Origin: Vulcanisaeta distributa JCM 11216
GTDB taxonomy: Archaea > Thermoproteota > Thermoprotei > Thermoproteales > Thermocladiaceae
NCBI RefSeq assembly: GCF_001315985.1
Contig: NZ_BBBI01000001.1
Span: 62,001 to 126,000 of the forward strand
Length of the DNA stretch: 64,000 nucleotides
Direction of reading: 5' to 3'
The notes beneath the pieces were generated by a model that saw only the letters and a program-made list of their open reading frames with translations, searched no databases and was not told the DNA's origin. This document shows positions 1-64,000 of the stretch, one piece after another. A program made the translations under genes and the position numbers. The first letter of the stretch is position 1, and every line of letters starts with the position of its first letter.

Positions 1-748
1 GATGAGGTCGTAGTGGCCGCAGGGCCCTGCGCAGTGGAGAGTTATGAGCAGGTTAGGGATACGGCCATTGCCGTTAAGGAGGCCGGGGGGCTAAGTTACT
101 TAGGGGGGGTGGTGCGTTTAAGCCTAGGACAAATCCATATAGCTTCCAGGGGGGGCTTGGTGTTGATGGGTTGAAAATACTTAGGAGGGTGGGTGACGAG
201 GTTGGTTTACCAGTCGTCTCCGAGGTCATGGATACGAGGATGGTGAAGACCGTGGCCGAGTACGTAGACATGCTACAAATAGGCGCAAGGAATGCCCAAA
301 ACTTCGACTTACTCAGGGAGGTCGGTAGGTCAGGTAAGCCCGTGCTCCTTAAACGAGGGCTCGGTAACACGGTTGAGGAGTGGCTACAGGCCGCTGAGTA
401 CATACTCCTTGAGGGTAATGGCAACGTGGTATCTGCGAGAGGGGGGGTATAAGGACCTTTGAGCACGTCACTAGGTTCACGCTGGATCTGGGCGCCGTGG
501 TTGCCGTTAAGAGACTAACGCACCTACCAGTTTGCGTTGACCCATCGCATCCAGCGGGCAGGAGGGACCTGGTAATACCGCTGGCGCTGGCCGCCATAGC
601 CGCAGGCGCTGACATGCTCCTCGTAGAGGTTCACCCAAGGCCCTGGGAAGCCCTTTCAGATGCTGAGCAGCAATTAACATTTGAGATGTTTAGGGAGTTG
701 ATGGTTAAGGGTAGGGAGGTGGCTAAGGCGATTGGTAGGTCGTTATGA
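1..748 (+). CDS. aroF: DAHP synthase, 5' truncated by window edge
   Basis: Condenses phosphoenolpyruvate and erythrose 4-phosphate to DAHP, the first step to chorismate. The product belongs to the archaeal type I DAHP synthase group related to KDO-8-phosphate synthase: visible motifs are GPCAVES at the window edge, [11 protein letters not shown] (with an extra Gly), [24 protein letters not shown] and [16 protein letters not shown]. The frame changes at the G6 run 85-90 and again near 430, where one base is missing before the CERGIRTFE motif; the intact tail runs 497-748. The stop overlaps the aroB start (ATGA), so the two are co-transcribed. Only a few N-terminal residues appear to be missing. 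Breaks are probably sequence errors. Confidence 0.9.
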
Positions 749-1793
749 GGGAGTTCACGTATAGGTCGCGGGATGGTGACGTTAAGGTACTAATCAACAT
801 TAATCATGGCGAGGCCCTGGAAAGAATTACTAAGGATTACACCGGGTGTGTTGCGTATGCCTCGAGGAGTGTCGCCAATAGGGTTAAGATTGCCTGCCCA
901 ATGATTCCGATAGTGGATGGTGAGGAGGGTAAGAGTATCGAGACGGCGCTAAACATTGTGAGGAGCGCGCATGAGATGGGCGTTGATAGGGATGGCCTAT
1001 TCATAGGCATTGGGGGGGGTGGGAGTGTCCTTGATGTCGTCGGCTTCTCCGCATCAATATACCTGAGGGGTGTTGATTATGTTAATGTCCCAACAACCAT
1101 GCTGTCCATGGTCGACGCATCCCTCGGCGGTAAGACGGGTGTTAACGCCCTGGGCCTCAAGAATGTGATTGGGGTCATTAGACAACCTAGGTACGTAATT
1201 ATTGACCTATCCTTCCTAGACTCACTGCCAATGCCTAATTACCTCGATGGCTTTGCGGAGGTTATTAAGTATGGCGTGACGATGGATAGGGAATTGCTTG
1301 ATAAGGTAATGGGTAATACCGATGGATTGATTAATAGGGACCACTCACTTCTCGAGGATGTTGTCTATAAATCGTTGAGGGATAAGGCAAACATTGTTGA
1401 GGCTGATGAACTAGATAAGGGTGGTGTAAGGGCCGTTCTTAATTATGGGCATACCGTGGGCCACGCCATAGAATCTGCGACGAACTTCTCGGTTAGCCAC
1501 GGCAGGGCGGTGGCGCTGGGCATGGTGTGCGAGGCCCGCGTTGGTGTTAAGCTGGGCTATACGCTAGGGATGTTCCTAACCTACTAGTGAATGCATTATC
1601 CATGTTCAACCTAATTAATGAGGTTAGCATTGACGTGAATAAGCTCGTAGGTGCCATGTTGAGGGATAAGAAGAGGAGTGGTGATTTCATAAAACTTCCC
1701 GTGGTTACGGACGTGGGTAGGTGGGATGTGGTTAGGGTGAGTATTAAGGAATTGACCGATTTGGTGATTAACGAATGCAGGTCTATGCCGTAA
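745..1793 (+). CDS. aroB: 3-dehydroquinate synthase
   Basis: Converts DAHP to 3-dehydroquinate using NAD and a divalent metal. It shows the NAD-binding glycine loop (GIGGGGS, one Gly more than usual at the G8 run 1012-1019), the [19 protein letters not shown] signature, and the metal-binding region GHTVGHAIE followed by [10 protein letters not shown]. The reading frame is lost at about 1565-1575, where a one-base loss separates 745-1587 from 1587-1793; joined, the protein is about 348 residues, normal for archaeal AroB. It overlaps aroF by 4 bases and aroE by 19. Confidence 0.93.
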
Positions 1794-2592
1794 TTGGTTA
1801 TCCACTCAATTACACATTATCGCCCAACATACATAATTACGTGTTCAAAGTATTGAGGGTAAGTGCGGTTTACGTACCTCTTAGGGTATCGCCAAGTAGG
1901 TTGACGCATTTCGTGGAGTTTGCCAGGGACTCCCTGGGTGGGTTTAACGTAACCATACCGCACAAGGTGGCTATTACGGGACTCATAGATGGCGTGGTGG
2001 GCCCCCCCGCCAGGAACTCGGTAGTGTGAATACCGTGGTCAATAAGGACGGTGAATTAGTGGGCTATAACACTGATTATCTAGCCATTAAACAAGCATTA
2101 GGTGAGAGGGGTTACTCAGGCGGTGATGCGTTGATAGTTGGTGCTGGTGGTGTTGCCAGGGCAGTGGCACTGGCCCTTAGGGACTTGGGTTGCTCCAGGG
2201 TTTACGTCATGAATAGGACTGTGGAGAGAGGCCGTGAATTATGTTCGCTCATTAGTTCCTGGGGTGTTGATTGTATAGCACTTGGCCTTCAGCAGAATGC
2301 CGGTGTCAAGATTCAATTACTAATCAACGCCACACCACTGGGTATTGATGGCGATTTCCCAATAAACCCAAGGAATGCCGGTGCCGGGCTTGTGCTGGAC
2401 CTCGCGTATAAGCCAGGTGGGGGGGTTACGGACCTGGTAAGACTGGCTGAGGAGGGGGGGTCTATACCTTACATTGATGGCCTCGAAATACTGGTTAGGC
2501 AAGCCCTCGAGTCGGATAGGATTTGGCTAGGTTCATTTGAAAAGCCGACTTGGCATGAGGTATTTGAGAGATTGCGCAGCGGTTTAATCTAG
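1775..2592 (+). CDS. aroE: Shikimate 5-dehydrogenase
   Basis: NADPH-dependent reduction of 3-dehydroshikimate to shikimate. The N-terminal substrate domain has NVTIPHK with the catalytic lysine and YNTDYLA; the Rossmann domain has the nucleotide loop GAGGVARAVA and the NATPLG motif. The frame shifts at about 2015-2025 next to a C7 run: replacing one lost G would restore the conserved GVNTV stretch. Joined length is about 272 residues, as expected. The 3' end meets the end of aroD on the opposite strand with a 4-base overlap. Confidence 0.92.
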
Positions 2593-3289
2593 TTATTCCC
2601 TGTTGAACATCGATAATGAACCTTAAGTAACTTTACCTTGTTGCAAAGGCCAATGCTCAATTGACCAGGGCCTGTCCTTCCACGTACTGAGCAATACATT
2701 AGGGCTGTGTTCATGATTATCGATACAGCCCTATACGCAGGGTTCCTTGGGATCACGGCTACGTGAACATCATAAATACCGAGTAACCTGAGTAGGTTTA
2801 GGAATTCATCGTCATTAATTGAGAAGACCTTGTATATCAATGCCCTGAATCTCCTTGCAACGTCTAAATCCCTAAGCGCTAATTCATATGCATTAACATC
2901 CTTGCTAAACACGTGTCTCGACAGTATTGAACCCTCGGCAATATCCCCCCCATACATCTCTGGTACTTACTCAGTAGGTTCACCTCAATGTCTGGCAACG
3001 CACCAACACTCTTGCTAAACTCAAGAATTTCATACTTGACCTCAGGGTTTACAAAATGGCTACCACCCTCCTCACGCTCCCTCACAGTGACTATGGTTGG
3101 GTAATGCGATGCGTATTCCTCAATCACGCCCTTAAGTTCCTGGGTAAGGCCTAGGTTATCTATGTAATCAAGTCTGAGTTCCACCGCTTCGCAGGATGTG
3201 GGTAAGTAATAGAATGACGGCTTCTTCAGGGGTATTGCGCATACCAGCACTGGCTTGTTCATTAGTAATTTGCCCCCCCATGTAGGCAT
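2589..3289 (-). CDS. aroD: 3-dehydroquinate dehydratase, type I (divergent)
   Basis: Dehydrates 3-dehydroquinate to 3-dehydroshikimate through a Schiff-base lysine. Evidence is the start CAIPL, the ELRLDY strand, TVRER, a likely catalytic His in SRHVF, a candidate Schiff-base Lys in IYKVF, and the C-terminal GPGQLS motif. The protein is divergent and also broken at the C7 run 2944-2950, giving pieces 2879-3289 and 2589-2957 (about 230 residues joined). It is the only gene of the chorismate cluster on the minus strand and supplies the step between aroB and aroE. A TTTTTAAG box at 3313-3320 lies 24 bases before the 3289 start; ATG at 3262 is the alternative. Confidence 0.82.
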
Positions 3290-3352
3290 TACTAGGTATT
3301 TATACGTAGAAACTTAAAAATATTGTTACTATATACTGAAATTAAATAGACC
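3290..3352. promoter_or_regulatory. Divergent promoter region aroD / aroK
   Basis: This A/T-rich 63-base gap separates the divergent aroD and aroK starts. On the minus strand TTTTTAAG (3313-3320) is well placed for a leaderless aroD mRNA. On the plus strand the same A/T block or the CTATATAC at 3329-3336 could serve aroK. Which box is used for aroK is unclear. Confidence 0.55.
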
Positions 3353-4181
3353 ATGGTATCATGGAATGAGGAATACATAACCTATGGAGGTATATCAATA
3401 ATAAATGCAATACCTGCGTGGCTTGGCGGCGCTGTAGCCGTAGACCTGAAGGTAAGGGTGAAAATCAATGATGGGCCCTGCGCCATGAATGAATTCATTA
3501 ACTTTATAATTAATTACTTAAGGGAAAGGCTTGGCATCAATAATGACGTATGTATCGAGGTTAATAGCGAGGTTCCTCCAGGCAGCGGCCTTAAGAGTAA
3601 TAGTGCCGTTGCCGTGGGTGTTATATATACCTTATTAACTTCATTGAGGGGGGGTAACGCAAGCCCTGTGGAGGTCGCTAGACTTGCTGCTGAGGTTACG
3701 AGCCCATGGCTCGTCAATAACGGGTGCATTCGATGACGCATCAGCCGCGATACTGGGAGGCGCCGTGCTCACTGACAATAAGTCGTTAAGCATCATTAAG
3801 CAATTAAACCTGGACCCGTTCACTGTGGTCATAACAGGTCATAGAGAACGTAAAAATCTGAGATCCATTGATAGGTTAAGGGCTTTGTCGGGGATTTATC
3901 AGGCATTATTTAGTATGGCGATTAACGGCGATTTATGGAGGGCAGCAACAATAAATGGAATACTCGTTGCGGAGTCCCTGGGTTATTACAATGCGTTGGA
4001 GATCATAGGCAGGGCACTAAGGCTAGGTGCAGTGGCGTCCGGCGTGAGTGGTAATGGTCCATCAATATACGCCGTATTTAGGCCAGGTGAGGAGGGACCA
4101 TTTATAGATTATATAAGTAGTACCTGGGGGGGCTACTACCTAGTCACTAAGTTAGTTGAGATTCGGTATCTGGTTTCGTGA
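3353..4181 (+). CDS. aroK: Archaeal shikimate kinase, GHMP family
   Basis: Phosphorylates shikimate with ATP. Archaea use a GHMP-fold kinase unrelated to bacterial AroK, and this protein has the GHMP loop PPGSGLKSNSAVAV and the C-terminal GVSGNGPSIYAV motif. Pieces 3353-3736 and 3684-4181 join at about 3700, where one missing base before the RAHGSSITGAFDDAS stretch breaks the frame; the joined product is about 276 residues, the family norm. The ATG at 3353 closely follows the shared promoter region. Confidence 0.92.
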
Positions 4182-4249
4182 TTTCCCATGGTTTACGTTA
4201 TTGAGAATATAGAGAATATAGGTTAGGATAATCCTTAAATATTTGTTAA

Positions 4250-5100
4250 ATGTCTGTGGTTCCGTATGGAATATCGGGAATTCCAATGGTGATTGATGGA
4301 TCAAAGATGGCAATTGACATAAATAGGCTTGTGGAGGTTAGGGATAAGGCCAGGGAATTACTGATTAGGCTTGATAAGGAGTTTCCATACATTCACCTTG
4401 GCTCCTCACTGGCTGCATTGGATATAATAAACATAATTATCAGGATCATGAGGAGAGGCAATGATGATTGTAGGGATTGGTTCATACTCAGTATTGGTCA
4501 TGTGGCGCCGGCCCTATATGCCATACTAGCCATTGAGGGCTTAATACCAGTGGATAAACTTATGGAGGTTAATCAATCATCCTCCAACATATCAACCCAT
4601 GCCGATAACCTGGACCTACCCTACATAGATGCCACAACGGGTTCACTAGGCCAGGGGGGCTCAGTATGGGTGTGGGTTTGGCATTGGCGAATAAGACCAG
4701 GGGGGGGTGCAGTGATGGTGTCGTTTATGTTTTAATGGGGGGGGATGGTGAGTTAAATGAGGGCCAGGCATGGGAGGCTTCAATGACGGCTGTTAAGTAT
4801 GGTCTCGATAACCTAGTGGCAATAGTCAGCCTGAATGGGTATCAACTCGATGGCCCAGCAAGTAGTATTAAGCCCATTAATTATGCCAGGGTATTTGAGG
4901 CAATAGGCTGGAATATTCTTTATGGTAATGGGCATGATTACGAGGACATAATTAGGCTAATCACCAAGGCACGCGGGACCAGGGGTAGGCCGACGGTTAT
5001 ATTCCTGAGCACGGTTAGGGGGGGCAGGGGGGGAATTAAGAACCTCGAAAACACCAGTAAGCAGACCCTAAATCCGCCACCAAGCCGCAATTCTCAATGA
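4250..5100 (+). CDS. Transketolase, N-terminal (ThDP-binding) subunit
   Basis: Carries the thiamine-diphosphate domain of transketolase. In archaea transketolase is often two genes, and here the partner follows directly with an ATGA overlap. Visible are TTGSLGQG, the ThDP motif [13 protein letters not shown], and the C-terminal VRGRGI-like stretch expanded at two G7 runs. Its place inside the chorismate cluster fits supply of erythrose 4-phosphate to DAHP synthase (inference). The frame breaks near the G6 run 4654-4659. The true start is uncertain: a CTTAAATA box at 4234-4241 is too close to ATG 4250, so internal starts at 4286 or 4307 are possible. Confidence 0.88.
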
Positions 5101-6017
5101 GGGAAGCACTGGGAATTACCTTGGCCAGGCTTGGTGAGGATAATGATAGGTTGGTTGTCGTGACGGCAGATGTCGGTGAATCAACGAGAGCCAGGTACTT
5201 TGGCGAGAGATTTCCCAATAGGTACTTTAATGTTGGTATTTCCGAGCAGGACCTAGTCGGGGGGGTTGCTGTTGGGCTTGCGTTGGGTGGTTACGTGCCA
5301 GTTGCCATGGCCTACGCCATGTTCATGATGAGGGGGGGTTGGGAACAGATTAGGAATTCGCTAGGCAGGATGAACCTTAATGTGAAGCTCATAGCGACGC
5401 ACGCTGGTTTGAGCGACTTTGCTGATGGGCCAAGTCACCAGGCACTTGAGGATGTGGCATTAATGAGGACGCTGAGCAACATGGTCGTTGTGGCGCCGGC
5501 TGATGCGTGGGATGTGGAGAGAATAATACCCAAGGTCATTGAGTATAGGGGGGGCCTGTTTATGTTAGGGTTGGCCGTGATTACTCACCGCCAATAACCA
5601 TGGATATGGATTACGAGTTCAGGATCGGCGAGATATACGAGTTAATCGATGGTGATGACATAGTGGTCATGGGTTACGGACCGCCACTCCATAGTGCCGT
5701 GAGAGCCGCCCTAGAATTAAGGAAAATGGGTATTAAGATGGGTGTTTATAATGTACCGACGATAAAGCCCCTTAACGAGGATGCCGTGGTTAGGATAGCC
5801 CGTAGTCAGCAACATAATCGTTATTGAGGAACACTCACCAAGAGGTGGCCTTGGCTCGGCAATTGCAGAGCTAGTGAGTGGTTTTGCTAGGGTTAAGATA
5901 CTTGGTGTTGACGGCTACGGCCATTGGGGGGGTAGGTCTGAGGAGGAGTTGCTGAGACTTTACGGACTTGATGAGGAGTCAATAATGGATACAGCAATTA
6001 AGCTTGTTAACTCGTAA
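5097..6017 (+). CDS. Transketolase, C-terminal subunit
   Basis: Provides the pyrimidine-binding and C-terminal transketolase domains, pairing with the gene just upstream. Motifs include [22 protein letters not shown] with the catalytic glutamate, [17 protein letters not shown], and near the end [15 protein letters not shown]. Pieces 5097-5597 and 5600-5827 plus an open stretch to 6017 join into about 306 residues; breaks lie near the G7 run 5548-5554 and at about 5805-5815. Confidence 0.88.
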
Positions 6018-6054
6018 GGCGCATTAATAATATCGTCTCCCTTAATAATCACAC

Positions 6055-6065
6055 AAAACTTTTTA
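6055..6065 (+). promoter_or_regulatory. Likely TATA box for aroA
   Basis: AAAACTTTTTA lies about 28 bases before the ATG at 6089, matching the spacing of leaderless archaeal transcripts. Separate transcription of aroA from the transketolase pair is therefore plausible. Confidence 0.5.
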
Positions 6066-6088
6066 CCTCAAGGTGAAGACAAACCTAA

Positions 6089-7399
6089 ATGAGTAAATTA
6101 GTTATTAATGGCTTCAGGCTCAGGAGGGACTATCGAGGCTCCACCATCCAAGGCACTAACCCTTAGGTACCTCCTCGCCTCAGCCCTCTCGAGGACCTGG
6201 GTATCACTTAGGAAATTGAATTGGGGGTGATGATACATGGTCAATGATTAGAGGTGTTAAGCCGGTCTCGGAGGTCGAGATTAAGGATGACCATGTGAGG
6301 ATTAGGCGCGGAATCACTACGGAAAGGTTTAGGGTTATTGACGTTGGTGAAAGTGGGTTCACGTTTAGGGTATTAACAGGGGGGGTTTACTCGGGTATTG
6401 ATGGCGTAACATTACTAATGCCAAGGGGGCTCACTCATTGATAGGCCAATGGATGAACTACTGAATGCCCTTAAGAACTTGAATGCTAAGGTTGATAGGT
6501 TGGGAAGTGTTATTAGGGTCGTTGGCGGTAGGTTAGTCGGTGGTTATGTGATGATAAATGGGTCAATAAGTTCCCAATACATATCCGCACTCCTCTACCT
6601 GGCACCACTAACGGAGGGCGGTATCGAGGTGAACATCAAGCCACCGATAAAGTCGCGTCCATACATAGACGCCACAATAAATGTGCTTAGGGACTTCAGC
6701 ATAAGTGCGGAAAGGAGTGAGGACATGATTTACGTAAGTGGGTCCCAGGAGTTTAGGGCTGTTAATGAGGAGTTCGTTATACCAGGTGACTACTCGTTGG
6801 CGGCATACTACATAGCACTCTCTGCGCTTGTTGGTGTGGACCTACGGATAACAAATCTAAGTAAGAGTAAAGCCATTGAAAGTGAGTATGTTTTCATTAA
6901 GTACGCCAGGGAGGTTGGGGTAGAGGTTGAGGAGTACGAAGACTCAGTAATGGTTAAGGGTTCCTCAGTTAAGGAGTTGAAGCCATTGAGCATTAACCTA
7001 GGTGATTCGCCCGACATCGTGATGCCACTGGCACTATTGCTTGCAAGGGCTCACGGAAAATCAAGGATACTGGGTGTTAGTCACTTGGTTTATAAGGAGA
7101 GTAATAGGCTTAGGGGGGGTGTTGCCAATGTCCTCAAGTGCCTCGGGGGGGCTGGCGTGAGCATTGATGAGACCAATGGCGTGATCGAGATAGAGGGCGT
7201 TAATGAAATAAGGGGGGGTGGCTGCGAGATTGATGCGTTGAATGACCATAGGATCGTTATGATGGGTGTAATAGGTGCCTTATCAGCCAGAGAACCAGTA
7301 ACGATAATTAATTGGGAAGGTATTAGTAAGTCCTGGCCCACATTCATTTGGGATATAGAGAGATTGGGTGCCGAAGTAAGGATACTTAATTCCCCATGA
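6089..7399 (+). CDS. aroA: 3-phosphoshikimate 1-carboxyvinyltransferase (EPSP synthase)
   Basis: Transfers enolpyruvyl from PEP to shikimate 3-phosphate. The N-terminus has the substrate-binding APPSKALTLRYLLASAL stretch (about residue 20), readable only by changing frame near 6140; further breaks lie near 6195-6235 and 6441. The long tail 6449-7399 is intact and shows ISSQYISALL, the phosphoshikimate-binding KESNRL, and LNDHRIVMM. C-terminal residues WEGISKSWPTF match the family end. Joined length is about 430 residues, standard. Three frame breaks in the first 400 bases but none in the last 950. Confidence 0.9.
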
Positions 7400-7477
7400 G
7401 TATTACGTAATGGTTCATCAATTCTTCTGCTATTGACGAAATTCTTAATTATAATTCCTTAAGAATTTATACAAACA

Positions 7478-7489
7478 TTTTTATTAAAA
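7478..7489 (+). promoter_or_regulatory. TATA box of the orphan gamma-subunit gene
   Basis: TTTTTATTAAAA sits about 27 bases before ATG 7511 in a strongly A/T-rich gap, a typical leaderless archaeal promoter. Confidence 0.5.
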
Positions 7490-7510
7490 TTAAGATAATA
7501 AGAAAAACGT

Positions 7511-7956
7511 ATGCCCGAAATACGTGAAATAATATTTTACGGAAAGAGTGGGGATGGAATACACACAATCGCGGACCAATTGGTTCAGAGATTAATTAGG
7601 CGGGGACTCTATGTAATTTCCTACCCCCCCGAGTACGATCCCGAGCGTAGGGAGACACTGGCTAAAATACATGTAAGGGTCTCCAAGGAGCCTATTCACA
7701 TTAGGGTCCCGTAATGAACCCAGAAATTGCGGTGTTATTTGATGTTAGGTTGCTCAGGAGTAATCAGGAGGTGTTAAGTGCCAGAAAGTTGATCGTTAAT
7801 GCCCCCCCGAGTAGGGAGTTAGTAATGAAGTATGCTGGGGACGTCAATGGAGATATTATTAACATTGACCTAAATGAATTAAGGAAGGCTGGTATTGATT
7901 ATTCGACCCACGTTATCGACCTAATAATCAACACATTATTTAATGACAACACCTGA
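7511..7956 (+). CDS. 2-oxoacid:ferredoxin oxidoreductase gamma-subunit-like protein (orphan)
   Basis: Resembles the gamma domain of pyruvate, 2-oxoacid or indolepyruvate:ferredoxin oxidoreductases (PorG/IorB family): a glycine-rich GKSGDGIHTIADQL near residue 10, a YPPEYDPERRE segment that corresponds to the family's YP..D.E.R region, then VRVS.PIHIR and NPEIAVLFD. Pieces 7511-7714 and 7714-7956 meet at a single-base break inside one conserved stretch, so I read one gene of about 148 residues, shorter than usual (about 180). No alpha, beta or delta subunit is next to it. It sits between aroA and trpC and overlaps the 3' end of trpC by 21 bases. A role in aryl-pyruvate metabolism is only a guess. 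Confidence 0.72.
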
Positions 7957-8685
7957 AAGTTCCCGGGCCAGTTCCACGTTTTTCATTAATGCCGTACCCA
8001 CAAGGATCGCGTTTGCACCTTCCCTGGCCAGTTTTAAAGCGTCATTAACGTCCTTAATGCCGCTTTCAGCAATTATGATGTTCGCCTTGCCCCTAACAGC
8101 CCTAATTATTGATACCGCCCTATCCAGGGATATTGATAAATTACCTAAATCCCTCGAGTTTATCCCAAGCATGACACCTGGGTTGTTATTAACGACATCA
8201 AGCGCATCATCTTCACTGTCAACCTCAACTAGGGGGGGTTCCAGGCCCAGCCTTATGGCATAGTCGACCAAATCCCAAAGTGCGTCACCAAGAAGTCTCT
8301 TAATGAATAGTACCGAGCTAGTACCCAGCCCCCTGGCCTCATCAATTTGTTCCTTACTAATAACGAAGTCCTTATACAGCACTGGCTTACCGTAATTAAG
8401 AGCTATCTTAACAAAGACTGGCGAGCCTAGAAAGTAAAATGGCTCAACTAAGACGCTGAATCCCGTGGCGTATTTACCGACGGTGTCGAAGTAGGCCCAA
8501 GGGTCAAGGTCAAGCCTAACGACCCCCCACTTGGACTAGCTCTCTTGTACTCCGCTATTAATGCCAGGTAGCCCTCAGAATTGCGTCTCTCAATGGCCTT
8601 GAGCATGCTTGGGGGCCCTTACATTGGACTTAAGGGCCTCCACCCGCCTTCTTGTTAACTCGCCAATAATGGTTAAAAAGTCCAC
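7936..8685 (-). CDS. trpC: Indole-3-glycerol phosphate synthase
   Basis: Closes the indole ring in tryptophan synthesis. The TIM barrel shows AEYKRASPSG (the catalytic lysine region), a PVLYKDFVI strand, GINSRDL, AESGI and GANAILVGTALM. The intact part is 7936-8382; the N-terminal third continues in other frames to a GTG at 8685, with breaks near 8383, 8521 (C6 run) and about 8610. Joined length is about 250 residues. A TATA box at 8703-8717 fits the 8685 start. It is transcribed away from the other trp genes. Confidence 0.88.
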
Positions 8686-8702
8686 GGTTTGTTAATTCTA
8701 CA

Positions 8703-8717
8703 ATTACATATAAGCAT
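8703..8717 (-). promoter_or_regulatory. TATA box of trpC
   Basis: On the minus strand the stretch reads ATGCTTATATGTAAT, centred about 26 bases before the GTG at 8685. It lies in the 140-base A/T-rich gap that also holds the trpA promoter. Confidence 0.5.
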
Positions 8718-8795
8718 TTCCTAATCTATATATAATTAATATAAATATATATCTTTTGTTCGGTAATAATTACTAATGAACATTAAATACATAAA

Positions 8796-8807
8796 GCTTT
8801 TAAATAC
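8796..8807 (+). promoter_or_regulatory. TATA box of the trpABDFEG operon
   Basis: GCTTTTAAATAC is centred about 26 bases before a GTG at 8827. That start reaches the TrpA frame if the C7 run 8839-8845 is read as five (or eight) bases, which supports a leaderless operon mRNA. Confidence 0.55.
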
Positions 8808-8826
8808 CCCCTGAGACAACTCGTTG

Positions 8827-9567
8827 GTGAACTCCATGCCCCCCCAATGGTCATAAGGAAACCGGGCCTGGGCGCGTACGTAACAGCCACATACCCAAGT
8901 AAAGAATCCTTCCTAAACGCGGTTAAGTGCCTATCAAGTGTTTCGGATTTCCTCGAAATAGGAATACCAACGCAAAACCCAAAGTACGATGGGCCAGTCA
9001 TAAGGAAGACCCACTTTGCCTCTGAGCTTAAGGGTTTGGAGGCAATTAAGGTGACTAAATATGGCGAAGTACCGACAATACTCATGGGTTACGTTGAGGA
9101 TTACGTGAATGACCTAGAAACAGTCGCTAAGACGGCAAGTGAGGTTGGTGCATCCTCAGTATTATTCCCAGACCTACTATTTGAGCATTTAGAAGCATTT
9201 GAAAGATATGTAAGCATCATGAGGGATTACTCGTTAAGGCCCTCATTCTTCGTTTCAAGCAACACACCGTATAGGTTAATAAACATGCTCGTTAAGTACG
9301 AACCACTATTCATATACCTAGGCCTATACGCAGCAACCGGAATAAGGCTACCACTTTATATTGAGAGAAACATTAGGGAGATTAGAAAGCTCGTTGATGG
9401 TGTGATGTTGGTTGCCGGATTCGCCATAAACACGCCCGAGATGGTTAGGCTCGTGATCAATGCAGGTGCCGATGCCGTGGTCGTCGGAACGGCGCTTGTG
9501 GATAAGTTAAACGACCCGAGGACCTGCACGGAATTCATAGTAAAGCTCAGGGGGTGGTCTACCATGA
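8827..9567 (+). CDS. trpA: Tryptophan synthase alpha chain
   Basis: Cleaves indole-3-glycerol phosphate to indole and glyceraldehyde 3-phosphate. TIM-barrel motifs include EIGIPTQNPKYDGPVI (family EIGIPFSDPxADGPxI), a FPDLL strand and GADAVVVGTALVD. As read, the frame runs without a stop into TrpB, giving one 607-residue ORF from 8847. The G5 run 9550-9554 at the junction explains this: with four G the protein ends KLRGGLP and stops at TGA 9565-9567, overlapping the trpB ATG. I therefore call two genes. The start may be ATG 8847 or GTG 8827. Confidence 0.85.
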
Positions 9568-10814
9568 TGATACCGCACTATTGGTATAACATAAATGTGG
9601 ACCTGCCAAAGCCATTACCACCACCCATTGATCCCTATGAAGCCGATTCAAGGATTGCCCTGCTCATGAGGATACTACCCAGTGAGTTAATTGACCAGGA
9701 ATTCACGCCACTCAGGTACGTGCCAATACCAGACGAGGTTAGGGAACTCTACGAGAGAATGGGTAGGCCAACACCGTTCAGGAGGGCCTATGGGCTTGAG
9801 AGGGCGTTGGGTAATGGTGTTAGGATTTACTATAAATTCGAGGGTGCACTACCGACGGGCTCCCATAAGTTAAACACGGCAATACCCCAGGTATACTACG
9901 CACTTAAGGATGGGGGGGCTAAGGAAGTCGTCACAGAGACCGGAGCGGGGGGGCAATGGGGGGGCCTGGCTGTGTCGTTGGCTGCGGCGTTGCTGGGTGT
10001 TAGGGCGACGGTATTCATGACAAGGAACTCCTACTTCAATAAGACACAGAGGGTGCTCTTCATGAGGACCTACGGCGCGGAGGTTTACCCAAGCCCCAGT
10101 GAATTGACGAAGTACGGAAAGGAAGCATTGAGAGCTAGGCCTGATCACCCAGGTAGCCTGGGCCTAGCCATCACTGAGGCGATCGAATTCACGTTAATGG
10201 GTGAGGGTAGGAAGTACATACCAGGTAGTGTGTTGGGCTTCGTAATACTCCATCAAACGGTGATTGGGCAGGAAGTGCTGCAGCAAATGCCAGAGGAGCC
10301 AGACCTAGTGATTGGGTGCGTTGGTGGTGGTAGCAACTTCAGTGGCTTCTCATTCCCAATGATAGGTGCAAAACTTAGGGGGGGTGAGGGCTTTGAAAGG
10401 ACCAGGTTCCTCGCGGTGGAGTCAAAGGCGGCGCCCAAGCTAACCAGTGGCAGGTACATGTACGACTTCCCCGACACCGGCGGATTACTACCAATGGTTA
10501 AGATGCTCACCCTAGGCCACGACTACGTACCACCACCAACACACGCAGCAGGGCTCAGATATCACGGAGCAGCGCCGGCACTATCGATGTTAGTTAAGGA
10601 GGGCCTTGTTGAGGCGAGGGCTTATGGGCAGGAGGAGGTCATGGAGCGGCTAGCTATTCGCCAGGACTGAGGCATAATACCGGCTCCAGAGTCTGCCCAT
10701 GCAATAAGGGCTGTGATTGACGAGGCTAAGAAAATGCCCAAGGGCTCGGTCATATTCTTCAACTTATCGGGACATGGTCTCCTCGACGTTGATGCTTATG
10801 GTAATGTGAGGTGA
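9564..10814 (+). CDS. trpB: Tryptophan synthase beta chain, TrpB2 type
   Basis: PLP enzyme joining indole and serine. The sequence starts [15 protein letters not shown] and has RPTPFRRA, the PLP lysine in [18 protein letters not shown] (invariant GAGQWG expanded at two G7 runs, 9947-9953 and 9958-9964), and the phosphate-binding GCVGGGSNF. The long N-terminal extension and the GSHKLN context place it in the TrpB2 group common in thermophilic archaea. The last ~50 residues (from about 10655) lie in another frame and end in VDAYGNVR at 10814, overlapping trpD by 4 bases. Confidence 0.9.
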
Positions 10815-11840
10815 CGGCAATGAAGGATGTACTCGAGAAAATAGCCAGGGGGGGATTAGCCCTAAGTGTGGATGAGGCTTATGAAGTCGCCAAGGGCATG
10901 CTAACGAGCATTGACGAGGCGTTATCAGCGGCAATACTAATGGGCCTGAGGGTAAGGGGGGGTGAGGCATCCAGTGAGATTGCCGGCTTTGCGAAGGCGC
11001 TCAGGGACTTCTGCATCAAGATACCAATAGATGATAGGGGGGGTAAGTACGTGGATACCGCCGGCACGGGGGGGGTGATGGGTTCGGAACGCTCAATGCG
11101 TCCACGGCAGCCGCGTTGGTGGCGGCTTACCTGGGGGGGCCCACGTGATTAAGCACGGCAATAGAAGCGTCTCATCAACCTCAGGCAGTGCAGACTTCCT
11201 TGAGGCGTTGGGCTTCAACATAAACCTACCACCCAATAAGGCAGCCGAAATGGCGATTAAGTACCGATTCACCTTCGCCTTCGCCCCCCCAGCCTATCAC
11301 CCAGCGATGAAAAACGTTATGCCCGTAAGGAAGAAGTTGGGCATTAGGACAATATTCAACCTAATAGGGCCGCTGGCAAACCCAGCCCTACTCACTAGGC
11401 AGTTAATTGGTGTTGCGGATAGTTCATTAATGGATAGGATGGCTGAGGCGGCGTTGATGCTTGGTTATGAGCATGCCGTGTTTGTGCACGGTGAGCCTGG
11501 GATTGACGAGGTTTCGGTCTTTGGTAAGACCATGATTATCGAGGTTAGGGGGAATAATGTGGATAAGTACTTCATTGAGCCCAGGGACTTAGGACTAGGC
11601 ATTCATAGGATTGATGAGGTTAGGGTTTCAAGTCCATTGAGTAGCATTGAGAAGGTTAGGCGGGCTATATCTGGTGAGGATGAGGCTGCTAGGGACTTCA
11701 TAATTGCCAATGCCGCATTTACACTATATGTCGCAGGCATAGTTAGGGATCCCAGGGATGGCGTTGAATACGCTAGGTCACACCTGGACAACAGTTTTTG
11801 GGACTACGTGAGTGAGCTTGCCAGGGTGAGTAGGTCATGA
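10811..11840 (+). CDS. trpD: Anthranilate phosphoribosyltransferase
   Basis: Adds phosphoribose from PRPP to anthranilate. Visible are the PRPP/Mg motif [33 protein letters not shown] and [11 protein letters not shown]. Two runs break the frame: G8 at 11068-11075 within GTGGD and G7 near 11131 within the [10 protein letters not shown] region; the stretch between them reads correctly only in a third frame. Joined length is about 343 residues, the family norm. Overlaps of 4 bases on both sides show translational coupling. Confidence 0.92.
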
Positions 11841-12487
11841 CATTGCTTAAGATTTGTGGTGTTACTAACGTTGAGGATGCCGTAATGGTTAGTAACTATG
11901 CTGATTATGTTGGTGTAATAGTGAATTCGAGGGTACCAACACCGAGGCTTGTTAGCAATGAGGTGGCCAGAGAAATAATAAAAACGGTTAAGGGAGTCAG
12001 GGTCGTAGGTGTCGTGGAGGGGGCTTGAGCTCATTGATGCCGTTAAATTGATTAGTGACCTTGGGTTTGAAATTCTTCAGTACCATGGTGGGTTCGAACC
12101 AAGTGGGGGGGAGGTTATGGACCTAGTTAATGATTTTGGAATTAAGTTGCGCCGGTATTGACGTACATGGGTGATAACTCAATAATTAATAAGGCCGCCA
12201 AGCTTGCGTTGATTAATTACGTGGAATACGTGCTCATTGATGCGCCAAAAACGAACTTCACTAGGTATGAACATGGACTCAAACTGCCGTTGGACGTGAT
12301 AAGGGAGGCCAGCGCCATACCCAGGGTTGGTGTCGCTGGCGGTATAAACCCAGATAACGTGTCACTGGCGATGAGATATAGGCCGTTCTTAATCGATGTT
12401 AGCTCGGGGGTTGAGAAAAGCCCTGGAATTAAGGATGAGGCGTTAGTGAGGAAGGTCGCGGAGGTGGTTAGGGGGGGTGTCCGTTAG
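11837..12487 (+). CDS. trpF: Phosphoribosylanthranilate isomerase
   Basis: Amadori rearrangement of N-(5-phosphoribosyl)anthranilate. Begins LKICGVTN (catalytic Cys), continues with DYVGVI, QYHG, VLIDA, and ends with the phosphate-binding region VAGGINPDNV and IDVSSGVE. Pieces 11837-12028 and 12158-12487 are joined by an open stretch in another frame (LIDAVKLISDLGFEILQYHG), with breaks near 12018 and 12145-12160. Joined length is about 216 residues. It overlaps trpD by 4 bases and trpE by 11. Confidence 0.9.
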
Positions 12488-13754
12488 GAAGATACCCATT
12501 CAGTACTTGCCGAAACCCAGGGAACTCACTAATCACCTACTTAAGTCTGGTGAGGACTTTGTGACGCTACTCGAGAGTGGGCCAGGCTTTCCAGAGAGGT
12601 CTAGGTACACAATAGTTGCGTGGGGGGGAATTACCGAGCACCTGGTGGTTGACTGGGATAGTGATTTATACGGCGAATTAAAGGGGGGGTTGGTTAAGAG
12701 ACTTGGTAGGTTTGAGGGTGGTGATATTGCCCTTGGCTACCTATCCTACGAGGCCGTGGCCCACATGGAGCCATACCTAAGGAATTACCTAAGGAGCCGC
12801 AGTGGCCGATTGCTGAGTTCATAATACCGAGCAACGTGGTTATTTACGACAACCTACTGGGTAGGGGCTATGTTAAGGGTGAACTGCCTAGTAATGCCTC
12901 GGTGGATTTAGATGACTTTGAGGTAGTTGGTAAGGTTGGTGGTACCAGGAGGGAGGACTTCATTAGGTGGGTTGAGTCATCGCTTGAGGATATTAGGAAT
13001 GGTGAGATTTTCCAAATAGTCCTGTCTAGGTATGAGGATTACTCGGTGAGGGGGGGTGACGTGATGAGTCTATACATGAGGCTGGCCGATTTAAATCCAT
13101 CACCGTACATGTACATAACCAAGTTCGGGGGGGATAAGTACATAGTTGGTACGAGCCTGAGCTGCTTGTTAAGGTTGATGGTGATAGGGTGGAGACACAC
13201 CCAATAGCCGGGACTAGACCGAGGGGGGGTAGGGACCCAATTGATGACTTGAGACTTGAGGAGGAATTGATTAATAGTATTAAGGATAGGGCGGAGCACG
13301 TAATGCTCGTCGACCTGGCCAGGAATGACATCGGCAGGGTGTGTAGGTTTGGTACGGTTAGAGTTAAGGAGTTATACGCCATTGAGAAGTACCAAAGTGT
13401 CCAACACCTGGTTTCTAGGGTTGAGGGCGTCCTGGAGCGCGGTAATGATATTGTTGATGCCCTATTCGCAACGTTCCCAGCAGGCACGGTAAGTGGGGGG
13501 TCACCCAAGCCGAGGGCCATGGAATTAATTGCGAAGTACGAAGGCACGGCTAGGGGGGGACCCTACGCCGGCGCAATAGGCTTATGCATAGTGGCGGCGG
13601 TGAGTTTGCAATAATGATAAGGACCCTCTTCCTAATGGATAGCATGGCCAGGATACAGGCGGGGGCTGGAATAGTTTACGACTCAGTCCCTGAGCTTGAG
13701 TTTCAGGAGACCGAGCACAAGTTGGGTAGCCTTAAGACAGCCATGGGGGGGTGA
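12477..13754 (+). CDS. trpE: Anthranilate synthase component I
   Basis: Chorismate to anthranilate, using ammonia from TrpG. The tryptophan-feedback motif LLES is visible near residue 30 (VTLLESGPG), so feedback inhibition is likely. Catalytic-domain motifs include [37 protein letters not shown] and [11 protein letters not shown] (normally RGPYxGAIG; an extra Gly at a G7 run). Broken into at least four pieces (12477-12824, 12836-13207, 13189-13614, then to 13754). Joined length is about 425 residues, normal for archaea. The stop is 5 bases before trpG. Confidence 0.92.
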
Positions 13755-13759
13755 TCTAA

Positions 13760-14344
13760 ATGGATCTGGTGGTTATTATAGATAACTATGATTCCTTCAC
13801 CTACAACATTGCCCAATACGTGGGTGAACTCGGCGCGAAGCCCCTTGTATTTAGGAATGATGAGGTTACTGTTAAGGTAATTGAGAGACTTAGGCCCGGT
13901 GGCATAATCATATCGCCAGGCCCCGGGAACCCACTTAACCCTAGGGACGTTGGTATATCCAAGGACGTAATTCAGTACTTTAAGGGTAGAGTACCAATAC
14001 TAGGTATCTGCCTTGGTCATCAATTAATCGGCACTACCTTTGGGGCCAGGATTAGGAGGGCCAAGACGATAAAGCATGGTAAAACCAGCATGATTAGGCT
14101 GGTTAGGCCCTCGCCGATATTTCAGGGGCTCCCCCCCGAGAGGATTGAGGGCATGAGATACCACAGCCTGGTCATTGATAATGTACCCAGTGAGTTGATT
14201 GTTACGGCGGTTTCGGAGGATGATGGTGAGGTTATGGCAATACAGCATAGGGACTACCCGATATTTGGTGTTCAATTCCACCCAGAGAGTGTCGGCACGC
14301 CAATGGGTAAGGAGATACTGAAGAACTTCCTTTCTATGGGCTAA
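13760..14344 (+). CDS. trpG: Anthranilate synthase component II (glutamine amidotransferase)
   Basis: Class I glutaminase that feeds ammonia to TrpE. One intact ORF of 194 residues with DNYDSFTYNIAQY at the N-terminus, the oxyanion loop SPGPGNP, the nucleophile in GICLGHQ (near residue 82) and the His-Glu of FHPES near the C-terminus. The nearby trpE makes anthranilate synthase rather than PabA the likely role. It is the last gene of the trp operon; an A/T-rich gap follows. Confidence 0.95.
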   Translation: MDLVVIIDNYDSFTYNIAQYVGELGAKPLVFRNDEVTVKVIERLRPGGIIISPGPGNPLNPRDVGISKDVIQYFKGRVPILGICLGHQLIGTTFGARIRRAKTIKHGKTSMIRLVRPSPIFQGLPPERIEGMRYHSLVIDNVPSELIVTAVSEDDGEVMAIQHRDYPIFGVQFHPESVGTPMGKEILKNFLSMG

Positions 14345-14420
14345 TTCAATTCATAAATTACGTAAAGTATTTCAGCAATAGTCGATTTTTGAAATTATAG
14401 TAATTATTTATTCTTACCAA

Positions 14421-14430
14421 ATTATTTAAG
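14421..14430 (+). promoter_or_regulatory. TATA box of ppsA
   Basis: ATTATTTAAG is centred 27 bases before GTG 14452 and supports that start rather than the out-of-frame ATG at 14441. Confidence 0.55.
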
Positions 14431-14451
14431 CCGTCAAGGCATGGTCTTGCC

Positions 14452-16899
14452 GTGGCGGATTATAAATTCATAGTTTGGCTCAATGAGGAGGTTAAGGACC
14501 CATCAATACTGGGTGGCAAGGGTGCTAACCTGAATAAATTAGTACTCATGGGCGTACCCGTGCCGCCCGGCTTCGTAATAACGACGGAGGCATTCAATTA
14601 TTTCATGACCGTAAACGGACTTAAGAACAAGGTACTCAATGTAATTAATGAGGTTATTAGGGAGGGCAAACCTGAGGAGTACGAGGAAGCTGAGAGGAGG
14701 ATCAAGGAGTTGATAATCAGTACTGAAGTCCCTAGGGATCTCCATGATGAGATTGCCAGGGCATACATGGAGTTAAGCAGTATGTTTAATACGGATGCCG
14801 TGGCGGTAGCCGTTAGATCAAGTGCAAGTGCTGAGGACCTAAAGACCGCAAGCTTTGCCGGGCAGCAGGATACATACCTAAATGTTAGGGGGGGCGTTGG
14901 GGGGGAATTGATTAAGTACGTAAAGCACGTGTGGGCAAGCACTTACAATGCAAGGGCATTGGCGTACAGGGATGAGAAGGACATACCACATGATGAAGCT
15001 CAAATGGCAGTAATCGTGCAGAAGCTAGTAAATGGTAGGGCTGCGGGTGTTATGTTCACGATAAACCCAGTGACTGGCAATGAGAGTGAGGCGGTTATTG
15101 AGGCTTCCTGGGGCCTTGGAGAGGCCGTGGTCGGCGGTATGGTAACCCCAGACAGGTGGGTTGTGGATAAGGGTGGATTGGTGATTAAGGATAGGGTCAT
15201 ATCCAGGAAAAGCGTAATGATGGTCAGGGATGAGGCTGGGCTAACGAAAATGGTCGAGGTGCCCAGAGACCTCGTTGAGAAGCCTTCGTTGAGCGATAAG
15301 GAAGTACTCGCGCTGGCTAAAGTGGGCATCGAACTTGAGGGCCGCCTTGGTTATCCACTGGACATTGAGTGGGTCATTGATGCGGACTCGGGCAATATAT
15401 ACATTGTTCAGATGAGGCCGGAGACAGTGTATAGCGGTGGTAAGGCAAAGGTGATCAGTGAGGCAAAGGCAACGGTAGGTAAGGCCGTGGTTAAGGGCAT
15501 TGCGGCAAGCCCAGGTGTAGCTGTCGGCAGGGTAAGGATATGCCTAACCCCCCCCGAGGAGGCCAGGGCTAAGATGAGTAAGGGTGACATACTCGTGACG
15601 AAGATGACAAACCCTGACTGGGTACCCTACATGAGAATTGCCTCGGCAATAATAACCGACGAGGGTGGTATGACGAGCCACGCCGCCATTGTATCGAGGG
15701 AATTAGGTATACCAGCAATAGTGGGCACTGGAAACGCAACCTCAGTGCTTAGGGATGGTGAGGTATACACGGTAGATGCCGTGCATGGGGGGGTGGTTTA
15801 TGAGGGTGAGGCCAAGGAGTTAGTGGGTAAGGCAAAGGCCGTTAAGGAGGAGACCATGGCATCAGCCAACACTAACGAGTTAATACTACACATTTATAGG
15901 TCAATAAGGACCGCGACTGGCGTGTACATGAACTTGGGAGTTCCTGAGAAGATCGACGAGTATAAGGACCTACCCTTTGATGGTATTGGCCTAATGAGGA
16001 TTGAATTCGTGCTTTCCAGCTACATCGGTGATCATCCACTTCATCTAATCAGTATTGGTAATGAGGAGAAGTTCATCAATAAGTTGGCCGAGGGCGTGGC
16101 CTACGTGGCCAAGGCCATATACCCAAGGCCGGTCATTGTCAGGTTTAGTGACTTCAAGAGCAATGAGTATAGGCAGTTAACCGGTGGTGAGAAGTTCGAG
16201 CCTGAGGAGAGAAATCCAATGCTTGGTTGGAGGGGTGTTTCGAGGTACATAAGTAGGGAGTATGAGAAGGCCTTTAGGCTTGAGGTTAGGGCCATCAAGA
16301 GGGTTAGGGAGGAAATGAACCTGAATAACGTGCATGTAATGGCGCCATTCGTAAGGGCTCCCTGGGAACTCGAGAAATTCATGGAGATACTAAATGATGA
16401 GGGGCTCGGGAGGGATAGGGATTTCAAGGTATATGCAATGGCCGAAATACCCAGCATAGCCCTGCTTGTTGAGGACTTCGCGAAGTATGTTGATGGCTTC
16501 TCAATAGGCAGTAATGACCTGACACAACTCGTTATGGGTGTTGATAGGGATAACGACATACTGGTTAGGCAGAACCCGAGGTACTTTGACGAGAGGGAAC
16601 CGGCGGTGCTCAGGGCCATGTATGAGATAATAAGGAGGGCCCACGCAATGAATAAGAGCGTTGGCATATGTGGGCAGGCGCCATCGGTTTACCCCCCCGA
16701 GGTCACGGAGTTCCTTGTGAGGGTGGGTATTGACTACGTATCGGTGAATCCAGACGCCGTTATCTCGACTAGGCTCCTCATAGACTCAATAGAAAGGAAG
16801 GTAGTACTTGAGGAGCTACGTGAGTTAAGGAGAAGGTTAATGCCAACAGACCCAGAGGGTGAGTTCCGTGAAGTATTCAATAAGGTCTTTAAGGGATAA
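14452..16899 (+). CDS. ppsA: Phosphoenolpyruvate synthase
   Basis: Makes PEP from pyruvate and ATP in gluconeogenesis and so feeds the chorismate pathway. One intact ORF of 815 residues. Domain order: ATP-binding (GGKGANLNKL and VPPGFVIT near residues 20-45, RSSASAEDL near 125), swivelling domain with the phosphohistidine in GGMTSHAAIVSRELG near residue 410, and C-terminal PEP/pyruvate TIM barrel with GSNDLTQLVMGVDRDN and CGQAPS. Three G7 runs (14888, 14899, 15787) each seem to add one Gly in otherwise conserved stretches (NVRGGVGGEL, VHGGVVYEG). It is the longest gene here that stays in frame. Confidence 0.97.
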   Translation: MADYKFIVWLNEEVKDPSILGGKGANLNKLVLMGVPVPPGFVITTEAFNYFMTVNGLKNKVLNVINEVIREGKPEEYEEAERRIKELIISTEVPRDLHDEIARAYMELSSMFNTDAVAVAVRSSASAEDLKTASFAGQQDTYLNVRGGVGGELIKYVKHVWASTYNARALAYRDEKDIPHDEAQMAVIVQKLVNGRAAGVMFTINPVTGNESEAVIEASWGLGEAVVGGMVTPDRWVVDKGGLVIKDRVISRKSVMMVRDEAGLTKMVEVPRDLVEKPSLSDKEVLALAKVGIELEGRLGYPLDIEWVIDADSGNIYIVQMRPETVYSGGKAKVISEAKATVGKAVVKGIAASPGVAVGRVRICLTPPEEARAKMSKGDILVTKMTNPDWVPYMRIASAIITDEGGMTSHAAIVSRELGIPAIVGTGNATSVLRDGEVYTVDAVHGGVVYEGEAKELVGKAKAVKEETMASANTNELILHIYRSIRTATGVYMNLGVPEKIDEYKDLPFDGIGLMRIEFVLSSYIGDHPLHLISIGNEEKFINKLAEGVAYVAKAIYPRPVIVRFSDFKSNEYRQLTGGEKFEPEERNPMLGWRGVSRYISREYEKAFRLEVRAIKRVREEMNLNNVHVMAPFVRAPWELEKFMEILNDEGLGRDRDFKVYAMAEIPSIALLVEDFAKYVDGFSIGSNDLTQLVMGVDRDNDILVRQNPRYFDEREPAVLRAMYEIIRRAHAMNKSVGICGQAPSVYPPEVTEFLVRVGIDYVSVNPDAVISTRLLIDSIERKVVLEELRELRRRLMPTDPEGEFREVFNKVFKG

Positions 16900-17322
16900 T
16901 CACTAGGGCAAATAAAGGCTAAACCTAAAACGGGAAAAGGGAAATGCCTAACCTAGTTTTGCCTTTGGTCGTTAAAATGCTTGATTTTGGTGCATACTAA
17001 CCCACTACACGCGTGGTCTGCCTTGGCCATTATACCGTTTCTTTTATGTTGAGGTTTTATTTTCGAGGTAAAAAAATATTCCCATATAATCAACACCCGA
17101 TCCAATATATTGGCATGTAATTAATGTGGTATGACGACCCTAGAGGGAATGATTCTTAAGTTGAATGGGGGGGTTGGGTAAAAATGACTGGAGAACTATG
17201 GGTGGAATTTGGAATTTTAATTTGATATTATATGCATTTCAATTTCTGGCATTTTGCCCTCTCACTATCAATTTCTATTTATTAGCTTTATAGGAATACT
17301 TTTTATTTTAGGGCTGGATTTA
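16900..17322. other. Intergenic stretch, no gene recognised
   Basis: About 420 bases between ppsA and the AbrB-like gene. It contains short T-rich and A-rich blocks (for example near 17035-17080), one G7 run, and a TATA-like TTTTTATTTTA at 17300-17310 before the next gene. I see no tRNA-like fold, no convincing C/D-box pair and no ORF with recognisable content. Confidence 0.4.
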
Positions 17323-17658
17323 ATGGTCCGAATGCCAAGTTCAAAACCGATTGAGGAACTTCCCTATAAAGCCAGGGTATACATCAATAACCAAGTTCTA
17401 TTACCTGCAAGACTAGTTAAGGCCCTGGGCATTGAATGGGCTAAATATGCGGAAATAACCATTAAGTACAAGGATTGTGTAATCACGTTGAAGCAGGTGG
17501 CATTACTAAGGACTAGGCATACAGCCAGTAGGCAATTCACAATACCAAAGGAGGTCAGGGATAAGTATGGCATAATGCCATTGGATGAAATCGAGGTAAT
17601 CGGTATAAGGCCCTTAAGGAATAAGGAAATCAATGCCAAGCAGGTAATTAATGAATAA
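17323..17658 (+). CDS. AbrB/SpoVT-type DNA-binding protein
   Basis: Small protein of about 111 residues from ATG 17323 (the ORF is open upstream to 17254 but that extension is hydrophobic and unlikely to be translated). Two swapped-hairpin-like segments are visible: ARVYINNQVLLPARLVKALG and a second RQFTIPKEVRDKYGIMPLDE, the latter a classical AbrB signature. AbrB-type proteins bind DNA as dimers and commonly act as regulators in Crenarchaea. The A/T-rich TTTTTATTTTA at 17300-17310 lies about 18-25 bases upstream. Target unknown. Confidence 0.75.
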   Translation: MVRMPSSKPIEELPYKARVYINNQVLLPARLVKALGIEWAKYAEITIKYKDCVITLKQVALLRTRHTASRQFTIPKEVRDKYGIMPLDEIEVIGIRPLRNKEINAKQVINE

Positions 17659-17680
17659 TTTTTAAATGACAAAACACGAA

Positions 17681-19005
17681 TTACCCCCCCTGTAGCGCAT
17701 TTTCTAGGGTTTTTACCGTCGTTTCATCGATGTATCCCTCTCCTATGTACGCCAACTTACCATGAAGTATTGTCGCAGCCACGGCAACATCAACCTCAAA
17801 GCCCTTAAACGGTGAAAACTTAGCCTTAGACCTAAACCTCTCGGGCTCTATCCTATGCCTGGCCTTGGTATTTATTATTGTTAAATCAGCACAGAAGCCC
17901 TGCCTAATCCCCACATTAAGCCCAAGGAATTTAGCCGGTCTCTCCTGTATCGCCCTCATTACTGTTCCAAGGTCCGTAAACCCACGACGCCACAGTGTGA
18001 GTAGTAATGGCGCCGTTGTTTCAAGGCCAACGATACCCGGCGGTGCCTCATCATACGGCCTATCCTTCTCCCAATCAGCGTGTGGTGCGTGGTCGCTGGC
18101 TACGATGGGCACCTCACCCCTAACGAACATGGTCAATAACTCCCTCCTCGTGGTCTCATCCCTAAGTGGTGGATTAACCTTGCAGTAAGCAGGCTTCTCA
18201 GCCCTTGCGAGGCACTCCTCCTGGCTTAGTAACATGTGGTGTGGGGTTACGTCAAAGGTGATGTCAAGACCACTTAGCCTAATCATGCTTATTGACTGTG
18301 GTAGTGTTAGATGCGTCATGTGAACCTTGGTTCCATACCTATACACCAACTTAATGATATTATGAACACAGGCCAACTCAGCCCTTGGGCCCCTAATCGC
18401 ATTATGATGTTCAAAATCCCTGGGCCCACTGTACTGGTTAATAATTACTGGATCCTCACAATGCATTACTATTGGTATCCCAACCCTAGCCGCCTCCCGA
18501 AATAGGGCCTCTAGGTATTGGTCACCGCCATAATCAAGAACCTCCTCGGGTAGTACCTCGCCAACCGCGTATGCGCCATTAATGAGTGCGTCCTTAAGTA
18601 TAGACGGGTCCTGAGGGGGGGCGCCAAAGTAATGCCTAATATGCAGATTCGTTTTCCTGCCAAATTCCTCGATTTTTCTCCTCAATAATTCAACGGTTTT
18701 TATTGGAGGCTTTGTGTTGGGCATGTCGCCAACGGCTACGTAGCCGCCGGCCAACGCGGCCTGCGTTCCACTGACTGCATCCTCCTTATAGGATAGTTCG
18801 AAGTCCCTGAAGTGGACATGAATATCCACAAAACCGGGAAGTAAAAGGTATTGGCTAGGTAATTCCAATTTACTACCTGCTTCAATGGGTTCATTACCAA
18901 CGTAGGCTATCTCACTGCCTGTGATGCCTATGTACGTCTCCTTAACACTACCCCCCCTTACGTAGGCCCTAGCCTAATTAATACATCAGTCTTGGTAACA
19001 CCCAT
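17681..19005 (-). CDS. pyrC: Dihydroorotase
   Basis: Zinc amidohydrolase of pyrimidine synthesis. Metal-site motifs appear in order: DIHVHFRD, VMHCEDP, HMTHLTLPQS and ASDHAPH. The intact part is 17681-18868 (395 codons). Upstream the N-terminal beta domain continues in another frame (ETYIGITGSEIAYVGNEP), with breaks at about 18870-18880 and at the C6 run near 18955, back to an ATG at 19005 (MGVTKTDVLIRLGP), for about 440 residues in all. A C7 run at 18614 adds no frame change. Hydantoinase or allantoinase are less likely given length and HFRD. Confidence 0.85.
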
Positions 19006-19047
19006 TAATGAGAAATTAACAACCCCGAATTAAAGTTATCCGTTACA

Positions 19048-19819
19048 TTACGCATTCAGTTTCACGACCTCCTTAAAGAACCTCTCATAGCCCATGGACT
19101 CAATCATCTTAACGACCTCCTCACCACCAACATGAATAACCGAGCCCCCTTGCCATCACGACAACCCTGGTGGGCTTAACGTAGTGTAGTATCTCTGCGT
19201 GGTGCGTGGTGACTAATATCGCAGTACCTTCCTGGCAAGCCTCGCAATCGACCTACCTATTATTGCAATGCCATCCACGTCAAGTCCTGAGTCAGGCTCG
19301 TCAAGCATTGCGACCTTGGGCTTATACATTAGTAGTTGAAGCATCTCAGCTCTCTTGGACTCGCCGCCGCTGAACCCAGCGTGGACACCCCCTTGATAGG
19401 TGCTCGGGCTTCAAGCCAAGCTCTGCGGTTAACCTGGTCATCTCGGCAATGGCTTGCGGCGATGGTGGGTCAGTTATGTGCTTGCCAGCCTTCTTATTGA
19501 GCATAGCCGTTATTAACGTCGACAATCTAACCTCAGGAACAGGGGGGGTTGGGCTCTGCAGGGCGAGTAGTATCCCCCTCTGAACCCTCTCCTCAGGGTA
19601 AAGCTTAACTATTGATTCACCATCAAGCCTAATATCACCATTAACTATGTTATACTTGGGGGGGTAGCCTGCAATCGTTAAGAACAGAGTTGTCTTACCG
19701 CTACCGTTTGGACCCATTATGGCGACAACCTCCCCTGACTCAACGGTCAAGTTAACGTTGTTCAGTATCCTCTTACCATCAACTTCAACACTTAGGTTAG
19801 TTACCTCAAGCCTTGTCAT
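19048..19819 (-). CDS. sufC: Fe-S cluster assembly ATPase SufC
   Basis: ABC-type ATPase of the SUF scaffold. Walker A GPNGSGKTT near residue 36, the Q-loop region and, after a frame break near 19376-19384, the signature GFSGGESKRAEMLQLL and Walker B VAMLDEPDSGLDVDG. Further breaks occur near 19150 and 19225, so only 19346-19819 is a clean ORF; the last codons end FKEVVKLNA. Joined length is about 257 residues, as in other SufC. It is divergent from sufB-sufB-sufD across a 115-base gap. Confidence 0.88.
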
Positions 19820-19847
19820 TATTGATCACGTAGCATATGTGACACTG

Positions 19848-19856
19848 ATTAAAAAC
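19848..19856 (-). promoter_or_regulatory. TATA box of sufC
   Basis: Read on the minus strand, GTTTTTAAT is centred about 32 bases before the ATG at 19819, within the short divergent sufC/sufB gap. Confidence 0.4.
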
Positions 19857-19934
19857 TTTTCGGCAGTGTCTATGTAGACTCACCACTAGAAAGCTTAATA
19901 ATAATAACTAATGGATATATTCTAAAGAATAATT

Positions 19935-21362
19935 ATGAGCAGGGATGGTGTAAAACTCGAACTCGCAAAGTCAGAGATATACTCAAGCATATTAGGCCAT
20001 GCAAAACCCATTAAGTGGGAGGTGGAGATTAGAGGTAAAATTACGAGAGACGTTATTGAGGAAATAAGTAGGGTCAGGGGGGGTGAGCCTGATTGGATGA
20101 GGAGGCTTAGGCTTAGGGCTCTGGAAATGTTCGAGAAGCAGCCCTGGCCCAATTGGCTTCCTCTTGAGGGTAACATCGACCTTGAATCATTGGTTTTGTA
20201 TGCCAAGCCCAGTGTTGAGAGGGCAAGGTCATGGGATGAGTTACCAAAGGAATTAAGGGAATATTACGAAGCACTGAGGATACCTGAGCTTGAGGCTAGA
20301 GTTTTATCTGGGGTTATTGGGCAGGTGGATGGCGGAGTTGTTTATGAAAATACCAAGAAGGATCTTGAGAAGGCGGGGGGGTCATTGCGATGAGCATGGA
20401 CGAGGCAGTCAGGAGATACCCTGACCTCGTTAAGCAATACTTCGCGAGGGTATTCCCGCCGGAGTATAAGTTTGCGTCATTGAACATAGCCCTTTGGGGC
20501 GGTGGCGTATTTGTGTACGTGCCACCTGGCGTCCATGTTAAGATGCCCATTGAGCTCGTTATCCTAATCAGTAGTGCTGGTATTGGGCAGTTTGAGCATT
20601 CACTAATCGTTGTTGACGAGAATGCAAGTGCTGAATTCATAGTTGCCTGTGCAGCACCGGTATTCACCGGGCTTAGCTACATGATGGTATGACTGAGGCA
20701 TACATACATAGGGGCGCCAGAGTCAGACTCGTGGACCTTAAGAATTGGAGTAGGGATGTTATTTACTTCGGCAATAATAGGGCGATTGTTGAGGAAAACG
20801 CAAATGTTGATTGGTTAAGCGGTTCCCTGGGTGGTAAGGTGACGATCGTATACCCAATGAGTGTACTTAAGGGGGGTTAATTCAAGGACCACGGTGACGA
20901 GCGTGGCCCTAGCCAACGGGCCGACATGGAAGGAGGAGGGCGCCAAGGTATTCCATAGTGCACCACATACGTATAGTAAGGTCGTGAGTAAGGGCGTTAG
21001 TCTGAACGGCGGTACATCTGTATATAGGGGGCTTGTCTATGTTAGGGAGGGCGCCAAGTATGCCAAGTCATCCGTGAGCTGCGAGTCCCTTATTCTGGAC
21101 GATAAGTCTAGGGCCTACACAATACCCCCATGAGCAGGTTTTTGAGGAGACGGCCACGGTCACACATGAAGCCTACACCGGTAGGATTGGTGAGGATAAG
21201 CTGTTCTACCTACGCAGTCGTGGCCTTAGTGAGGAGGAGGCCCGTAGCCTCATAGTCCTTGGCTACTTCCACGACATCATGGTTAACCTACCCGTTGAGT
21301 ACGTATCCATATTCAATAAGGCCATTGAGCTGGAGCTATCGAGGATGGGCGGTGTTGGATAG
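19935..21362 (+). CDS. sufB: SufB-family Fe-S assembly protein, first copy
   Basis: Beta-helix scaffold component of SufBCD. N-terminal helical segment (RLRALEMFEK, LESLVLYAKPSVERARSWDELP), then the beta-helix, with the conserved SVSCESLILDD that carries the essential C-terminal cysteine and ends in DKSRAYTIPP. The C-terminus has LFYLRSRGLSEEEARSL, typical of SufB. Fragmented into five pieces (19935-20393, 20390-20692, 20689-20880, 20861-21133, then to 21362); joined about 476 residues. A close paralog follows after a 57-base gap, sharing a nearly identical stretch of about 60-70 bases. Confidence 0.87.
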
Positions 21363-21390
21363 TTCATTATAAGTTATTTCCGGGGACTGG

Positions 21391-21400
21391 TTTTTAAATA
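21391..21400 (+). promoter_or_regulatory. TATA box of the second sufB
   Basis: TTTTTAAATA is centred 25 bases before GTG 21420, giving a leaderless start and showing that the second sufB has its own promoter. Confidence 0.6.
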
Positions 21401-21419
21401 ACCACAGTAGAGAGGCTCG

Positions 21420-22865
21420 GTGACACTGATGAGCAATAATTCGGCAGAGTCTTTGAAGACCGTTATTGAGAGGAGCTCCGTCGAGGAACTGCTCGGCCCA
21501 GAAATGGAGTTTGTCCCTTGGGAGGCCGTGATTAAGGGCAGGATAACGAAGGATATGATTGAGGAAATAAGTAGGATTAAGGGTGAGCCTGATTGGATGA
21601 GGAGGCTTAGGCTTAGGGCCCTGGAAATGTTCGAGAAATTACCGGAGCTAAGTGGTTACCAATTAAGGAGGAGATAGACCTGGAGTCCCTGGTTTTATAC
21701 GCGAAGCCGAGCGTTGAGAGGGCAAGGTCATGGGATGACGTGCCCAAGGAGATCAGGAAGTATTACGAGGCATTGGGAATGCCCGAGCTTGAGGCCAAGG
21801 TATTAGCTGGATTGCTTGGTCAATTCGACTCTGAGGTTGTTTATTTGCATGTTAAGAAGTACCTTGAGGAGAAGGGCGCTGTGGTGACTACGATGGACGA
21901 GGCCGTTAAGAAGTACCCAGACATTGTTAAGCAGTACTTCGCAAGGATATTCCCACCCGGTGAGCATAAGTTCGCCGCATTACATGTGGCGTTGTGGAGT
22001 GGTGGTACCTTCGTCTACGTACCGCCAGGCGTTAAACTTGATATGCCAATAGAGTCCTTCTTCCTAATAGGTAGTTCTGGCGAGGGTCAATTTGAGCATT
22101 CATTAATAATTGCCGATGAGGGTGCAAGTGTTGAGTGGCTTGAGGGTTGTGCAGCCCCCCCGTTTACAGGGGCTTCAGTTTTCACGATGGTATGGTAGAG
22201 GGTTACGCGGCAAGGAATGCCCACCTGAGGATCAATACAATACAGAACTGGAGTAGGAACATAATCAACTTTAACAATAAGAGGGCTGTGGCCATGGAGA
22301 ACGCGACAGTTGAGTGGGTTGAGGGTAGCCTCGGTAGTAAGGTTAGCTATACATACCCAAGCACTGTGCTTAAGGGCGAGGGCGCTAAGACAAGCATCAT
22401 AGGCGTGACCATAGCTAACGGCCCATTCTGGAAGGAGAATGGGGCTAAGGCATACCACGACGCGCCAAGGACGTCAAGCAAGATCGTTAATAAAAGCGTA
22501 AGTATAAATGGAGGTACCGTAGTCTATAGGGGGCTTGTCTATGTTAGGGAGGGCGCCAAGTACGCAAGGTCCTCGGTATCATGCGACTCATTAATCCTTG
22601 ATGATAGGTCCAGGGCCTACACAATACCCCCCATGACCAAGTTTTTGAGGAGAGTGCTACGGTGACTCACGAGGCATACACGGGTAGGATTAGTGAGGAC
22701 AAACTATTCTATCTGCGTAGTAGGGGTTTTGATGAGGGAACGGCTAGGAGCCTAATCGTTCTCGGTTTCATACAGGACATAACCGTTCGCCTACCCACGG
22801 AGTATGCAATGACACTAAATAGGGTCATAGAGCTCGAATTCGGTAAGTTATCTAAGGTAGGATGA
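21420..22865 (+). CDS. sufB: SufB-family Fe-S assembly protein, second copy
   Basis: Paralog of the preceding gene with the same domain order; it keeps the SVSCDSLILDD cysteine motif and the LFYLRSRGFDEGTARSL end. Pieces are 21420-21677, 21740-22198, 22147-22665 and 22662-22865 (about 481 residues joined); breaks near 21665, 22160 (C7 run) and 22640. The N-terminus differs from copy 1 before residue 30. Both copies look functional apart from the frame breaks shared by all genes here. Start GTG 21420 fits the TATA box; ATG 21429 is in the same frame. Confidence 0.87.
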
Positions 22866-22901
22866 CTTAAAAGGACCTTGTTAATACCTAGGTGGTCTTG
22901 A

Positions 22902-24099
22902 ATGAGTAAGTGGCTTGTTGAATTAAAGTTAAGGGCTCGGGAGCTTGCTCAGAAAATACCGTACCAACAAATTAGGGATTCACCGTCAGTTAAGTACTAC
23001 ACGGATTGGAATGCCTTTGAGAAGTGTGTCGACCCAAGCATTGAAGAATTATCTAAATACTCTACTACGATGAATATACCCTATGAATTAAATATAGCCT
23101 CTATAAACGGTAATATGAGTATCGCGAAGGTTCCCAACGGCGTTAATGTAATGAGCATCAACGAATTAGGTGATGAATTCGGTAAACTGCTATTTAAGTC
23201 AATGGATATTTCGGAATCAAGGGCTCTGGCTCGGCATGTGGCTAACCTAATCAATGGAGTTTACGTTGAAGTAAATGATGACTTAAGGGAACCACTTAGA
23301 ATAGGCGTTACAGCATCAACGCCAAGGCCGGTATTACTACCTACTCATTACACGGTTTTAATAAATGACGGAGTCACGGCATCACTCAGTATCTTCATAC
23401 ATGGCTTTGGTGGTTGTCCATCAACCACGGTGGAGATTTACCTGGGCAGAGGCTCTAGGCTGAATGCATTATTCGTGAGTACCCATGAGCAGGTACCCAC
23501 CTACTCGTTGATTAAGGTAATAGCTAGTGATGACTCATCAATAACGGCTAGAACACTAATCATGGGGGGGGTTCCATGAATCACCATAGGGAGGACTACC
23601 TACTACAGGGCAGGAAGAGTGACCTAAATCACCTGGGCCTTGAGATTGGTCATGGCGCATCAAGGATTGACTATCAGGTAAATGCAATCCATACAGGCGA
23701 GCATGGCACAAGCTATTCGAAGGTACTGGCATAGCCAGGGATAAGTCCTTCATAATACACAGGGCCCTCGGCAGGATAACGGAGGGCGCCAAGTGGAGTG
23801 ATACGAATGTTGAGGGTAAGGTCTTTGTAATGAATGAGGGCGCCTACGCAGCCTCAGTACCGATAATAATGGTCGATACCGGCGATGTTAATGGCGCGAG
23901 ACACAGCGCAGCAGATGCATCACCAGATGAGGACCAAGTCAATTACCTTAGACTCAGGGGGGGTATTAGTAAGGATGAGGTCACTGACTTAATAATACAT
24001 GAAATCGTTTCCCAATTCATGGATTCACTACCAAGCGAGTTCGTTCATGACGCCGATATCATAAAAACGCTGGTGATGGGTAAGTTGTTGAGGCAGTAA
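22902..24099 (+). CDS. sufD: Fe-S cluster assembly protein SufD
   Basis: Partner of SufB in the SUF scaffold. The N-terminal part is divergent, but the core shows IDYQVNAIHTGEHGTSYSKV and the C-terminal signature HSAADASPDEDQVNYLRLRGG with ISKDEV, typical of SufB/SufD C-termini. It lacks the SxSCDSLIL cysteine stretch of SufB. Broken near the G8 run at 23565-23572 and again near 23735-23760; pieces are 22902-23579 and 23830-24099 with open frames between. Joined length is about 399 residues. ACTTAAAAGG at 22865-22874 could be its own TATA box. Confidence 0.82.
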
Positions 24100-24103
24100 T
24101 GGT

Positions 24104-24757
24104 TTACCTACGCACAGCCTCAATACACACGAAACCAAACCTCTCGGCTGCATGTAGCTCGACGATCTGCGGTTCCTCGGAATAATCACCAACACCCCTG
24201 GACAGCACGGCCACAGCCTTACCACTCACCGCAAACCCCAGAGACTCCAGTGCCTCCCTTACCTCATTCACGGTATAGAAATGCGCCACTGAGTAAAACC
24301 TGTGGCCCTTCCTGCCTAGTTCCATGTAAAACCTACCATGCTCACTATCCCTAGGTACTACGCAGGTAATGAGCTTACCAGCGGGTTTAAGGACTCTATA
24401 CACCTCGGCAAGGGTCCTTCTCGGGTCGTCCAGGAAACATATTGTCACTATTATAACGGCATAGTCAAATGAGGAATCCCTAAGTGGCATGACCTCCCCC
24501 CCAACGCCAACCACTACATCAACACCCTTATCCCTGGCCAACTTAGCCATCGCCAGAGCGGGTTCTAGACCAATTGGTATCCCAACCCTACCGGCAAAGA
24601 ACCCACTACCAACACCAATCTCGATACCAAGTCCCTTGGGCACCAACATTGATACTGCCCTAATCTCGGACTCGGCGATATCTGCATGCTTCGCGTACCA
24701 ATTATCGTAGTCCCTGGCATACCTATTAAATATTGATATTGAAGACGTTGTGATCAC
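24104..24757 (-). CDS. Class I SAM-dependent methyltransferase
   Basis: Intact ORF of 217 residues. Motif I GIEIGVGSGFFAG near residue 45, a GLEPALAMAKLA motif II, the PLRDSSFDYAVII region and a YRVLKPAGKL strand mark the Methyltransf_11 group. Substrate cannot be told; small-molecule or quinone methylation are possible. GVGGEVMP probably carries one extra Gly from a C7 run at 24495-24501. It overlaps the upstream PhoU-like gene by 4 bases and converges with sufD, with only 4 bases between them. Confidence 0.8.
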   Translation of the reverse strand: MITTSSISIFNRYARDYDNWYAKHADIAESEIRAVSMLVPKGLGIEIGVGSGFFAGRVGIPIGLEPALAMAKLARDKGVDVVVGVGGEVMPLRDSSFDYAVIIVTICFLDDPRRTLAEVYRVLKPAGKLITCVVPRDSEHGRFYMELGRKGHRFYSVAHFYTVNEVREALESLGFAVSGKAVAVLSRGVGDYSEEPQIVELHAAERFGFVCIEAVRR

Positions 24758-25817
24758 CCATACGTATCGAGCGTTATCTCGGCAATGTCATAGCTATACT
24801 CAGAAACCCTCCTAATACTCTCCACGATCATCATCAACCTACCACCAACATCAACATGAAGCCCACTACCGTAAATAGACTTAATAACCTCAAGGCTCTT
24901 ACCCCTCATGGCCATCCTCCTATCCAAGACCTCCATGCATCCTCAACATCGCCATTGATAAATGCCATAACCGACTCTCTAAGTATATCGGTTGAGTTAA
25001 GGCCAAGCTCGATTATGTCATCAACAATAGGCAACCCACTGAGCCTACAGCACATTTGTCCCGCCTCACCAATTATCTGAGCAATCCTCCAGGCATGATC
25101 ACCGGCTCTCTCTATGGACTTAGAAACCATCAACGCATTCACTAGCTCCCTAGAGCTACTTGCTCCAAGCTTTGAAAGCACTGACTGATCAGTGATCCCC
25201 ATCATGACCAGCCTCTCAATGAGCAGGTAAAGTCTATCGACTTCATTATCCCTATCAATGATATCCTCCGGCCTAGTACTTAATCCCCGCATCATATCCA
25301 GGGAGTCCTTGAGCATGCCAAGTACCGTGAGGGCCATCCTATTTAACAACCTCTTGATTGGTACCTCGGGTATTGGTGTTACAAACCTAAAGACGAGGTA
25401 ATCACTACCCTCCTCAATAACCTCAACCCCCCCAGAAATCCTCTCCCTAACCAACCCCCCCTTAACCTCACCCTTAATGCCTACAAATCCCTTAAACCTC
25501 ACCCTAACCTCATCAATACCCCCCCTAAGGTACTGAGTGATCAACTTCCTAAGCACGTAATCCGGGCTATCCCTATCGACCTCAATAACATTACTAACGC
25601 CTGAACTACGTATTGAGCGACCCAATGGGATGACTGCTATGTGGTCACCCATAAATCTAAGTAGAACGTACGAACCAGCCTCGATCCCCCCCAACGCCGA
25701 AACCCACTTCTTAGGTATTGTAATGGCTATTGAAGACCTACCCGAAGCCACGACCTTCCTAACCTCCTCCTCAACCACATGCTTCAAACGCAAACACTTA
25801 ATTAATCTTATCAGCAA
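24754..25817 (-). CDS. AbrB-PhoU domain phosphate-uptake regulator
   Basis: N-terminal AbrB/SpoVT-like segment (VVASGRSSIAITIPKKWVSALG, about residues 22-45) followed by PhoU-type helical domains with RDNEVDRLYLLIERL and the SIERAGDHAWRIAQI signature near residue 235. PhoU proteins help control phosphate transport; with the AbrB part it may bind DNA itself. The frame breaks near 24920, giving 24906-25817 and 24754-24936; joined about 354 residues. Coupled to the methyltransferase by a 4-base overlap and divergent from the THEP1 gene 11 bases away. No phosphate transporter is nearby. Confidence 0.8.
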
Positions 25818-25828
25818 TTAGGGAGAGG

Positions 25829-26374
25829 ATGCTTAGGGTCCTAATAACAGGGCCACCGGGCGTGGGCAAGACCACCCTCATTAAGCGGTTGGTTGATCAT
25901 GCAAGGTCAATGGGCATTGGAGTTTTCGGCTTCATAACCACCGAAGTTAGGGAAGGTGGTTCTAGGGTGGGCTTTAAGATAGTGGATATTAATAGCGGTA
26001 GCGAGGCTTGGCTGGCGCACGTGAGCCTATTCATAGGTGGGCCAACGGTTGGTAAGTACAATGTCAATCTAAGGGCCATGGAAGATGTCGGAATACCGGC
26101 AATAAGGTCTGCCCGGCTAGGCTCATTGCTTGTGGTTGATGAGATTGGCAAGATGGAGCTAATGCATGAGGGCTTCCTGAGGGCTCTTGAGGAGGTTGTT
26201 AGTGGCGTTCACTTCCTCGGCACGATATACATGGCCTATAGGGCCAATAGGCCCGTGGCATCCTTCGTGAGTAAGTACGGGTTTAAAGTCATTGAACTGA
26301 CGAAAACTAATAGGGATCAAACACTTAATGAGTTAATTAGGGAGTTAGATAGGGTAATTAAGTCAGGGCATTAG
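25829..26374 (+). CDS. Nucleoside-triphosphatase THEP1 type
   Basis: P-loop NTPase of 181 residues, intact. Walker A GPPGVGKTT at residues 8-16, Walker B VVDEIGKMEL near residue 105, and the internal GFITTEVREGGSRVGF stretch that defines the THEP1 family, first studied from Aquifex. These enzymes hydrolyse NTPs; their cell role is not settled. It starts 11 bases from the divergent PhoU-like gene. Confidence 0.88.
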   Translation: MLRVLITGPPGVGKTTLIKRLVDHARSMGIGVFGFITTEVREGGSRVGFKIVDINSGSEAWLAHVSLFIGGPTVGKYNVNLRAMEDVGIPAIRSARLGSLLVVDEIGKMELMHEGFLRALEEVVSGVHFLGTIYMAYRANRPVASFVSKYGFKVIELTKTNRDQTLNELIRELDRVIKSGH

Positions 26375-26477
26375 GTATTGAGTTAATAATTACTTAGGTA
26401 ACAATTGCAATAACATATGTAGTCAAGGCCAAGGCCCTTGGGATTAATTAAGGGCATTAATGATAGATACTACGTAA

Positions 26478-27582
26478 TTAAATGCCGTACTCACGGACCA
26501 GCCTAGCCATATACTCGTCAATAACCTCGTAAATATCTCGCCCAACCTCCCTAACCATGTACATATTAACCAAGGTCTTTAAGCTCGTTGTGAAGGTCTT
26601 ATCATCTATTGAGTGTCCAATCAGGGATTCAGCAAGTCTCTTAATCTCAACCCACCTAGCCCTACCTAACGTGGCCAAAGCCCTGTAAATGACAAGCTCG
26701 TACCTTCCCAACCCACTGAGCTCATCCTTAATAACCTCCCTGGCAATATCTCTTAGGGCATTCATGGCCTCTAAATGGTTCTTACCACTTGATCTAAGGC
26801 TTCCATAATATGTTAACCAACCAACAATACCGTCAAGCTCACCCACTGCATCCTCAATCTCAACATCACCGATGCCGATACCACAATCCCTCAAACCAAC
26901 CCTCAGAAACTCCATGGACTGCTCCCTGGTAAAGCTTAAGCTCAAACCTAATCAATGGCCTACCCAGGGACTCAGGACTCCTCATTATTAATCGTGTAGT
27001 ACCAATGAGTGAACCACTAAATACAAACCTAACCCTAGATTCGTTATAGTCTAACGGAAAGAAGCGCGGGGAGTTTTGGACTAATTATGTTCTGAACCTC
27101 ATCAATGGCCAACACAACCCTTATGCCCAAGTCCTCGGCAACCCTATCCACGGCCTCCAATAACGACGTAAATACAGCCCTACCTCTACGCCAGGTTATG
27201 GATACACTCAGGGGCTGCATGCCTATTGAGATGCCATCAATATTACATAACAAACCAATTAATTTATCCTTAAAGCTAGACCTCTGCTGTAGGAAGTTTG
27301 TTAACGCCTGTGAGAACCTCAGTCATGAAACCTCTAATGTTCACTCCCCCCCTCATTAAGTATAATCCTCCTAGCATCAATTAGTGTATGCGGTATTCCA
27401 TAACTATTTAAGAAACTCCTTAAGAGACTCGACTTACCCATCCTCCTAATGCCTAGTATTACTGCGATCCTACCATCCCTATAGCACGCGATCAATTTGT
27501 TAAGTTCGTCCCTAAAATCATATAACTCCTCAATACATTCCTTGGGTCTTAAATCGAAAAAGCACTGGTATACTACCAGCAA
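26478..27582 (-). CDS. Archaeal ATPase (ATPase_2 / AAA family)
   Basis: P-loop ATPase of the group abundant in thermophilic archaea. The N-terminal piece (27334-27582) has FDLRPKE, a pre-Walker region and Walker A GIRRMGKSSLL; the middle piece (27044-27253) has Walker B VVLAIDEVQN; the C-terminal piece (26478-26945) is a winged-helix-like region ending in YEVIDEYMARLVREYGI. The three pieces are in different frames, with breaks near 27335 (C7 run), 27050 and 26945. Joined length is about 367 residues, the family norm. Often linked to mobile or defence islands, but no such context is visible. It could be genuinely decayed rather than misread. Confidence 0.72.
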
Positions 27583-28010
27583 TAATTTAGATACTTACTT
27601 CTATCGAGGCGCTTTGGCATAAATTATAATTAATGACTTGACATAAGAAGAGTTTATATTTGAGGTTACATTAACTTATATAATTAAACAATTACAATTA
27701 TTCTCTTAATTTGGTTAAGTTATATTTTACATATATACCTTATGAACCTTATTTAACGCAGGTAAATTATTAAGGGCATTCTCTGTTCTTAGTGCTAATA
27801 ATAGAAGGAGTATTCATGTAATTTAATAATCACAATCCTAACCATAATGCTTACATTAATACCCAAATCATTCTAATTATTTTACATTAGCGTTATTATT
27901 GCCACGTATTTCGATTATTGTTTCATTTAATTATTTGTTTAAATAATTTGGTTCGTATTTCCCCTGTTTTGATGGGTTAGGTTTAAATATTGTTTAAAAC
28001 AAGCGTCTTC
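27583..28010. other. A/T-rich intergenic region, no gene recognised
   Basis: About 430 bases, much richer in A/T than its surroundings, with no ORF of note. It holds upstream sequence of the ATPase gene on the left and the TATA box of the metallophosphoesterase (27981-27990) on the right. I saw no repeat array, tRNA or clear origin-type repeat, though A/T-rich blocks such as the one near 27920-27955 stand out. Confidence 0.4.
27981..27990 (+). promoter_or_regulatory. TATA box of metallophosphoesterase gene
   Basis: GTTTAAATAT is centred 25 bases before GTG 28011, favouring that start over the TTG at 27990. Confidence 0.55.
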
Positions 28011-29017
28011 GTGGGTAGATTAAGGATCTTGCTTGTTTCGGACCTGCATGGTTCCAGTGTGGCTTATGGTAAGTTGTCTAATGCCATTAAGTTCTATAAG
28101 GCCGATGTGGTGGTCTTTGCGGGTGACCTCACTGGTAAGGCCCTGGTGCCTATTATTCGGGATGATGGTTCCTTCAGCCTTGGTTCTGGCGTTAGTAAGT
28201 ACTTGGTTAATGTCTTCGGTGATGTTAAGGCTGTGGGTGATAAGGACCTTGACAAGGTGGTTAAGGACCTGAGGGGGGGCAGGGGGGGTTATTACCCGCT
28301 TGTTACTGATAAGGCTGGTTACGAGGAACTAGCCAGTAATAGGGACAGGGTTAGGGAGACCTTTATCAAACTCATGATTAATGCCCTGGAGGAGGACCTG
28401 GGCAAGGTGGTTACTAGGTACAGGGAGGCCGGCGTCAAGTTATTAATGATACCTGGCAATGATGATTATCCTGAAATTGCGGATTACGTGAGGAAGCAAG
28501 CCTCTGATATATTAATACCGATTGATGAGGATGTTGTTGAGCTCAACGGTTACTACTTCCTGGGCTTCGGATACTCAACACCAACGCCCTGGAACACGCC
28601 CAGGGAAGTCAGTGAGGAGGAACTTAGGGCGAGGGTTGAGAGACTAATTGGTAATGTTGATCAATCCAGGCTCAGCAGATTGATCATGGTTATTCATGAC
28701 CCACCATATAATACGCTCATTGACCAAGCCTATCAATTAAGCAAGGACTTTAAACCCATGATTAGGGGTGGCGAGGTTTTGAGGACACACGTCGGTAGTA
28801 AGTCCGTGAGGGCCTTGATTGAGGAGTACTCACCGTTAATGGGCATGCATGGCACATACATGAGGCGCCCGGCATTGACTACGTAAAGAGCAATGCTGGT
28901 GCCAAGGTGCCCGTCATCAATGCAGGTAGTGAGTACTCGGAGGGCGTGCTCAGAATGGCTTACCTAATAATTGAGGATAATAAGTTAAAGAATTACTTCC
29001 TAATTAGGGGGGGTTAG
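28011..29017 (+). CDS. Calcineurin-like metallophosphoesterase
   Basis: Two-metal phosphoesterase of unknown substrate. Motifs in order: SDLHGS near the N-terminus (D-x-H), FAGDLTG, PGNDDYPE, VIHDPP and a C-terminal HGT/HIH stretch. The frame breaks at about 28855-28862, after which the protein continues to GSEYSEGVLRMAYL and ends at 29017; joined length is about 335 residues. Two G7 runs near 28275 and 28285 probably add glycines (LRGGRGGYY). Start chosen from the TATA box. It is followed 38 bases later by an IMPase-family gene with its own promoter. Confidence 0.83.
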
Positions 29018-29023
29018 GTAGGA

Positions 29024-29033
29024 TTTTTAAATA
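29024..29033 (+). promoter_or_regulatory. TATA box of IMPase-family gene
   Basis: TTTTTAAATA is centred 28 bases before GTG 29056, consistent with a leaderless message. Confidence 0.55.
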
Positions 29034-29055
29034 GAGCAATCGAGAGTTAACTAAC

Positions 29056-29892
29056 GTGGAGGTTAACCTTGAATCACTCATTAAGGACCTAGCCGTCAAG
29101 GCCGGCTCGTTCGTTAAATCTAAGTCCAATGACCTTAGCTACAGGCAAATAATGAAGAGGGGTTCAACGGATGTTTCGAGACGCATTGACCTGGAGGTCG
29201 AGGACATGATTATTAAGGATATCGAGAAAGAGGGCTTGAGGGCAGTAATCAGCACTGAGGAGAGAGGCGTTGTTAAGGTCGGCGATGGGGATCCCGAGTA
29301 CGCATTCGTTGTTGATCCATTGGATGGTTCATTAAACTTCGTGCTAGGTATACCGTTCTACTCAATATCGATTGCAGCTGGTAAGTACGGTAACCCATTA
29401 AGATTCAGCGACTTAACGGATGGCGTCGTTTATTACGTCGCAAAGGACGTACTTTACTACGGTGGTTCAGGGGGGGCATTGAGTTCAGGGGGGGTGATGA
29501 TCTTGGCGACCTTAGTGAGGATATTGATAGGCCCGTGATATCACTCTACCTGGAGCCTAATGCGGATGAGAGGTTGCTGCGGGGGGCTTAGGGCTGTTTA
29601 TGATAGGTTTGGTAAGTTTAAGATAAGGAGTTTAGGTGCTGCTAGCCTTGAGATGGTGATGGCGTCGATGGGCAGATTCCTCGCCTTCATGGACCTCAGG
29701 AATAGGCTTAGGATATTTGACATTGCCGGTGCTTACGTGATTTCTAGGGCAATGAAGGTAAATGCTTATACGTTAAATGGTGATGATTTAGGTATTGAAT
29801 TAGTGAGTGGTGATAGGAGATTTAGTGTTGTGGTTAGTAGGAATGGTGAGTTCATTAGGGATTTCCTTAGTTTGATGGGGGGGGTTAAGTGA
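29056..29892 (+). CDS. Inositol monophosphatase / fructose-1,6-bisphosphatase family protein
   Basis: Mg-dependent, lithium-sensitive-type phosphatase fold. The metal-binding signature VDPLDGSLNF is near residue 95, preceded by STEERG with the conserved Glu, and the C-terminal IFDIAGAYVI stretch carries the last metal ligand. Archaeal members often hydrolyse both inositol phosphate and fructose bisphosphate (FBPase IV), so the substrate is left open. Breaks near G7 runs at 29470-29497 and the G6 run at 29581 separate 29056-29538 from 29560-29892; joined about 275 residues. Confidence 0.85.
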
Positions 29893-29961
29893 AAGTTTTG
29901 CTATTCTAATTAGTTAATTAGTTAGGAGGTATTAAATAGGCGTTTACTCACTGTAAAACTG

Positions 29962-30186
29962 ATGAGGATTAGACTAAACCTTGACTGTCCAAGGTGCGGC
30001 GGAGCATTGTTCCTAGAGGAGGATGAAAAAAGCGTGGGCATTTACTGCACCAGGTGCGGTCTCAGGGTTAGTTGGAAGTTACGTGACGCGGCCAGGAGGG
30101 CCATTAAGAACATTGACGGTTCATTAATATTTGATTGGAACTCAGTAATTGATGAGCTGTACCTCGAACTAGCCATTAATCAGTAA
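29962..30186 (+). CDS. Small zinc-ribbon protein
   Basis: 74 residues with two CxxC knuckles (CPRCGG at residue 9 and CTRCGL near residue 30), the spacing of a zinc ribbon, followed by an acidic helical tail. No further homology recognised. Intact, with no long G run inside. It could act in nucleic-acid or protein binding. Function unknown. Confidence 0.65.
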   Translation: MRIRLNLDCPRCGGALFLEEDEKSVGIYCTRCGLRVSWKLRDAARRAIKNIDGSLIFDWNSVIDELYLELAINQ

Positions 30187-30265
30187 TGGGTAATACCTAA
30201 TTCATGGACTAGAAAGATTAATTTAAGCTGTCACGAAATACCTAAGGAATCCCTGGTGGTTAACT

Positions 30266-30658
30266 TTGTCTGAGGAATTAGCACCGCAATTAAGTAGGAA
30301 ATTGAAGGAGTGGTTACTAGAGCTAGCCAGCAAGCTTAATTGGAGAATTGATAAAGTCCTAGACTCCTACAGACTTGCCCAGCGTTCAGAAATAATCGAC
30401 GTCAGGGATGATGGCAAATCAATAAGCGGCGTTAGGCTTAGGGTACCATCAGAGACCAGAAACGACGTGAATTACTACGTGTCAGTTGGTCCATACGGCG
30501 CAAAGTGCACTTGCGAATCCTCGGTAATAAGAGGCGAGGTTTGTAAACACATAGTGGCCGGCCTGATAATGTGGAACATGCTAAGTGTGATCAAGTATGG
30601 TAAGTGGCTCGACCTCAATGAACTAGAATGGTTGAGACAACCCAAGGATAATGAATGA
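30266..30658 (+). CDS. SWIM zinc-finger protein
   Basis: 130 residues, intact, TTG start. The C-terminal half holds the SWIM pattern CTCESSVIRGEVCKHIVAG (C-x-C ... C-x-H). SWIM fingers occur in small archaeal proteins with Rad51-type recombinases and in helicase-linked proteins; no such partner is adjacent. The N-terminal region (residues 1-70) looks helical and charged. An ATTAATTTAAGC block at 30217-30228 may be the promoter. Confidence 0.75.
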   Translation: MSEELAPQLSRKLKEWLLELASKLNWRIDKVLDSYRLAQRSEIIDVRDDGKSISGVRLRVPSETRNDVNYYVSVGPYGAKCTCESSVIRGEVCKHIVAGLIMWNMLSVIKYGKWLDLNELEWLRQPKDNE

Positions 30659-30783
30659 CTAAAGCCCACCATGCTAGAAAGACAAATGCCCAAAATCAAT
30701 TACCCACAAACTTTGAAAGATAATTCATCGCATTCATCCTCACAGACAGTTAGGGATTAGAAACTTCATAATCAACAACACAT

Positions 30784-31443
30784 GTGGAATACCTAAAGGA
30801 CTTAATGAATACATATGACGCAATCTCAAGAGCCTACACAGAAGCCAGGGAAGAGGGACTACTAGCGAGGACACTACTCAACAACATAAACGACTTAATC
30901 AATGGGTTAAACCTAGGGTTGTACTCGACATCGGGGGGGCAGGCGCTGGCGGTAACCTGAGGGTCACAAGGTCATTTCTAAACGCAGCAATGTACATCGG
31001 CTGCGAATTGAGTCTCGGCATGATAAAAGCAGCGCAGGAACAAATTGATTGGATAAACTGCTCAGCAACGCACATACCAATAAGGCCAGGCTCTGTGGAC
31101 TTAGTTATTTCAATAGCCACGCTACACCACATACCCAAACACCTGGTGAATGCGGCCTTACGGGGGGGTATACACGAATCACTAAGTCCAGGGGGGGCTT
31201 ATTTGTGGCCACCGTGTGGGGGGCTGTAATGAGGCCACGCTTAGGAGATTAAGGCGTATTAATGATTGTGAGGGCTATATTAACTGGAGCTACGGACTTA
31301 ATGAAAGCATTACTAGGTATTACAGGCTCTATAAAAATGATGAGTTGAAGAACGAGGCTTTGAACGCGGGCTTTACTATCATTAGGAATGGAACTATTAG
31401 GTTAGGCAAATTTATTAATTATTACATAGTTTCGCATAAATAG
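30784..31443 (+). CDS. Class I SAM-dependent methyltransferase (frameshifted)
   Basis: Reads MEYLKDLMNTYDAISRAYTEARE from GTG 30784. Motif I is VLDIGAGAGGNLR if the G7 run 30933-30939 is read as four G. The middle part (30990-31229) has a D/N-rich motif III, VDLVISIATLHHIP, typical of Methyltransf_11, and the tail (31216-31443) ends NYYIVSHK. Breaks lie at the G7 runs 30933, 31164 and 31191. The layout recalls archaeal Trm9/ABH8-like tRNA methyltransferases, but that is only a possibility. Confidence 0.72.
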
Positions 31444-31510
31444 GTATATAGCCAATATATAAGTAATGCTTTATTACGTATTTTGCTATAATTACTATGG
31501 GTAGATCGGA

Positions 31511-33182
31511 ATGAGCACACAGCAGTATGACTATCAGTTAACGCTGGACAAGCTGATACGCAAGGCAGCGCTGATATACCCAGACGTCGAGATAGTGCAC
31601 GCGCCACCCGGAGGCCCAATAATTAGATCAAACTACGCCAAGGAATGGGACAGAATACAGAGACTTGGTTCCGTACTTGAGGAATTAGGTGCGAGCCCAG
31701 GCGAGCCTGGTAAGTTCGGTAGTAAGGTTGCGGTGCTTGATTGGAACACGATTAGGCACTTCGAGCTTTACTACGGAGTGCCAATGTACGGTGCAGTACT
31801 TCATACGGTGAATGTACTTCTCGCGCCTGAGGACATAATATACACACTGCTCCAGGCCCAGGATGATATGTTATTCATTAATGAGGACTTCATACCACTC
31901 GCAAGGGTTGCAACCTCACTCGTGAAGTCCATAAAGAAGGTGGTGATAATGAGTGACAAGCCGGAGCACGAGGAGATATCTTTCGATGGAGTTGAGGTTT
32001 ATTGGTACGAGGACCTCATCAGGGACGCGAGGCCCTACAACTTCCCAGAACTCAGTGAGAATACCGTAGCCACCATGATGTTCACCTCAGGAACAACAGG
32101 CAGGCCAAAGGGCACCTACTTCACACATAGGCAGTTGGTACTACACGCAATGTCAGTCGCCCTATCACTATCCGCGCCACCAATTAACGCCAACATATAT
32201 GACGTAGCAATGCCCCCCCTCGTACCCATGTTCCACGTACATGCCTGGGGACTACCGTACATAGCCACCCTGGTCGGCATCAAGCAGGTATACCCAGGGC
32301 GCTTCGACTGGGGGGGCTGGATACTGAAGTTAATCAAGGAAGAGGGTGTTACAATAACCAATGGAGTACCAACAATACTATACAACATACTCTATCACCC
32401 AGACTCGCCAAAATACGACCTAAGAGGTCTAAAGTTCGTAATAGGGGGCTCAGCACTACCCAGAGGGCTCCTTGAGGAGGCAAACAGGAGGGGCATACAC
32501 GTGTCCAGGGCTTCGGCCTAACAGAGACCGCGCCAGTAATACTACTAACAATGGAGAAACCAAAGATGAAGGACTGGCCCGAGGACAGGAAGAGAGATAT
32601 CATACTAAGCGCCGGCCTACCAATACCTCTCGTGGACATCAGGATCGTTGATGAGCAGGGTAGGGACGTTCCAATGGATGGTAAGACCATGGGTGAACTG
32701 GTGGTTAGGGCCCCCCCGTGGATAACCAGGGAATACCTAAATGACCCAGAAAAAACCAGCAAGGCTTGGCGCGATGGCTGGTTCCACACCGATGACATAG
32801 CCGTTTGGGACAGCGAAGGCTATGTATGGATCATGGACAGGGCAAAAGACGTAATCAAGAGTGGCGGCGAGTGGATATCAAGCACGAGACTCGAGGACTT
32901 AATAAGCACACACCCAGCGGTTTACGAAGTGGCGGTTATTGGAGCCCCCCATCCAAAGTGGGGGGGTGAGAGGCCCGTGGCAATTGTAGTGCCTAAACCC
33001 GGTCAGAAGGTTACGGAGGACGAGATAAAGAATTACTTAATGAGCTTAGTTAATGAGGCAAGATGCCCAAGTGGTGGATACCAGATAAAGTGATAATCGT
33101 TGATTCCGAACTGCCAAAGACAAGCACTGGGAAGGTTGATAAGAAGGTACTTAGGGAGAGATTTCAAATAAGTCTTGGTTGA
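31511..33182 (+). CDS. Acyl-CoA synthetase (AMP-forming)
   Basis: Activates a fatty or other carboxylic acid to its CoA thioester. ANL-superfamily motifs: P-loop TSGTTGRPKG near residue 198, GxG-like LTET region (frame broken at about 32510, reading GLTETAPV), the hinge DRAKDVIKSGGEWIS and the C-terminal lysine in PKTSTGKVDKK. Medium/long-chain type by overall pattern. Pieces 31511-32521, 32551-33093 and a tail to 33182; about 556 residues joined. It opens the lipid-metabolism region of the window; a CTATAAT box near 31485-31491 may be its promoter. Confidence 0.88.
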
Positions 33183-33227
33183 TAATTACCAAATCCTTAT
33201 TAAATACTAAAGCTAGCTCATCAAAAT

Positions 33228-33812
33228 ATGGAGGTTTACATAATAAAGAGCATGTCAAACAGTTATCTAACGAGCGACGGCGTACTCATAGACGCCGGCG
33301 CAAGGGTTACCGACATAACTAAGGTGGCTAGGGAACATGGCATTGACATCAAGTACCTATTCATAACGCATTATCACGTTGACCACACCAGGTATGCCCA
33401 CGAAATCGTTAAGGCCCTTAACTGCAAGGTTGTTGCGTCAATACCTGAATCCAGTATCATTGAGGGTAAGGAAAAACCCAAGACCACAAGCCTTCTTCAA
33501 TCAATTATATCAATCTTCATGAGAATAAAACCCGTGAGTGTGGATATTAAGGTTAATGACGGCGACATTATCGAGGGCTATAAGGCAATATACGCACCTG
33601 GCCACACGCCCGGTAGCACCGCCTACTTCAAGGACGGTATACTATTCAGTGGGGGGGACGCAATTGTTGAGCATGGCGGAAAACCAGCACCACCGCCGAG
33701 GGAATTCACGATAAATATGGAGGAGGCCATGAGAAGTATGGATAAGCTACTTAGCCTAAGGCCAAGGATTATTTATCCAGGGCACGGAAAGCCAATAAGC
33801 TTAAGTACTTAG
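33228..33812 (+). CDS. Metallo-beta-lactamase-fold hydrolase
   Basis: Intact 194-residue hydrolase with the zinc motif THYHVDHTRYAHE (HxHxDH) near residue 48, GHTPGS near residue 128 and a terminal PGHGKP. This is a glyoxalase II-like member, often a thioesterase or lactonase; next to an acyl-CoA ligase a thioester substrate is plausible but unproven. Transcribed separately (CTTATTAAATAC box upstream). Its end overlaps the convergent amidohydrolase by 12 bases. Confidence 0.8.
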   Translation: MEVYIIKSMSNSYLTSDGVLIDAGARVTDITKVAREHGIDIKYLFITHYHVDHTRYAHEIVKALNCKVVASIPESSIIEGKEKPKTTSLLQSIISIFMRIKPVSVDIKVNDGDIIEGYKAIYAPGHTPGSTAYFKDGILFSGGDAIVEHGGKPAPPPREFTINMEEAMRSMDKLLSLRPRIIYPGHGKPISLST

Positions 33813-34732
33813 GTTCTCATTAATCCTAAAGCCATGGTACTTAAACAACTCAATTGCGTTATTCATCATGATCATCTCCTTATCGATATTATCAACCTCA
33901 TCACTACCATCAACACACTTAACATCACCAACTAAATCCCTAAACCTCCTATACGGATAACCACTACCAAACAATATCCTCTCCGGACCCAGGGTATTCA
34001 AAACGGGCTTCGCCGACTCATCATTAAACAGGTAGCAATTAATCCCCGGCGTACTTAGGTACGTATTATCATACTTCTCATCACCCTAAGAACCTCCCTA
34101 ACCCAAAGGCTAAACCTCTCGGGTGGCGTCCCAAGGCCATTAATGACCATGTAAGGCCTATACTCGTCAAGGACCTCAGCAAGGTTCTTAGGCATCACAT
34201 GCGTAATTATCCTCTCATCAACATCCTTAGGCATCCCCAAGTGCATCACAATCAAAACATTATTCTTCTCCGCATACTCCATCAACTGCTTAAACGCTGG
34301 ACTTGTGGCCGGGTTAAAGAATTGAAGCGTTGGAGAGACAAACACGCCCCTAAGGCCCAGGTGCTCCAACTCCTTAATCTTCTGCTTAACATACTTACTA
34401 CCAAAGCTTGGGTTAATACTCGAGAAAGGTATGAAGAAATCACTAACACCCTCCTTAAAAACCTCATACCAAAGCTTCATATTATCAATCATGTACTCAG
34501 GCCACTTATTAACCAAGTCATAAACCTCCCTAACCACGGACTTAACATCAACATACATGCCCAAGTCCCTACCTAATCTATATAGACCATTAAGGGTTAA
34601 GCTAAGTGTTGGGTCAACATCAATCGGGTATAGTACGGATGCAACGGCACCAACACGATGAAGCCTCTCCCTTAATACCCAAAGCTCTGCACCAGGATGA
34701 ACATGGAAATCAATAAAGTAATTACCCAGCAT
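33801..34732 (-). CDS. Amidohydrolase family 2 (TIM-barrel metal hydrolase)
   Basis: Starts with the metal motif DFHVHPG, has VMHLGMP (His ligand) near residue 175 and, after a frame break at about 34060, the late GSGYPYRRF segment where family members carry a metal-ligand Asp/Gly. Joined pieces 34055-34732 and 33801-34001 give about 310 residues. Members hydrolyse or decarboxylate aromatic and 2-hydroxy acids (ACMSD-like). A TTTTTAAAT box precedes the ATG at 34732. Substrate unknown. Confidence 0.75.
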
Positions 34733-34837
34733 TAATAATCTCTATATTACTGGGATTTAAAAATTATTCGCTAATATTTTAATCTATAGATGCAAATTCA
34801 ATTACTTAATCCAAGTATTTTTACATAAATCAAACGA

Positions 34838-35628
34838 TCAAGAACCAGTGAACCTCGGCCTCCTCCTCTCAAGGAAGGCACTAACACCCTCAACAAAATC
34901 ATGAGTATTACCCAACTCACCCTGCAACCTAGCCTCAACAGCCAGGAACTGATCAAGGTCCTTAAACAACGCCTCATTAATCAACCTCTTACCATACGAA
35001 TAAGCCTGAATGGACCCTGAACAAGTTCGTTAGCAAACCTCAAGGCCTCACCTAATGGATCATCAACAACCTTAACAAGGCCCATGGCCTCCGCCTCCTC
35101 AGCCGTAAACTCACCACCAATAAGCAAATACCTAAGCGCCCTAGCACCAACCAACCTAGCCATCATAAGCGTCAACCCAGTATCAGGAACAATACCAAGA
35201 TTCTGAAAAGCCAAAACAAACCTAGCATTCCTAGAGGCAAAGGCGAAGTCACAAGCCACGGCAAGGCTAATACCAGCCCCCCGCAGCCACACCATTAACA
35301 GCCGCAATAAACAACTTATCACTAAACCTAATCTCCCTAAGAATCAAGTGAAATGAATCCCTAAGCTCACCCTCAAGATCCACAGCCCCCCCAGGACCAC
35401 TGGCTTAACGGAAATCTCAGCACCAGACGAGAAGGCCCTACCAGCACCCGTCAATACCCCCCCAACCCTCTTACCCGGGTCAGCATTAAACCTACGCAGC
35501 GCATCAAGCAACTCAGCCCTAAGCTCAGGCCCCCCCAGGGCATTCAACTTATCAGGCCTATTAAGCGTGAAAACCGTTACAGGACCCCCCCTATCATCAA
35601 CAATCACGTACCTATACATAACAACCAC
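34838..35628 (-). CDS. Enoyl-CoA hydratase/isomerase family protein
   Basis: Crotonase fold: [17 protein letters not shown] at the N-terminus (an extra Gly from a C7 run), the oxyanion region [11 protein letters not shown], the internal [18 protein letters not shown] and [11 protein letters not shown]. The canonical first glutamate region appears weak. Pieces 35344-35628 and 34981-35322, plus a C-terminal stretch in another frame ending RRPRFTGS at 34838; about 263 residues joined. It follows the Zn-ribbon and thiolase genes on the same strand, presumably one operon for beta-oxidation-type chemistry. Confidence 0.82.
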
Positions 35629-36177
35629 CTACTGCTCCACAGGCACAAACTCATACGTCAAGTAACCCTCAGGCTCCCTCCTAACAACCTGAAGCCTAAC
35701 CCTCATACCAACCCTAACCCTCTTTGGATCATCAACCCTCAACCAAGCCAACACATTAAAGCCCTCCCTCATCCTAGCAATAGCCACCACATAATCCGGG
35801 TAATGCGAGTACGTCAAGGGCTTCGTATTTATCACAGTATACGTCAACAACTCACCCTCACCACTAACCTCAACCCAATCCATATCACTGGCCTTGCAAT
35901 ACGGGCAATCAGCCTGAGGCGGGAAGTAATACCTACCACACCTCCTACACCTCGTTGCATACACCTTACCCTCCCTCAAGCCCTCGAAGAACCTCTTAAT
36001 CCTCTCAACACTAATCGAAAACCTAAGCCTCATCTCCCTAACATCATACCACAGACTATACTGACCCTTCTCATCAGGCGCTATGGGCAGTCCCGTGGCC
36101 TTGACAACCTCATTCAACTGCTTAATAGACTGCCTCCAAAACTCCTCATACCTAGCCTCCAGGGACATCACCATCAC
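35629..36177 (-). CDS. DUF35 Zn-ribbon / OB-fold protein, thiolase partner
   Basis: Intact 182-residue protein with a rubredoxin-like zinc ribbon CRRCGRYYFPPQADCPYC near residue 77, followed by an OB-fold domain (LLTYTVINTKPLTY, NVLAWLRVDDP). Such proteins bind archaeal acetoacetyl-CoA thiolases and in methanogens bridge thiolase and HMG-CoA synthase. It overlaps the thiolase gene by 4 bases, supporting a complex with it. N-terminal helices (residues 1-70) form the docking part seen in long members. Confidence 0.88.
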   Translation of the reverse strand: MMVMSLEARYEEFWRQSIKQLNEVVKATGLPIAPDEKGQYSLWYDVREMRLRFSISVERIKRFFEGLREGKVYATRCRRCGRYYFPPQADCPYCKASDMDWVEVSGEGELLTYTVINTKPLTYSHYPDYVVAIARMREGFNVLAWLRVDDPKRVRVGMRVRLQVVRREPEGYLTYEFVPVEQ

Positions 36178-37401
36178 CTCTTGGGCTTCACCCTCGGCGA
36201 ACCATCCTTATCCAGCGAATAAATAGTTACATAGGCATAATGACCAGTACCACCGACATTATGCGCCAAAGCCCAACCAGTATAGATATCAGCCTGCCTA
36301 TCCCTAGGCTCAACACCCTGCCTCAACTGCTTAGTCATCTCGACAGCCATGCTCGTGCCCGTGGCACCGATAGGATGGCCTTTTGCTTTTAGTCCACCGT
36401 CTAAATTAACAGGTATCAAACCGCCTTTATATGTTTGCTCATTTCTAACTAGTTGTATGCCCATGCCTCTTTCTACAAAGCCCAGGTCTTCGTATGCCAT
36501 GACTTCGGCTATTGTGAAGCAGTCATGTACATCGGCGACGTCGAAGTATTTCCAAGTATCTTTGTGTTCGATACCTATTCTCTTGAATGCTTGTTCGGCT
36601 GCTTGGTAGGCCGCGTCTAGTCCTATGAAGTCTGGTCTCTTGCTTAGGTTTGCGGTGCCTGTGGCCACACCTACGGACCTGATCCACACTGGTGTGTCTG
36701 TTATTTTCCTGGCCAGTCCTCACTGGCTAGTATGACGGCGGCTGCCCCCCCGTCTGTTATTGGGCTTGAGTCGTAGAGTTTGATTGGCCATGCTACGTAC
36801 CTTGACTTGAGGCATTGGTCGATGGTTATCCTCAAGCCGTAGAATTGGGCCTTTGGGTTTATTGAGCCGTAGTAATGATTCTTAACGGCTACCCTGCAGA
36901 AGTCCTCCTCGGTTGCCCCCCCGAACCTGTTCATGTATGCGGTCATGTAGAGTGCGTAGTAGCCTGGGAACGTTAGTCCGAAGTTTTCGAATTCCCAGAA
37001 GTAGTTGCCTGCCCTGCCTATGAATTCGACTACCGTGGGTGTTGGTGATTCGTACATCTTTTCCACGCCTATTGCCATGGCTATGTCCGCCATCCCCCCC
37101 GAGGCCACTGCTAGGTAGGCATTGTAGAGCGCGGCGCTTCCCGTGGCGCAGGCTGCCTCGACCCTCATCGTGCCCCCCCTGGGCTTAGTCCGCAGTATTC
37201 GCCTACGACTACTGCGGGTAGTGACTCGGCGCTCCAGCCGCCGGCGTTGCCCACTACGAAGTATTGTATGTCCTTTTGGTCAAGCCTTGCATCATCAAGG
37301 GCCTCTTTGACGGCCTCCCAGGCAAGTTCCCCCCCTATTGTTGTGTCTGTTCTTCGTCCGAACTTGGCGTGGCCTATCCCGACCACCGCAACGTTTCTCA
37401 T
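36174..37401 (-). CDS. Acetyl-CoA C-acyltransferase, SCPx-type thiolase
   Basis: Thiolase superfamily enzyme that makes or cleaves 3-ketoacyl-CoA. It starts VAVVGIGHAKFG, has the nucleophile Cys in EAACATGSAA near residue 84, the substrate-loop ITDGGAAAVILASED, and the catalytic HPIGATGTSM near residue 330. The pattern matches archaeal and SCPx-type thiolases rather than the bacterial FadA group. Three pieces (37165-37401, 36701-37168, 36174-36689) with breaks near the C7 run 37173-37179 and at 36700; about 409 residues joined. First gene of the minus-strand lipid operon. Confidence 0.9.
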
Positions 37402-37511
37402 AGTTCCCAGTATTTCTTGGGAATGCTTTAAATAATAATGCCTCTCTGTTCACTATTGCTTGGTTATTATCACTATATTCATTATATATGGCATTGACGC
37501 GGATAATTTGA

Positions 37512-37534
37512 ATAAATTGAAATCGCACTTAAGA
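37512..37534 (+). promoter_or_regulatory. Lipid-gene promoter element, variant copy
   Basis: ATAAATTGAAA (two mismatches to the ATAAATAGCAA element found at three other lipid genes), a 6-base spacer, then TTAAGA. The TATA part begins 26 bases before ATG 37555. Confidence 0.45.
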
Positions 37535-37554
37535 ACTTAACCAAGTTTCGAAGT

Positions 37555-39564
37555 ATGATGAGTACACAAATCAAGAGGGTCGCGGTGATAGGATCAGGTA
37601 CTATGGGTCACGGTATAGCGGAGGTGTCCGCCCTGGCTGGTTATGAGGTTGTGATGGTCGATGTGTCGCAGGACCTACTAAACAAGGCCTTGGAGAGGAT
37701 TAAGTGGAGTCTCGATAAACTGGCTGAGAGGGGGGGTACGATTAGTAAGGAGAAGGTTGGTGAGGTCATGGGTAGAATAAAGACTTCGTTGTCTGTTGCT
37801 GAGGCTGTTAAGAATGCTGACCTAATGATTGAGGCGGTGCCGGAGAATATTGACCTTAAGAAGCAGGTATTCTCTGAGGCGGATGCAAATGCGCCTCCGC
37901 ATGCGATACTGGCCACGAACACGAGTAGTTTGCCGATAACCGAGATTGCAAGTGCCACGAAGAGGCCTGAGAGGGTTGTTGGTATTCACTTCTTTAATCC
38001 GCCGGTCCTGATGCCCCCCCTTGTTGAGGTTATTAAGGGTGCGCAGACTAGTGATGAGGTTGCCAAGAGGGCCTATGACTTCGTTAAGAGCTTGGTAAGG
38101 AGCCGATAATGGTTAATAAGGACGTGCCCGGATTCGTCGTGAATAGGATTTTAGTTGCTCTAAACTCGGCCGCGTGTTTATTGGTTGCTAATAATGTTTA
38201 TTCAATTGTTGAGGTGGATTCAGCCGTTAAGTACAGGGCTGGTTTGCCCATGGGTATTTTTGAGCTTCAGGACTTCACGGGGGGGATAGACGTTGGTTAC
38301 CTGGTTGGTTTTGCGGTTGCTGTTAGGGACCCAATGCTTAGGGTCCCATGTCCATTGATTGAGGAGTTATATAAGAAGGGTTGGCTTGGTCAGAAGAGTG
38401 GCCGTGGTTTCTATGAGTATAAGGGTGGCCCGTACGAGAGGGCTAACATACCCAGGGAGGCTGGTGAGAAGGTTGACCTGGTGCTGATTTTTGCTCCGGC
38501 GATTAACATGGCGGCTTGGTTGCTTAGGGAGGGTATAGCGAGTAGGGAGGATATTGATAAGGGCGTTAAGATGGGCCTTGGTTGGCCGAAGGGCGTATTT
38601 GAGTATGCTGATGAGTTTGGCATTGATAAGGTTGTTGAGGCCCTAAACCAGTTGTACTCCAAGTATAATTATGACCTGTTCAAGCCAGATCCACTGCTCA
38701 CGCAGATGGTTCAGGAGGGTAAGCTCGGGCAGAAGAGTGGCAGGGGGGCTTTTATGACTATGGCGCTACTGGCGTGACGGAGTTCAAGGAGATAATACTC
38801 AAGAGGGAGCCGCCGCTTGCCTGGATAATACTCAATAGGCCGCATAGGCTTAATACCTTAACCCTGACGATGCTTGATGAGGTCAGTAAGGCTCTTGATA
38901 TGCTTTGGGATGATAGGGATGTTAGGGTCGTGATAATAAGGGGGGGTGCTGGTGATAGGGCTTTCTCGGCCGGTGCTGATGTGACTTCATTCCAAGGCCC
39001 GCTTCACACCTACTACTTCTTCATTTATAATAGGAAGTTCCAGGAGGCTGTGAGTAAGATTGAGAGGTTCCCCAAGCCCGTGATAGCTGCAATAGATGGT
39101 TACGCCCTTGGCGGTGGTTTGGAGATTGCCATGGCCTGCGACTTCAGGATAGCCACGGATAGGTCTGAGCTTGGTCAGCCTGAGATTAACCTGGGCATAA
39201 TACCGGGTGCAGGAGGCACGCAGAGGTTGATTAGGTATGTTGGCCTTGGTAGGGCTAAGGAGTTGATAATGTTTGGTGATAGGATTAAGGCTGATGAGGC
39301 GTATAGGATTGGCCTTGTTAATAGGGTTGTGCCTAGGGAGAAGTTTGAGGATGAGGTTAGGTCATTTGCGCTGAGGCTTGCCCAGGGTCCACCAATAGCG
39401 CTGACCTACGCGAAGTATGCCGTGAACTTTGGGACGCAGGTGCCTGTTGACATTGGCTGATGCTTGAGGCCGCCTTCTTCAGTATGGCGGTTAACACTAA
39501 GGATGCTCAGGAGGGCGTCATGGCCTTCGCCATGAGGAGGAGGCCCGAGTTCAAGGGTGAGTGA
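37555..39564 (+). CDS. Fused 3-hydroxyacyl-CoA dehydrogenase / enoyl-CoA hydratase
   Basis: Bifunctional protein: an N-terminal NAD domain (VIGSGTMGHGIAE; ATNTSSLPITEIA; HFFNPPVLMPLVEV), two C-terminal dehydrogenase repeats (each with GQKSGRGFYEY-like ends), then a crotonase domain (AFSAGADV, ALGGGLEIAMACDFRIA, NLGIIPGAGGTQRL). Breaks near 38105, the G6 run 38743-38748 and 39455 give several apparent ORFs; reading 38743-38748 as four G makes the two halves continuous (GRGFYDYGATGVTEF). Total about 670 residues, the size of the crenarchaeal crotonyl-CoA hydratase/3-hydroxybutyryl-CoA dehydrogenase used in the 4-hydroxybutyrate carbon-fixation cycles. It may equally serve beta-oxidation. Confidence 0.87.
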
Positions 39565-39575
39565 TCATATATAGT

Positions 39576-39598
39576 ATAAATAGCAACATTACTTAAAA
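39576..39598 (+). promoter_or_regulatory. Lipid-gene promoter element upstream of SCP2 gene
   Basis: ATAAATAGCAA, spacer CATTAC, then TTAAAA. The TATA part begins 33 bases before ATG 39626; the C8 run between them may be over-long. The same element with the same spacing occurs at 44630 and 45944. Confidence 0.6.
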
Positions 39599-39625
39599 CA
39601 ACCCCCCCCTTATTATTCTCATAGT

Positions 39626-39967
39626 ATGTCAGAGGATCCCTTTGAACTACTAAACTCAATGACCCAGCAGGCACTACCAAAAATAGCCAGCAAGGTTTCT
39701 GGTCCTGTGAAGGTGTTTCAATTTACTGGGGAGGGTTATGAACCGTTCTATGTAGAGGTTGGTGGAGGCACCGTAAAGCTTACTAAGGGTACTCACAAGT
39801 CACCAACTGCCACGATACAGGTGAATAAGGATAACCTGTTGAAGATGATTAAGGGGGGGCAGCTCGATGCCATGCAGGCCTACTTCTCAGGTGCCATTAA
39901 GGTAATGGGTAATATAATGGATGCCGCGTCGCTCATAGACATAATAAACACTGCACGTAGGTCATGA
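39626..39967 (+). CDS. SCP2 sterol-carrier domain protein
   Basis: 113 residues, intact. A single SCP2 fold: VKVFQFTGEGYEPFYVEV, KSPTATIQVNKDNLLKMIKG, and the C-terminal QLDAMQAYFSGAIKVMGNIM stretch typical of the family. SCP2 domains bind lipids and fatty acyl-CoA. In animals SCP2 is fused to a thiolase (SCPx); here the thiolase is a separate gene 2 kb away, so a substrate-presenting role is plausible (inference). No signal peptide. A second SCP2-like gene is at 44019. Confidence 0.85.
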   Translation: MSEDPFELLNSMTQQALPKIASKVSGPVKVFQFTGEGYEPFYVEVGGGTVKLTKGTHKSPTATIQVNKDNLLKMIKGGQLDAMQAYFSGAIKVMGNIMDAASLIDIINTARRS

Positions 39968-40079
39968 TAAATAAGCAGAATCTATAAACTTAAATTTACT
40001 TAAAATCATTTGGTTTCCTGGTTTCTATATGATATATATAATGAGCATTTAATTACTGACCCAGGGATTAAGTGGTTAT

Positions 40080-41048
40080 ATGAGGATCCTAGTTACAGTG
40101 CCACTCACGGACAGACGTTGGTCCTCAGGCCATGAAAATGCTCAGTGAGGTTGGTGAGGTTGATGTTAAGCCCGTGACCACTGGGCAATTAAAGGAGATC
40201 ATTGGTGATTACGATGCGGTAATTATCAGTGTTTGGCATAGGATTACTCGGGATATTATTGATGCCGGCAGGAATCTTAAGGTCATTGGTACGGCGTCCG
40301 TGGGCACCGACCACATTGATGTCGAGTATGCCGAGAGTAGGGGCATCAAGGTCGTTAGTGCTGCCGGTGCGTCGACCTATAGCGTTGCGGAGTTCACCTT
40401 CGGCCTATTGCTAATGATGGTTAAGAGGATTCCCGAGAACATGGATAGGGTTAGGGGGGTGGTGAGTGGGGGGGTTCCTTGTTAACGCCTGGTATTGAGT
40501 TGTTTGGTAAGACGCTTGGTGTTATTGGCTTTGGTAGGATTGGTTCCTACGTGGCTTCAATAGCCAATGCCTTTAGAATGAGGGTTTTGGGTTATGACCC
40601 GTTTGTGGATAGGGAGAGGTTCATTGAGGTTAATGCCGTTAGGGTCGAGAGCCTTGATGACTTGCTTAGGCAGTCTGACTTCATAACAATACATACGTCA
40701 TTGACCAGGGAGAGCAAGGGCTTAATTGGTAGGAGGGAGGTTGGGCTTATGAGGGATGGCGTGTTCATTGTTAATACGGCCAGGGGGGGTGAGGTGGTTG
40801 ATGAGAATGCAATCCTCGAGGGTTTAAGGAGCGGCAAGATAGCTGGGTATGCGACGGATGTACTCACCGGTGAACCACCAACCGAGGAATCATCGCCATT
40901 GCTGAGGGCATTTAAGAGACGTGAGGTCACTAATCTATTTGTGACTAGCCACATTGCTGGGGGGGTAACGCGGGAGTCCGTTAAGAGGTATACCCTGTAC
41001 GTTGTGAGGGGGGGCGTTAGGGATGCATTAATGCTGCTTAGGAGGTGA
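40080..41048 (+). CDS. D-isomer-specific 2-hydroxyacid dehydrogenase
   Basis: NAD-dependent dehydrogenase related to 3-phosphoglycerate and glyoxylate reductases. Substrate-domain motif IGTASVGTDHIDV, nucleotide loop GVIGFGRIGSYVA, catalytic Arg region NTARGGEVVDE (one Gly too many at a G7 run) and the His in SHIAGG. Pieces 40132-40485 and 40479-41048, plus a short N-terminus in another frame from ATG 40080 (MRILVTVP); about 323 residues. It overlaps the ThDP enzyme gene by 4 bases, so the two probably act together on a 2-hydroxy- or 2-oxo-acid. No ACT domain, so a serine-pathway role is not indicated. Confidence 0.85.
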
Positions 41049-42774
41049 TGGCTATGGTAACTGGTGGAGAGGTAATAGTTAGGTCTTTAATCGAGGAAGG
41101 TGTGGATACCGTATTCGGCCTACCCGGAACACACGTGCTAGGCCTATACGCGGCATTACATGATTATAGCGAGAGGATTAAGCATGTGCTTGGGCGCTTT
41201 GAACCTAGCATGGGGGGGTTTATGGCCGATGGGTATGCAAGGGCCAGTGGCAGAGTTGGTGTTGTCATTGTCACGGCCGGCCCCGGCGCCACCGGCCTAG
41301 TAACGCCACTCGCCCAAGCGGCTGTTGAGGGTGTTCCTATAGTGGCGCTTGCCGGTTTAACACCGATAAAGACGGCGGGCAGGGGGGGCTATTACCACGA
41401 GTTTAGAGACACCAATGCGCAATTAAGCATCTTTAAGTCATTCACGAAGTTAGCCGTTAGGGTTGAGGAACCCAGGGAAATACCAAAGACATTGGCTAAG
41501 GCCTTTAGGGTGGCCAGGGAGGGTAGGCCAGGCCCTGTCTACGTGGAGTTGCCTAGAGACATAATTGATAGCGAGGCTGAGTGGACTGGCTACACCAAGG
41601 AGGAACCGACCAGGGTTAAACCTGACATGGGCCTGGTCGACGCAGCCGCCAAGGAATTACTCAACGCCGAGAGACCCGTTATTTACGTCGGTGGTGGCAT
41701 CATAGCAGCCAACGCGAGTGAGGCCCTAGTTAGGGTTGCCGAGGAGTTGGGCGCACCCGTCGTTACGTCAATCATGGGCAAGGGTGCAATACCATTTGAC
41801 CACCCATTACATGGAGGCTTAGCCGCGGGCTACTTCGGGGGGGATACTGTGGCTGTCAAGCTTGTCGAGAACGCCGACGTAGTGCTCGCGGTGGGTACGA
41901 GGTTTAGCGAGCTGGGCACGGGCATGTGGTCACTACCGATAAGGGGGGGGAGGCTAATTCACGTTAATGTTGATCCAAATGATATTGGCAGGAATTACAA
42001 GACCGACTTGGCGATTGTCTCGGATGCTCTGGAATTCCTTAATGCGCTGTATGATAGGGTTAGGGGGGGGTAAAGGACCTGGTAGGGATAGGGGGGGGTC
42101 AAGCTAATTAATGAGGTTAGGGCTTCCGTAGGCAATCAACAACTGAGGGAGCTTGGTTATGACGAGTCCAGGATAAACCCAAGTGAATTGGTTAGAGCTC
42201 TTGCGCATGTGATTGATAATGACATGCGTGAGGGAAAGGCAATAGTCACTTGTGACGCGGGGGGGGTAATCAAGTGGCCATGTTTGAATTACCCGTCTAC
42301 AGGCCAAGGACTTACTTTAACCCGGCGGGCTTTACCTCACTGGGCTTTGCAATACCAGCGGCGATTGGTGCTAAGGTGGCTAGGCCTGATGCGACGGTGG
42401 TTGCCACGACAGGCGATGCGGCCTTCTTTATGACTGGTATGGAGATAGCCACGGCAGCTGAGCTGGGGGGGCTTAGGATAGCCTTTGTGATATTTAATGA
42501 TAGGGCTCAGGGAGTACTAAAGCTGCAGCAGAGGTTCCTCTATGGTGGTAAGGTCTATGCATCGCATACGTATCCCATGGACTTCTGCAAGTTCGCTGAA
42601 TCGCTTAATGTGGGCTGCATCAGGATTAGTGATAAAAGGGAGCTGGAGTCTGGGCTTGAGAGGTGTATTTATAAGTCTAGTGGACCGTGTATTGCTGACG
42701 TCTTCGTTAATCCAGACGCTGTGCCGATTCCAATAACTAGGCAGTTAATGGCGATATTCGGTAGGAGACAGTGA
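41045..42774 (+). CDS. ThDP-dependent enzyme, acetolactate synthase-like
   Basis: Acetohydroxyacid synthase fold: N-terminal GLPGTHVLGLYAAL and RFEPSMGGFMADGYARASG with the catalytic glutamate, central FAD/binding-like domain (VYVGGGIIAANA), and C-terminal ThDP-Mg motif GDAAFFMTGME...VIFND. Pieces 41045-42073 and 42274-42774, with the part between (INEVRASVGNQQLRELG) in other frames after G7/G8 runs near 42064-42099 and 42259-42266; about 576 residues. The substrate is open: acetolactate synthase, glyoxylate carboligase or 2-hydroxyacyl-CoA lyase all share this fold, and the lipid context slightly favours the last. Confidence 0.82.
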
Positions 42775-42815
42775 TATCATTGTTTTTAGTTTGATTTGAT
42801 GAGGTCGGTCAAACC

Positions 42816-43882
42816 CTAACCCCCCCACTTAACAATGGCCCTTGCGTGAAGTCCCTTCTCCAGGTTTTCATATGCCTCATTTATCTGCTCAGGAGCGTAT
42901 ACGTGGCTGACCAACTTCTTGATATCCACCTTACCCGAAGCCACTAGCCTAATTATCTCCGGTAAGTCAAGCCTAGGCCTGTAGCCCAGGCTTCCCATTA
43001 TCCTAACGCCATTTATAACGAACGGCAGCACATTAACGCTGAATGTTGACTTTGGACCGCCAAGTCCAGTCACAACTATCGTGCCAGCCTGGACACCACC
43101 TCCATGGATAACTTAAGGTCAGGTTCTGGCCTGGCTTCGTGAACTACGTCAGCGCCGTCTGGGAGTATGTCCTTTATCCTGCTTATTGGGTCCTCCTTGC
43201 TAGAGTTTATCACGTGGGTGGCGCCGAGCTCCCTGGCCTTATCTAGTGCGTAGTCCCTAATGTCCACGGCAATTATTGGGTACGCGCCCATGGCGCTGGC
43301 TAATTGAACAGCCGATAGGCCGACGCCGCCAACGCCGATTATGACCAGGCTCGTGCCAGGCCCAACACCTGCCTCCCTCAGTGCGTGGTATGCAGTGCCG
43401 TAGGCGCAGGCTATTGGTGATGCGTAGTAAACATCGACGCCTCTCTCCAGGGGGGCTATAACCGCTATTTCAGGGACTGTTAGGTACTCAGCATGGCCAC
43501 CATTAAGCCCAACAAGGCCCGGCATCCTACCCGCAGCCGCTGGGCAGTAATTCTCCTTACCGCTGGCGCAGTACTTGCATATGCCGTCTGGGACGATCCA
43601 GGAAACAATGACCGGGTCACCCTTCCTTAAGCCCCCCCATGGGTTCTTAACGTCGGGCCCAAAATCCTCAACCCAACCGGAGATCTCGTGCCCAGGTATG
43701 AAGCCCGGCATGACTGGCCCAAAGTCGCCCTTAAACAGGTGTATGTCGCTGTGGCATATGCCCGTGCTTGCTACCTTAACGAGGATTTCCCCCCCAGGCC
43801 CCCCCGGCTTTGGTGTTGGTACATCCTTAATCTCTAGGTATGGCTTACTTGGTCCCTTGAATGTTGCCGCTTCATACGTCAT
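42816..43882 (-). CDS. Zinc-dependent alcohol dehydrogenase
   Basis: Medium-chain dehydrogenase. Catalytic-zinc motifs GICHSDIHLF and IPGHEISG, structural-zinc region CKYCASGKENYC, and the Rossmann loop VIIGVGGVGLSAVQLA near residue 175. The frame breaks near 43074, splitting off the last 85 residues (TGLGGPKSTFSVNVLPF ... ARAIVKWGG); joined about 355 residues. Substrate unknown; neighbours suggest an alcohol or hydroxy-acid linked to CoA metabolism. Its promoter (CTAAAATC about 27 bases upstream on the minus strand) follows an AAGCAA stretch resembling the lipid promoter element but with other spacing. Confidence 0.87.
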
Positions 43883-44018
43883 TTTTAATTATTCTATAGG
43901 ATTTTAGTTTTGCTTATATTTAGATCACGTATATTAATGACTAATCACTCATGCTAAACCAGGGAATAAAGATAATTTTGAATTTATTTTGAAGCTTTAA
44001 TTATTTAAAATTATTTAA

Positions 44019-44549
44019 TTAGTCTATGAACTTCGTCGGCACATTCCTTGTGGTGTTTGCAAGCTTTACGGCGGCTGATGAGTATTGCATTAGGGTTAGG
44101 AAGCTACCCTTCTTGACCTTGATCTTCCTCGAGAGTAATGCAGAAACCGCATCAGCCTTTCCTAGGATTAGATCCTTCCAAAGTGAGTACGTGGCCTCTA
44201 GCACAAAGTCCGCATCAACCTTACCAATCCTTATATTACCCGGTAACTTTATTTCTGGCGGTAAATTGACCGGTAGGTCTATGTAGAACTCACTGCCTTG
44301 GCATGTACCGTTCCTGAGCACCAATTTTATTGCACCTGAGTCAACCTTAATGCCAAGGTCCTTTGGCTTAGGTAGTCCAAGGATTTCTGATAATTTATCA
44401 ACTACGTTCTCCGGTATGCTTGTCGCAACAAAGGCCACGTCCCACCTCCAGTCCTTGGCAGCCTCCCTATACTCCTGGTTTTCATTTATGGCCTTACAAA
44501 ATGCCTCGGCCCATTGTGGACTTGGATATACAAAGCCCTCGCTTGACAT
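44019..44549 (-). CDS. SCP2-like lipid-binding protein, second copy
   Basis: About 176 residues from ATG 44549 (MSSEGFVYPSPQWAEAFC); an upstream in-frame extension is low-complexity and probably not translated, and ATG 44564 is possible. The C-terminal half resembles SCP2 proteins: DADFVLEATYSLWKDLILGKADAVSALLSRKIKVKKGSFLTLM. The N-terminal half (Trp-rich WAEAFCKAIN, WRWDVAFV) is not recognised. Divergent from acyl-CoA dehydrogenase, with which it shares an A/T-rich promoter region. Confidence 0.68.
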   Translation of the reverse strand: MSSEGFVYPSPQWAEAFCKAINENQEYREAAKDWRWDVAFVATSIPENVVDKLSEILGLPKPKDLGIKVDSGAIKLVLRNGTCQGSEFYIDLPVNLPPEIKLPGNIRIGKVDADFVLEATYSLWKDLILGKADAVSALLSRKIKVKKGSFLTLMQYSSAAVKLANTTRNVPTKFID

Positions 44550-44629
44550 ACATATTAAATACATATCTATTGGTATTAAAGAATTATTAATATAAATGCT
44601 ATATATTATAATTAATAAATTAATATATA

Positions 44630-44652
44630 ATAAATAGCAATTACGTTTAAAG
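44630..44652 (+). promoter_or_regulatory. Lipid-gene promoter element upstream of acyl-CoA dehydrogenase
   Basis: ATAAATAGCAA, spacer TTACGT, then TTAAAG; the TATA part begins 28 bases before ATG 44675. Same layout as 39576 and 45944. Confidence 0.6.
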
Positions 44653-44674
44653 TATCTACATATAATTAGTATCA

Positions 44675-45930
44675 ATGAGTTATTTAGATCTTGACAGATT
44701 AACGGAGGAGGATGAGGTGATCAGACGTAATGTGCATAAGCTTGCCGAGGAAGTACTTAGGCCATTGTCTATCAAGGTTGATAGGATGGACGTTGGGGGG
44801 GACAGGGTTGCGCCCGGTTCGCCGTTATATGACGCAGTCAGGGAGATGAAGAGGATGGGCCTGCACAGAATTCACTTGCCTAAGGATCGTGGTGGTCTTG
44901 GGTTAACGAACTTGCAGAGGTACGTAATTGATGAGGAGCTTGGTTGGGCTAGCCTGGGCTTTGCGACGCTCATTGGTGTTGATGCGATACCCTTCACAAT
45001 AGCTGCATTATTTGGTTCAGAGAGGGTTAGGGAGGAGTTGGTTAGGCCTTGGCTTGAGGATACGGAGGGTAAATATATCGGTTGTTGGGGGGGTGTCACG
45101 GAACCTGAGCATGGTAGTGACTACATACTGGCGTTTAGGGATAGGGAGGTTGGGTCCTTTGGTATGGGTAACGTGGTTATTGAGCGTGATGGTGATGAGT
45201 GGGTCATAAATGGGCAGAAATCAGCCTGGGTATCGGCGGCGCGATATGCACCCACATGGGTCTCCATGCCCAGTTAAGGGATGGTAAGAGCCTTAGATGG
45301 CGCATTCGTAATAGTACCACTCAACTCGAAGGGCGTTAGGAAGGGTGAGCCAGTGGACATGCTTGGCAATAGGGATTGCCCGCAGGGCCCGTGTTCTTTG
45401 ACAATGTACGTGTACCTGACGATTACGTGATAGCCCAGCCACCATTTTACGAACTATTCTCAGATCAACTACTCAACTTAACAAGCGTCAACATGGGCGC
45501 ATTCTCAGTGGGTCTCGCCAGGGCTGCCTTCGAGGAGGCCCTGAGGTACGCCAAGACCCGTGTGCAGGGTGGTAAACCGCTAATTGAGCATAAGAACATT
45601 AAGTTAAAGATTTATGAAATGTTTGAGAGGGTGGAGACGGCTAGGTACTACGTTAGGAAGGCCATGGATTACGTATACACCGGGTTCTTTGTTGAGCAGT
45701 CATTCACTATACCGCCCAGGTACGCAAGGGCTGCCCAGATTTACGCTAAGAAGGTTGCTTTTGAGGTTGCTCATGACGCATTGCAAATATTTGGTGCATA
45801 TGGGCTCAGTAGGGAGTTCATTATTGAGAAGTTGTTTAGGGATGCCAGGGCATTGCTCATTGAGGATGGTACAGTGGAGGCGCTAAGCCTTGATGCTGCT
45901 GATGACATTATACAAAACTATAGTTTATAA
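44675..45930 (+). CDS. Acyl-CoA dehydrogenase
   Basis: FAD enzyme introducing the alpha-beta double bond into acyl-CoA. Family features: LPKDRGGLGLTNLQRYVIDEELGW, CWGGVTEPEHGSDY (flavin-binding region), INGQKSAWVS, FDNVRVPDDYVI, and C-terminal ALQIFGAYGLSREFIIEKLFRDARALLIEDGT. Two pieces, 44675-45277 and 45376-45930, with the link (CTHMGLHAQLRDGKS, AFVIVPLNSKGV) in other frames; about 418 residues. ATG 44675 fits the promoter element at 44630. No electron-transfer flavoprotein gene is nearby. Confidence 0.87.
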
Positions 45931-45943
45931 ATTACAATAAATT

Positions 45944-45966
45944 ATAAATAGCAACAATGCTTAAAA
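45944..45966 (+). promoter_or_regulatory. Lipid-gene promoter element upstream of decarboxylase-like gene
   Basis: ATAAATAGCAA, spacer CAATGC, then TTAAAA; the TATA part begins 29 bases before ATG 45990, which supports that start over the ATG at 45957 that lies inside the element. Confidence 0.6.
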
Positions 45967-45989
45967 TGAAATTTACATACTTCAAGTAT

Positions 45990-46792
45990 ATGGTTCTAAA
46001 GGGCGGCGAAAAGGGTTTCGGAATACCGCTAAATGCACCATTGTACCCATCATCAACCGCCGTAACGAAGATTAACTATGGTAAAGTTAGGGTTGCCCTG
46101 GTGCTTGCTAATATTGATTCCAAGTCAGTAGACCCACTACTGCCCGAGGGTGTTGACCTGGCCCTTGAGATGGCTGCCTTTTGGGTTGGTGATTATGGAA
46201 TATCGACGGTTGGGGTCTATAGGGAGGCATTGATAGCGTTGCCCGTGAGGACCGAGGTATTGAACTTGCTTATTACATACCGTATATTTACGTAACCAAT
46301 GACGCGGCCATGGCAGCGGGTAGGGAGTTGGCTGGTGCGCCTAAGAAGCTTGGTGACATTAGGCTTACGGTCAATGATTACGGTTTGGTGATAGGTACGT
46401 TAGATAGGGGGGGCGGTGAATTAATGAGGGTTGAGGTTGCAATAAGTGGTAGGTTGGGCCTTGAGCAGTTGGATGCGTTCAGGGCGTTGATGCCTAGGGC
46501 TGATAACACGGTCACGCTACCCCCCCTACTCTCAATAAGGACATTACCGCCGCTACCCGACGGCACGCCCGGCATTGCCCAGTTAATACAGTGGTACGCA
46601 AGGTTTACCTTCACGCCAAGGGAAAGCCCACAGATATGGAGTGGAGAGGCCAGGGTTAAACTAGGCGGTACTCCCTTTGATCCGCTTGATGATATTAAGG
46701 TGACTGGGGTAGTTGCGGGCTTTTACATCGAGGGTGATATGGAACTAGGCATAATTAGGAGGGTTAAGGAATGGAAATTAGTCTGGGAATGA
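45990..46792 (+). CDS. Acetoacetate decarboxylase-like protein
   Basis: Acetoacetate decarboxylase family: GVYREALIALPV, a YIPYIYVTNDAAMAAGRELAG stretch that crosses the frame break near 46255-46275, and GAPKKLGDIRL with the family's catalytic-lysine region. The promoter supports ATG 45990; a longer ORF from 45957 exists. Pieces end 46295 and begin 46310, joined about 267 residues. Some family members are not decarboxylases but related Schiff-base enzymes, so the reaction is not certain. It follows acyl-CoA dehydrogenase by about 60 bases and shares the same promoter element. Confidence 0.75.
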
Positions 46793-46793
46793 T

Positions 46794-46837
46794 TTATATA
46801 GCATATAAAATTATTAGAATGCATTATATAGCATATA
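46794..46837 (+). repeat. 14-base direct repeat, 30-base period, promoter region
   Basis: TTATATAGCATATA occurs at 46794-46807 and again at 46824-46837, exactly 30 bases apart (about three helical turns). It lies upstream of the secreted-protein gene at 46884 and could be a paired operator or a doubled promoter block. Confidence 0.6.
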
Positions 46838-46883
46838 GATTATAAAGACTTTTAACTATTTTCAAATAACTAATATTAGGACC

Positions 46884-47416
46884 ATGCAAATAAGAAGTGC
46901 CTTAATATTTGTTCTTGGGATTATATTAGTGGCATTGCTCATGTATGAAACCTTGACAATGCACACAGGCAATGGGCATAAAATGGCGCAAAAAGGCTCA
47001 TCATTTAATGGTGACCCAATAATATACATATACTCACCCATGGTTAAGGCCTTCGGTTTTATATCGTTCGCTGCAGGTAATTATGATGGTATACCCGTTG
47101 TGGTTTACAAGGCTGGAGGCCTTTATATGCCCTCAGGGCAGATTATGACGGTATAAGCCCCCCCAACTACAACATAACGCTCAGTATGAGTTCTGCCGAG
47201 ATAAGTGACATAACCATATATGCCGCGAACATAACCGCAACGGTCTACATTATAGTACCAATTACCATAACAATAACTCCGCAGAATGTGAACTTACTAT
47301 CAATACTCTCGACAATAGCCTCGGAATTGCTACCGCTCTATAACGTGCAGATTTACGCATATTACATAAACTCAACGTCCATCTCGTACTCCTCAATTAA
47401 GGTATACACCGGATAA
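46884..47416 (+). CDS. Secreted or membrane-anchored protein, function unknown (paralog A)
   Basis: N-terminal hydrophobic segment (residues 4-22, ALIFVLGIILVALLMYE) suggests a signal anchor. The rest is Ser/Thr/Tyr/Ile-rich beta-like sequence with NIT and NST glycosylation-type sites. The two pieces 46884-47156 and 47186-47416 join through a frame break near 47140-47155 (LRADYDGISPPNYNIT in the linking frame); about 177 residues. Its end (IYAYYINSTSISYSSIKVY) resembles the end of the next gene (VDAYYVSVGSMSYGGLNV). Likely a cell-surface protein. Confidence 0.62.
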
Positions 47417-47502
47417 ATGTAAAATTTTTAACAAAGAATAAATTTTTTATCAGCATTATTTTACAAAGATTAAATTTATAATGAGGAATATATACCATAT
47501 TT

Positions 47503-48156
47503 ATGAGATACATTTTAAAAATAATCCAAAGCATTCCAAATTGTATGAACTGGAAACTAACAGTAATAGGTCTGGGGTTTGTAATAGCGCTGCTCGTGGC
47601 AGCCTCAGTATTTGGTATATCAACTGATGCTGGTATACCTGGTCCTGTAACGATTTACTACCCGACAGCCACATTAAGTGGAATCACGATGTATGGTTGG
47701 ATTTACTCAACATCAACGGCACCCAATCAATACGCTCCCGTAATAGCCCAGAGCATTAGCTCAATAAATGCACCCCCCCAGGGCCAAACCATTAGTAAGT
47801 CAGTAACGGTGTCACTACCTAACCCGCTCATGCCGAATTGCCCAACCTCCACAGTGGCAATAACGGCATCGCTGAGCATGAATTCTGCATCCCTAAATAA
47901 TATACTTGTGTACGCTGCAGGTATTACAACCAAGTCAGGTACACTTAATAATGTTGTAATAGTATCCTCCGGCTTACCATATGTTGTTAACCAAACAATT
48001 GGTAGTGCCACAATGAATGGATTAACTGTTGATGCATACTACGTTAGTGTTGGTAGTATGTCGTACGGTGGTTTAAACGTTACGGTTACCCCCCCAGCCC
48101 TTATTACATGTAGCTCCTCTGGTGTATCAACAAGCAATACCGTTTCTGGATCATAA
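47503..48156 (+). CDS. Secreted or membrane-anchored protein, function unknown (paralog B)
   Basis: 217 residues, intact. A signal-anchor segment (VIGLGFVIALLVAASVFGI, about residues 21-39) precedes a Ser/Thr/Asn-rich extracellular part with several strand-like repeats (LNNILVYAAGI, LNNVVIVSSG, MNGLTVDAYYVS, YGGLNVTVT). Three cysteines are present (CMN, CPTS, CSSS). Shares its repeat style and C-terminal pattern with the preceding gene, so the pair looks like a tandem duplication that has diverged. No known domain recognised. Confidence 0.65.
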   Translation: MRYILKIIQSIPNCMNWKLTVIGLGFVIALLVAASVFGISTDAGIPGPVTIYYPTATLSGITMYGWIYSTSTAPNQYAPVIAQSISSINAPPQGQTISKSVTVSLPNPLMPNCPTSTVAITASLSMNSASLNNILVYAAGITTKSGTLNNVVIVSSGLPYVVNQTIGSATMNGLTVDAYYVSVGSMSYGGLNVTVTPPALITCSSSGVSTSNTVSGS

Positions 48157-48273
48157 GTAATTTACTTATTTGATATTATTCAAAATATTATTTCTATTTT
48201 TCGTATCTAGTATATTTACCTAAAAAGGCTATATATAGATTAAGCTTTTAAGAGAAGTACTGGATTAATTATT

Positions 48274-49053
48274 GTGGACTTCTTTACAAAGTTTGGCTTT
48301 GTCTTAATTAACCTATGGAAACGTAAGGCACTCGTCTTACCAATACTCTTTGGATTAAATTTACTTTCCTGGATATACTTTTGGATTAGGCCGTCGCTGC
48401 TTGGTTTCGCGTTGATTATCCTCACCCTAGCCATTTTCCTAACTGTGATCTTTATTGGCGTAATACCTGTGGCTATTATTGAGGAGAATAACTACAGGGT
48501 CGATGTTGTCAGGAGCATGGGACTTAACTCCTTTATCTCGCTTATTGTGATTTATGCCCTGTTTATTTATGTTAGTTTAATCCTAATGGCTGTTATTAAG
48601 CCACCGCCACTCCTCATAGTAATGATGGCTCTCCTCTTTGCGCTACCCCTGACGCCCTTCGTGGTATTGGCCGTGCTAGTGCCGCCGCTCGTGGGTTATT
48701 TCATGAAGGCGAGGTGGCGATCCCTCAGGGGGGGTAGAATACCCTTCTGGGGTATTTACCTGGGTTTGTTGTCGGCTTTGATCCTGTTGCTACTGCCCAT
48801 AATGTACTTTAGGGTGCTTTTCGTCAGTATGTCGCTGGTGGATTCCTTCATAATGGGTGGCGTGGTAACCATTCTTTCCCTAATACCGCTATTTTATCCC
48901 AGGCCCTTTATTTGTAAGGTGCTGGGGCTTGTGATGATTTTCCTGGGTATATTAATGTGGTTAATAGTTGCTGGTGGCCTAACCTGGGGGGGTTCCGTGC
49001 TTTCAATAATAAGTGGTGGATACCTGTATGATTGGAAGCCACGGAGTACGTGA
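48274..49053 (+). CDS. Polytopic membrane protein, function unknown
   Basis: 259 residues, intact, GTG start. By eye there are about seven or eight hydrophobic segments, starting with ALVLPILFGLNLLSWIYFW and ending IISGGYLYDWKP; short basic loops (ARWRSLRGG) suggest cytoplasmic turns. CTTTTAAG at about 48245-48252 lies in the promoter position. No family recognised. It sits between the secreted-protein pair and the phosphoesterase, so a cell-envelope role is plausible. Confidence 0.65.
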   Translation: MDFFTKFGFVLINLWKRKALVLPILFGLNLLSWIYFWIRPSLLGFALIILTLAIFLTVIFIGVIPVAIIEENNYRVDVVRSMGLNSFISLIVIYALFIYVSLILMAVIKPPPLLIVMMALLFALPLTPFVVLAVLVPPLVGYFMKARWRSLRGGRIPFWGIYLGLLSALILLLLPIMYFRVLFVSMSLVDSFIMGGVVTILSLIPLFYPRPFICKVLGLVMIFLGILMWLIVAGGLTWGGSVLSIISGGYLYDWKPRST

Positions 49054-49099
49054 TTTAAATATAGCACGTGCATTTATGCATAAAATAATTATTACTGGT

Positions 49100-49108
49100 G
49101 TTTAAATA
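49100..49108 (+). promoter_or_regulatory. TATA box of the phosphoesterase gene
   Basis: GTTTAAATA is centred 27 bases before GTG 49131. Confidence 0.5.
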
Positions 49109-49130
49109 ATGGTTAGCGAATAACGATACT

Positions 49131-51225
49131 GTGCTAGCTAATAAGTATGGTCTACAACTTACTATAATAATAGCAGTGGCTGTTGCACTATCTCTGGTGT
49201 TACTTGGCCTATTTATATATGATATATACCAGGAGGGCCTTCTGGCTTCCTCAGTACCGCAGTGCCAAACCCTACCTGCCTATCAATTAAATACCAGAAC
49301 CCCTATTAAGCACGTGATCATAATATTCCTTGAGAACCATAGTTTCGATAATATCTTTGGCGTATACCCAAACAACGGTACCTTGGTCAATTCATTAGTT
49401 AGCCAATTAACAGTTCCCAATAACCTACTCACGATGAGTAAGATACCTAATTACCTACGGCCTGCGCCCATGGGTATATACTACACAAGGGATCCTAATG
49501 AGGGGGGGTACATACCGTACCATGCCGATTGGGACTATGGGAAAATGGATGGTTGGGTATGGGGGCTCAGGCCCGCAATCACTTTATTACTACACGGTTG
49601 ATCAGGTGGCGCCTCTTTGGGACTTAGCTGAGGAGTATGGGCTTGCCGATAATTACTTCACGCCATACCTATCAGAAAGCGCGCCAAACCACCTCTTCCT
49701 ATACGCAGCCTATGCGCCGGTCATTGATGATTACGGTCCACCGCCCTATATACCGGTTCAGGAGAGCGTATTCGCGGAGTTGTGCCAATACCATGTGAGT
49801 TGGGGGGGCTACTACGTAGATCCCAGGGAGTCTCCGAGTTTCCTTGACATTAAGTACTTCTACGGCATTAGTAAGTACTCATCGCACATACAGACGTGGA
49901 GTGACTTCATAAGTGAGGTCATGAATGGCTCATTACCGGCGGTCTCCTGGGTTATGCCAGACCCATCAACGGACATGGGGGGGCCTCCAGGCAATATACT
50001 GTATGGTGAGGCTTGGCTTCTTTACATAATAAATACGGTTGAGGAAAGCCCAATATGGAACTCGACAGTAATCTTCATAACATGGGATGAGTTCGGTGGT
50101 TACTACGACCATGTACCACCACCGATAATAAATGGCAAACCACTGGGTGTTAGGGTTCCCTTGATAGTAATCTCGCCCTATGCCAAGGAGGATTATGTGT
50201 CGCATACCCTGCTAACCCACGCATCGCTTATAGCCTTCATTGATTACAATTGGGGGGGATTACCCGCTCTGAACAAGTACGTGTTGGAGAGCAACATACC
50301 CCTTGACTTCTTCTACTTCAACATGAGCAGGGAGCCAATAATATTTAGTCAGGAGTTCCCATTAATAGGCAATGTGTATTTATTACCTAACGTATCCAAT
50401 TACGAGGACTTATCGACCCTATACCCATTAACACCACAGATACCACTCGATGAACTCCCATATCCAAGGTATGGTTATAGCAACATAACGTTGGCCGAAC
50501 TAGGATCCACTGTTTATGTGAGTGAGGATTTTGCGTATGTACCTGTAATCTACACGCCACTGTTCCTATGGTTAATCATAGCACTAACCATAGACCTGGC
50601 ATCAGCATCACTATTACCCATAGACAAGGGAAGGCTTAATGCGTTACCCGTTAAGGTGCTTGGTATTGTTAATGGTTCAGTAATCACCGCATCAGTAACT
50701 GGCTTAATAACCCTGACAACAGGCTTCCTTAATTACCTGGGCAATACCGGTGAGGCACCACCACTGCTACTGGGGGGGTACCTCATTGGCCTGGTTCTCT
50801 TTCCGATGATTGGCATGGCACTTACACGCATCAGGTGGTGCATACATTATTGTTCTTCTTTCAATCATTGTTCCAGTACTTCTTTACCTACTGATCTATG
50901 TTCAAGCCATTCAGTCCTTCCTAATGAGTGATGAACCATTGTTGATTTACGGCCTATCATCCACGGCGCCCGCCATGTTAATTACACTATTGTTTCTTAG
51001 GAATTACATGAGTAGTGTAGGTGGGTCAAGGGCTTTGTTTATGCGCTTTCGCTGGGGCTGCTTTCATACTTATTAATACTAGTAATTGCCCTTGTATACA
51101 TAAGGCTGTACCAACCTGGATTATCAACACTGTTACTACCAACGGAACTACTGGGTCTCTCGTTGACTATTGCTTGGTTTGTAACGTTAACGAGAAGCCC
51201 TAGTCGGGGGGGTGATTCTTCGTGA
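49131..51225 (+). CDS. Membrane-anchored phosphoesterase (phospholipase C / acid phosphatase family)
   Basis: N-terminal signal anchor (IIIAVAVALSLVLLGLFIY, residues 11-30), then a PF04185-type catalytic domain: HVIIIFLENHSFDNIFG with the conserved ENHSFDN near residue 70, SAPNHLFLY, WVMPDP, ITWDEFGGYYDHV and the RVPLIVISPYAK strand. After about residue 470 a second region has several hydrophobic segments to the C-terminus (SLGLLSYLLILVIALVYI, LLGLSLTIAWFVTLT), an unusual membrane tail. Pieces 49131-49601 and 49498-50931 plus a tail in other frames; about 698 residues. The stop overlaps the next GTG. It may release phosphate or glycerol phosphate from lipids outside the cell, fitting the glycerol operon that follows. 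Confidence 0.8.
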
Positions 51226-52636
51226 GTTATGACATCGCCATAATAGGCTCTGGCGTTATTGGTTTGTTTATTGCCTATGAACTTGCGCATTATAGGGTTA
51301 GGGTCCTCGTTATTGATAGGGAGGTTGAACCAGGCTTTGGTGTTTCAAAGGGTCATGCTGGTGTTATCCACGTAGTCCAGCCACCATTTAACTCACTAAG
51401 GAGTAAACTGGCCGTTGAGGGTAATAGGATGTATGATGACATTGCCGAGAGACTTCACGTCAGGATTAGAAGGTTAAGCGCATTATTAGTGGCTAGGAAC
51501 TTAGGTCACCTAATTGCGCTACCCGCCGTGTGGTTAATCCTTAATCGCGTGTATGGCAAACACGGCTTTAGGGTTAGGATAATTGGGCCGCGGGAATTAC
51601 ATAGACGTGAGCCTAATGTTAATGGCCTGGGTGCAGTGGAGGTTGAGGGCTACGGAGTAATAAACTCCTTCGAATTAGTATCGCAGTTATACAACTTCTG
51701 TAAATTAAATGGTGTTGACTTCGCCCTAGGCACAGAGGTTAGGGGTGCCAAGGTGTTGGATGATGAGGTTGTCATACTCACAAACAGGGGGGGTGAGTAC
51801 AGGGCCAAGTACGTAGTTAATGCAGCGGGTCTTTACTCGGCGGATGTTGCTAGGTTGTTTGGTGATGAGTATAGGCTTGAGTTTGGTAAGGGGGGGTTAT
51901 GCTTGTTTTCTGGGGGGGCGAACAGACAAGGAACATAATTGCACCGCTGCAATTAATACCTAACCCAAAGACCAAGGGCGGTGCGGTAATACCCACCGTA
52001 TTTGGCACGACAATATGGGGGGGACCAAGCCTGTCAATGGGCGAGAGGGGGGGTGATAGGTCAGTTAATGAGGAGGACATCGATGTCTTAATTAAGAAGT
52101 TCGGTAGCTTGTTGAGGAGTGAGGGTTTCACGCCGATAAAGGCCTATGCGGGAGTTAGGCCTATACCCGAGGGCGATGACTTCATAATAACATATAGCAA
52201 ATTGAGCAGGCACGTAATTCACCTGGTGGGTATTGAATCGCCTGGATTAACGTCGGCGCCGGCAATAGCCAGGAGGGTCGTGGAGATGCTTAGGGAGGCA
52301 GGGGGGGCCGTACTCATGCCTAAGGATGAGGTTAAGGGGGGGTTAACCCCATGGTAATGACCAGGGATATAGTGGAGGGGGGGGAGGACCCATTAATGAT
52401 GAGCAGGGCGTCGTCGTCTGTCCCTGCATGGGGGGGGTTACCAGGGCGGATATTCGTGAAGCTATTAGGCGTGGTGCAAGGACACTGGACGGCGTGGCCT
52501 TCAGGACTGGGCTTGGCATGGGTATCTGCCAGGGCATGTGCCTCGCAAGGCCATCAAGGTTATTTCTGAGGAGCTTGGTATTGATCCGAGGGAGTTGACC
52601 AAGTCAGGTGGTGATTCATGGTTGGTTACACGGTAA
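51222..52636 (+). CDS. GlpA-like FAD-dependent glycerol-3-phosphate dehydrogenase
   Basis: FAD enzyme of the glycerol-3-phosphate / 2-hydroxyglutarate oxidase group. FAD motif IIGSGVIGLFIAYELA at the N-terminus; VSKGHAGVIH; GLYSADVARL; and AYAGVRPIPEGDDF. The C-terminal part (about 52400-52530, frame restored) reads CPCMGVTRADIREAIRRGA ... GICQGMC, the four-Cys Fer2_BFD [2Fe-2S] domain found in GlpA of GlpABC. Broken at the G7 runs near 51900-51920, at 52330 and around 52380-52440; joined about 471 residues. It overlaps the next gene by 19 bases. Confidence 0.83.
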
Positions 52637-53566
52637 TTGGCGCAGGGCTGGCCGGGCTCTCGTTGGCGACGGAGCTGCGTAGACTTGGTGTTGAGGTTGA
52701 GGTCATCGAGTATAGAGATTACGTGGGCGGTATCCATGCCATGGTTCCCGAGGTTAGGGGGGGTATAATTAATGGCATGATTAGTGAGGTTGGTGTTCGA
52801 TTAGAGCAACGGCCATTAGGGCCGGCGGTGCAATATACGTGGTTTGGAGGGGGGGGTGGGTATAGGAAACTCGGTAATAATGTATTAGTGGCTACAGGAT
52901 TTAGGGTTATGACAATGCCCGAGCTGGGCATCTATGGGGGGGAGAGCCCGCGGGTATTTACCCACATCATGCAGTACTGGACATGCTGTACTACGACTTA
53001 CTACCTGGTAAAAACGTGGTAATTTATGGGGATAACCAATATGCACTATCATTGGCTAGGGAATTAATGAGGCGTGGTGTTACTGCCAGGGTCGTATCGC
53101 CGAGGAAACCAGGTGTTGAGGCTTACTCAGGTCCTGAGGTCATAATTGGCAGGGTTAAGTACGTTAGGGGGGGTATGGGCAGGGTTGAGAAAATCCTAGT
53201 GGATAATGAATGGATTGCCGCGGATACCCTGGTAATATCCATGTTTAAGCCATTCAACCCGTTCCCTGAGTTTAAGGCTGTTGGGCAGGCGGCCATTGAA
53301 ACCTATGACCCAAGTATCGTTATTGAGAGCGGTAGGATAATGGCCAGGGAATTAGTAAGTAAATCCAATGACTTCATAGTAATAGATAGTGAATTATCCA
53401 TTTACCCAGGTAATAAAGTCAGTAGGGATACACGTAGGGTGATAATCCCCCCCTGCAGGGATGTAGGGTCATGGTAAATGATAGGGAGTACGTGATTAAC
53501 GGTGATGCCGCCGTTATTGAATTACCAGATACTGATAAGGTTAGTATTAGGAGGGTGGTTTCATGA
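52618..53566 (+). CDS. FAD/NAD(P)-binding oxidoreductase, GlpA partner
   Basis: Pyridine-nucleotide-disulfide-type fold without an active-site CxxxxC: first dinucleotide loop VIGAGLAGLSLATELRRLG, VLVATGFR, TMPELGIYG, then a second loop VVIYGDNQYALSLARELMRRG in the piece 52983-53477. The last part to 53566 (VMVNDREYVINGDAAVIELP) reads on in another frame past the C7 run 53448-53454. About 316 residues. It resembles the small FAD subunits paired with GlpA-like or hydrogen-cyanide-synthase-like enzymes, so it probably forms a complex with the preceding protein (inference). Confidence 0.72.
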
Positions 53567-54992
53567 GTCTTGGGGTTATTGATGTAGGGACTACGAACGT
53601 TAAGCTAATAATATATGACGAGGAACTTAACCAGAGGTATTTGGAAACAATAAATGTGCCGATGCTATTCCCCCCCGGCAGTTACTACGTTGAGCAGGAC
53701 GCAAATGCGCTTAGGTCTGCCTTCGATCGTTTAATAGGCACGGCCAAAGAAAAGGGCGTTAAGTACCTGGCATCTCAACCTATAGGGCATCAATAATTAC
53801 ATGGGATAGGTCAGGCAACCCCCTCACTAACATAATCACGTGGCTCGATAGAAGGGGGGGTCTTGAGATCATTAATAAATTTCCATACTCAATAATGAGA
53901 CGTTTACCACTGCTGGGCAGTATCCTAATACCCACATCGCCCGTCGCCCAAATACTATGGTTGTTAAGGAATAGGCAGGACCTGGCTCAACGTGTAAGGA
54001 GGGGGGGTGAGGCTTTCATTGGTACGTTAAGTTCATACCTGGCATACCTCGTTAGTAATAGGTACATTAACGATGCAAGTAATGAGGCGTTAACGGGTCT
54101 TTGGCATCCGGGTAGTTTAAGGAGGATTGACCTGGTTTATGAGTTGTTGGGCATACCCAGAGAGGTGGGGGGGGCCTGAGGTTATTGATAATATTCATGA
54201 GCTTGGTGGGGGGGTCGATGGAATGAGGGTTGGGGGGGTTTTAATAGCGGACCAGCAGGCGGCGATGGTTGGTGAGGGTTGCTTAAGTGTTGGTTGTGGT
54301 AAGGTTACGAATGGCACGGGCTCCTTCGTAGACGCTGTTGTTGACGAATTTAAACTCGTTGGTGGTGGCTTACTACCACTCCTCATACTTAAGTATGGTG
54401 GTAATGTGTTTTATGGAGTCGAGGGTTTCCTGCCCGCGACTGGTTCAGTAATTGATTGGTTAGTTAGGCTTGGGCTATTATCTTCACCGCAGGAGTTGGA
54501 TGGCTTGGCCCAGGTCAATACCCAGGGTATAGTGGTTATACCAGCACTGGCTGGTGTTAATGTGCCGCCTAGGCCATGTGCAAGGGGGGGCTTGATTGAT
54601 GGCTTAACACTAAGCACTACTAGGGAGGCCTTTGTGAGGGCCGTCGTTGAAGGCATTGTTCAATTGATAGGCTGATCTTCGATAAGATTAAGATCTATTC
54701 GAGGGCCAGTGTTGTTAGGGTTGATGGAGGCCTGTCAAGGAGCACCCTATTCCTTAGGTTATTGGCTACGGCGTTGGGTACCATCGTTGAGAGACAGAGG
54801 GATGTGGAGGCTACGGCTAGGGGGGGTGTTGCGGCGTTATTGAAGGTATTTAAGGGTGATTGGTCATTAAATGATGTTATTAAGGGTGTTCATGTTAACG
54901 TGGAGTTACGAGTTGAACCTGGCGAGGAGAGACTATCGTTAAATAGGGATATTGTTAAGAGGATTATTGAGGGGATGAGATGCAGGGCGTAA
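53563..54992 (+). CDS. glpK: Glycerol kinase (FGGY family)
   Basis: ATP-dependent phosphorylation of glycerol. N-terminal ATP-site motif GVIDVGTTNVKLIIYDEE, a TWLDRRG stretch, GKVTNGTGSFVD, and the late STxxFRL-like RLLATALGTI. Broken into at least five pieces (53563-53796, 53895-54179, 54127-54675, 54762-54992, and links between), with most breaks at G7/C7 runs such as 53670 and 54168-54177. Joined length about 477 residues. Overlaps its neighbours on both sides by 4 and 13 bases. Specificity for glycerol rather than another polyol rests on the operon context. Confidence 0.78.
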
Positions 54993-56385
54993 TTGTGGAA
55001 TTGATCAACGCCTTGGGTCACAATAAGGTAATAACAGGTGACGAGGTATTAAGGAGGTATTCCAGGGATTTCTGGCCGTTATTAATAATGCGTGAGCAAG
55101 TGCTTAATGAGGAATTGCCAAAGCCTCTTGCGGTTATTGTACCTGAGAGCGTAAATGATATATCACTGGCCCTAAGGGTAATTAATGAGGGCAGTGATGT
55201 AGTGCCTGTGGTTATTTATGGCGGTGGTTCAAGCGTCACTGGCGCCTCATACGGCGCTGGGTCAATAATCATCGACATGTCCAAGTTGAATAGGGTCATA
55301 GACATTAATACCTATGACTCATTAGTGACCGTCGAGGCCGGCGCCAGGTTGAGAGATGTTGAGACCAGGCTAAATGAGGTGGGGGGGTATAGCCTTAGGC
55401 ATATTCCGCAATCATTCAATTACGCAACAATAGGAGGCTTGATAGCGACAATGAGCTCAGGCCAGTACAGTACGTTGTACGGCAATATTGAGGACATGGT
55501 AATAAACCTTGAGGTTGTCCTACCCAATGGTGAAATAACCTGGTTGAGGAGTAACAACGTTCCGCGCGCGTCCACAGGCCCATCACTTAAGTACCTATTC
55601 ATTGGTTCGGAGGGAATGCTCGGCATCATCACAAAGGCCGTGCTTAGAATCGTACCATTACCGACACACACCATTTATGGCGCATATAGGTTTAACACCC
55701 TTGAGCAGGGTGTTGAGGCCCTCAGGGAATTAATGGTGAAAAGGGTCGTTCCGGCAGTTGCTAGGCTTTATGATGAGCAGGAGGCATCGATTAGGTTTGG
55801 TGTTAATAAGCCATTACTAATAATTAGTTTTGAGGGCTACTATGACGACTTAGTTCAAGCGCTGTGGAGGAGGGCTGATGATGTTATTAGGGGGGGTCAC
55901 GGTGGTGAGTACGCGGGGGGAGTAAGTACTTCGAGGATTGGTTAAGGACTAGGTTCAACGTCGAGGAGGAGATAGAGGCTGTTAAGAAGTATGGGCTTTG
56001 GTTCGACACAATAGAGGTCTCAACAACCTGGTCAAGGATTAATCAATTATATAGGGACTTTAGGGATTCCCTGTTAAGGGTTAGTGGCGTTGTGGGTGTA
56101 ATGGCTCACATATCGCATTTATACATAAACGGCGCATGCATATACTTCACAGTACTATTTAAGCCCGACGAAAATACCTACTGGGAGATATGGGATAGGG
56201 CCATGGAGGCTACATTAAGGAATGGTGGATCCATAAGCCATCACCACGGCATTGGCATTGTGCGTTCAAGATGGTTAAGGCACGAGCTCGGTAATGCGCT
56301 TGATGTTTTAAGATCAATAAAGGCAGCACTGGATAGTAAGGGGGGGGTATTGAACGTAAGGAAAGGCATGTTTTTCCCTAACTAA
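54980..56385 (+). CDS. FAD-linked oxidase (GlcD / alkyl-DHAP synthase-like)
   Basis: PCMH-type flavoprotein: PLAVIVPESVNDIS, VVPVVIYGGGSSVTGAS (FAD pyrophosphate loop), the PQSFNYATIGGLIATMSSGQYSTLYGN segment, FIGSEGMLGIITKAVLRI, and a C-terminal SHHHGIGIVRSRW that is typical of alkyldihydroxyacetonephosphate-synthase-type and D-lactate/glycolate oxidase-type proteins. Pieces 54980-55945 and 56092-56385 with a linking frame (FEDWLRTRFNVEEE); about 469 residues. Last gene of the glycerol operon; probably an electron-passing oxidase of a C3 compound, exact substrate open. Confidence 0.83.
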
Positions 56386-56445
56386 ATCATATTAGTCTCA
56401 ATAGTGAGATTTAAATCGATCTAGTAAATTAAATAATAACTTAAT

Positions 56446-56682
56446 GTGGAAAGGGTTAAGGTTATTAGGAATTTTCAGGTTACGATACCCGCGGGCATTA
56501 GGGAGAGACTTGGTATTAAGGTTGGCGATGTGTTGATAGTTTATGTTGAGGATGATAAGATAGTATTTAGGAAGTTATCAGATGATAGAAGGAGGCTTAC
56601 GTTTGGTAGGAAGTTGACGCTTGAGGATATTGAGGCTGGCATTGAAAGGGGGGGCGCATTAGATTGTGGAGGCGATAATTGA
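56446..56682 (+). CDS. AbrB/VapB-type antitoxin
   Basis: 78 residues, GTG start. N-terminal AbrB fold VKVIRNFQVTIPAGIRERLGI, KVGDVLIVYVEDDKIVF, then an acidic C-terminal tail that usually wraps a PIN toxin. A GATTTAAATC box at 56408-56417 may be the TATA box. The following ORF begins inside its 3' end and looks like the start of a PIN toxin, so this is probably the antitoxin of a decayed or misread VapBC pair. Confidence 0.75.
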   Translation: MERVKVIRNFQVTIPAGIRERLGIKVGDVLIVYVEDDKIVFRKLSDDRRRLTFGRKLTLEDIEAGIERGGALDCGGDN

Positions 56683-56770
56683 TACTAACAATGTTATATT
56701 TTTCGATTTATTCACTGATTCTGAATTCTATAATGAGGATTCAGGTCTGAGGTATTGCCTCATCACTTAA
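56666..56770 (+). pseudogene. PIN-domain toxin remnant (VapC-like)
   Basis: A 34-codon ORF starting VEAIIDTNNVIFFDLF, which fits the first strand and the catalytic Asp of PIN nucleases. It stops at 56770, and the downstream 35 bases before the next gene (minus strand, ending 56805) leave no room for a full toxin, so truncation looks real and not only a sequencing error. Confidence 0.5.
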
Positions 56771-56804
56771 ATGAGCTTTTTATTTATCATTTTAGTGCCG
56801 TTTC

Positions 56805-57149
56805 TTAAACATCAATCTCGAGAAATCCATCCTGGGTAACTCTGACCTTGTAGGTTGGTAATGGTGCTTTTACATCAGCATACTCACACTTCACATCAGG
56901 CCTTACCTGTGGTTTCTCTATCATCTCGCCAGTCCTAACGTCGTACTTGGCCTGGTGTGCTGGGCATGTGGCTACGTAACCATTGACATCCGTCAGCAAG
57001 GCACACCCCCCCATGTGGGCGCATATGGCGAGCATCCCGTAGTAATTATCGCCGTACTTAACCACGAGTATTGGCTTATTATCGACCCAGGTAATCACGG
57101 AATTCCTCTTCTCAAAAACCTTGACCAGTATGGAAACCCTCCTCCACAT
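56805..57149 (-). CDS. Rieske-type [2Fe-2S] ferredoxin
   Basis: 114 residues, intact. Cluster ligands are visible as CAHMGGC and CPAHQAKYD (C-x-H ... C-x2-H); the first box normally reads CxHxGC, and the extra Gly comes from the C7 run 57006-57012. Short soluble Rieske proteins carry electrons to oxygenases or dehydrogenases; no partner is adjacent. No signal peptide or membrane segment. Confidence 0.85.
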   Translation of the reverse strand: MWRRVSILVKVFEKRNSVITWVDNKPILVVKYGDNYYGMLAICAHMGGCALLTDVNGYVATCPAHQAKYDVRTGEMIEKPQVRPDVKCEYADVKAPLPTYKVRVTQDGFLEIDV

Positions 57150-57225
57150 AACAAGGTCCAGGGCATAGTCACCTGTTAATTAAGTTTATTGCACAGGCAC
57201 GAGCTAAAATAACTAATGGGAAGCC

Positions 57226-57636
57226 CTACATGAGTATTACTGATACGCCTAATCTCCTGGCAACGCTAGCCTGCTCTCTATCGCTCGTTAGAAGGGTCCC
57301 CCTCTTCAATGCCTGGGCTATGTATAGGGAGTCATACACAGTAATGCCGTTACGTAACGAGATCATAAAGGCATCAGACATGTATTGTTCCTCAGGTTCC
57401 AGTACTATAACGCCGGTATCAACTAATTCAATCACTGCATTAAGCAATTCCCGGGCAATATAATCGGAAATTACTTGTCTCTTAACGTACTTCCATAATG
57501 CATTGGCTACCTCCTTAATTATGAGGCCAACTGAATAAATCGGTTTATTAACACGTATAAATTCATAAATATCCCTCCACCCCCCCACTTCCTTCAACAC
57601 GTACTTAGCCAGGGTCGACGCATCAATGACTATCAC
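57226..57636 (-). CDS. vapC: PIN-domain toxin (VapC)
   Basis: 136 residues, intact. Acidic residues of the PIN active site: D in VIDASTLAKYV near residue 5, E in IIKEVANAL, D in ITVYDSLYIAQAL near residue 99, and D in LLTSDRE. RNase toxin that usually cleaves tRNA or other RNA. It overlaps its antitoxin gene by 14 bases. Confidence 0.85.
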   Translation of the reverse strand: MIVIDASTLAKYVLKEVGGWRDIYEFIRVNKPIYSVGLIIKEVANALWKYVKRQVISDYIARELLNAVIELVDTGVIVLEPEEQYMSDAFMISLRNGITVYDSLYIAQALKRGTLLTSDREQASVARRLGVSVILM

Positions 57637-57859
57637 GATCCTCCCTCACGAGGGACATGATAGAACCAGTAGGCAACTCAGGAAGTTTCTCGATAATACT
57701 ATTTAGCCTATTCAATGCCTCCTCCTGCCTAATTTCGGTGATTCGCCTAATTATGAAGTTCCTAATTTCCTCACTCCAATTAATTATTCCGGAATACTTG
57801 TCCATAATTTCTTTCAATTCCTTTGGCACCCTTACCGTAATTACAACACTACCGCACAT
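57623..57859 (-). CDS. vapB: VapB-type antitoxin, ribbon-helix-helix
   Basis: About 78 residues from ATG 57859 (MCGSVVITVRVPKELKEIM); an upstream in-frame ATG at 57898 is unlikely because the TATA box lies between. The ribbon-helix-helix N-terminus and charged C-terminal helix (LNRLNSIIEKLPEL) fit an antitoxin. It probably represses its own operon. Confidence 0.8.
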   Translation of the reverse strand: MCGSVVITVRVPKELKEIMDKYSGIINWSEEIRNFIIRRITEIRQEEALNRLNSIIEKLPELPTGSIMSLVREDRDSH

Positions 57860-57882
57860 CAGTAATACAATAATGTAATACA

Positions 57883-57890
57883 GATTTAAA
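57883..57890 (-). promoter_or_regulatory. TATA box of the vapBC pair
   Basis: Read on the minus strand, TTTAAATC is centred 27 bases before ATG 57859, deciding that start. Confidence 0.5.
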
Positions 57891-57902
57891 CCCTTCACTT
57901 TA

Positions 57903-58259
57903 TTACTTCATCAACATTCTAGCTGGGCGTAACTCCCTCCTGAATGGGTCCAAGACAAGCCCGAATATCTCAAGCGTGACTGCACCAAGTAGGTTCTCAT
58001 CCTCCGTCTCACCAAGCACAACAGGCGTGTGCCTCTCACCATAACCCCCCCTCAATTCGATTATAACCTCCGAAACCCATCGTTTAACTACGGTACCGTC
58101 AGCAAGGACAAACTCCATCTCCTGCATAGGCCTAAGCCCAAGGTATTCCCAAACATCTCTTCTTAAGACCGTGTATATGGCCCCTGAATCGACAAGTAGC
58201 TTAACTGGTACGGACTTGTCCCCATGCTTAACCACGGCATCAACATAGACCAGGCCCAT
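57903..58259 (-). CDS. Retropepsin-like aspartic protease (clan AA)
   Basis: 118 residues, intact. The catalytic-type motif LLVDSGAIYTVL (D-S-G) near residue 23 begins a single pepsin-type lobe, with FVLADGTVVKRWV and NLLGAVTLEIFGLVLD as flap and second-half strands. Such small proteins are thought to act as dimers. No membrane segment. Substrate unknown. It lies between vapB and mqnC on the same strand, 29 bases after mqnC. Confidence 0.78.
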   Translation of the reverse strand: MGLVYVDAVVKHGDKSVPVKLLVDSGAIYTVLRRDVWEYLGLRPMQEMEFVLADGTVVKRWVSEVIIELRGGYGERHTPVVLGETEDENLLGAVTLEIFGLVLDPFRRELRPARMLMK

Positions 58260-58287
58260 AATGCATCAATAATGTCTATCATAACGC

Positions 58288-59380
58288 TTAGTTATATATT
58301 TTGATAATCCTGTACCAATTATCCCTCTCGGCAGGTATTAAACCTAAACCCCCCCTAATTAAGTTTATGACCGCATCCCCTGTTAATACGGGCATCTTAA
58401 GCCCCCCCGTGGCCGGTATAACCCTCTCCTCATAAAGTGTACCGCCAAAGTCATTGGCGCCAAACTTAAGGGCCAGTTGCGCAACCTCAAGCCCATTCGT
58501 TAACCAACTTGACTGTATATTGGGCAGTTCGTTCTTAAACACGAGCCGGGCCACGGCAATGACCCTCAGGAGGGTGGCTGATGTCAGTGGGTACGGGACC
58601 TCCCTGGTCAACTCACTATTGCCTGGCTCAAAGTTCCAGGCTGTGAATGATAGGAATCCGTGTGTCCTCCTCTGAAGCTCAATTATCCTATACAAGTGCT
58701 CCGCCCAGTCGCTCACCGACTCCACGTGGCCGTACATCATGGTCGCATTACTCATTATACCATCCTGTGCGCCGTCTCCATTATGCCTAGCCAGGTCTCA
58801 GTATCAATCTTGTGAGGCGCAATGACTTTCCTCACACTATTAACTAGTATCTCACCGCCACCACCAGCCAACGTGTCCATACCGGCGTCCCTAAGCTATC
58901 CAGAACCTCCGAATAGCTCATCCTATGCTTCCTAGCCAGGTAATCGATCTCTATTGGGCTTAACCCATGGATTGCGACGTGAGGTAACCTAGCCTTTAAT
59001 GCCTTGAATAACTCCTCGTAATACTCAATGCCTAGCTCTGGGTTTATACCTCCCTGCACCAGGACCTGCCTAATACCAAACTCCCTGTCAATGGCGACAA
59101 CCCTCCGCACAGCCTCCTCAACACTCAATGTATAGGCCTCGGGGTGCCCAGGCGGTCTGTAGAAGGCGCAGAACCTGCAGGCTATTACGCATACATTCGT
59201 GTAATTAAGTATCATGTTTGGTATGAAGGTAACCACGTTACCGAAGTACCTCCTAGTTAGGTACTCGGCGGCGGACCCAAGCTCCCATAGGTCGGCCCTA
59301 AATAATTCCTCAATATCACGTGGGCCCAGTTTCCCCTCATAAATGGCCTTCTCAACAATGGGACTCCAATTATTACCCAC
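58288..59380 (-). CDS. mqnC: Cyclic dehypoxanthinylfutalosine synthase (radical SAM)
   Basis: Radical SAM enzyme of the futalosine route to menaquinone. The cluster motif is CVIACRFCAFYR (C-x3-C-x2-C) near residue 68, followed by GHPEAY; QVLVQGGINPELGIEYY; and the C-terminal GFLSFTAWNFEPGNSEL that separates MqnC from MqnE. GTG start at 59380 fits a TATA box at 59401-59410. Pieces 58844-59380 and 58288-58755, with a short stretch in another frame around AGMDTLAGGGGEIL; about 364 residues. Divergent from mqnE. Confidence 0.88.
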
Positions 59381-59400
59381 GTCATTACGCGTTTATGGCA

Positions 59401-59410
59401 TTATTTAAGT
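59401..59410 (-). promoter_or_regulatory. TATA box of mqnC
   Basis: On the minus strand CTTAAATAAT is centred 25 bases before GTG 59380. The mqnC and mqnE promoters share a 112-base divergent gap. Confidence 0.55.
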
Positions 59411-59458
59411 TATTACGTTATGTTTTTAATAATGAAGTAAATAGAATCAAAAGACCAA

Positions 59459-59468
59459 TACTTAAAAG
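59459..59468 (+). promoter_or_regulatory. TATA box of mqnE operon
   Basis: TACTTAAAAG is centred 29 bases before ATG 59493. Confidence 0.5.
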
Positions 59469-59492
59469 GAATTCAAATACCAACGCGGTGTC

Positions 59493-60587
59493 ATGTGCAC
59501 AATAGATGATTTACGTAATGCCGTAATCAACGGCATTACTAAGGCTGATGCTGAGGAATTCATGACGGAGTGCGACTTTAAGGATCTGGCCCGTGTCGCG
59601 AGTGAGCTTACGAGGAAGATAACTGGGGGGGATACCGCGACCGTGGTTAACAATGTCGTGATCAACTACTCAAACATATGCGTGGCCCAATGCCCAATAT
59701 GCGCCTTCTACAGGCCTAAGGGCCACCCTGAGGCCTACGTTAGAACCCCCTGAGGAAATAACAAAGGGCGTACTGGAGGCCAAGGCACGCTTTGGCGTGA
59801 CGGAACTGCACATAAACGGCGGATTCAACCCAGACCTAGGCATTGAGTACTTCGAGAATGTATTTAGATCAGTTAAGAAGGCGGCGCCTGACGTAATTAT
59901 TAAGGGGCCCACGGCAGCGGAGATAGACTTCTACGCAAGGGTTTGGAGAATGAGCACGAGAGAGGTGCTTGAGAGGTTTAGGGAGGCTGGTCTTGATGCG
60001 CTTAGCGGTGGTGGCGCGGAGATACTGAATGAGGAGGTTAGGAGGGTGATAACTCCGTATAAGTTCAATGCCGAGACCTGGCTCAGGATCCAGGAGGAGC
60101 CCATAGGGTTGGTCTTATGAGCAATGCAACCATGCTCTACGGCCATATCGAGAAGCCAAGGCACATCGTCGAGCACATCTTTGCAATTAAGGAGGTTCAG
60201 GAGAGGACCCATGGAATACTCCTCTTCATACCAATAAAGTTCGTTCCCTGGAACACGAAATTGTATAGGGATGGTCTAGTTAAGGGACCAGCACCAACAG
60301 AGTATGATGTAAAGGTCGTAGCCATTTCAAGGCTGATACTTGGTGATTCCATTAAGAGGATAGGTGCGTACTGGATCTCAACGGGTAAAAGATTGGCCTC
60401 GACGTTATTGATGGCCGGCGCCAACGACCTCGTTGGCACTATGATTAATGAGCAGGTACTTAAGCAGGCGGGTTCTAGGGAGTCAGTGACACTCGGCGAG
60501 TTGGCGCACATAGCCCGTGAGGCTGGGTTAAGGCTGTTCCTGAGAGATACGTTCCATAGAATACTCACTGAGGTAGGCAATGCATAG
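59493..60587 (+). CDS. mqnE: Aminofutalosine synthase (radical SAM)
   Basis: Joins the chorismate-derived enolpyruvyl-benzoate to SAM to form aminofutalosine. The radical SAM motif is CVAQCPICAFYR near residue 67; the C-terminal half has LLFIPIKFVPWNTKL, IGAYWISTGKRLAS and GANDLVGTMINEQVLKQAG, typical of MqnE. Pieces 59493-59753, 59797-60120 and 60117-60587; about 364 residues. The divergent mqnC and the following mqnA and mqnD complete the pathway steps present here. Confidence 0.87.
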
Positions 60588-60589
60588 AG

Positions 60590-61336
60590 ATGGTGATGAT
60601 GAACATAGTCAGGCTAAAGTATGCTCACTCAGACCCACTCTTCTATTACTCGGGGCTTAACCCAATATGGGCTAGCAATAATGAGTCAATTAGGCTGCTT
60701 CTTGAGGGCAAGGCAAGCATCGGCTTTGTACCGCTAACGTACGCTGCACATAACTGTGATGTGTTATATGTCGTCCCTAGGTTCGCTATTTACAGTGACG
60801 GGCCAGTTATATCCGCTAGGTTATTCAGGGGGGGCCTGGGCAGTGGGTACGCGGCCGTTAGTGACACAAGCGTTAATGCAATGGCCGTGAGGAGACTATT
60901 GGGTATTGACCTTAAGGTCATTGATGATCCATACAGGGCATTGAGGGATTTCGGAGCTGTGCTCGTTATTGGTGATGATGCCTTAAGAATGGTCGATGCT
61001 GGTTATCCGTATATACTGGACGTGGGTGAGCTATGGAGGGAGAGGGTAGGCCTGCCTCTGGTGTATGCGGTCATGGCCGTGACTAGGAATTATAATGAGG
61101 AGGAGTTAAACGTGGTTATAAATACCATCGAGAAATCTCTCGATCTCTTTGAGGAGGACCCAGAACCTGTTATTCAGTATACCGCGGGCAGGCTTGGCGT
61201 ATCCAGGGAATTAATTAGGCAGTACTTCAGGGCTATTAGGTATAGGGTCGATGATAGGGTTATTTCAGGGATTAATGAGGAACTGAGGACATTCGGTATA
61301 AATAATTGCCTACGTTTCCTAGGCAATAAAACTTAA
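60590..61336 (+). CDS. mqnA: Chorismate dehydratase
   Basis: Removes water from chorismate to make 3-(1-carboxyvinyloxy)benzoate, the entry to the futalosine pathway. 248 residues, intact, with a substrate-binding-protein-like fold: SIGFVPLTYAA, YAAVSDTSVNAMAVRRLLG, AVLVIGDDAL and LDVGELWRERVGLPLVYAV, all standard MqnA segments. It begins 3 bases after mqnE, so it is in the same operon. Confidence 0.9.
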   Translation: MVMMNIVRLKYAHSDPLFYYSGLNPIWASNNESIRLLLEGKASIGFVPLTYAAHNCDVLYVVPRFAIYSDGPVISARLFRGGLGSGYAAVSDTSVNAMAVRRLLGIDLKVIDDPYRALRDFGAVLVIGDDALRMVDAGYPYILDVGELWRERVGLPLVYAVMAVTRNYNEEELNVVINTIEKSLDLFEEDPEPVIQYTAGRLGVSRELIRQYFRAIRYRVDDRVISGINEELRTFGINNCLRFLGNKT

Positions 61337-61338
61337 TA
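61328..61338 (+). promoter_or_regulatory. TATA-like box before mqnD
   Basis: AAAACTTAATA is centred about 28 bases before ATG 61361. It overlaps the mqnA stop region, so mqnD may have its own promoter in addition to read-through. Confidence 0.4.
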
Positions 61339-61360
61339 CCACGGGTAAGGCCTTAGCCTG

Positions 61361-62180
61361 ATGGAGTTATTAATTGGGCATAGTCCTGACCCAGATGACG
61401 CATTCATGTTCTACGCACTGAAGAAAGGCTTAATTAAAGCGTCATTCACGGTAAGGGAATTCCTAGTCGATATTGAAACACTGAATAAATTGGCGATACA
61501 TGGTAGGATTGACGTCACGGCAGTGAGCACGCACGCCATGGCATACATAGGAAGTAAATACTACATACTCAGGGTCGGCGCTTCCATGGGGGGGCTTAGG
61601 TACGGCCCCCGTCGTCGTGGGTAATACCGCAAAGCCCGAGTTAGTCGCGGTACCCGGCACGTACACCACAGCAACACTATTAGTTAGGCTCGCAATGCCT
61701 AATGTAAAGACCGTAGAGGTACCTTTCGATAAGATCATGGATGCGGTAAAGGCTGGTGTAGTTGATGCAGGTGCATTAATACATGAGGGGGGGCAAATAA
61801 CTTATGAGAGGTATGGGCTTAGGAAGATCATAGACCTAGGTGAGTGGTGGTATGAGGAGACGAAGCTGCCAACACCCCCCCTTGGCCTGGACGTTGTTAA
61901 GGCCTCCCTGGGAATTGACGTGGCCAAGGCCGTTAAGGAGGCACTACTGGAGTCTATTGGGTACGCAATGAGTCACAGGGAGGAGGCCCTGGCGTATGCC
62001 ATGGAGTTCTCGAGGGGGGGCCTAAACATGGTTGACACTGATAGGTTCGTTAAGATGTACGTGAATGAGTACACCATGGACATGGGGGGGATTGATGGCG
62101 AGAGGGCAATTAGGGTGTTACTAGAAATGGGTCATGAAGATGGTTTACTGCCTGAACCCCCCCAATTGTTATTCGTCTAG
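61361..62180 (+). CDS. mqnD: 1,4-dihydroxy-6-naphthoate synthase
   Basis: Converts cyclic dehypoxanthinyl futalosine to 1,4-dihydroxy-6-naphthoate. Starts GHSPDPDDAFMFYALKKG (family SPCPNDTFIF), then VDIETLNKLAIHGRIDVTAVS, VPGTYTTATLLV, DAGALIHEGGQ and WWYEETKLPTPPLGL. Pieces 61361-61624 and 61617-62180, with a break near 61600 after a G7 run (61588-61594). About 273 residues. Confidence 0.88.
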
Positions 62181-62185
62181 CTCAC

Positions 62186-63252
62186 TTAATCACCACACCC
62201 AGTTCGGTTAGTCTACTTATTTCATCATGCGATAGGCCAAGTTCCATTAAAATCTCCGCGGTGTTTTCGCCCAGTCTCGGTGCCCTGCCCCCCCGCGACC
62301 TAGGTCTAGCGTCATTTATTACTAATGGGTTGAGGAATTCATTCACATTAAAACCTCTCGCAACTAATTGAGGGTCTTTCTCAAGGTCCTTTATGGAATT
62401 TACGGGGGGGCCGCTGGTACGTCATGGCTCCAAAGGAGTTTGAGAGCCTCGGCAACGGTGTACTTACCGAATTCCCTACTTAGCTCATTAATGACCTCCT
62501 TATCGAACTGCCTATTGATTAGGTCTTCACGGTTTAAGGCCCTGCATAACCCTCGCCAGAACTTAGTCTCTATGGCACCAATGGTTATGTAACCATCCCT
62601 GCATTTGTAAACGTTATAGAACGGGTACTTACCAGTTAGGCTTGGGTCTGCGCCCTCGTAGGTGATCGCCATGTTCAACGTATTGAAGAGCAACGCGGCC
62701 TCCATCATGGAGACCTCAACCCTACCACCAACACCACGTAGTAGTAGGGTTAGGACACCAATCACGCATAGCAGGGCTGAACCGACATCAGCAACCTGCA
62801 CAGTAAGTGGCCTTGGCACTCCATCACTGAATAGACCTGGGTCTAGTAGGCCCGCAACGCTGACCGTATTAATGTCGTGGTTTGGAAGCCTGAGTACGGT
62901 CCACCCTCTCCATAACCATTTATTGAGCAGTAAACAATCCTGTCATTAATTTCCCTGAGTCTCCCATAATCAATGCCAAGCTTCTCAGCAACACCGGTCT
63001 AAAGCCCTCGACAATCACGTGACTACTCCTGACCAATTTATAGAATAATTCCCTGCCCTCCTCAGTCTTCAGATTAATTGCTACGCTCCTTTTGCCGGCA
63101 TTCAACCATTCAAAAAGCTTTGGCGAGATCTCCCTTAGGTAATCACCGGTCTCCGTATCCTCAACCTTAATAACGTCAAAGCCAAGGTCAGCCAGTATTC
63201 TCGTCGCAACACCACCAGGAAAAAGCCTAGTTAGGTCTAAAACCCTAAACAT
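62186..63252 (-). CDS. Class III CoA-transferase (CaiB/BaiF family)
   Basis: Starts VLDLTRLFPGGVATRILADLGFDVIKVE, the classical first motif of the family; GKRSVAINLKTEEGRELF; later GGRVEVSMMEAALL, YNVYKCRDGYITIGA and the C-terminal RAPRLGENTAEIL. The catalytic Asp region may lie near VADVGSALL. Pieces 62920-63252 and 62400-62819, with tail to 62186 in another frame (breaks near 63003, 62900, 62405); about 355 residues. Moves CoA between acids or racemises 2-methylacyl-CoA; substrate not determinable. It converges with mqnD, 5 bases apart. Confidence 0.83.
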
Positions 63253-63267
63253 TGCGTATGCTGCATA

Positions 63268-63281
63268 CTTTAATTAATAAG
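63268..63281 (-). promoter_or_regulatory. TATA box of the CoA-transferase gene
   Basis: On the minus strand CTTATTAATTAAAG is centred about 23 bases before ATG 63252. Confidence 0.45.
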
Positions 63282-63300
63282 TGTTTAACACGTGGTTGAT

Positions 63301-63814
63301 TTAGGGATTGCCATTGTTCCTCTGTCCGTTGTTCTTAACCATGAACCATGTCCCTATCCCAACTGCACACAGTTTCTTGTTTGCATCGTATACATGACCC
63401 TCGCAACGGCCAAGTGCTTACCAGCCCTGATCACCCTGCCCTCCACAGTGAATGGCCCATTTATCAACGGCTCAAGGAAGTGAACCTTAAGCTCTGCAGT
63501 GTATTGATTAATGCCATCGTTAACGGTCATGACGGCAGTGCCAAGTACGGTATCGATCACGGTCATAACAACGCCACCGTGAACCATACCCCCCCCTGCC
63601 TAAGTATCTCACGCTTATATGGAAAAACAGCCTTAACATAGCCATCATTTACCTCCACAAACTCAAGGCCGATGAAGTTGAATAAGGGCTCATTACGCAG
63701 GTAATTGTTCATTAAATCAGCAATGTTAAGACCAGTGGATCTAGCCTTAAGAAACAACTCCCTAACACTACTTATTGATCCAGTCATTTTGATCAACTCA
63801 TCCCATGCTGACAC
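63301..63814 (-). CDS. Hotdog-fold thioesterase (PaaI-like)
   Basis: Acyl-CoA thioesterase family. The N-terminal part (63563-63814) ends at the G7 region around VWFTVALL; the rest (63354-63587) has VHGGVVMTVIDTVLGTAV, where the HGG plus later Asp are typical of PaaI-type enzymes, then TAELKVHFLEP. A short tail to TAA 63301 reads KLCAVGIGTWFMVKN in another frame. About 171 residues joined. GTG 63814 fits a TATA box at 63835-63845. Same strand as the CoA-transferase 48 bases downstream, so the pair may share a role. Confidence 0.82.
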
Positions 63815-63834
63815 GTAATATAGGTGAGGGAAGG

Positions 63835-63845
63835 CCTATTTAAAC
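63835..63845 (-). promoter_or_regulatory. TATA box of the thioesterase gene
   Basis: Read on the minus strand, GTTTAAATAGG is centred 26 bases before GTG 63814. Confidence 0.5.
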
Positions 63846-63893
63846 AAAGTTATGCTGATAAGTAAATAGTGATAAGTAACCTATAAAGTTAAA

Positions 63894-64000
63894 GATGACC
63901 TACACAGGGCAAGCGAGTCCAACAGTACTACCTAGTGGTAGCCCCAATGGCTAAGGGCTACACAATTAGTTAGGGGGGGTAGTTCGAAAATAATAACCCA
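63894..64000 (+). other. Possible 5' end of an unidentified gene
   Basis: A candidate ATG at 63894 (MTYTGQASPTVLPSG) follows a CTATAAAGTTAAAG stretch, suggesting that a plus-strand gene starts here and continues past the window. The frame hits a stop after 19 codons, possibly another sequence error, and the rest is too short to identify. Confidence 0.25.

What the first reader, a model, noticed from the sequence alone, without database searches (positions are those of the whole stretch)
1..64000. Exact seven-base G/C tracts fill the window, often adding one glycine to invariant motifs
Runs of G or C of length 6-8, nearly always 7, recur about three per kb on both strands (I counted roughly 33 in the first 10 kb by eye), while runs of 5 and 6 are rare. 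Where the motif is near-invariant the run carries one surplus Gly: TrpB GAGQWG (9947-9953 and 9958-9964), DAHP synthase KPRT-PYSFQG region (103-109, 149-155), PEP synthase NVRG (14888, 14899), crotonase RGAGDRAFSAG (38940-38946), Rieske CxHxGC (57006-57012), methyltransferase DIGAGAGG (30933-30939). True length 4 (sometimes 5-6) seems to be reported as about 7. Not all runs change: five-G runs at 21027, 22529 and 32444 read normally. The most economical reading is a systematic base-calling or consensus error; the alternative is a genome with real, unstable poly-G tracts, which would be striking.
Basis: partly seen in the sequence, partly recalled or inferred. Interest (0 to 1): 0.7.

Follow-up and report, generated by a model that had tools for sequence, protein, structure and literature searches.

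The report
Sequencing artefact: inflated G/C runs
This draft genome of a hot-spring archaeon contains thousands of short runs of G or C written about three bases too long, a data-production error and not biology, which adds false glycines and prolines to its predicted proteins.

Summary
The window holds 154 exact-7 and 18 exact-8 G/C runs against 81 of length 4, 22 of 5 and 14 of 6. The spike is genome-wide: 4803 exact-7 runs, 502 of exactly 8, none of 9 or more.

Against a 95%-identical relative, G/C runs of 1-3 agree at about 99%, A/T runs of 4 agree in 318 of 322, but G/C runs of 4 are read as 7 or 8 in 225 of 389. The same inflation sits inside the 16S rRNA gene: eleven runs of 7 are runs of 4 in all six relatives compared, which a working ribosome should not tolerate. 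Only one other of 398 sampled phylum genomes shows the spike, G008, the JCM 11217 draft. In a one-gene tree each affected genome is sister to an unaffected one, and they do not detectably agree on which sites are inflated (54 sites, P = 0.41).

It is an assembly or base-calling artefact. The draft with the neighbouring accession prefix was made on the Ion Torrent PGM (PMC9872577), but the step that adds three bases is unidentified and does not match ordinary PGM error.

The parts
1..64000 (.). Whole window: 154 exact-7 and 18 exact-8 G/C runs scattered on both strands, mostly in place of runs of four and five
   Evidence: Run-length table; mapping of this window to G002: true 4 read as 3 (2), 4 (54), 5 (11), 6 (5), 7 (94), 8 (3)
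103..109 (+).
149..155 (+). G7 in the same region; G4 in G002, G007 and G004
9947..9953 (+).
9958..9964 (+). G7 in the TrpB-like frame; G4 in G002, G007 and G004
14452..16899 (+).
30933..30939 (+).
38940..38946 (+).
57006..57012 (-).
21027..21031 (+). A G5 run that was not inflated; five in G002 and G007

Best explanation
The tracts are a data-production artefact of this draft assembly. During base calling, read correction or consensus building, many G or C runs whose true length is 4 or more were written too long, most often by three bases and never beyond 8 (225 of 389 true runs of 4 became 7 or 8). Runs of three or fewer and most A/T runs were left alone. A +3 change keeps the reading frame and so appears as one surplus glycine or proline; the rarer +1, +2 and +4 changes shift it and may contribute to the low completeness (67.75%). 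Shown: the inflation, its base and length specificity, its presence in rRNA, its absence from sister genomes, and the ceiling at 8. Inferred: that it arose in the processing of a shared sequencing batch. Unknown: the exact step.
For: (1) Length mapping against G002, 95% identical: true 4 -> 2:1, 3:5, 4:120, 5:22, 6:16, 7:220, 8:5; true 5 -> 5:12, 6:3, 7:7, 8:12; true 3 -> 7 in 2 of 2568; A/T runs of 4 -> 4 in 318 of 322. Control pairs G002-G007 and G004-G007 show no inflation. (2) The 1120 bases of SSU rRNA gene held in this assembly differ from G002 by 6 substitutions but 56 inserted bases; eleven runs of 7 are exactly 4 in all six relatives compared, for example CCT[GGGG]AGTACGGC and AAA[GGGG]ATTAGATA. 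The covariance model matches the gene only in four pieces. (3) Survey of 398 sampled phylum genomes: G000 4803, G008 3857, next highest 340 exact-7 runs. (4) Tree of one gene on homopolymer-compressed DNA: (G000,G002) 1.00 and (G007,G008) 0.996; G002 and G007 are unaffected. (5) No run of 9 or more in either affected genome, but 502 and 435 runs of exactly 8. (6) Which sites are inflated shows no clear link to neighbouring bases, to position along the contig (183 state changes, 185.5 expected) or to the same site in G008 (54 sites, P = 0.41, low power). (7) G008 matches NZ_BBBJ, V. distributa JCM 11217; the draft with prefix BBBK is stated to be Ion Torrent PGM (whole text).
Against: No raw reads and no independent assembly of this same strain were available. 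Ordinary PGM error does not predict +3 in G/C only: Bragg et al. (PMC3623719; abstract, and section 11 part 1 of 2) report mainly deletions in runs of two or more, no significant GC-versus-AT grouping and the largest effects in T or A flows. A/T runs are not wholly clean: the eight A/T runs that are 7 or 8 long in G002 are all shorter here, though this could be error in G002. Sites more than 300 bases from the next G4 site are inflated a little less (48% of 77), untested.
Confidence: 0.98

Rival explanations
1. Real, genome-wide expansion of G4 tracts to G7 by replication slippage in this lineage, tolerated because +3 keeps the reading frame.
Against: The same +3 changes dominate in SSU rRNA of G000 and among runs of 4 in LSU rRNA of G008, where no reading frame exists. 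The two affected genomes are not sisters in the one-gene tree and do not share sites beyond chance. There is no tail past 8.
Confidence: 0.005
2. Ordinary Ion Torrent/454 flow-call homopolymer error carried through to the consensus, with no special software step.
For: The draft with the neighbouring prefix (BBBK) was made on the Ion Torrent PGM. Small indels at G/C runs of 1-3 are also seen, and completeness is low in the JCM drafts G002 (63%), G008 (67%) and G004 (81%).
Against: A/T runs of 4 agree in 318 of 322 cases. The published PGM profile is mostly deletions in runs of two or more with no GC grouping. Drafts JCM 14467 and JCM 16159 show no spike, although their platform was not established here.
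Confidence: 0.15
3. A consensus or read-correction step with a nearly rule-like behaviour (acts on G/C runs of 4 or more, mostly adds three, stops at 8) run on one batch of drafts. This is the more specific form of the best explanation.
For: Sharp threshold between 3 and 4, mostly 0-or-+3 changes, the ceiling at 8, strand symmetry (G: 120 of 219; C: 105 of 170 read as 7 or 8), and no clear dependence on context.
Against: No software is identified. Only about 58% of true runs of 4 are changed to 7 or 8, and longer runs change by less than three at times (5->7, 7->8), so it is not a simple deterministic rule.
Confidence: 0.8

Closest known systems
Homopolymer length errors of flow-based sequencing (454, Ion Torrent PGM)
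   Same: Indels confined to homopolymers, variable from site to site, broken genes and reduced completeness
   Different: Here nearly restricted to G/C, threshold at 4, mostly exactly +3, ceiling at 8; published PGM error is mainly deletion in runs of two or more (PMC3623719, abstract and section 11 part 1)
Phase-variable poly-G tracts of bacteria such as Neisseria (features recalled; PMC5320596 seen only in the listing)
   Same: Runs of about 7 or more G
   Different: Those are few, sit in particular genes and vary in length; here thousands of tracts occur, also inside rRNA

Membership tests
Sequencing/assembly artefact | Absent from close relatives sequenced independently | tested here: met
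   G002 (95% identical) has four where this has seven; G007, a finished 454 genome, and G010, Illumina plus Nanopore, have 2 and 5 exact-7 runs in all
Sequencing/assembly artefact | Appears where biology forbids it (rRNA) | tested here: met
   SSU rRNA of G000 and LSU rRNA of G008
Sequencing/assembly artefact | Absent from the raw reads or from resequencing of the same strain | not testable with these tools
   No reads held; no second assembly of the strain found
Ordinary Ion Torrent PGM homopolymer error | Affects A/T as well as G/C runs, with deletions dominating in longer runs | tested here: not met
   A/T runs of 4 agree in 318 of 322, and changes at G/C runs of 4 or more are mostly insertions; profile from PMC3623719. 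The eight longest A/T runs are shorter than in G002, which may be an error of either genome.
Phase-variable or slipping poly-G tracts | Length distribution with a tail | tested here: not met
   No run of 9 or more against 502 of exactly 8
Phase-variable or slipping poly-G tracts | Tracts shared by close relatives | tested here: not met
   The sister genomes lack the spike

The most novel reading that the evidence does not exclude
A so far undescribed, nearly rule-like consensus error (G/C only, true length 4 or more, mostly +3, ceiling 8) is present in at least two public archaeal drafts that serve as species representatives, and is recognisable by a spike at length 7 in a run-length histogram. 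Five searches of the held library on homopolymer or Ion Torrent errors and JCM drafts listed 82 titles of a larger number of hits; none of those titles or abstract openings describes this pattern.
Probability: 0.6. Interest if true: 0.25.

Novelty: not a real feature. Interest (0 to 1): 0.12.

Why it matters
It matters as quality control. Both affected assemblies are held as species representatives. Their proteins carry false glycine/proline insertions and some frame breaks, and their rRNA genes are corrupted, which can mislead completeness estimates, gene counts, structure prediction and phylogeny. A histogram of G/C run lengths shows the fault at once.

Tried and rejected
Context as the cause: bases at -6..+6, strand, flank G+C, distance to the next G4 site and position along the contig do not clearly separate inflated from uninflated sites. 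The largest contrasts were AG4T (68 of 102 inflated) against CG4A (5 of 14), and 48% of the 77 sites more than 300 bases from the next G4 site against 58-62% of closer ones; neither was tested and there were many comparisons. Selection for +3 as the reason for the length: rejected, since +3 also dominates in rRNA. Homopolymer-compressed pairwise BLAST as a measure of indels gave uninterpretable numbers, because substitutions turn into gaps; only the tree from that call is used. The first MAFFT alignment of SSU genes mixed strands (G007, G010 and G003 lay reversed) and is not used for counts. One search included 100 bases upstream of the SSU gene and about 110 past the LSU match; one search repeats both counts without them and replaces them. 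tRNA and Rfam scans of the window found nothing. The run-length mapping counts only runs whose flanking 2 or 3 alignment columns match and whose homologue is a pure run; other runs were dropped.

Full report
What was claimed.

In the 64-kb window G/C runs number 81 of length 4, 22 of 5, 14 of 6, 154 of 7 and 18 of 8; A/T runs fall off smoothly. Over the whole assembly (2,422,819 bases, 65 contigs, completeness 67.75%) there are 2522 + 2281 exact-7 runs, 293 exact-6, 502 exact-8 and none of 9 or more.

Where the genome sits. G007, same genus, has the length given for V. distributa IC-017T (2,374,137 bp; abstract opening of PMC3035369 in the listing; contig length), a finished 454 genome (passages). 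G010 has the length of the finished V. souniana IC-059T genome (2,432,148 bp), made with Illumina and Nanopore. The window is 95.1% identical to G002, 82.1% to G007, 82.2% to G008 and 78.6% to G004, gaps counted. The window's own strain was not identified.

Site-by-site lengths. Against G002 over 166,372 aligned columns, true G/C runs of 4 are read here as 2 (1), 3 (5), 4 (120), 5 (22), 6 (16), 7 (220) and 8 (5). True runs of 5 are read as 5 (12), 6 (3), 7 (7) and 8 (12); true 6 as 6 (1), 7 (1) and 8 (2). Of 2568 true runs of 3, 2540 stay 3 and 2 are read as 7. A/T runs of 4 stay 4 in 318 of 322 and runs of 5 stay 5 in 108 of 115; the eight A/T runs that are 7 or 8 long in G002 are all shorter here, which may be an error of either genome. 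The control pairs G002-G007 and G004-G007 give 79 of 80 and 47 of 47 runs of 4 unchanged, while G008-G007 shows the same inflation as the window (38 of 68 runs of 4 read as 7).

The rRNA test. The archaeal SSU covariance model matches this assembly's gene only in four pieces; the gene also runs into a contig end, so 1120 bases are held. Against G002 those 1120 bases differ by 6 substitutions but carry 56 extra bases and lack 1. Of 22 scored runs of 4, eleven are read as 7, three as 5 and eight as 4; of 7 scored runs of 5, three are read as 8, three as 7 and one as 6. The eleven 4->7 sites are four bases long in all six relatives compared (G002, G003, G004, G007, G010, G011). They include CCTGGGGAGTACGGC and AAAGGGGATTAGATA; that these are near-universal in rRNA is recalled. 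The part of G008's LSU rRNA that is held shows the same: 20 of 40 scored runs of 4 read as 7 against G007, with 14 substitutions but 132 extra bases in 2166. Insertions of three bases at eleven conserved places of a gene otherwise nearly identical to its relatives are not compatible with a working ribosome (inference from established knowledge). No codon frame explains +3 there.

Phylogeny and independence. Of 398 phylum genomes sampled evenly from a larger group, only G000 (4803) and G008 (3857) show the spike; the next highest, G149, has 340. A FastTree of the PEP-synthase gene after homopolymer compression joins G000 to G002 (1.00) and G008 to G007 (0.996), so each affected genome is sister to an unaffected one (one gene only). 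At 54 homologous G/C runs of 4 or more in both genomes, inflation in one is not associated with inflation in the other (P = 0.41, low power). Along the contig inflated and normal sites alternate as if at random (183 changes, 185.5 expected).

Mechanism. The pattern is a threshold at 4, an increment that is mostly 0 or 3, a stop at 8, G and C alike, and A and T nearly untouched. The draft with the neighbouring accession prefix (BBBK, V. souniana) is stated to come from the Ion Torrent PGM (PMC9872577, whole text); BBBJ (G008) and BBBK are listed together in PMC5069417 (passages and section 7). That G008 and this assembly share that platform is inferred. Published PGM error is mainly deletion in runs of two or more, with no significant GC-versus-AT effect (PMC3623719, abstract and section 11 part 1 of 2), so a later consensus or correction step is the more likely source. 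I could not identify it.

Consequences. Over the 427 reference runs of 4 or more that could be scored, 232 changed by +3, 133 by 0, and 62 by -2, -1, +1, +2 or +4, amounts that break the frame where they fall in coding sequence. Small indels at shorter runs are present too, some of them possibly errors of G002.

Verdict. A real pattern in the file, not in the organism: an artefact.

Noticed in passing
L065, G008: The draft named V. distributa JCM 11217 is only 84.2% identical (gaps counted, 55 kb) to the V. distributa type strain genome, so the species label looks doubtful; it also carries the same run-length artefact.
   Followed up: partly
L094, G002:C5:26327-28753: The JCM 16159 draft lacks the 7-run spike, but its PEP-synthase gene matches in four pieces with stops and completeness is 63%, so it may have a separate small-indel problem.
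   Followed up: no
L137 (G000:C19:39187-40306): The 16S rRNA gene of the own assembly runs into the end of a contig and is cut off; a search with the archaeal LSU model found no match in the assembly.
   Followed up: no
window 1-64000: No tRNA was found by ARAGORN and no Rfam family reached its threshold in the window; about one tRNA would be expected from the 46 of V. souniana, so this may be chance or damage by run errors.
   Followed up: no
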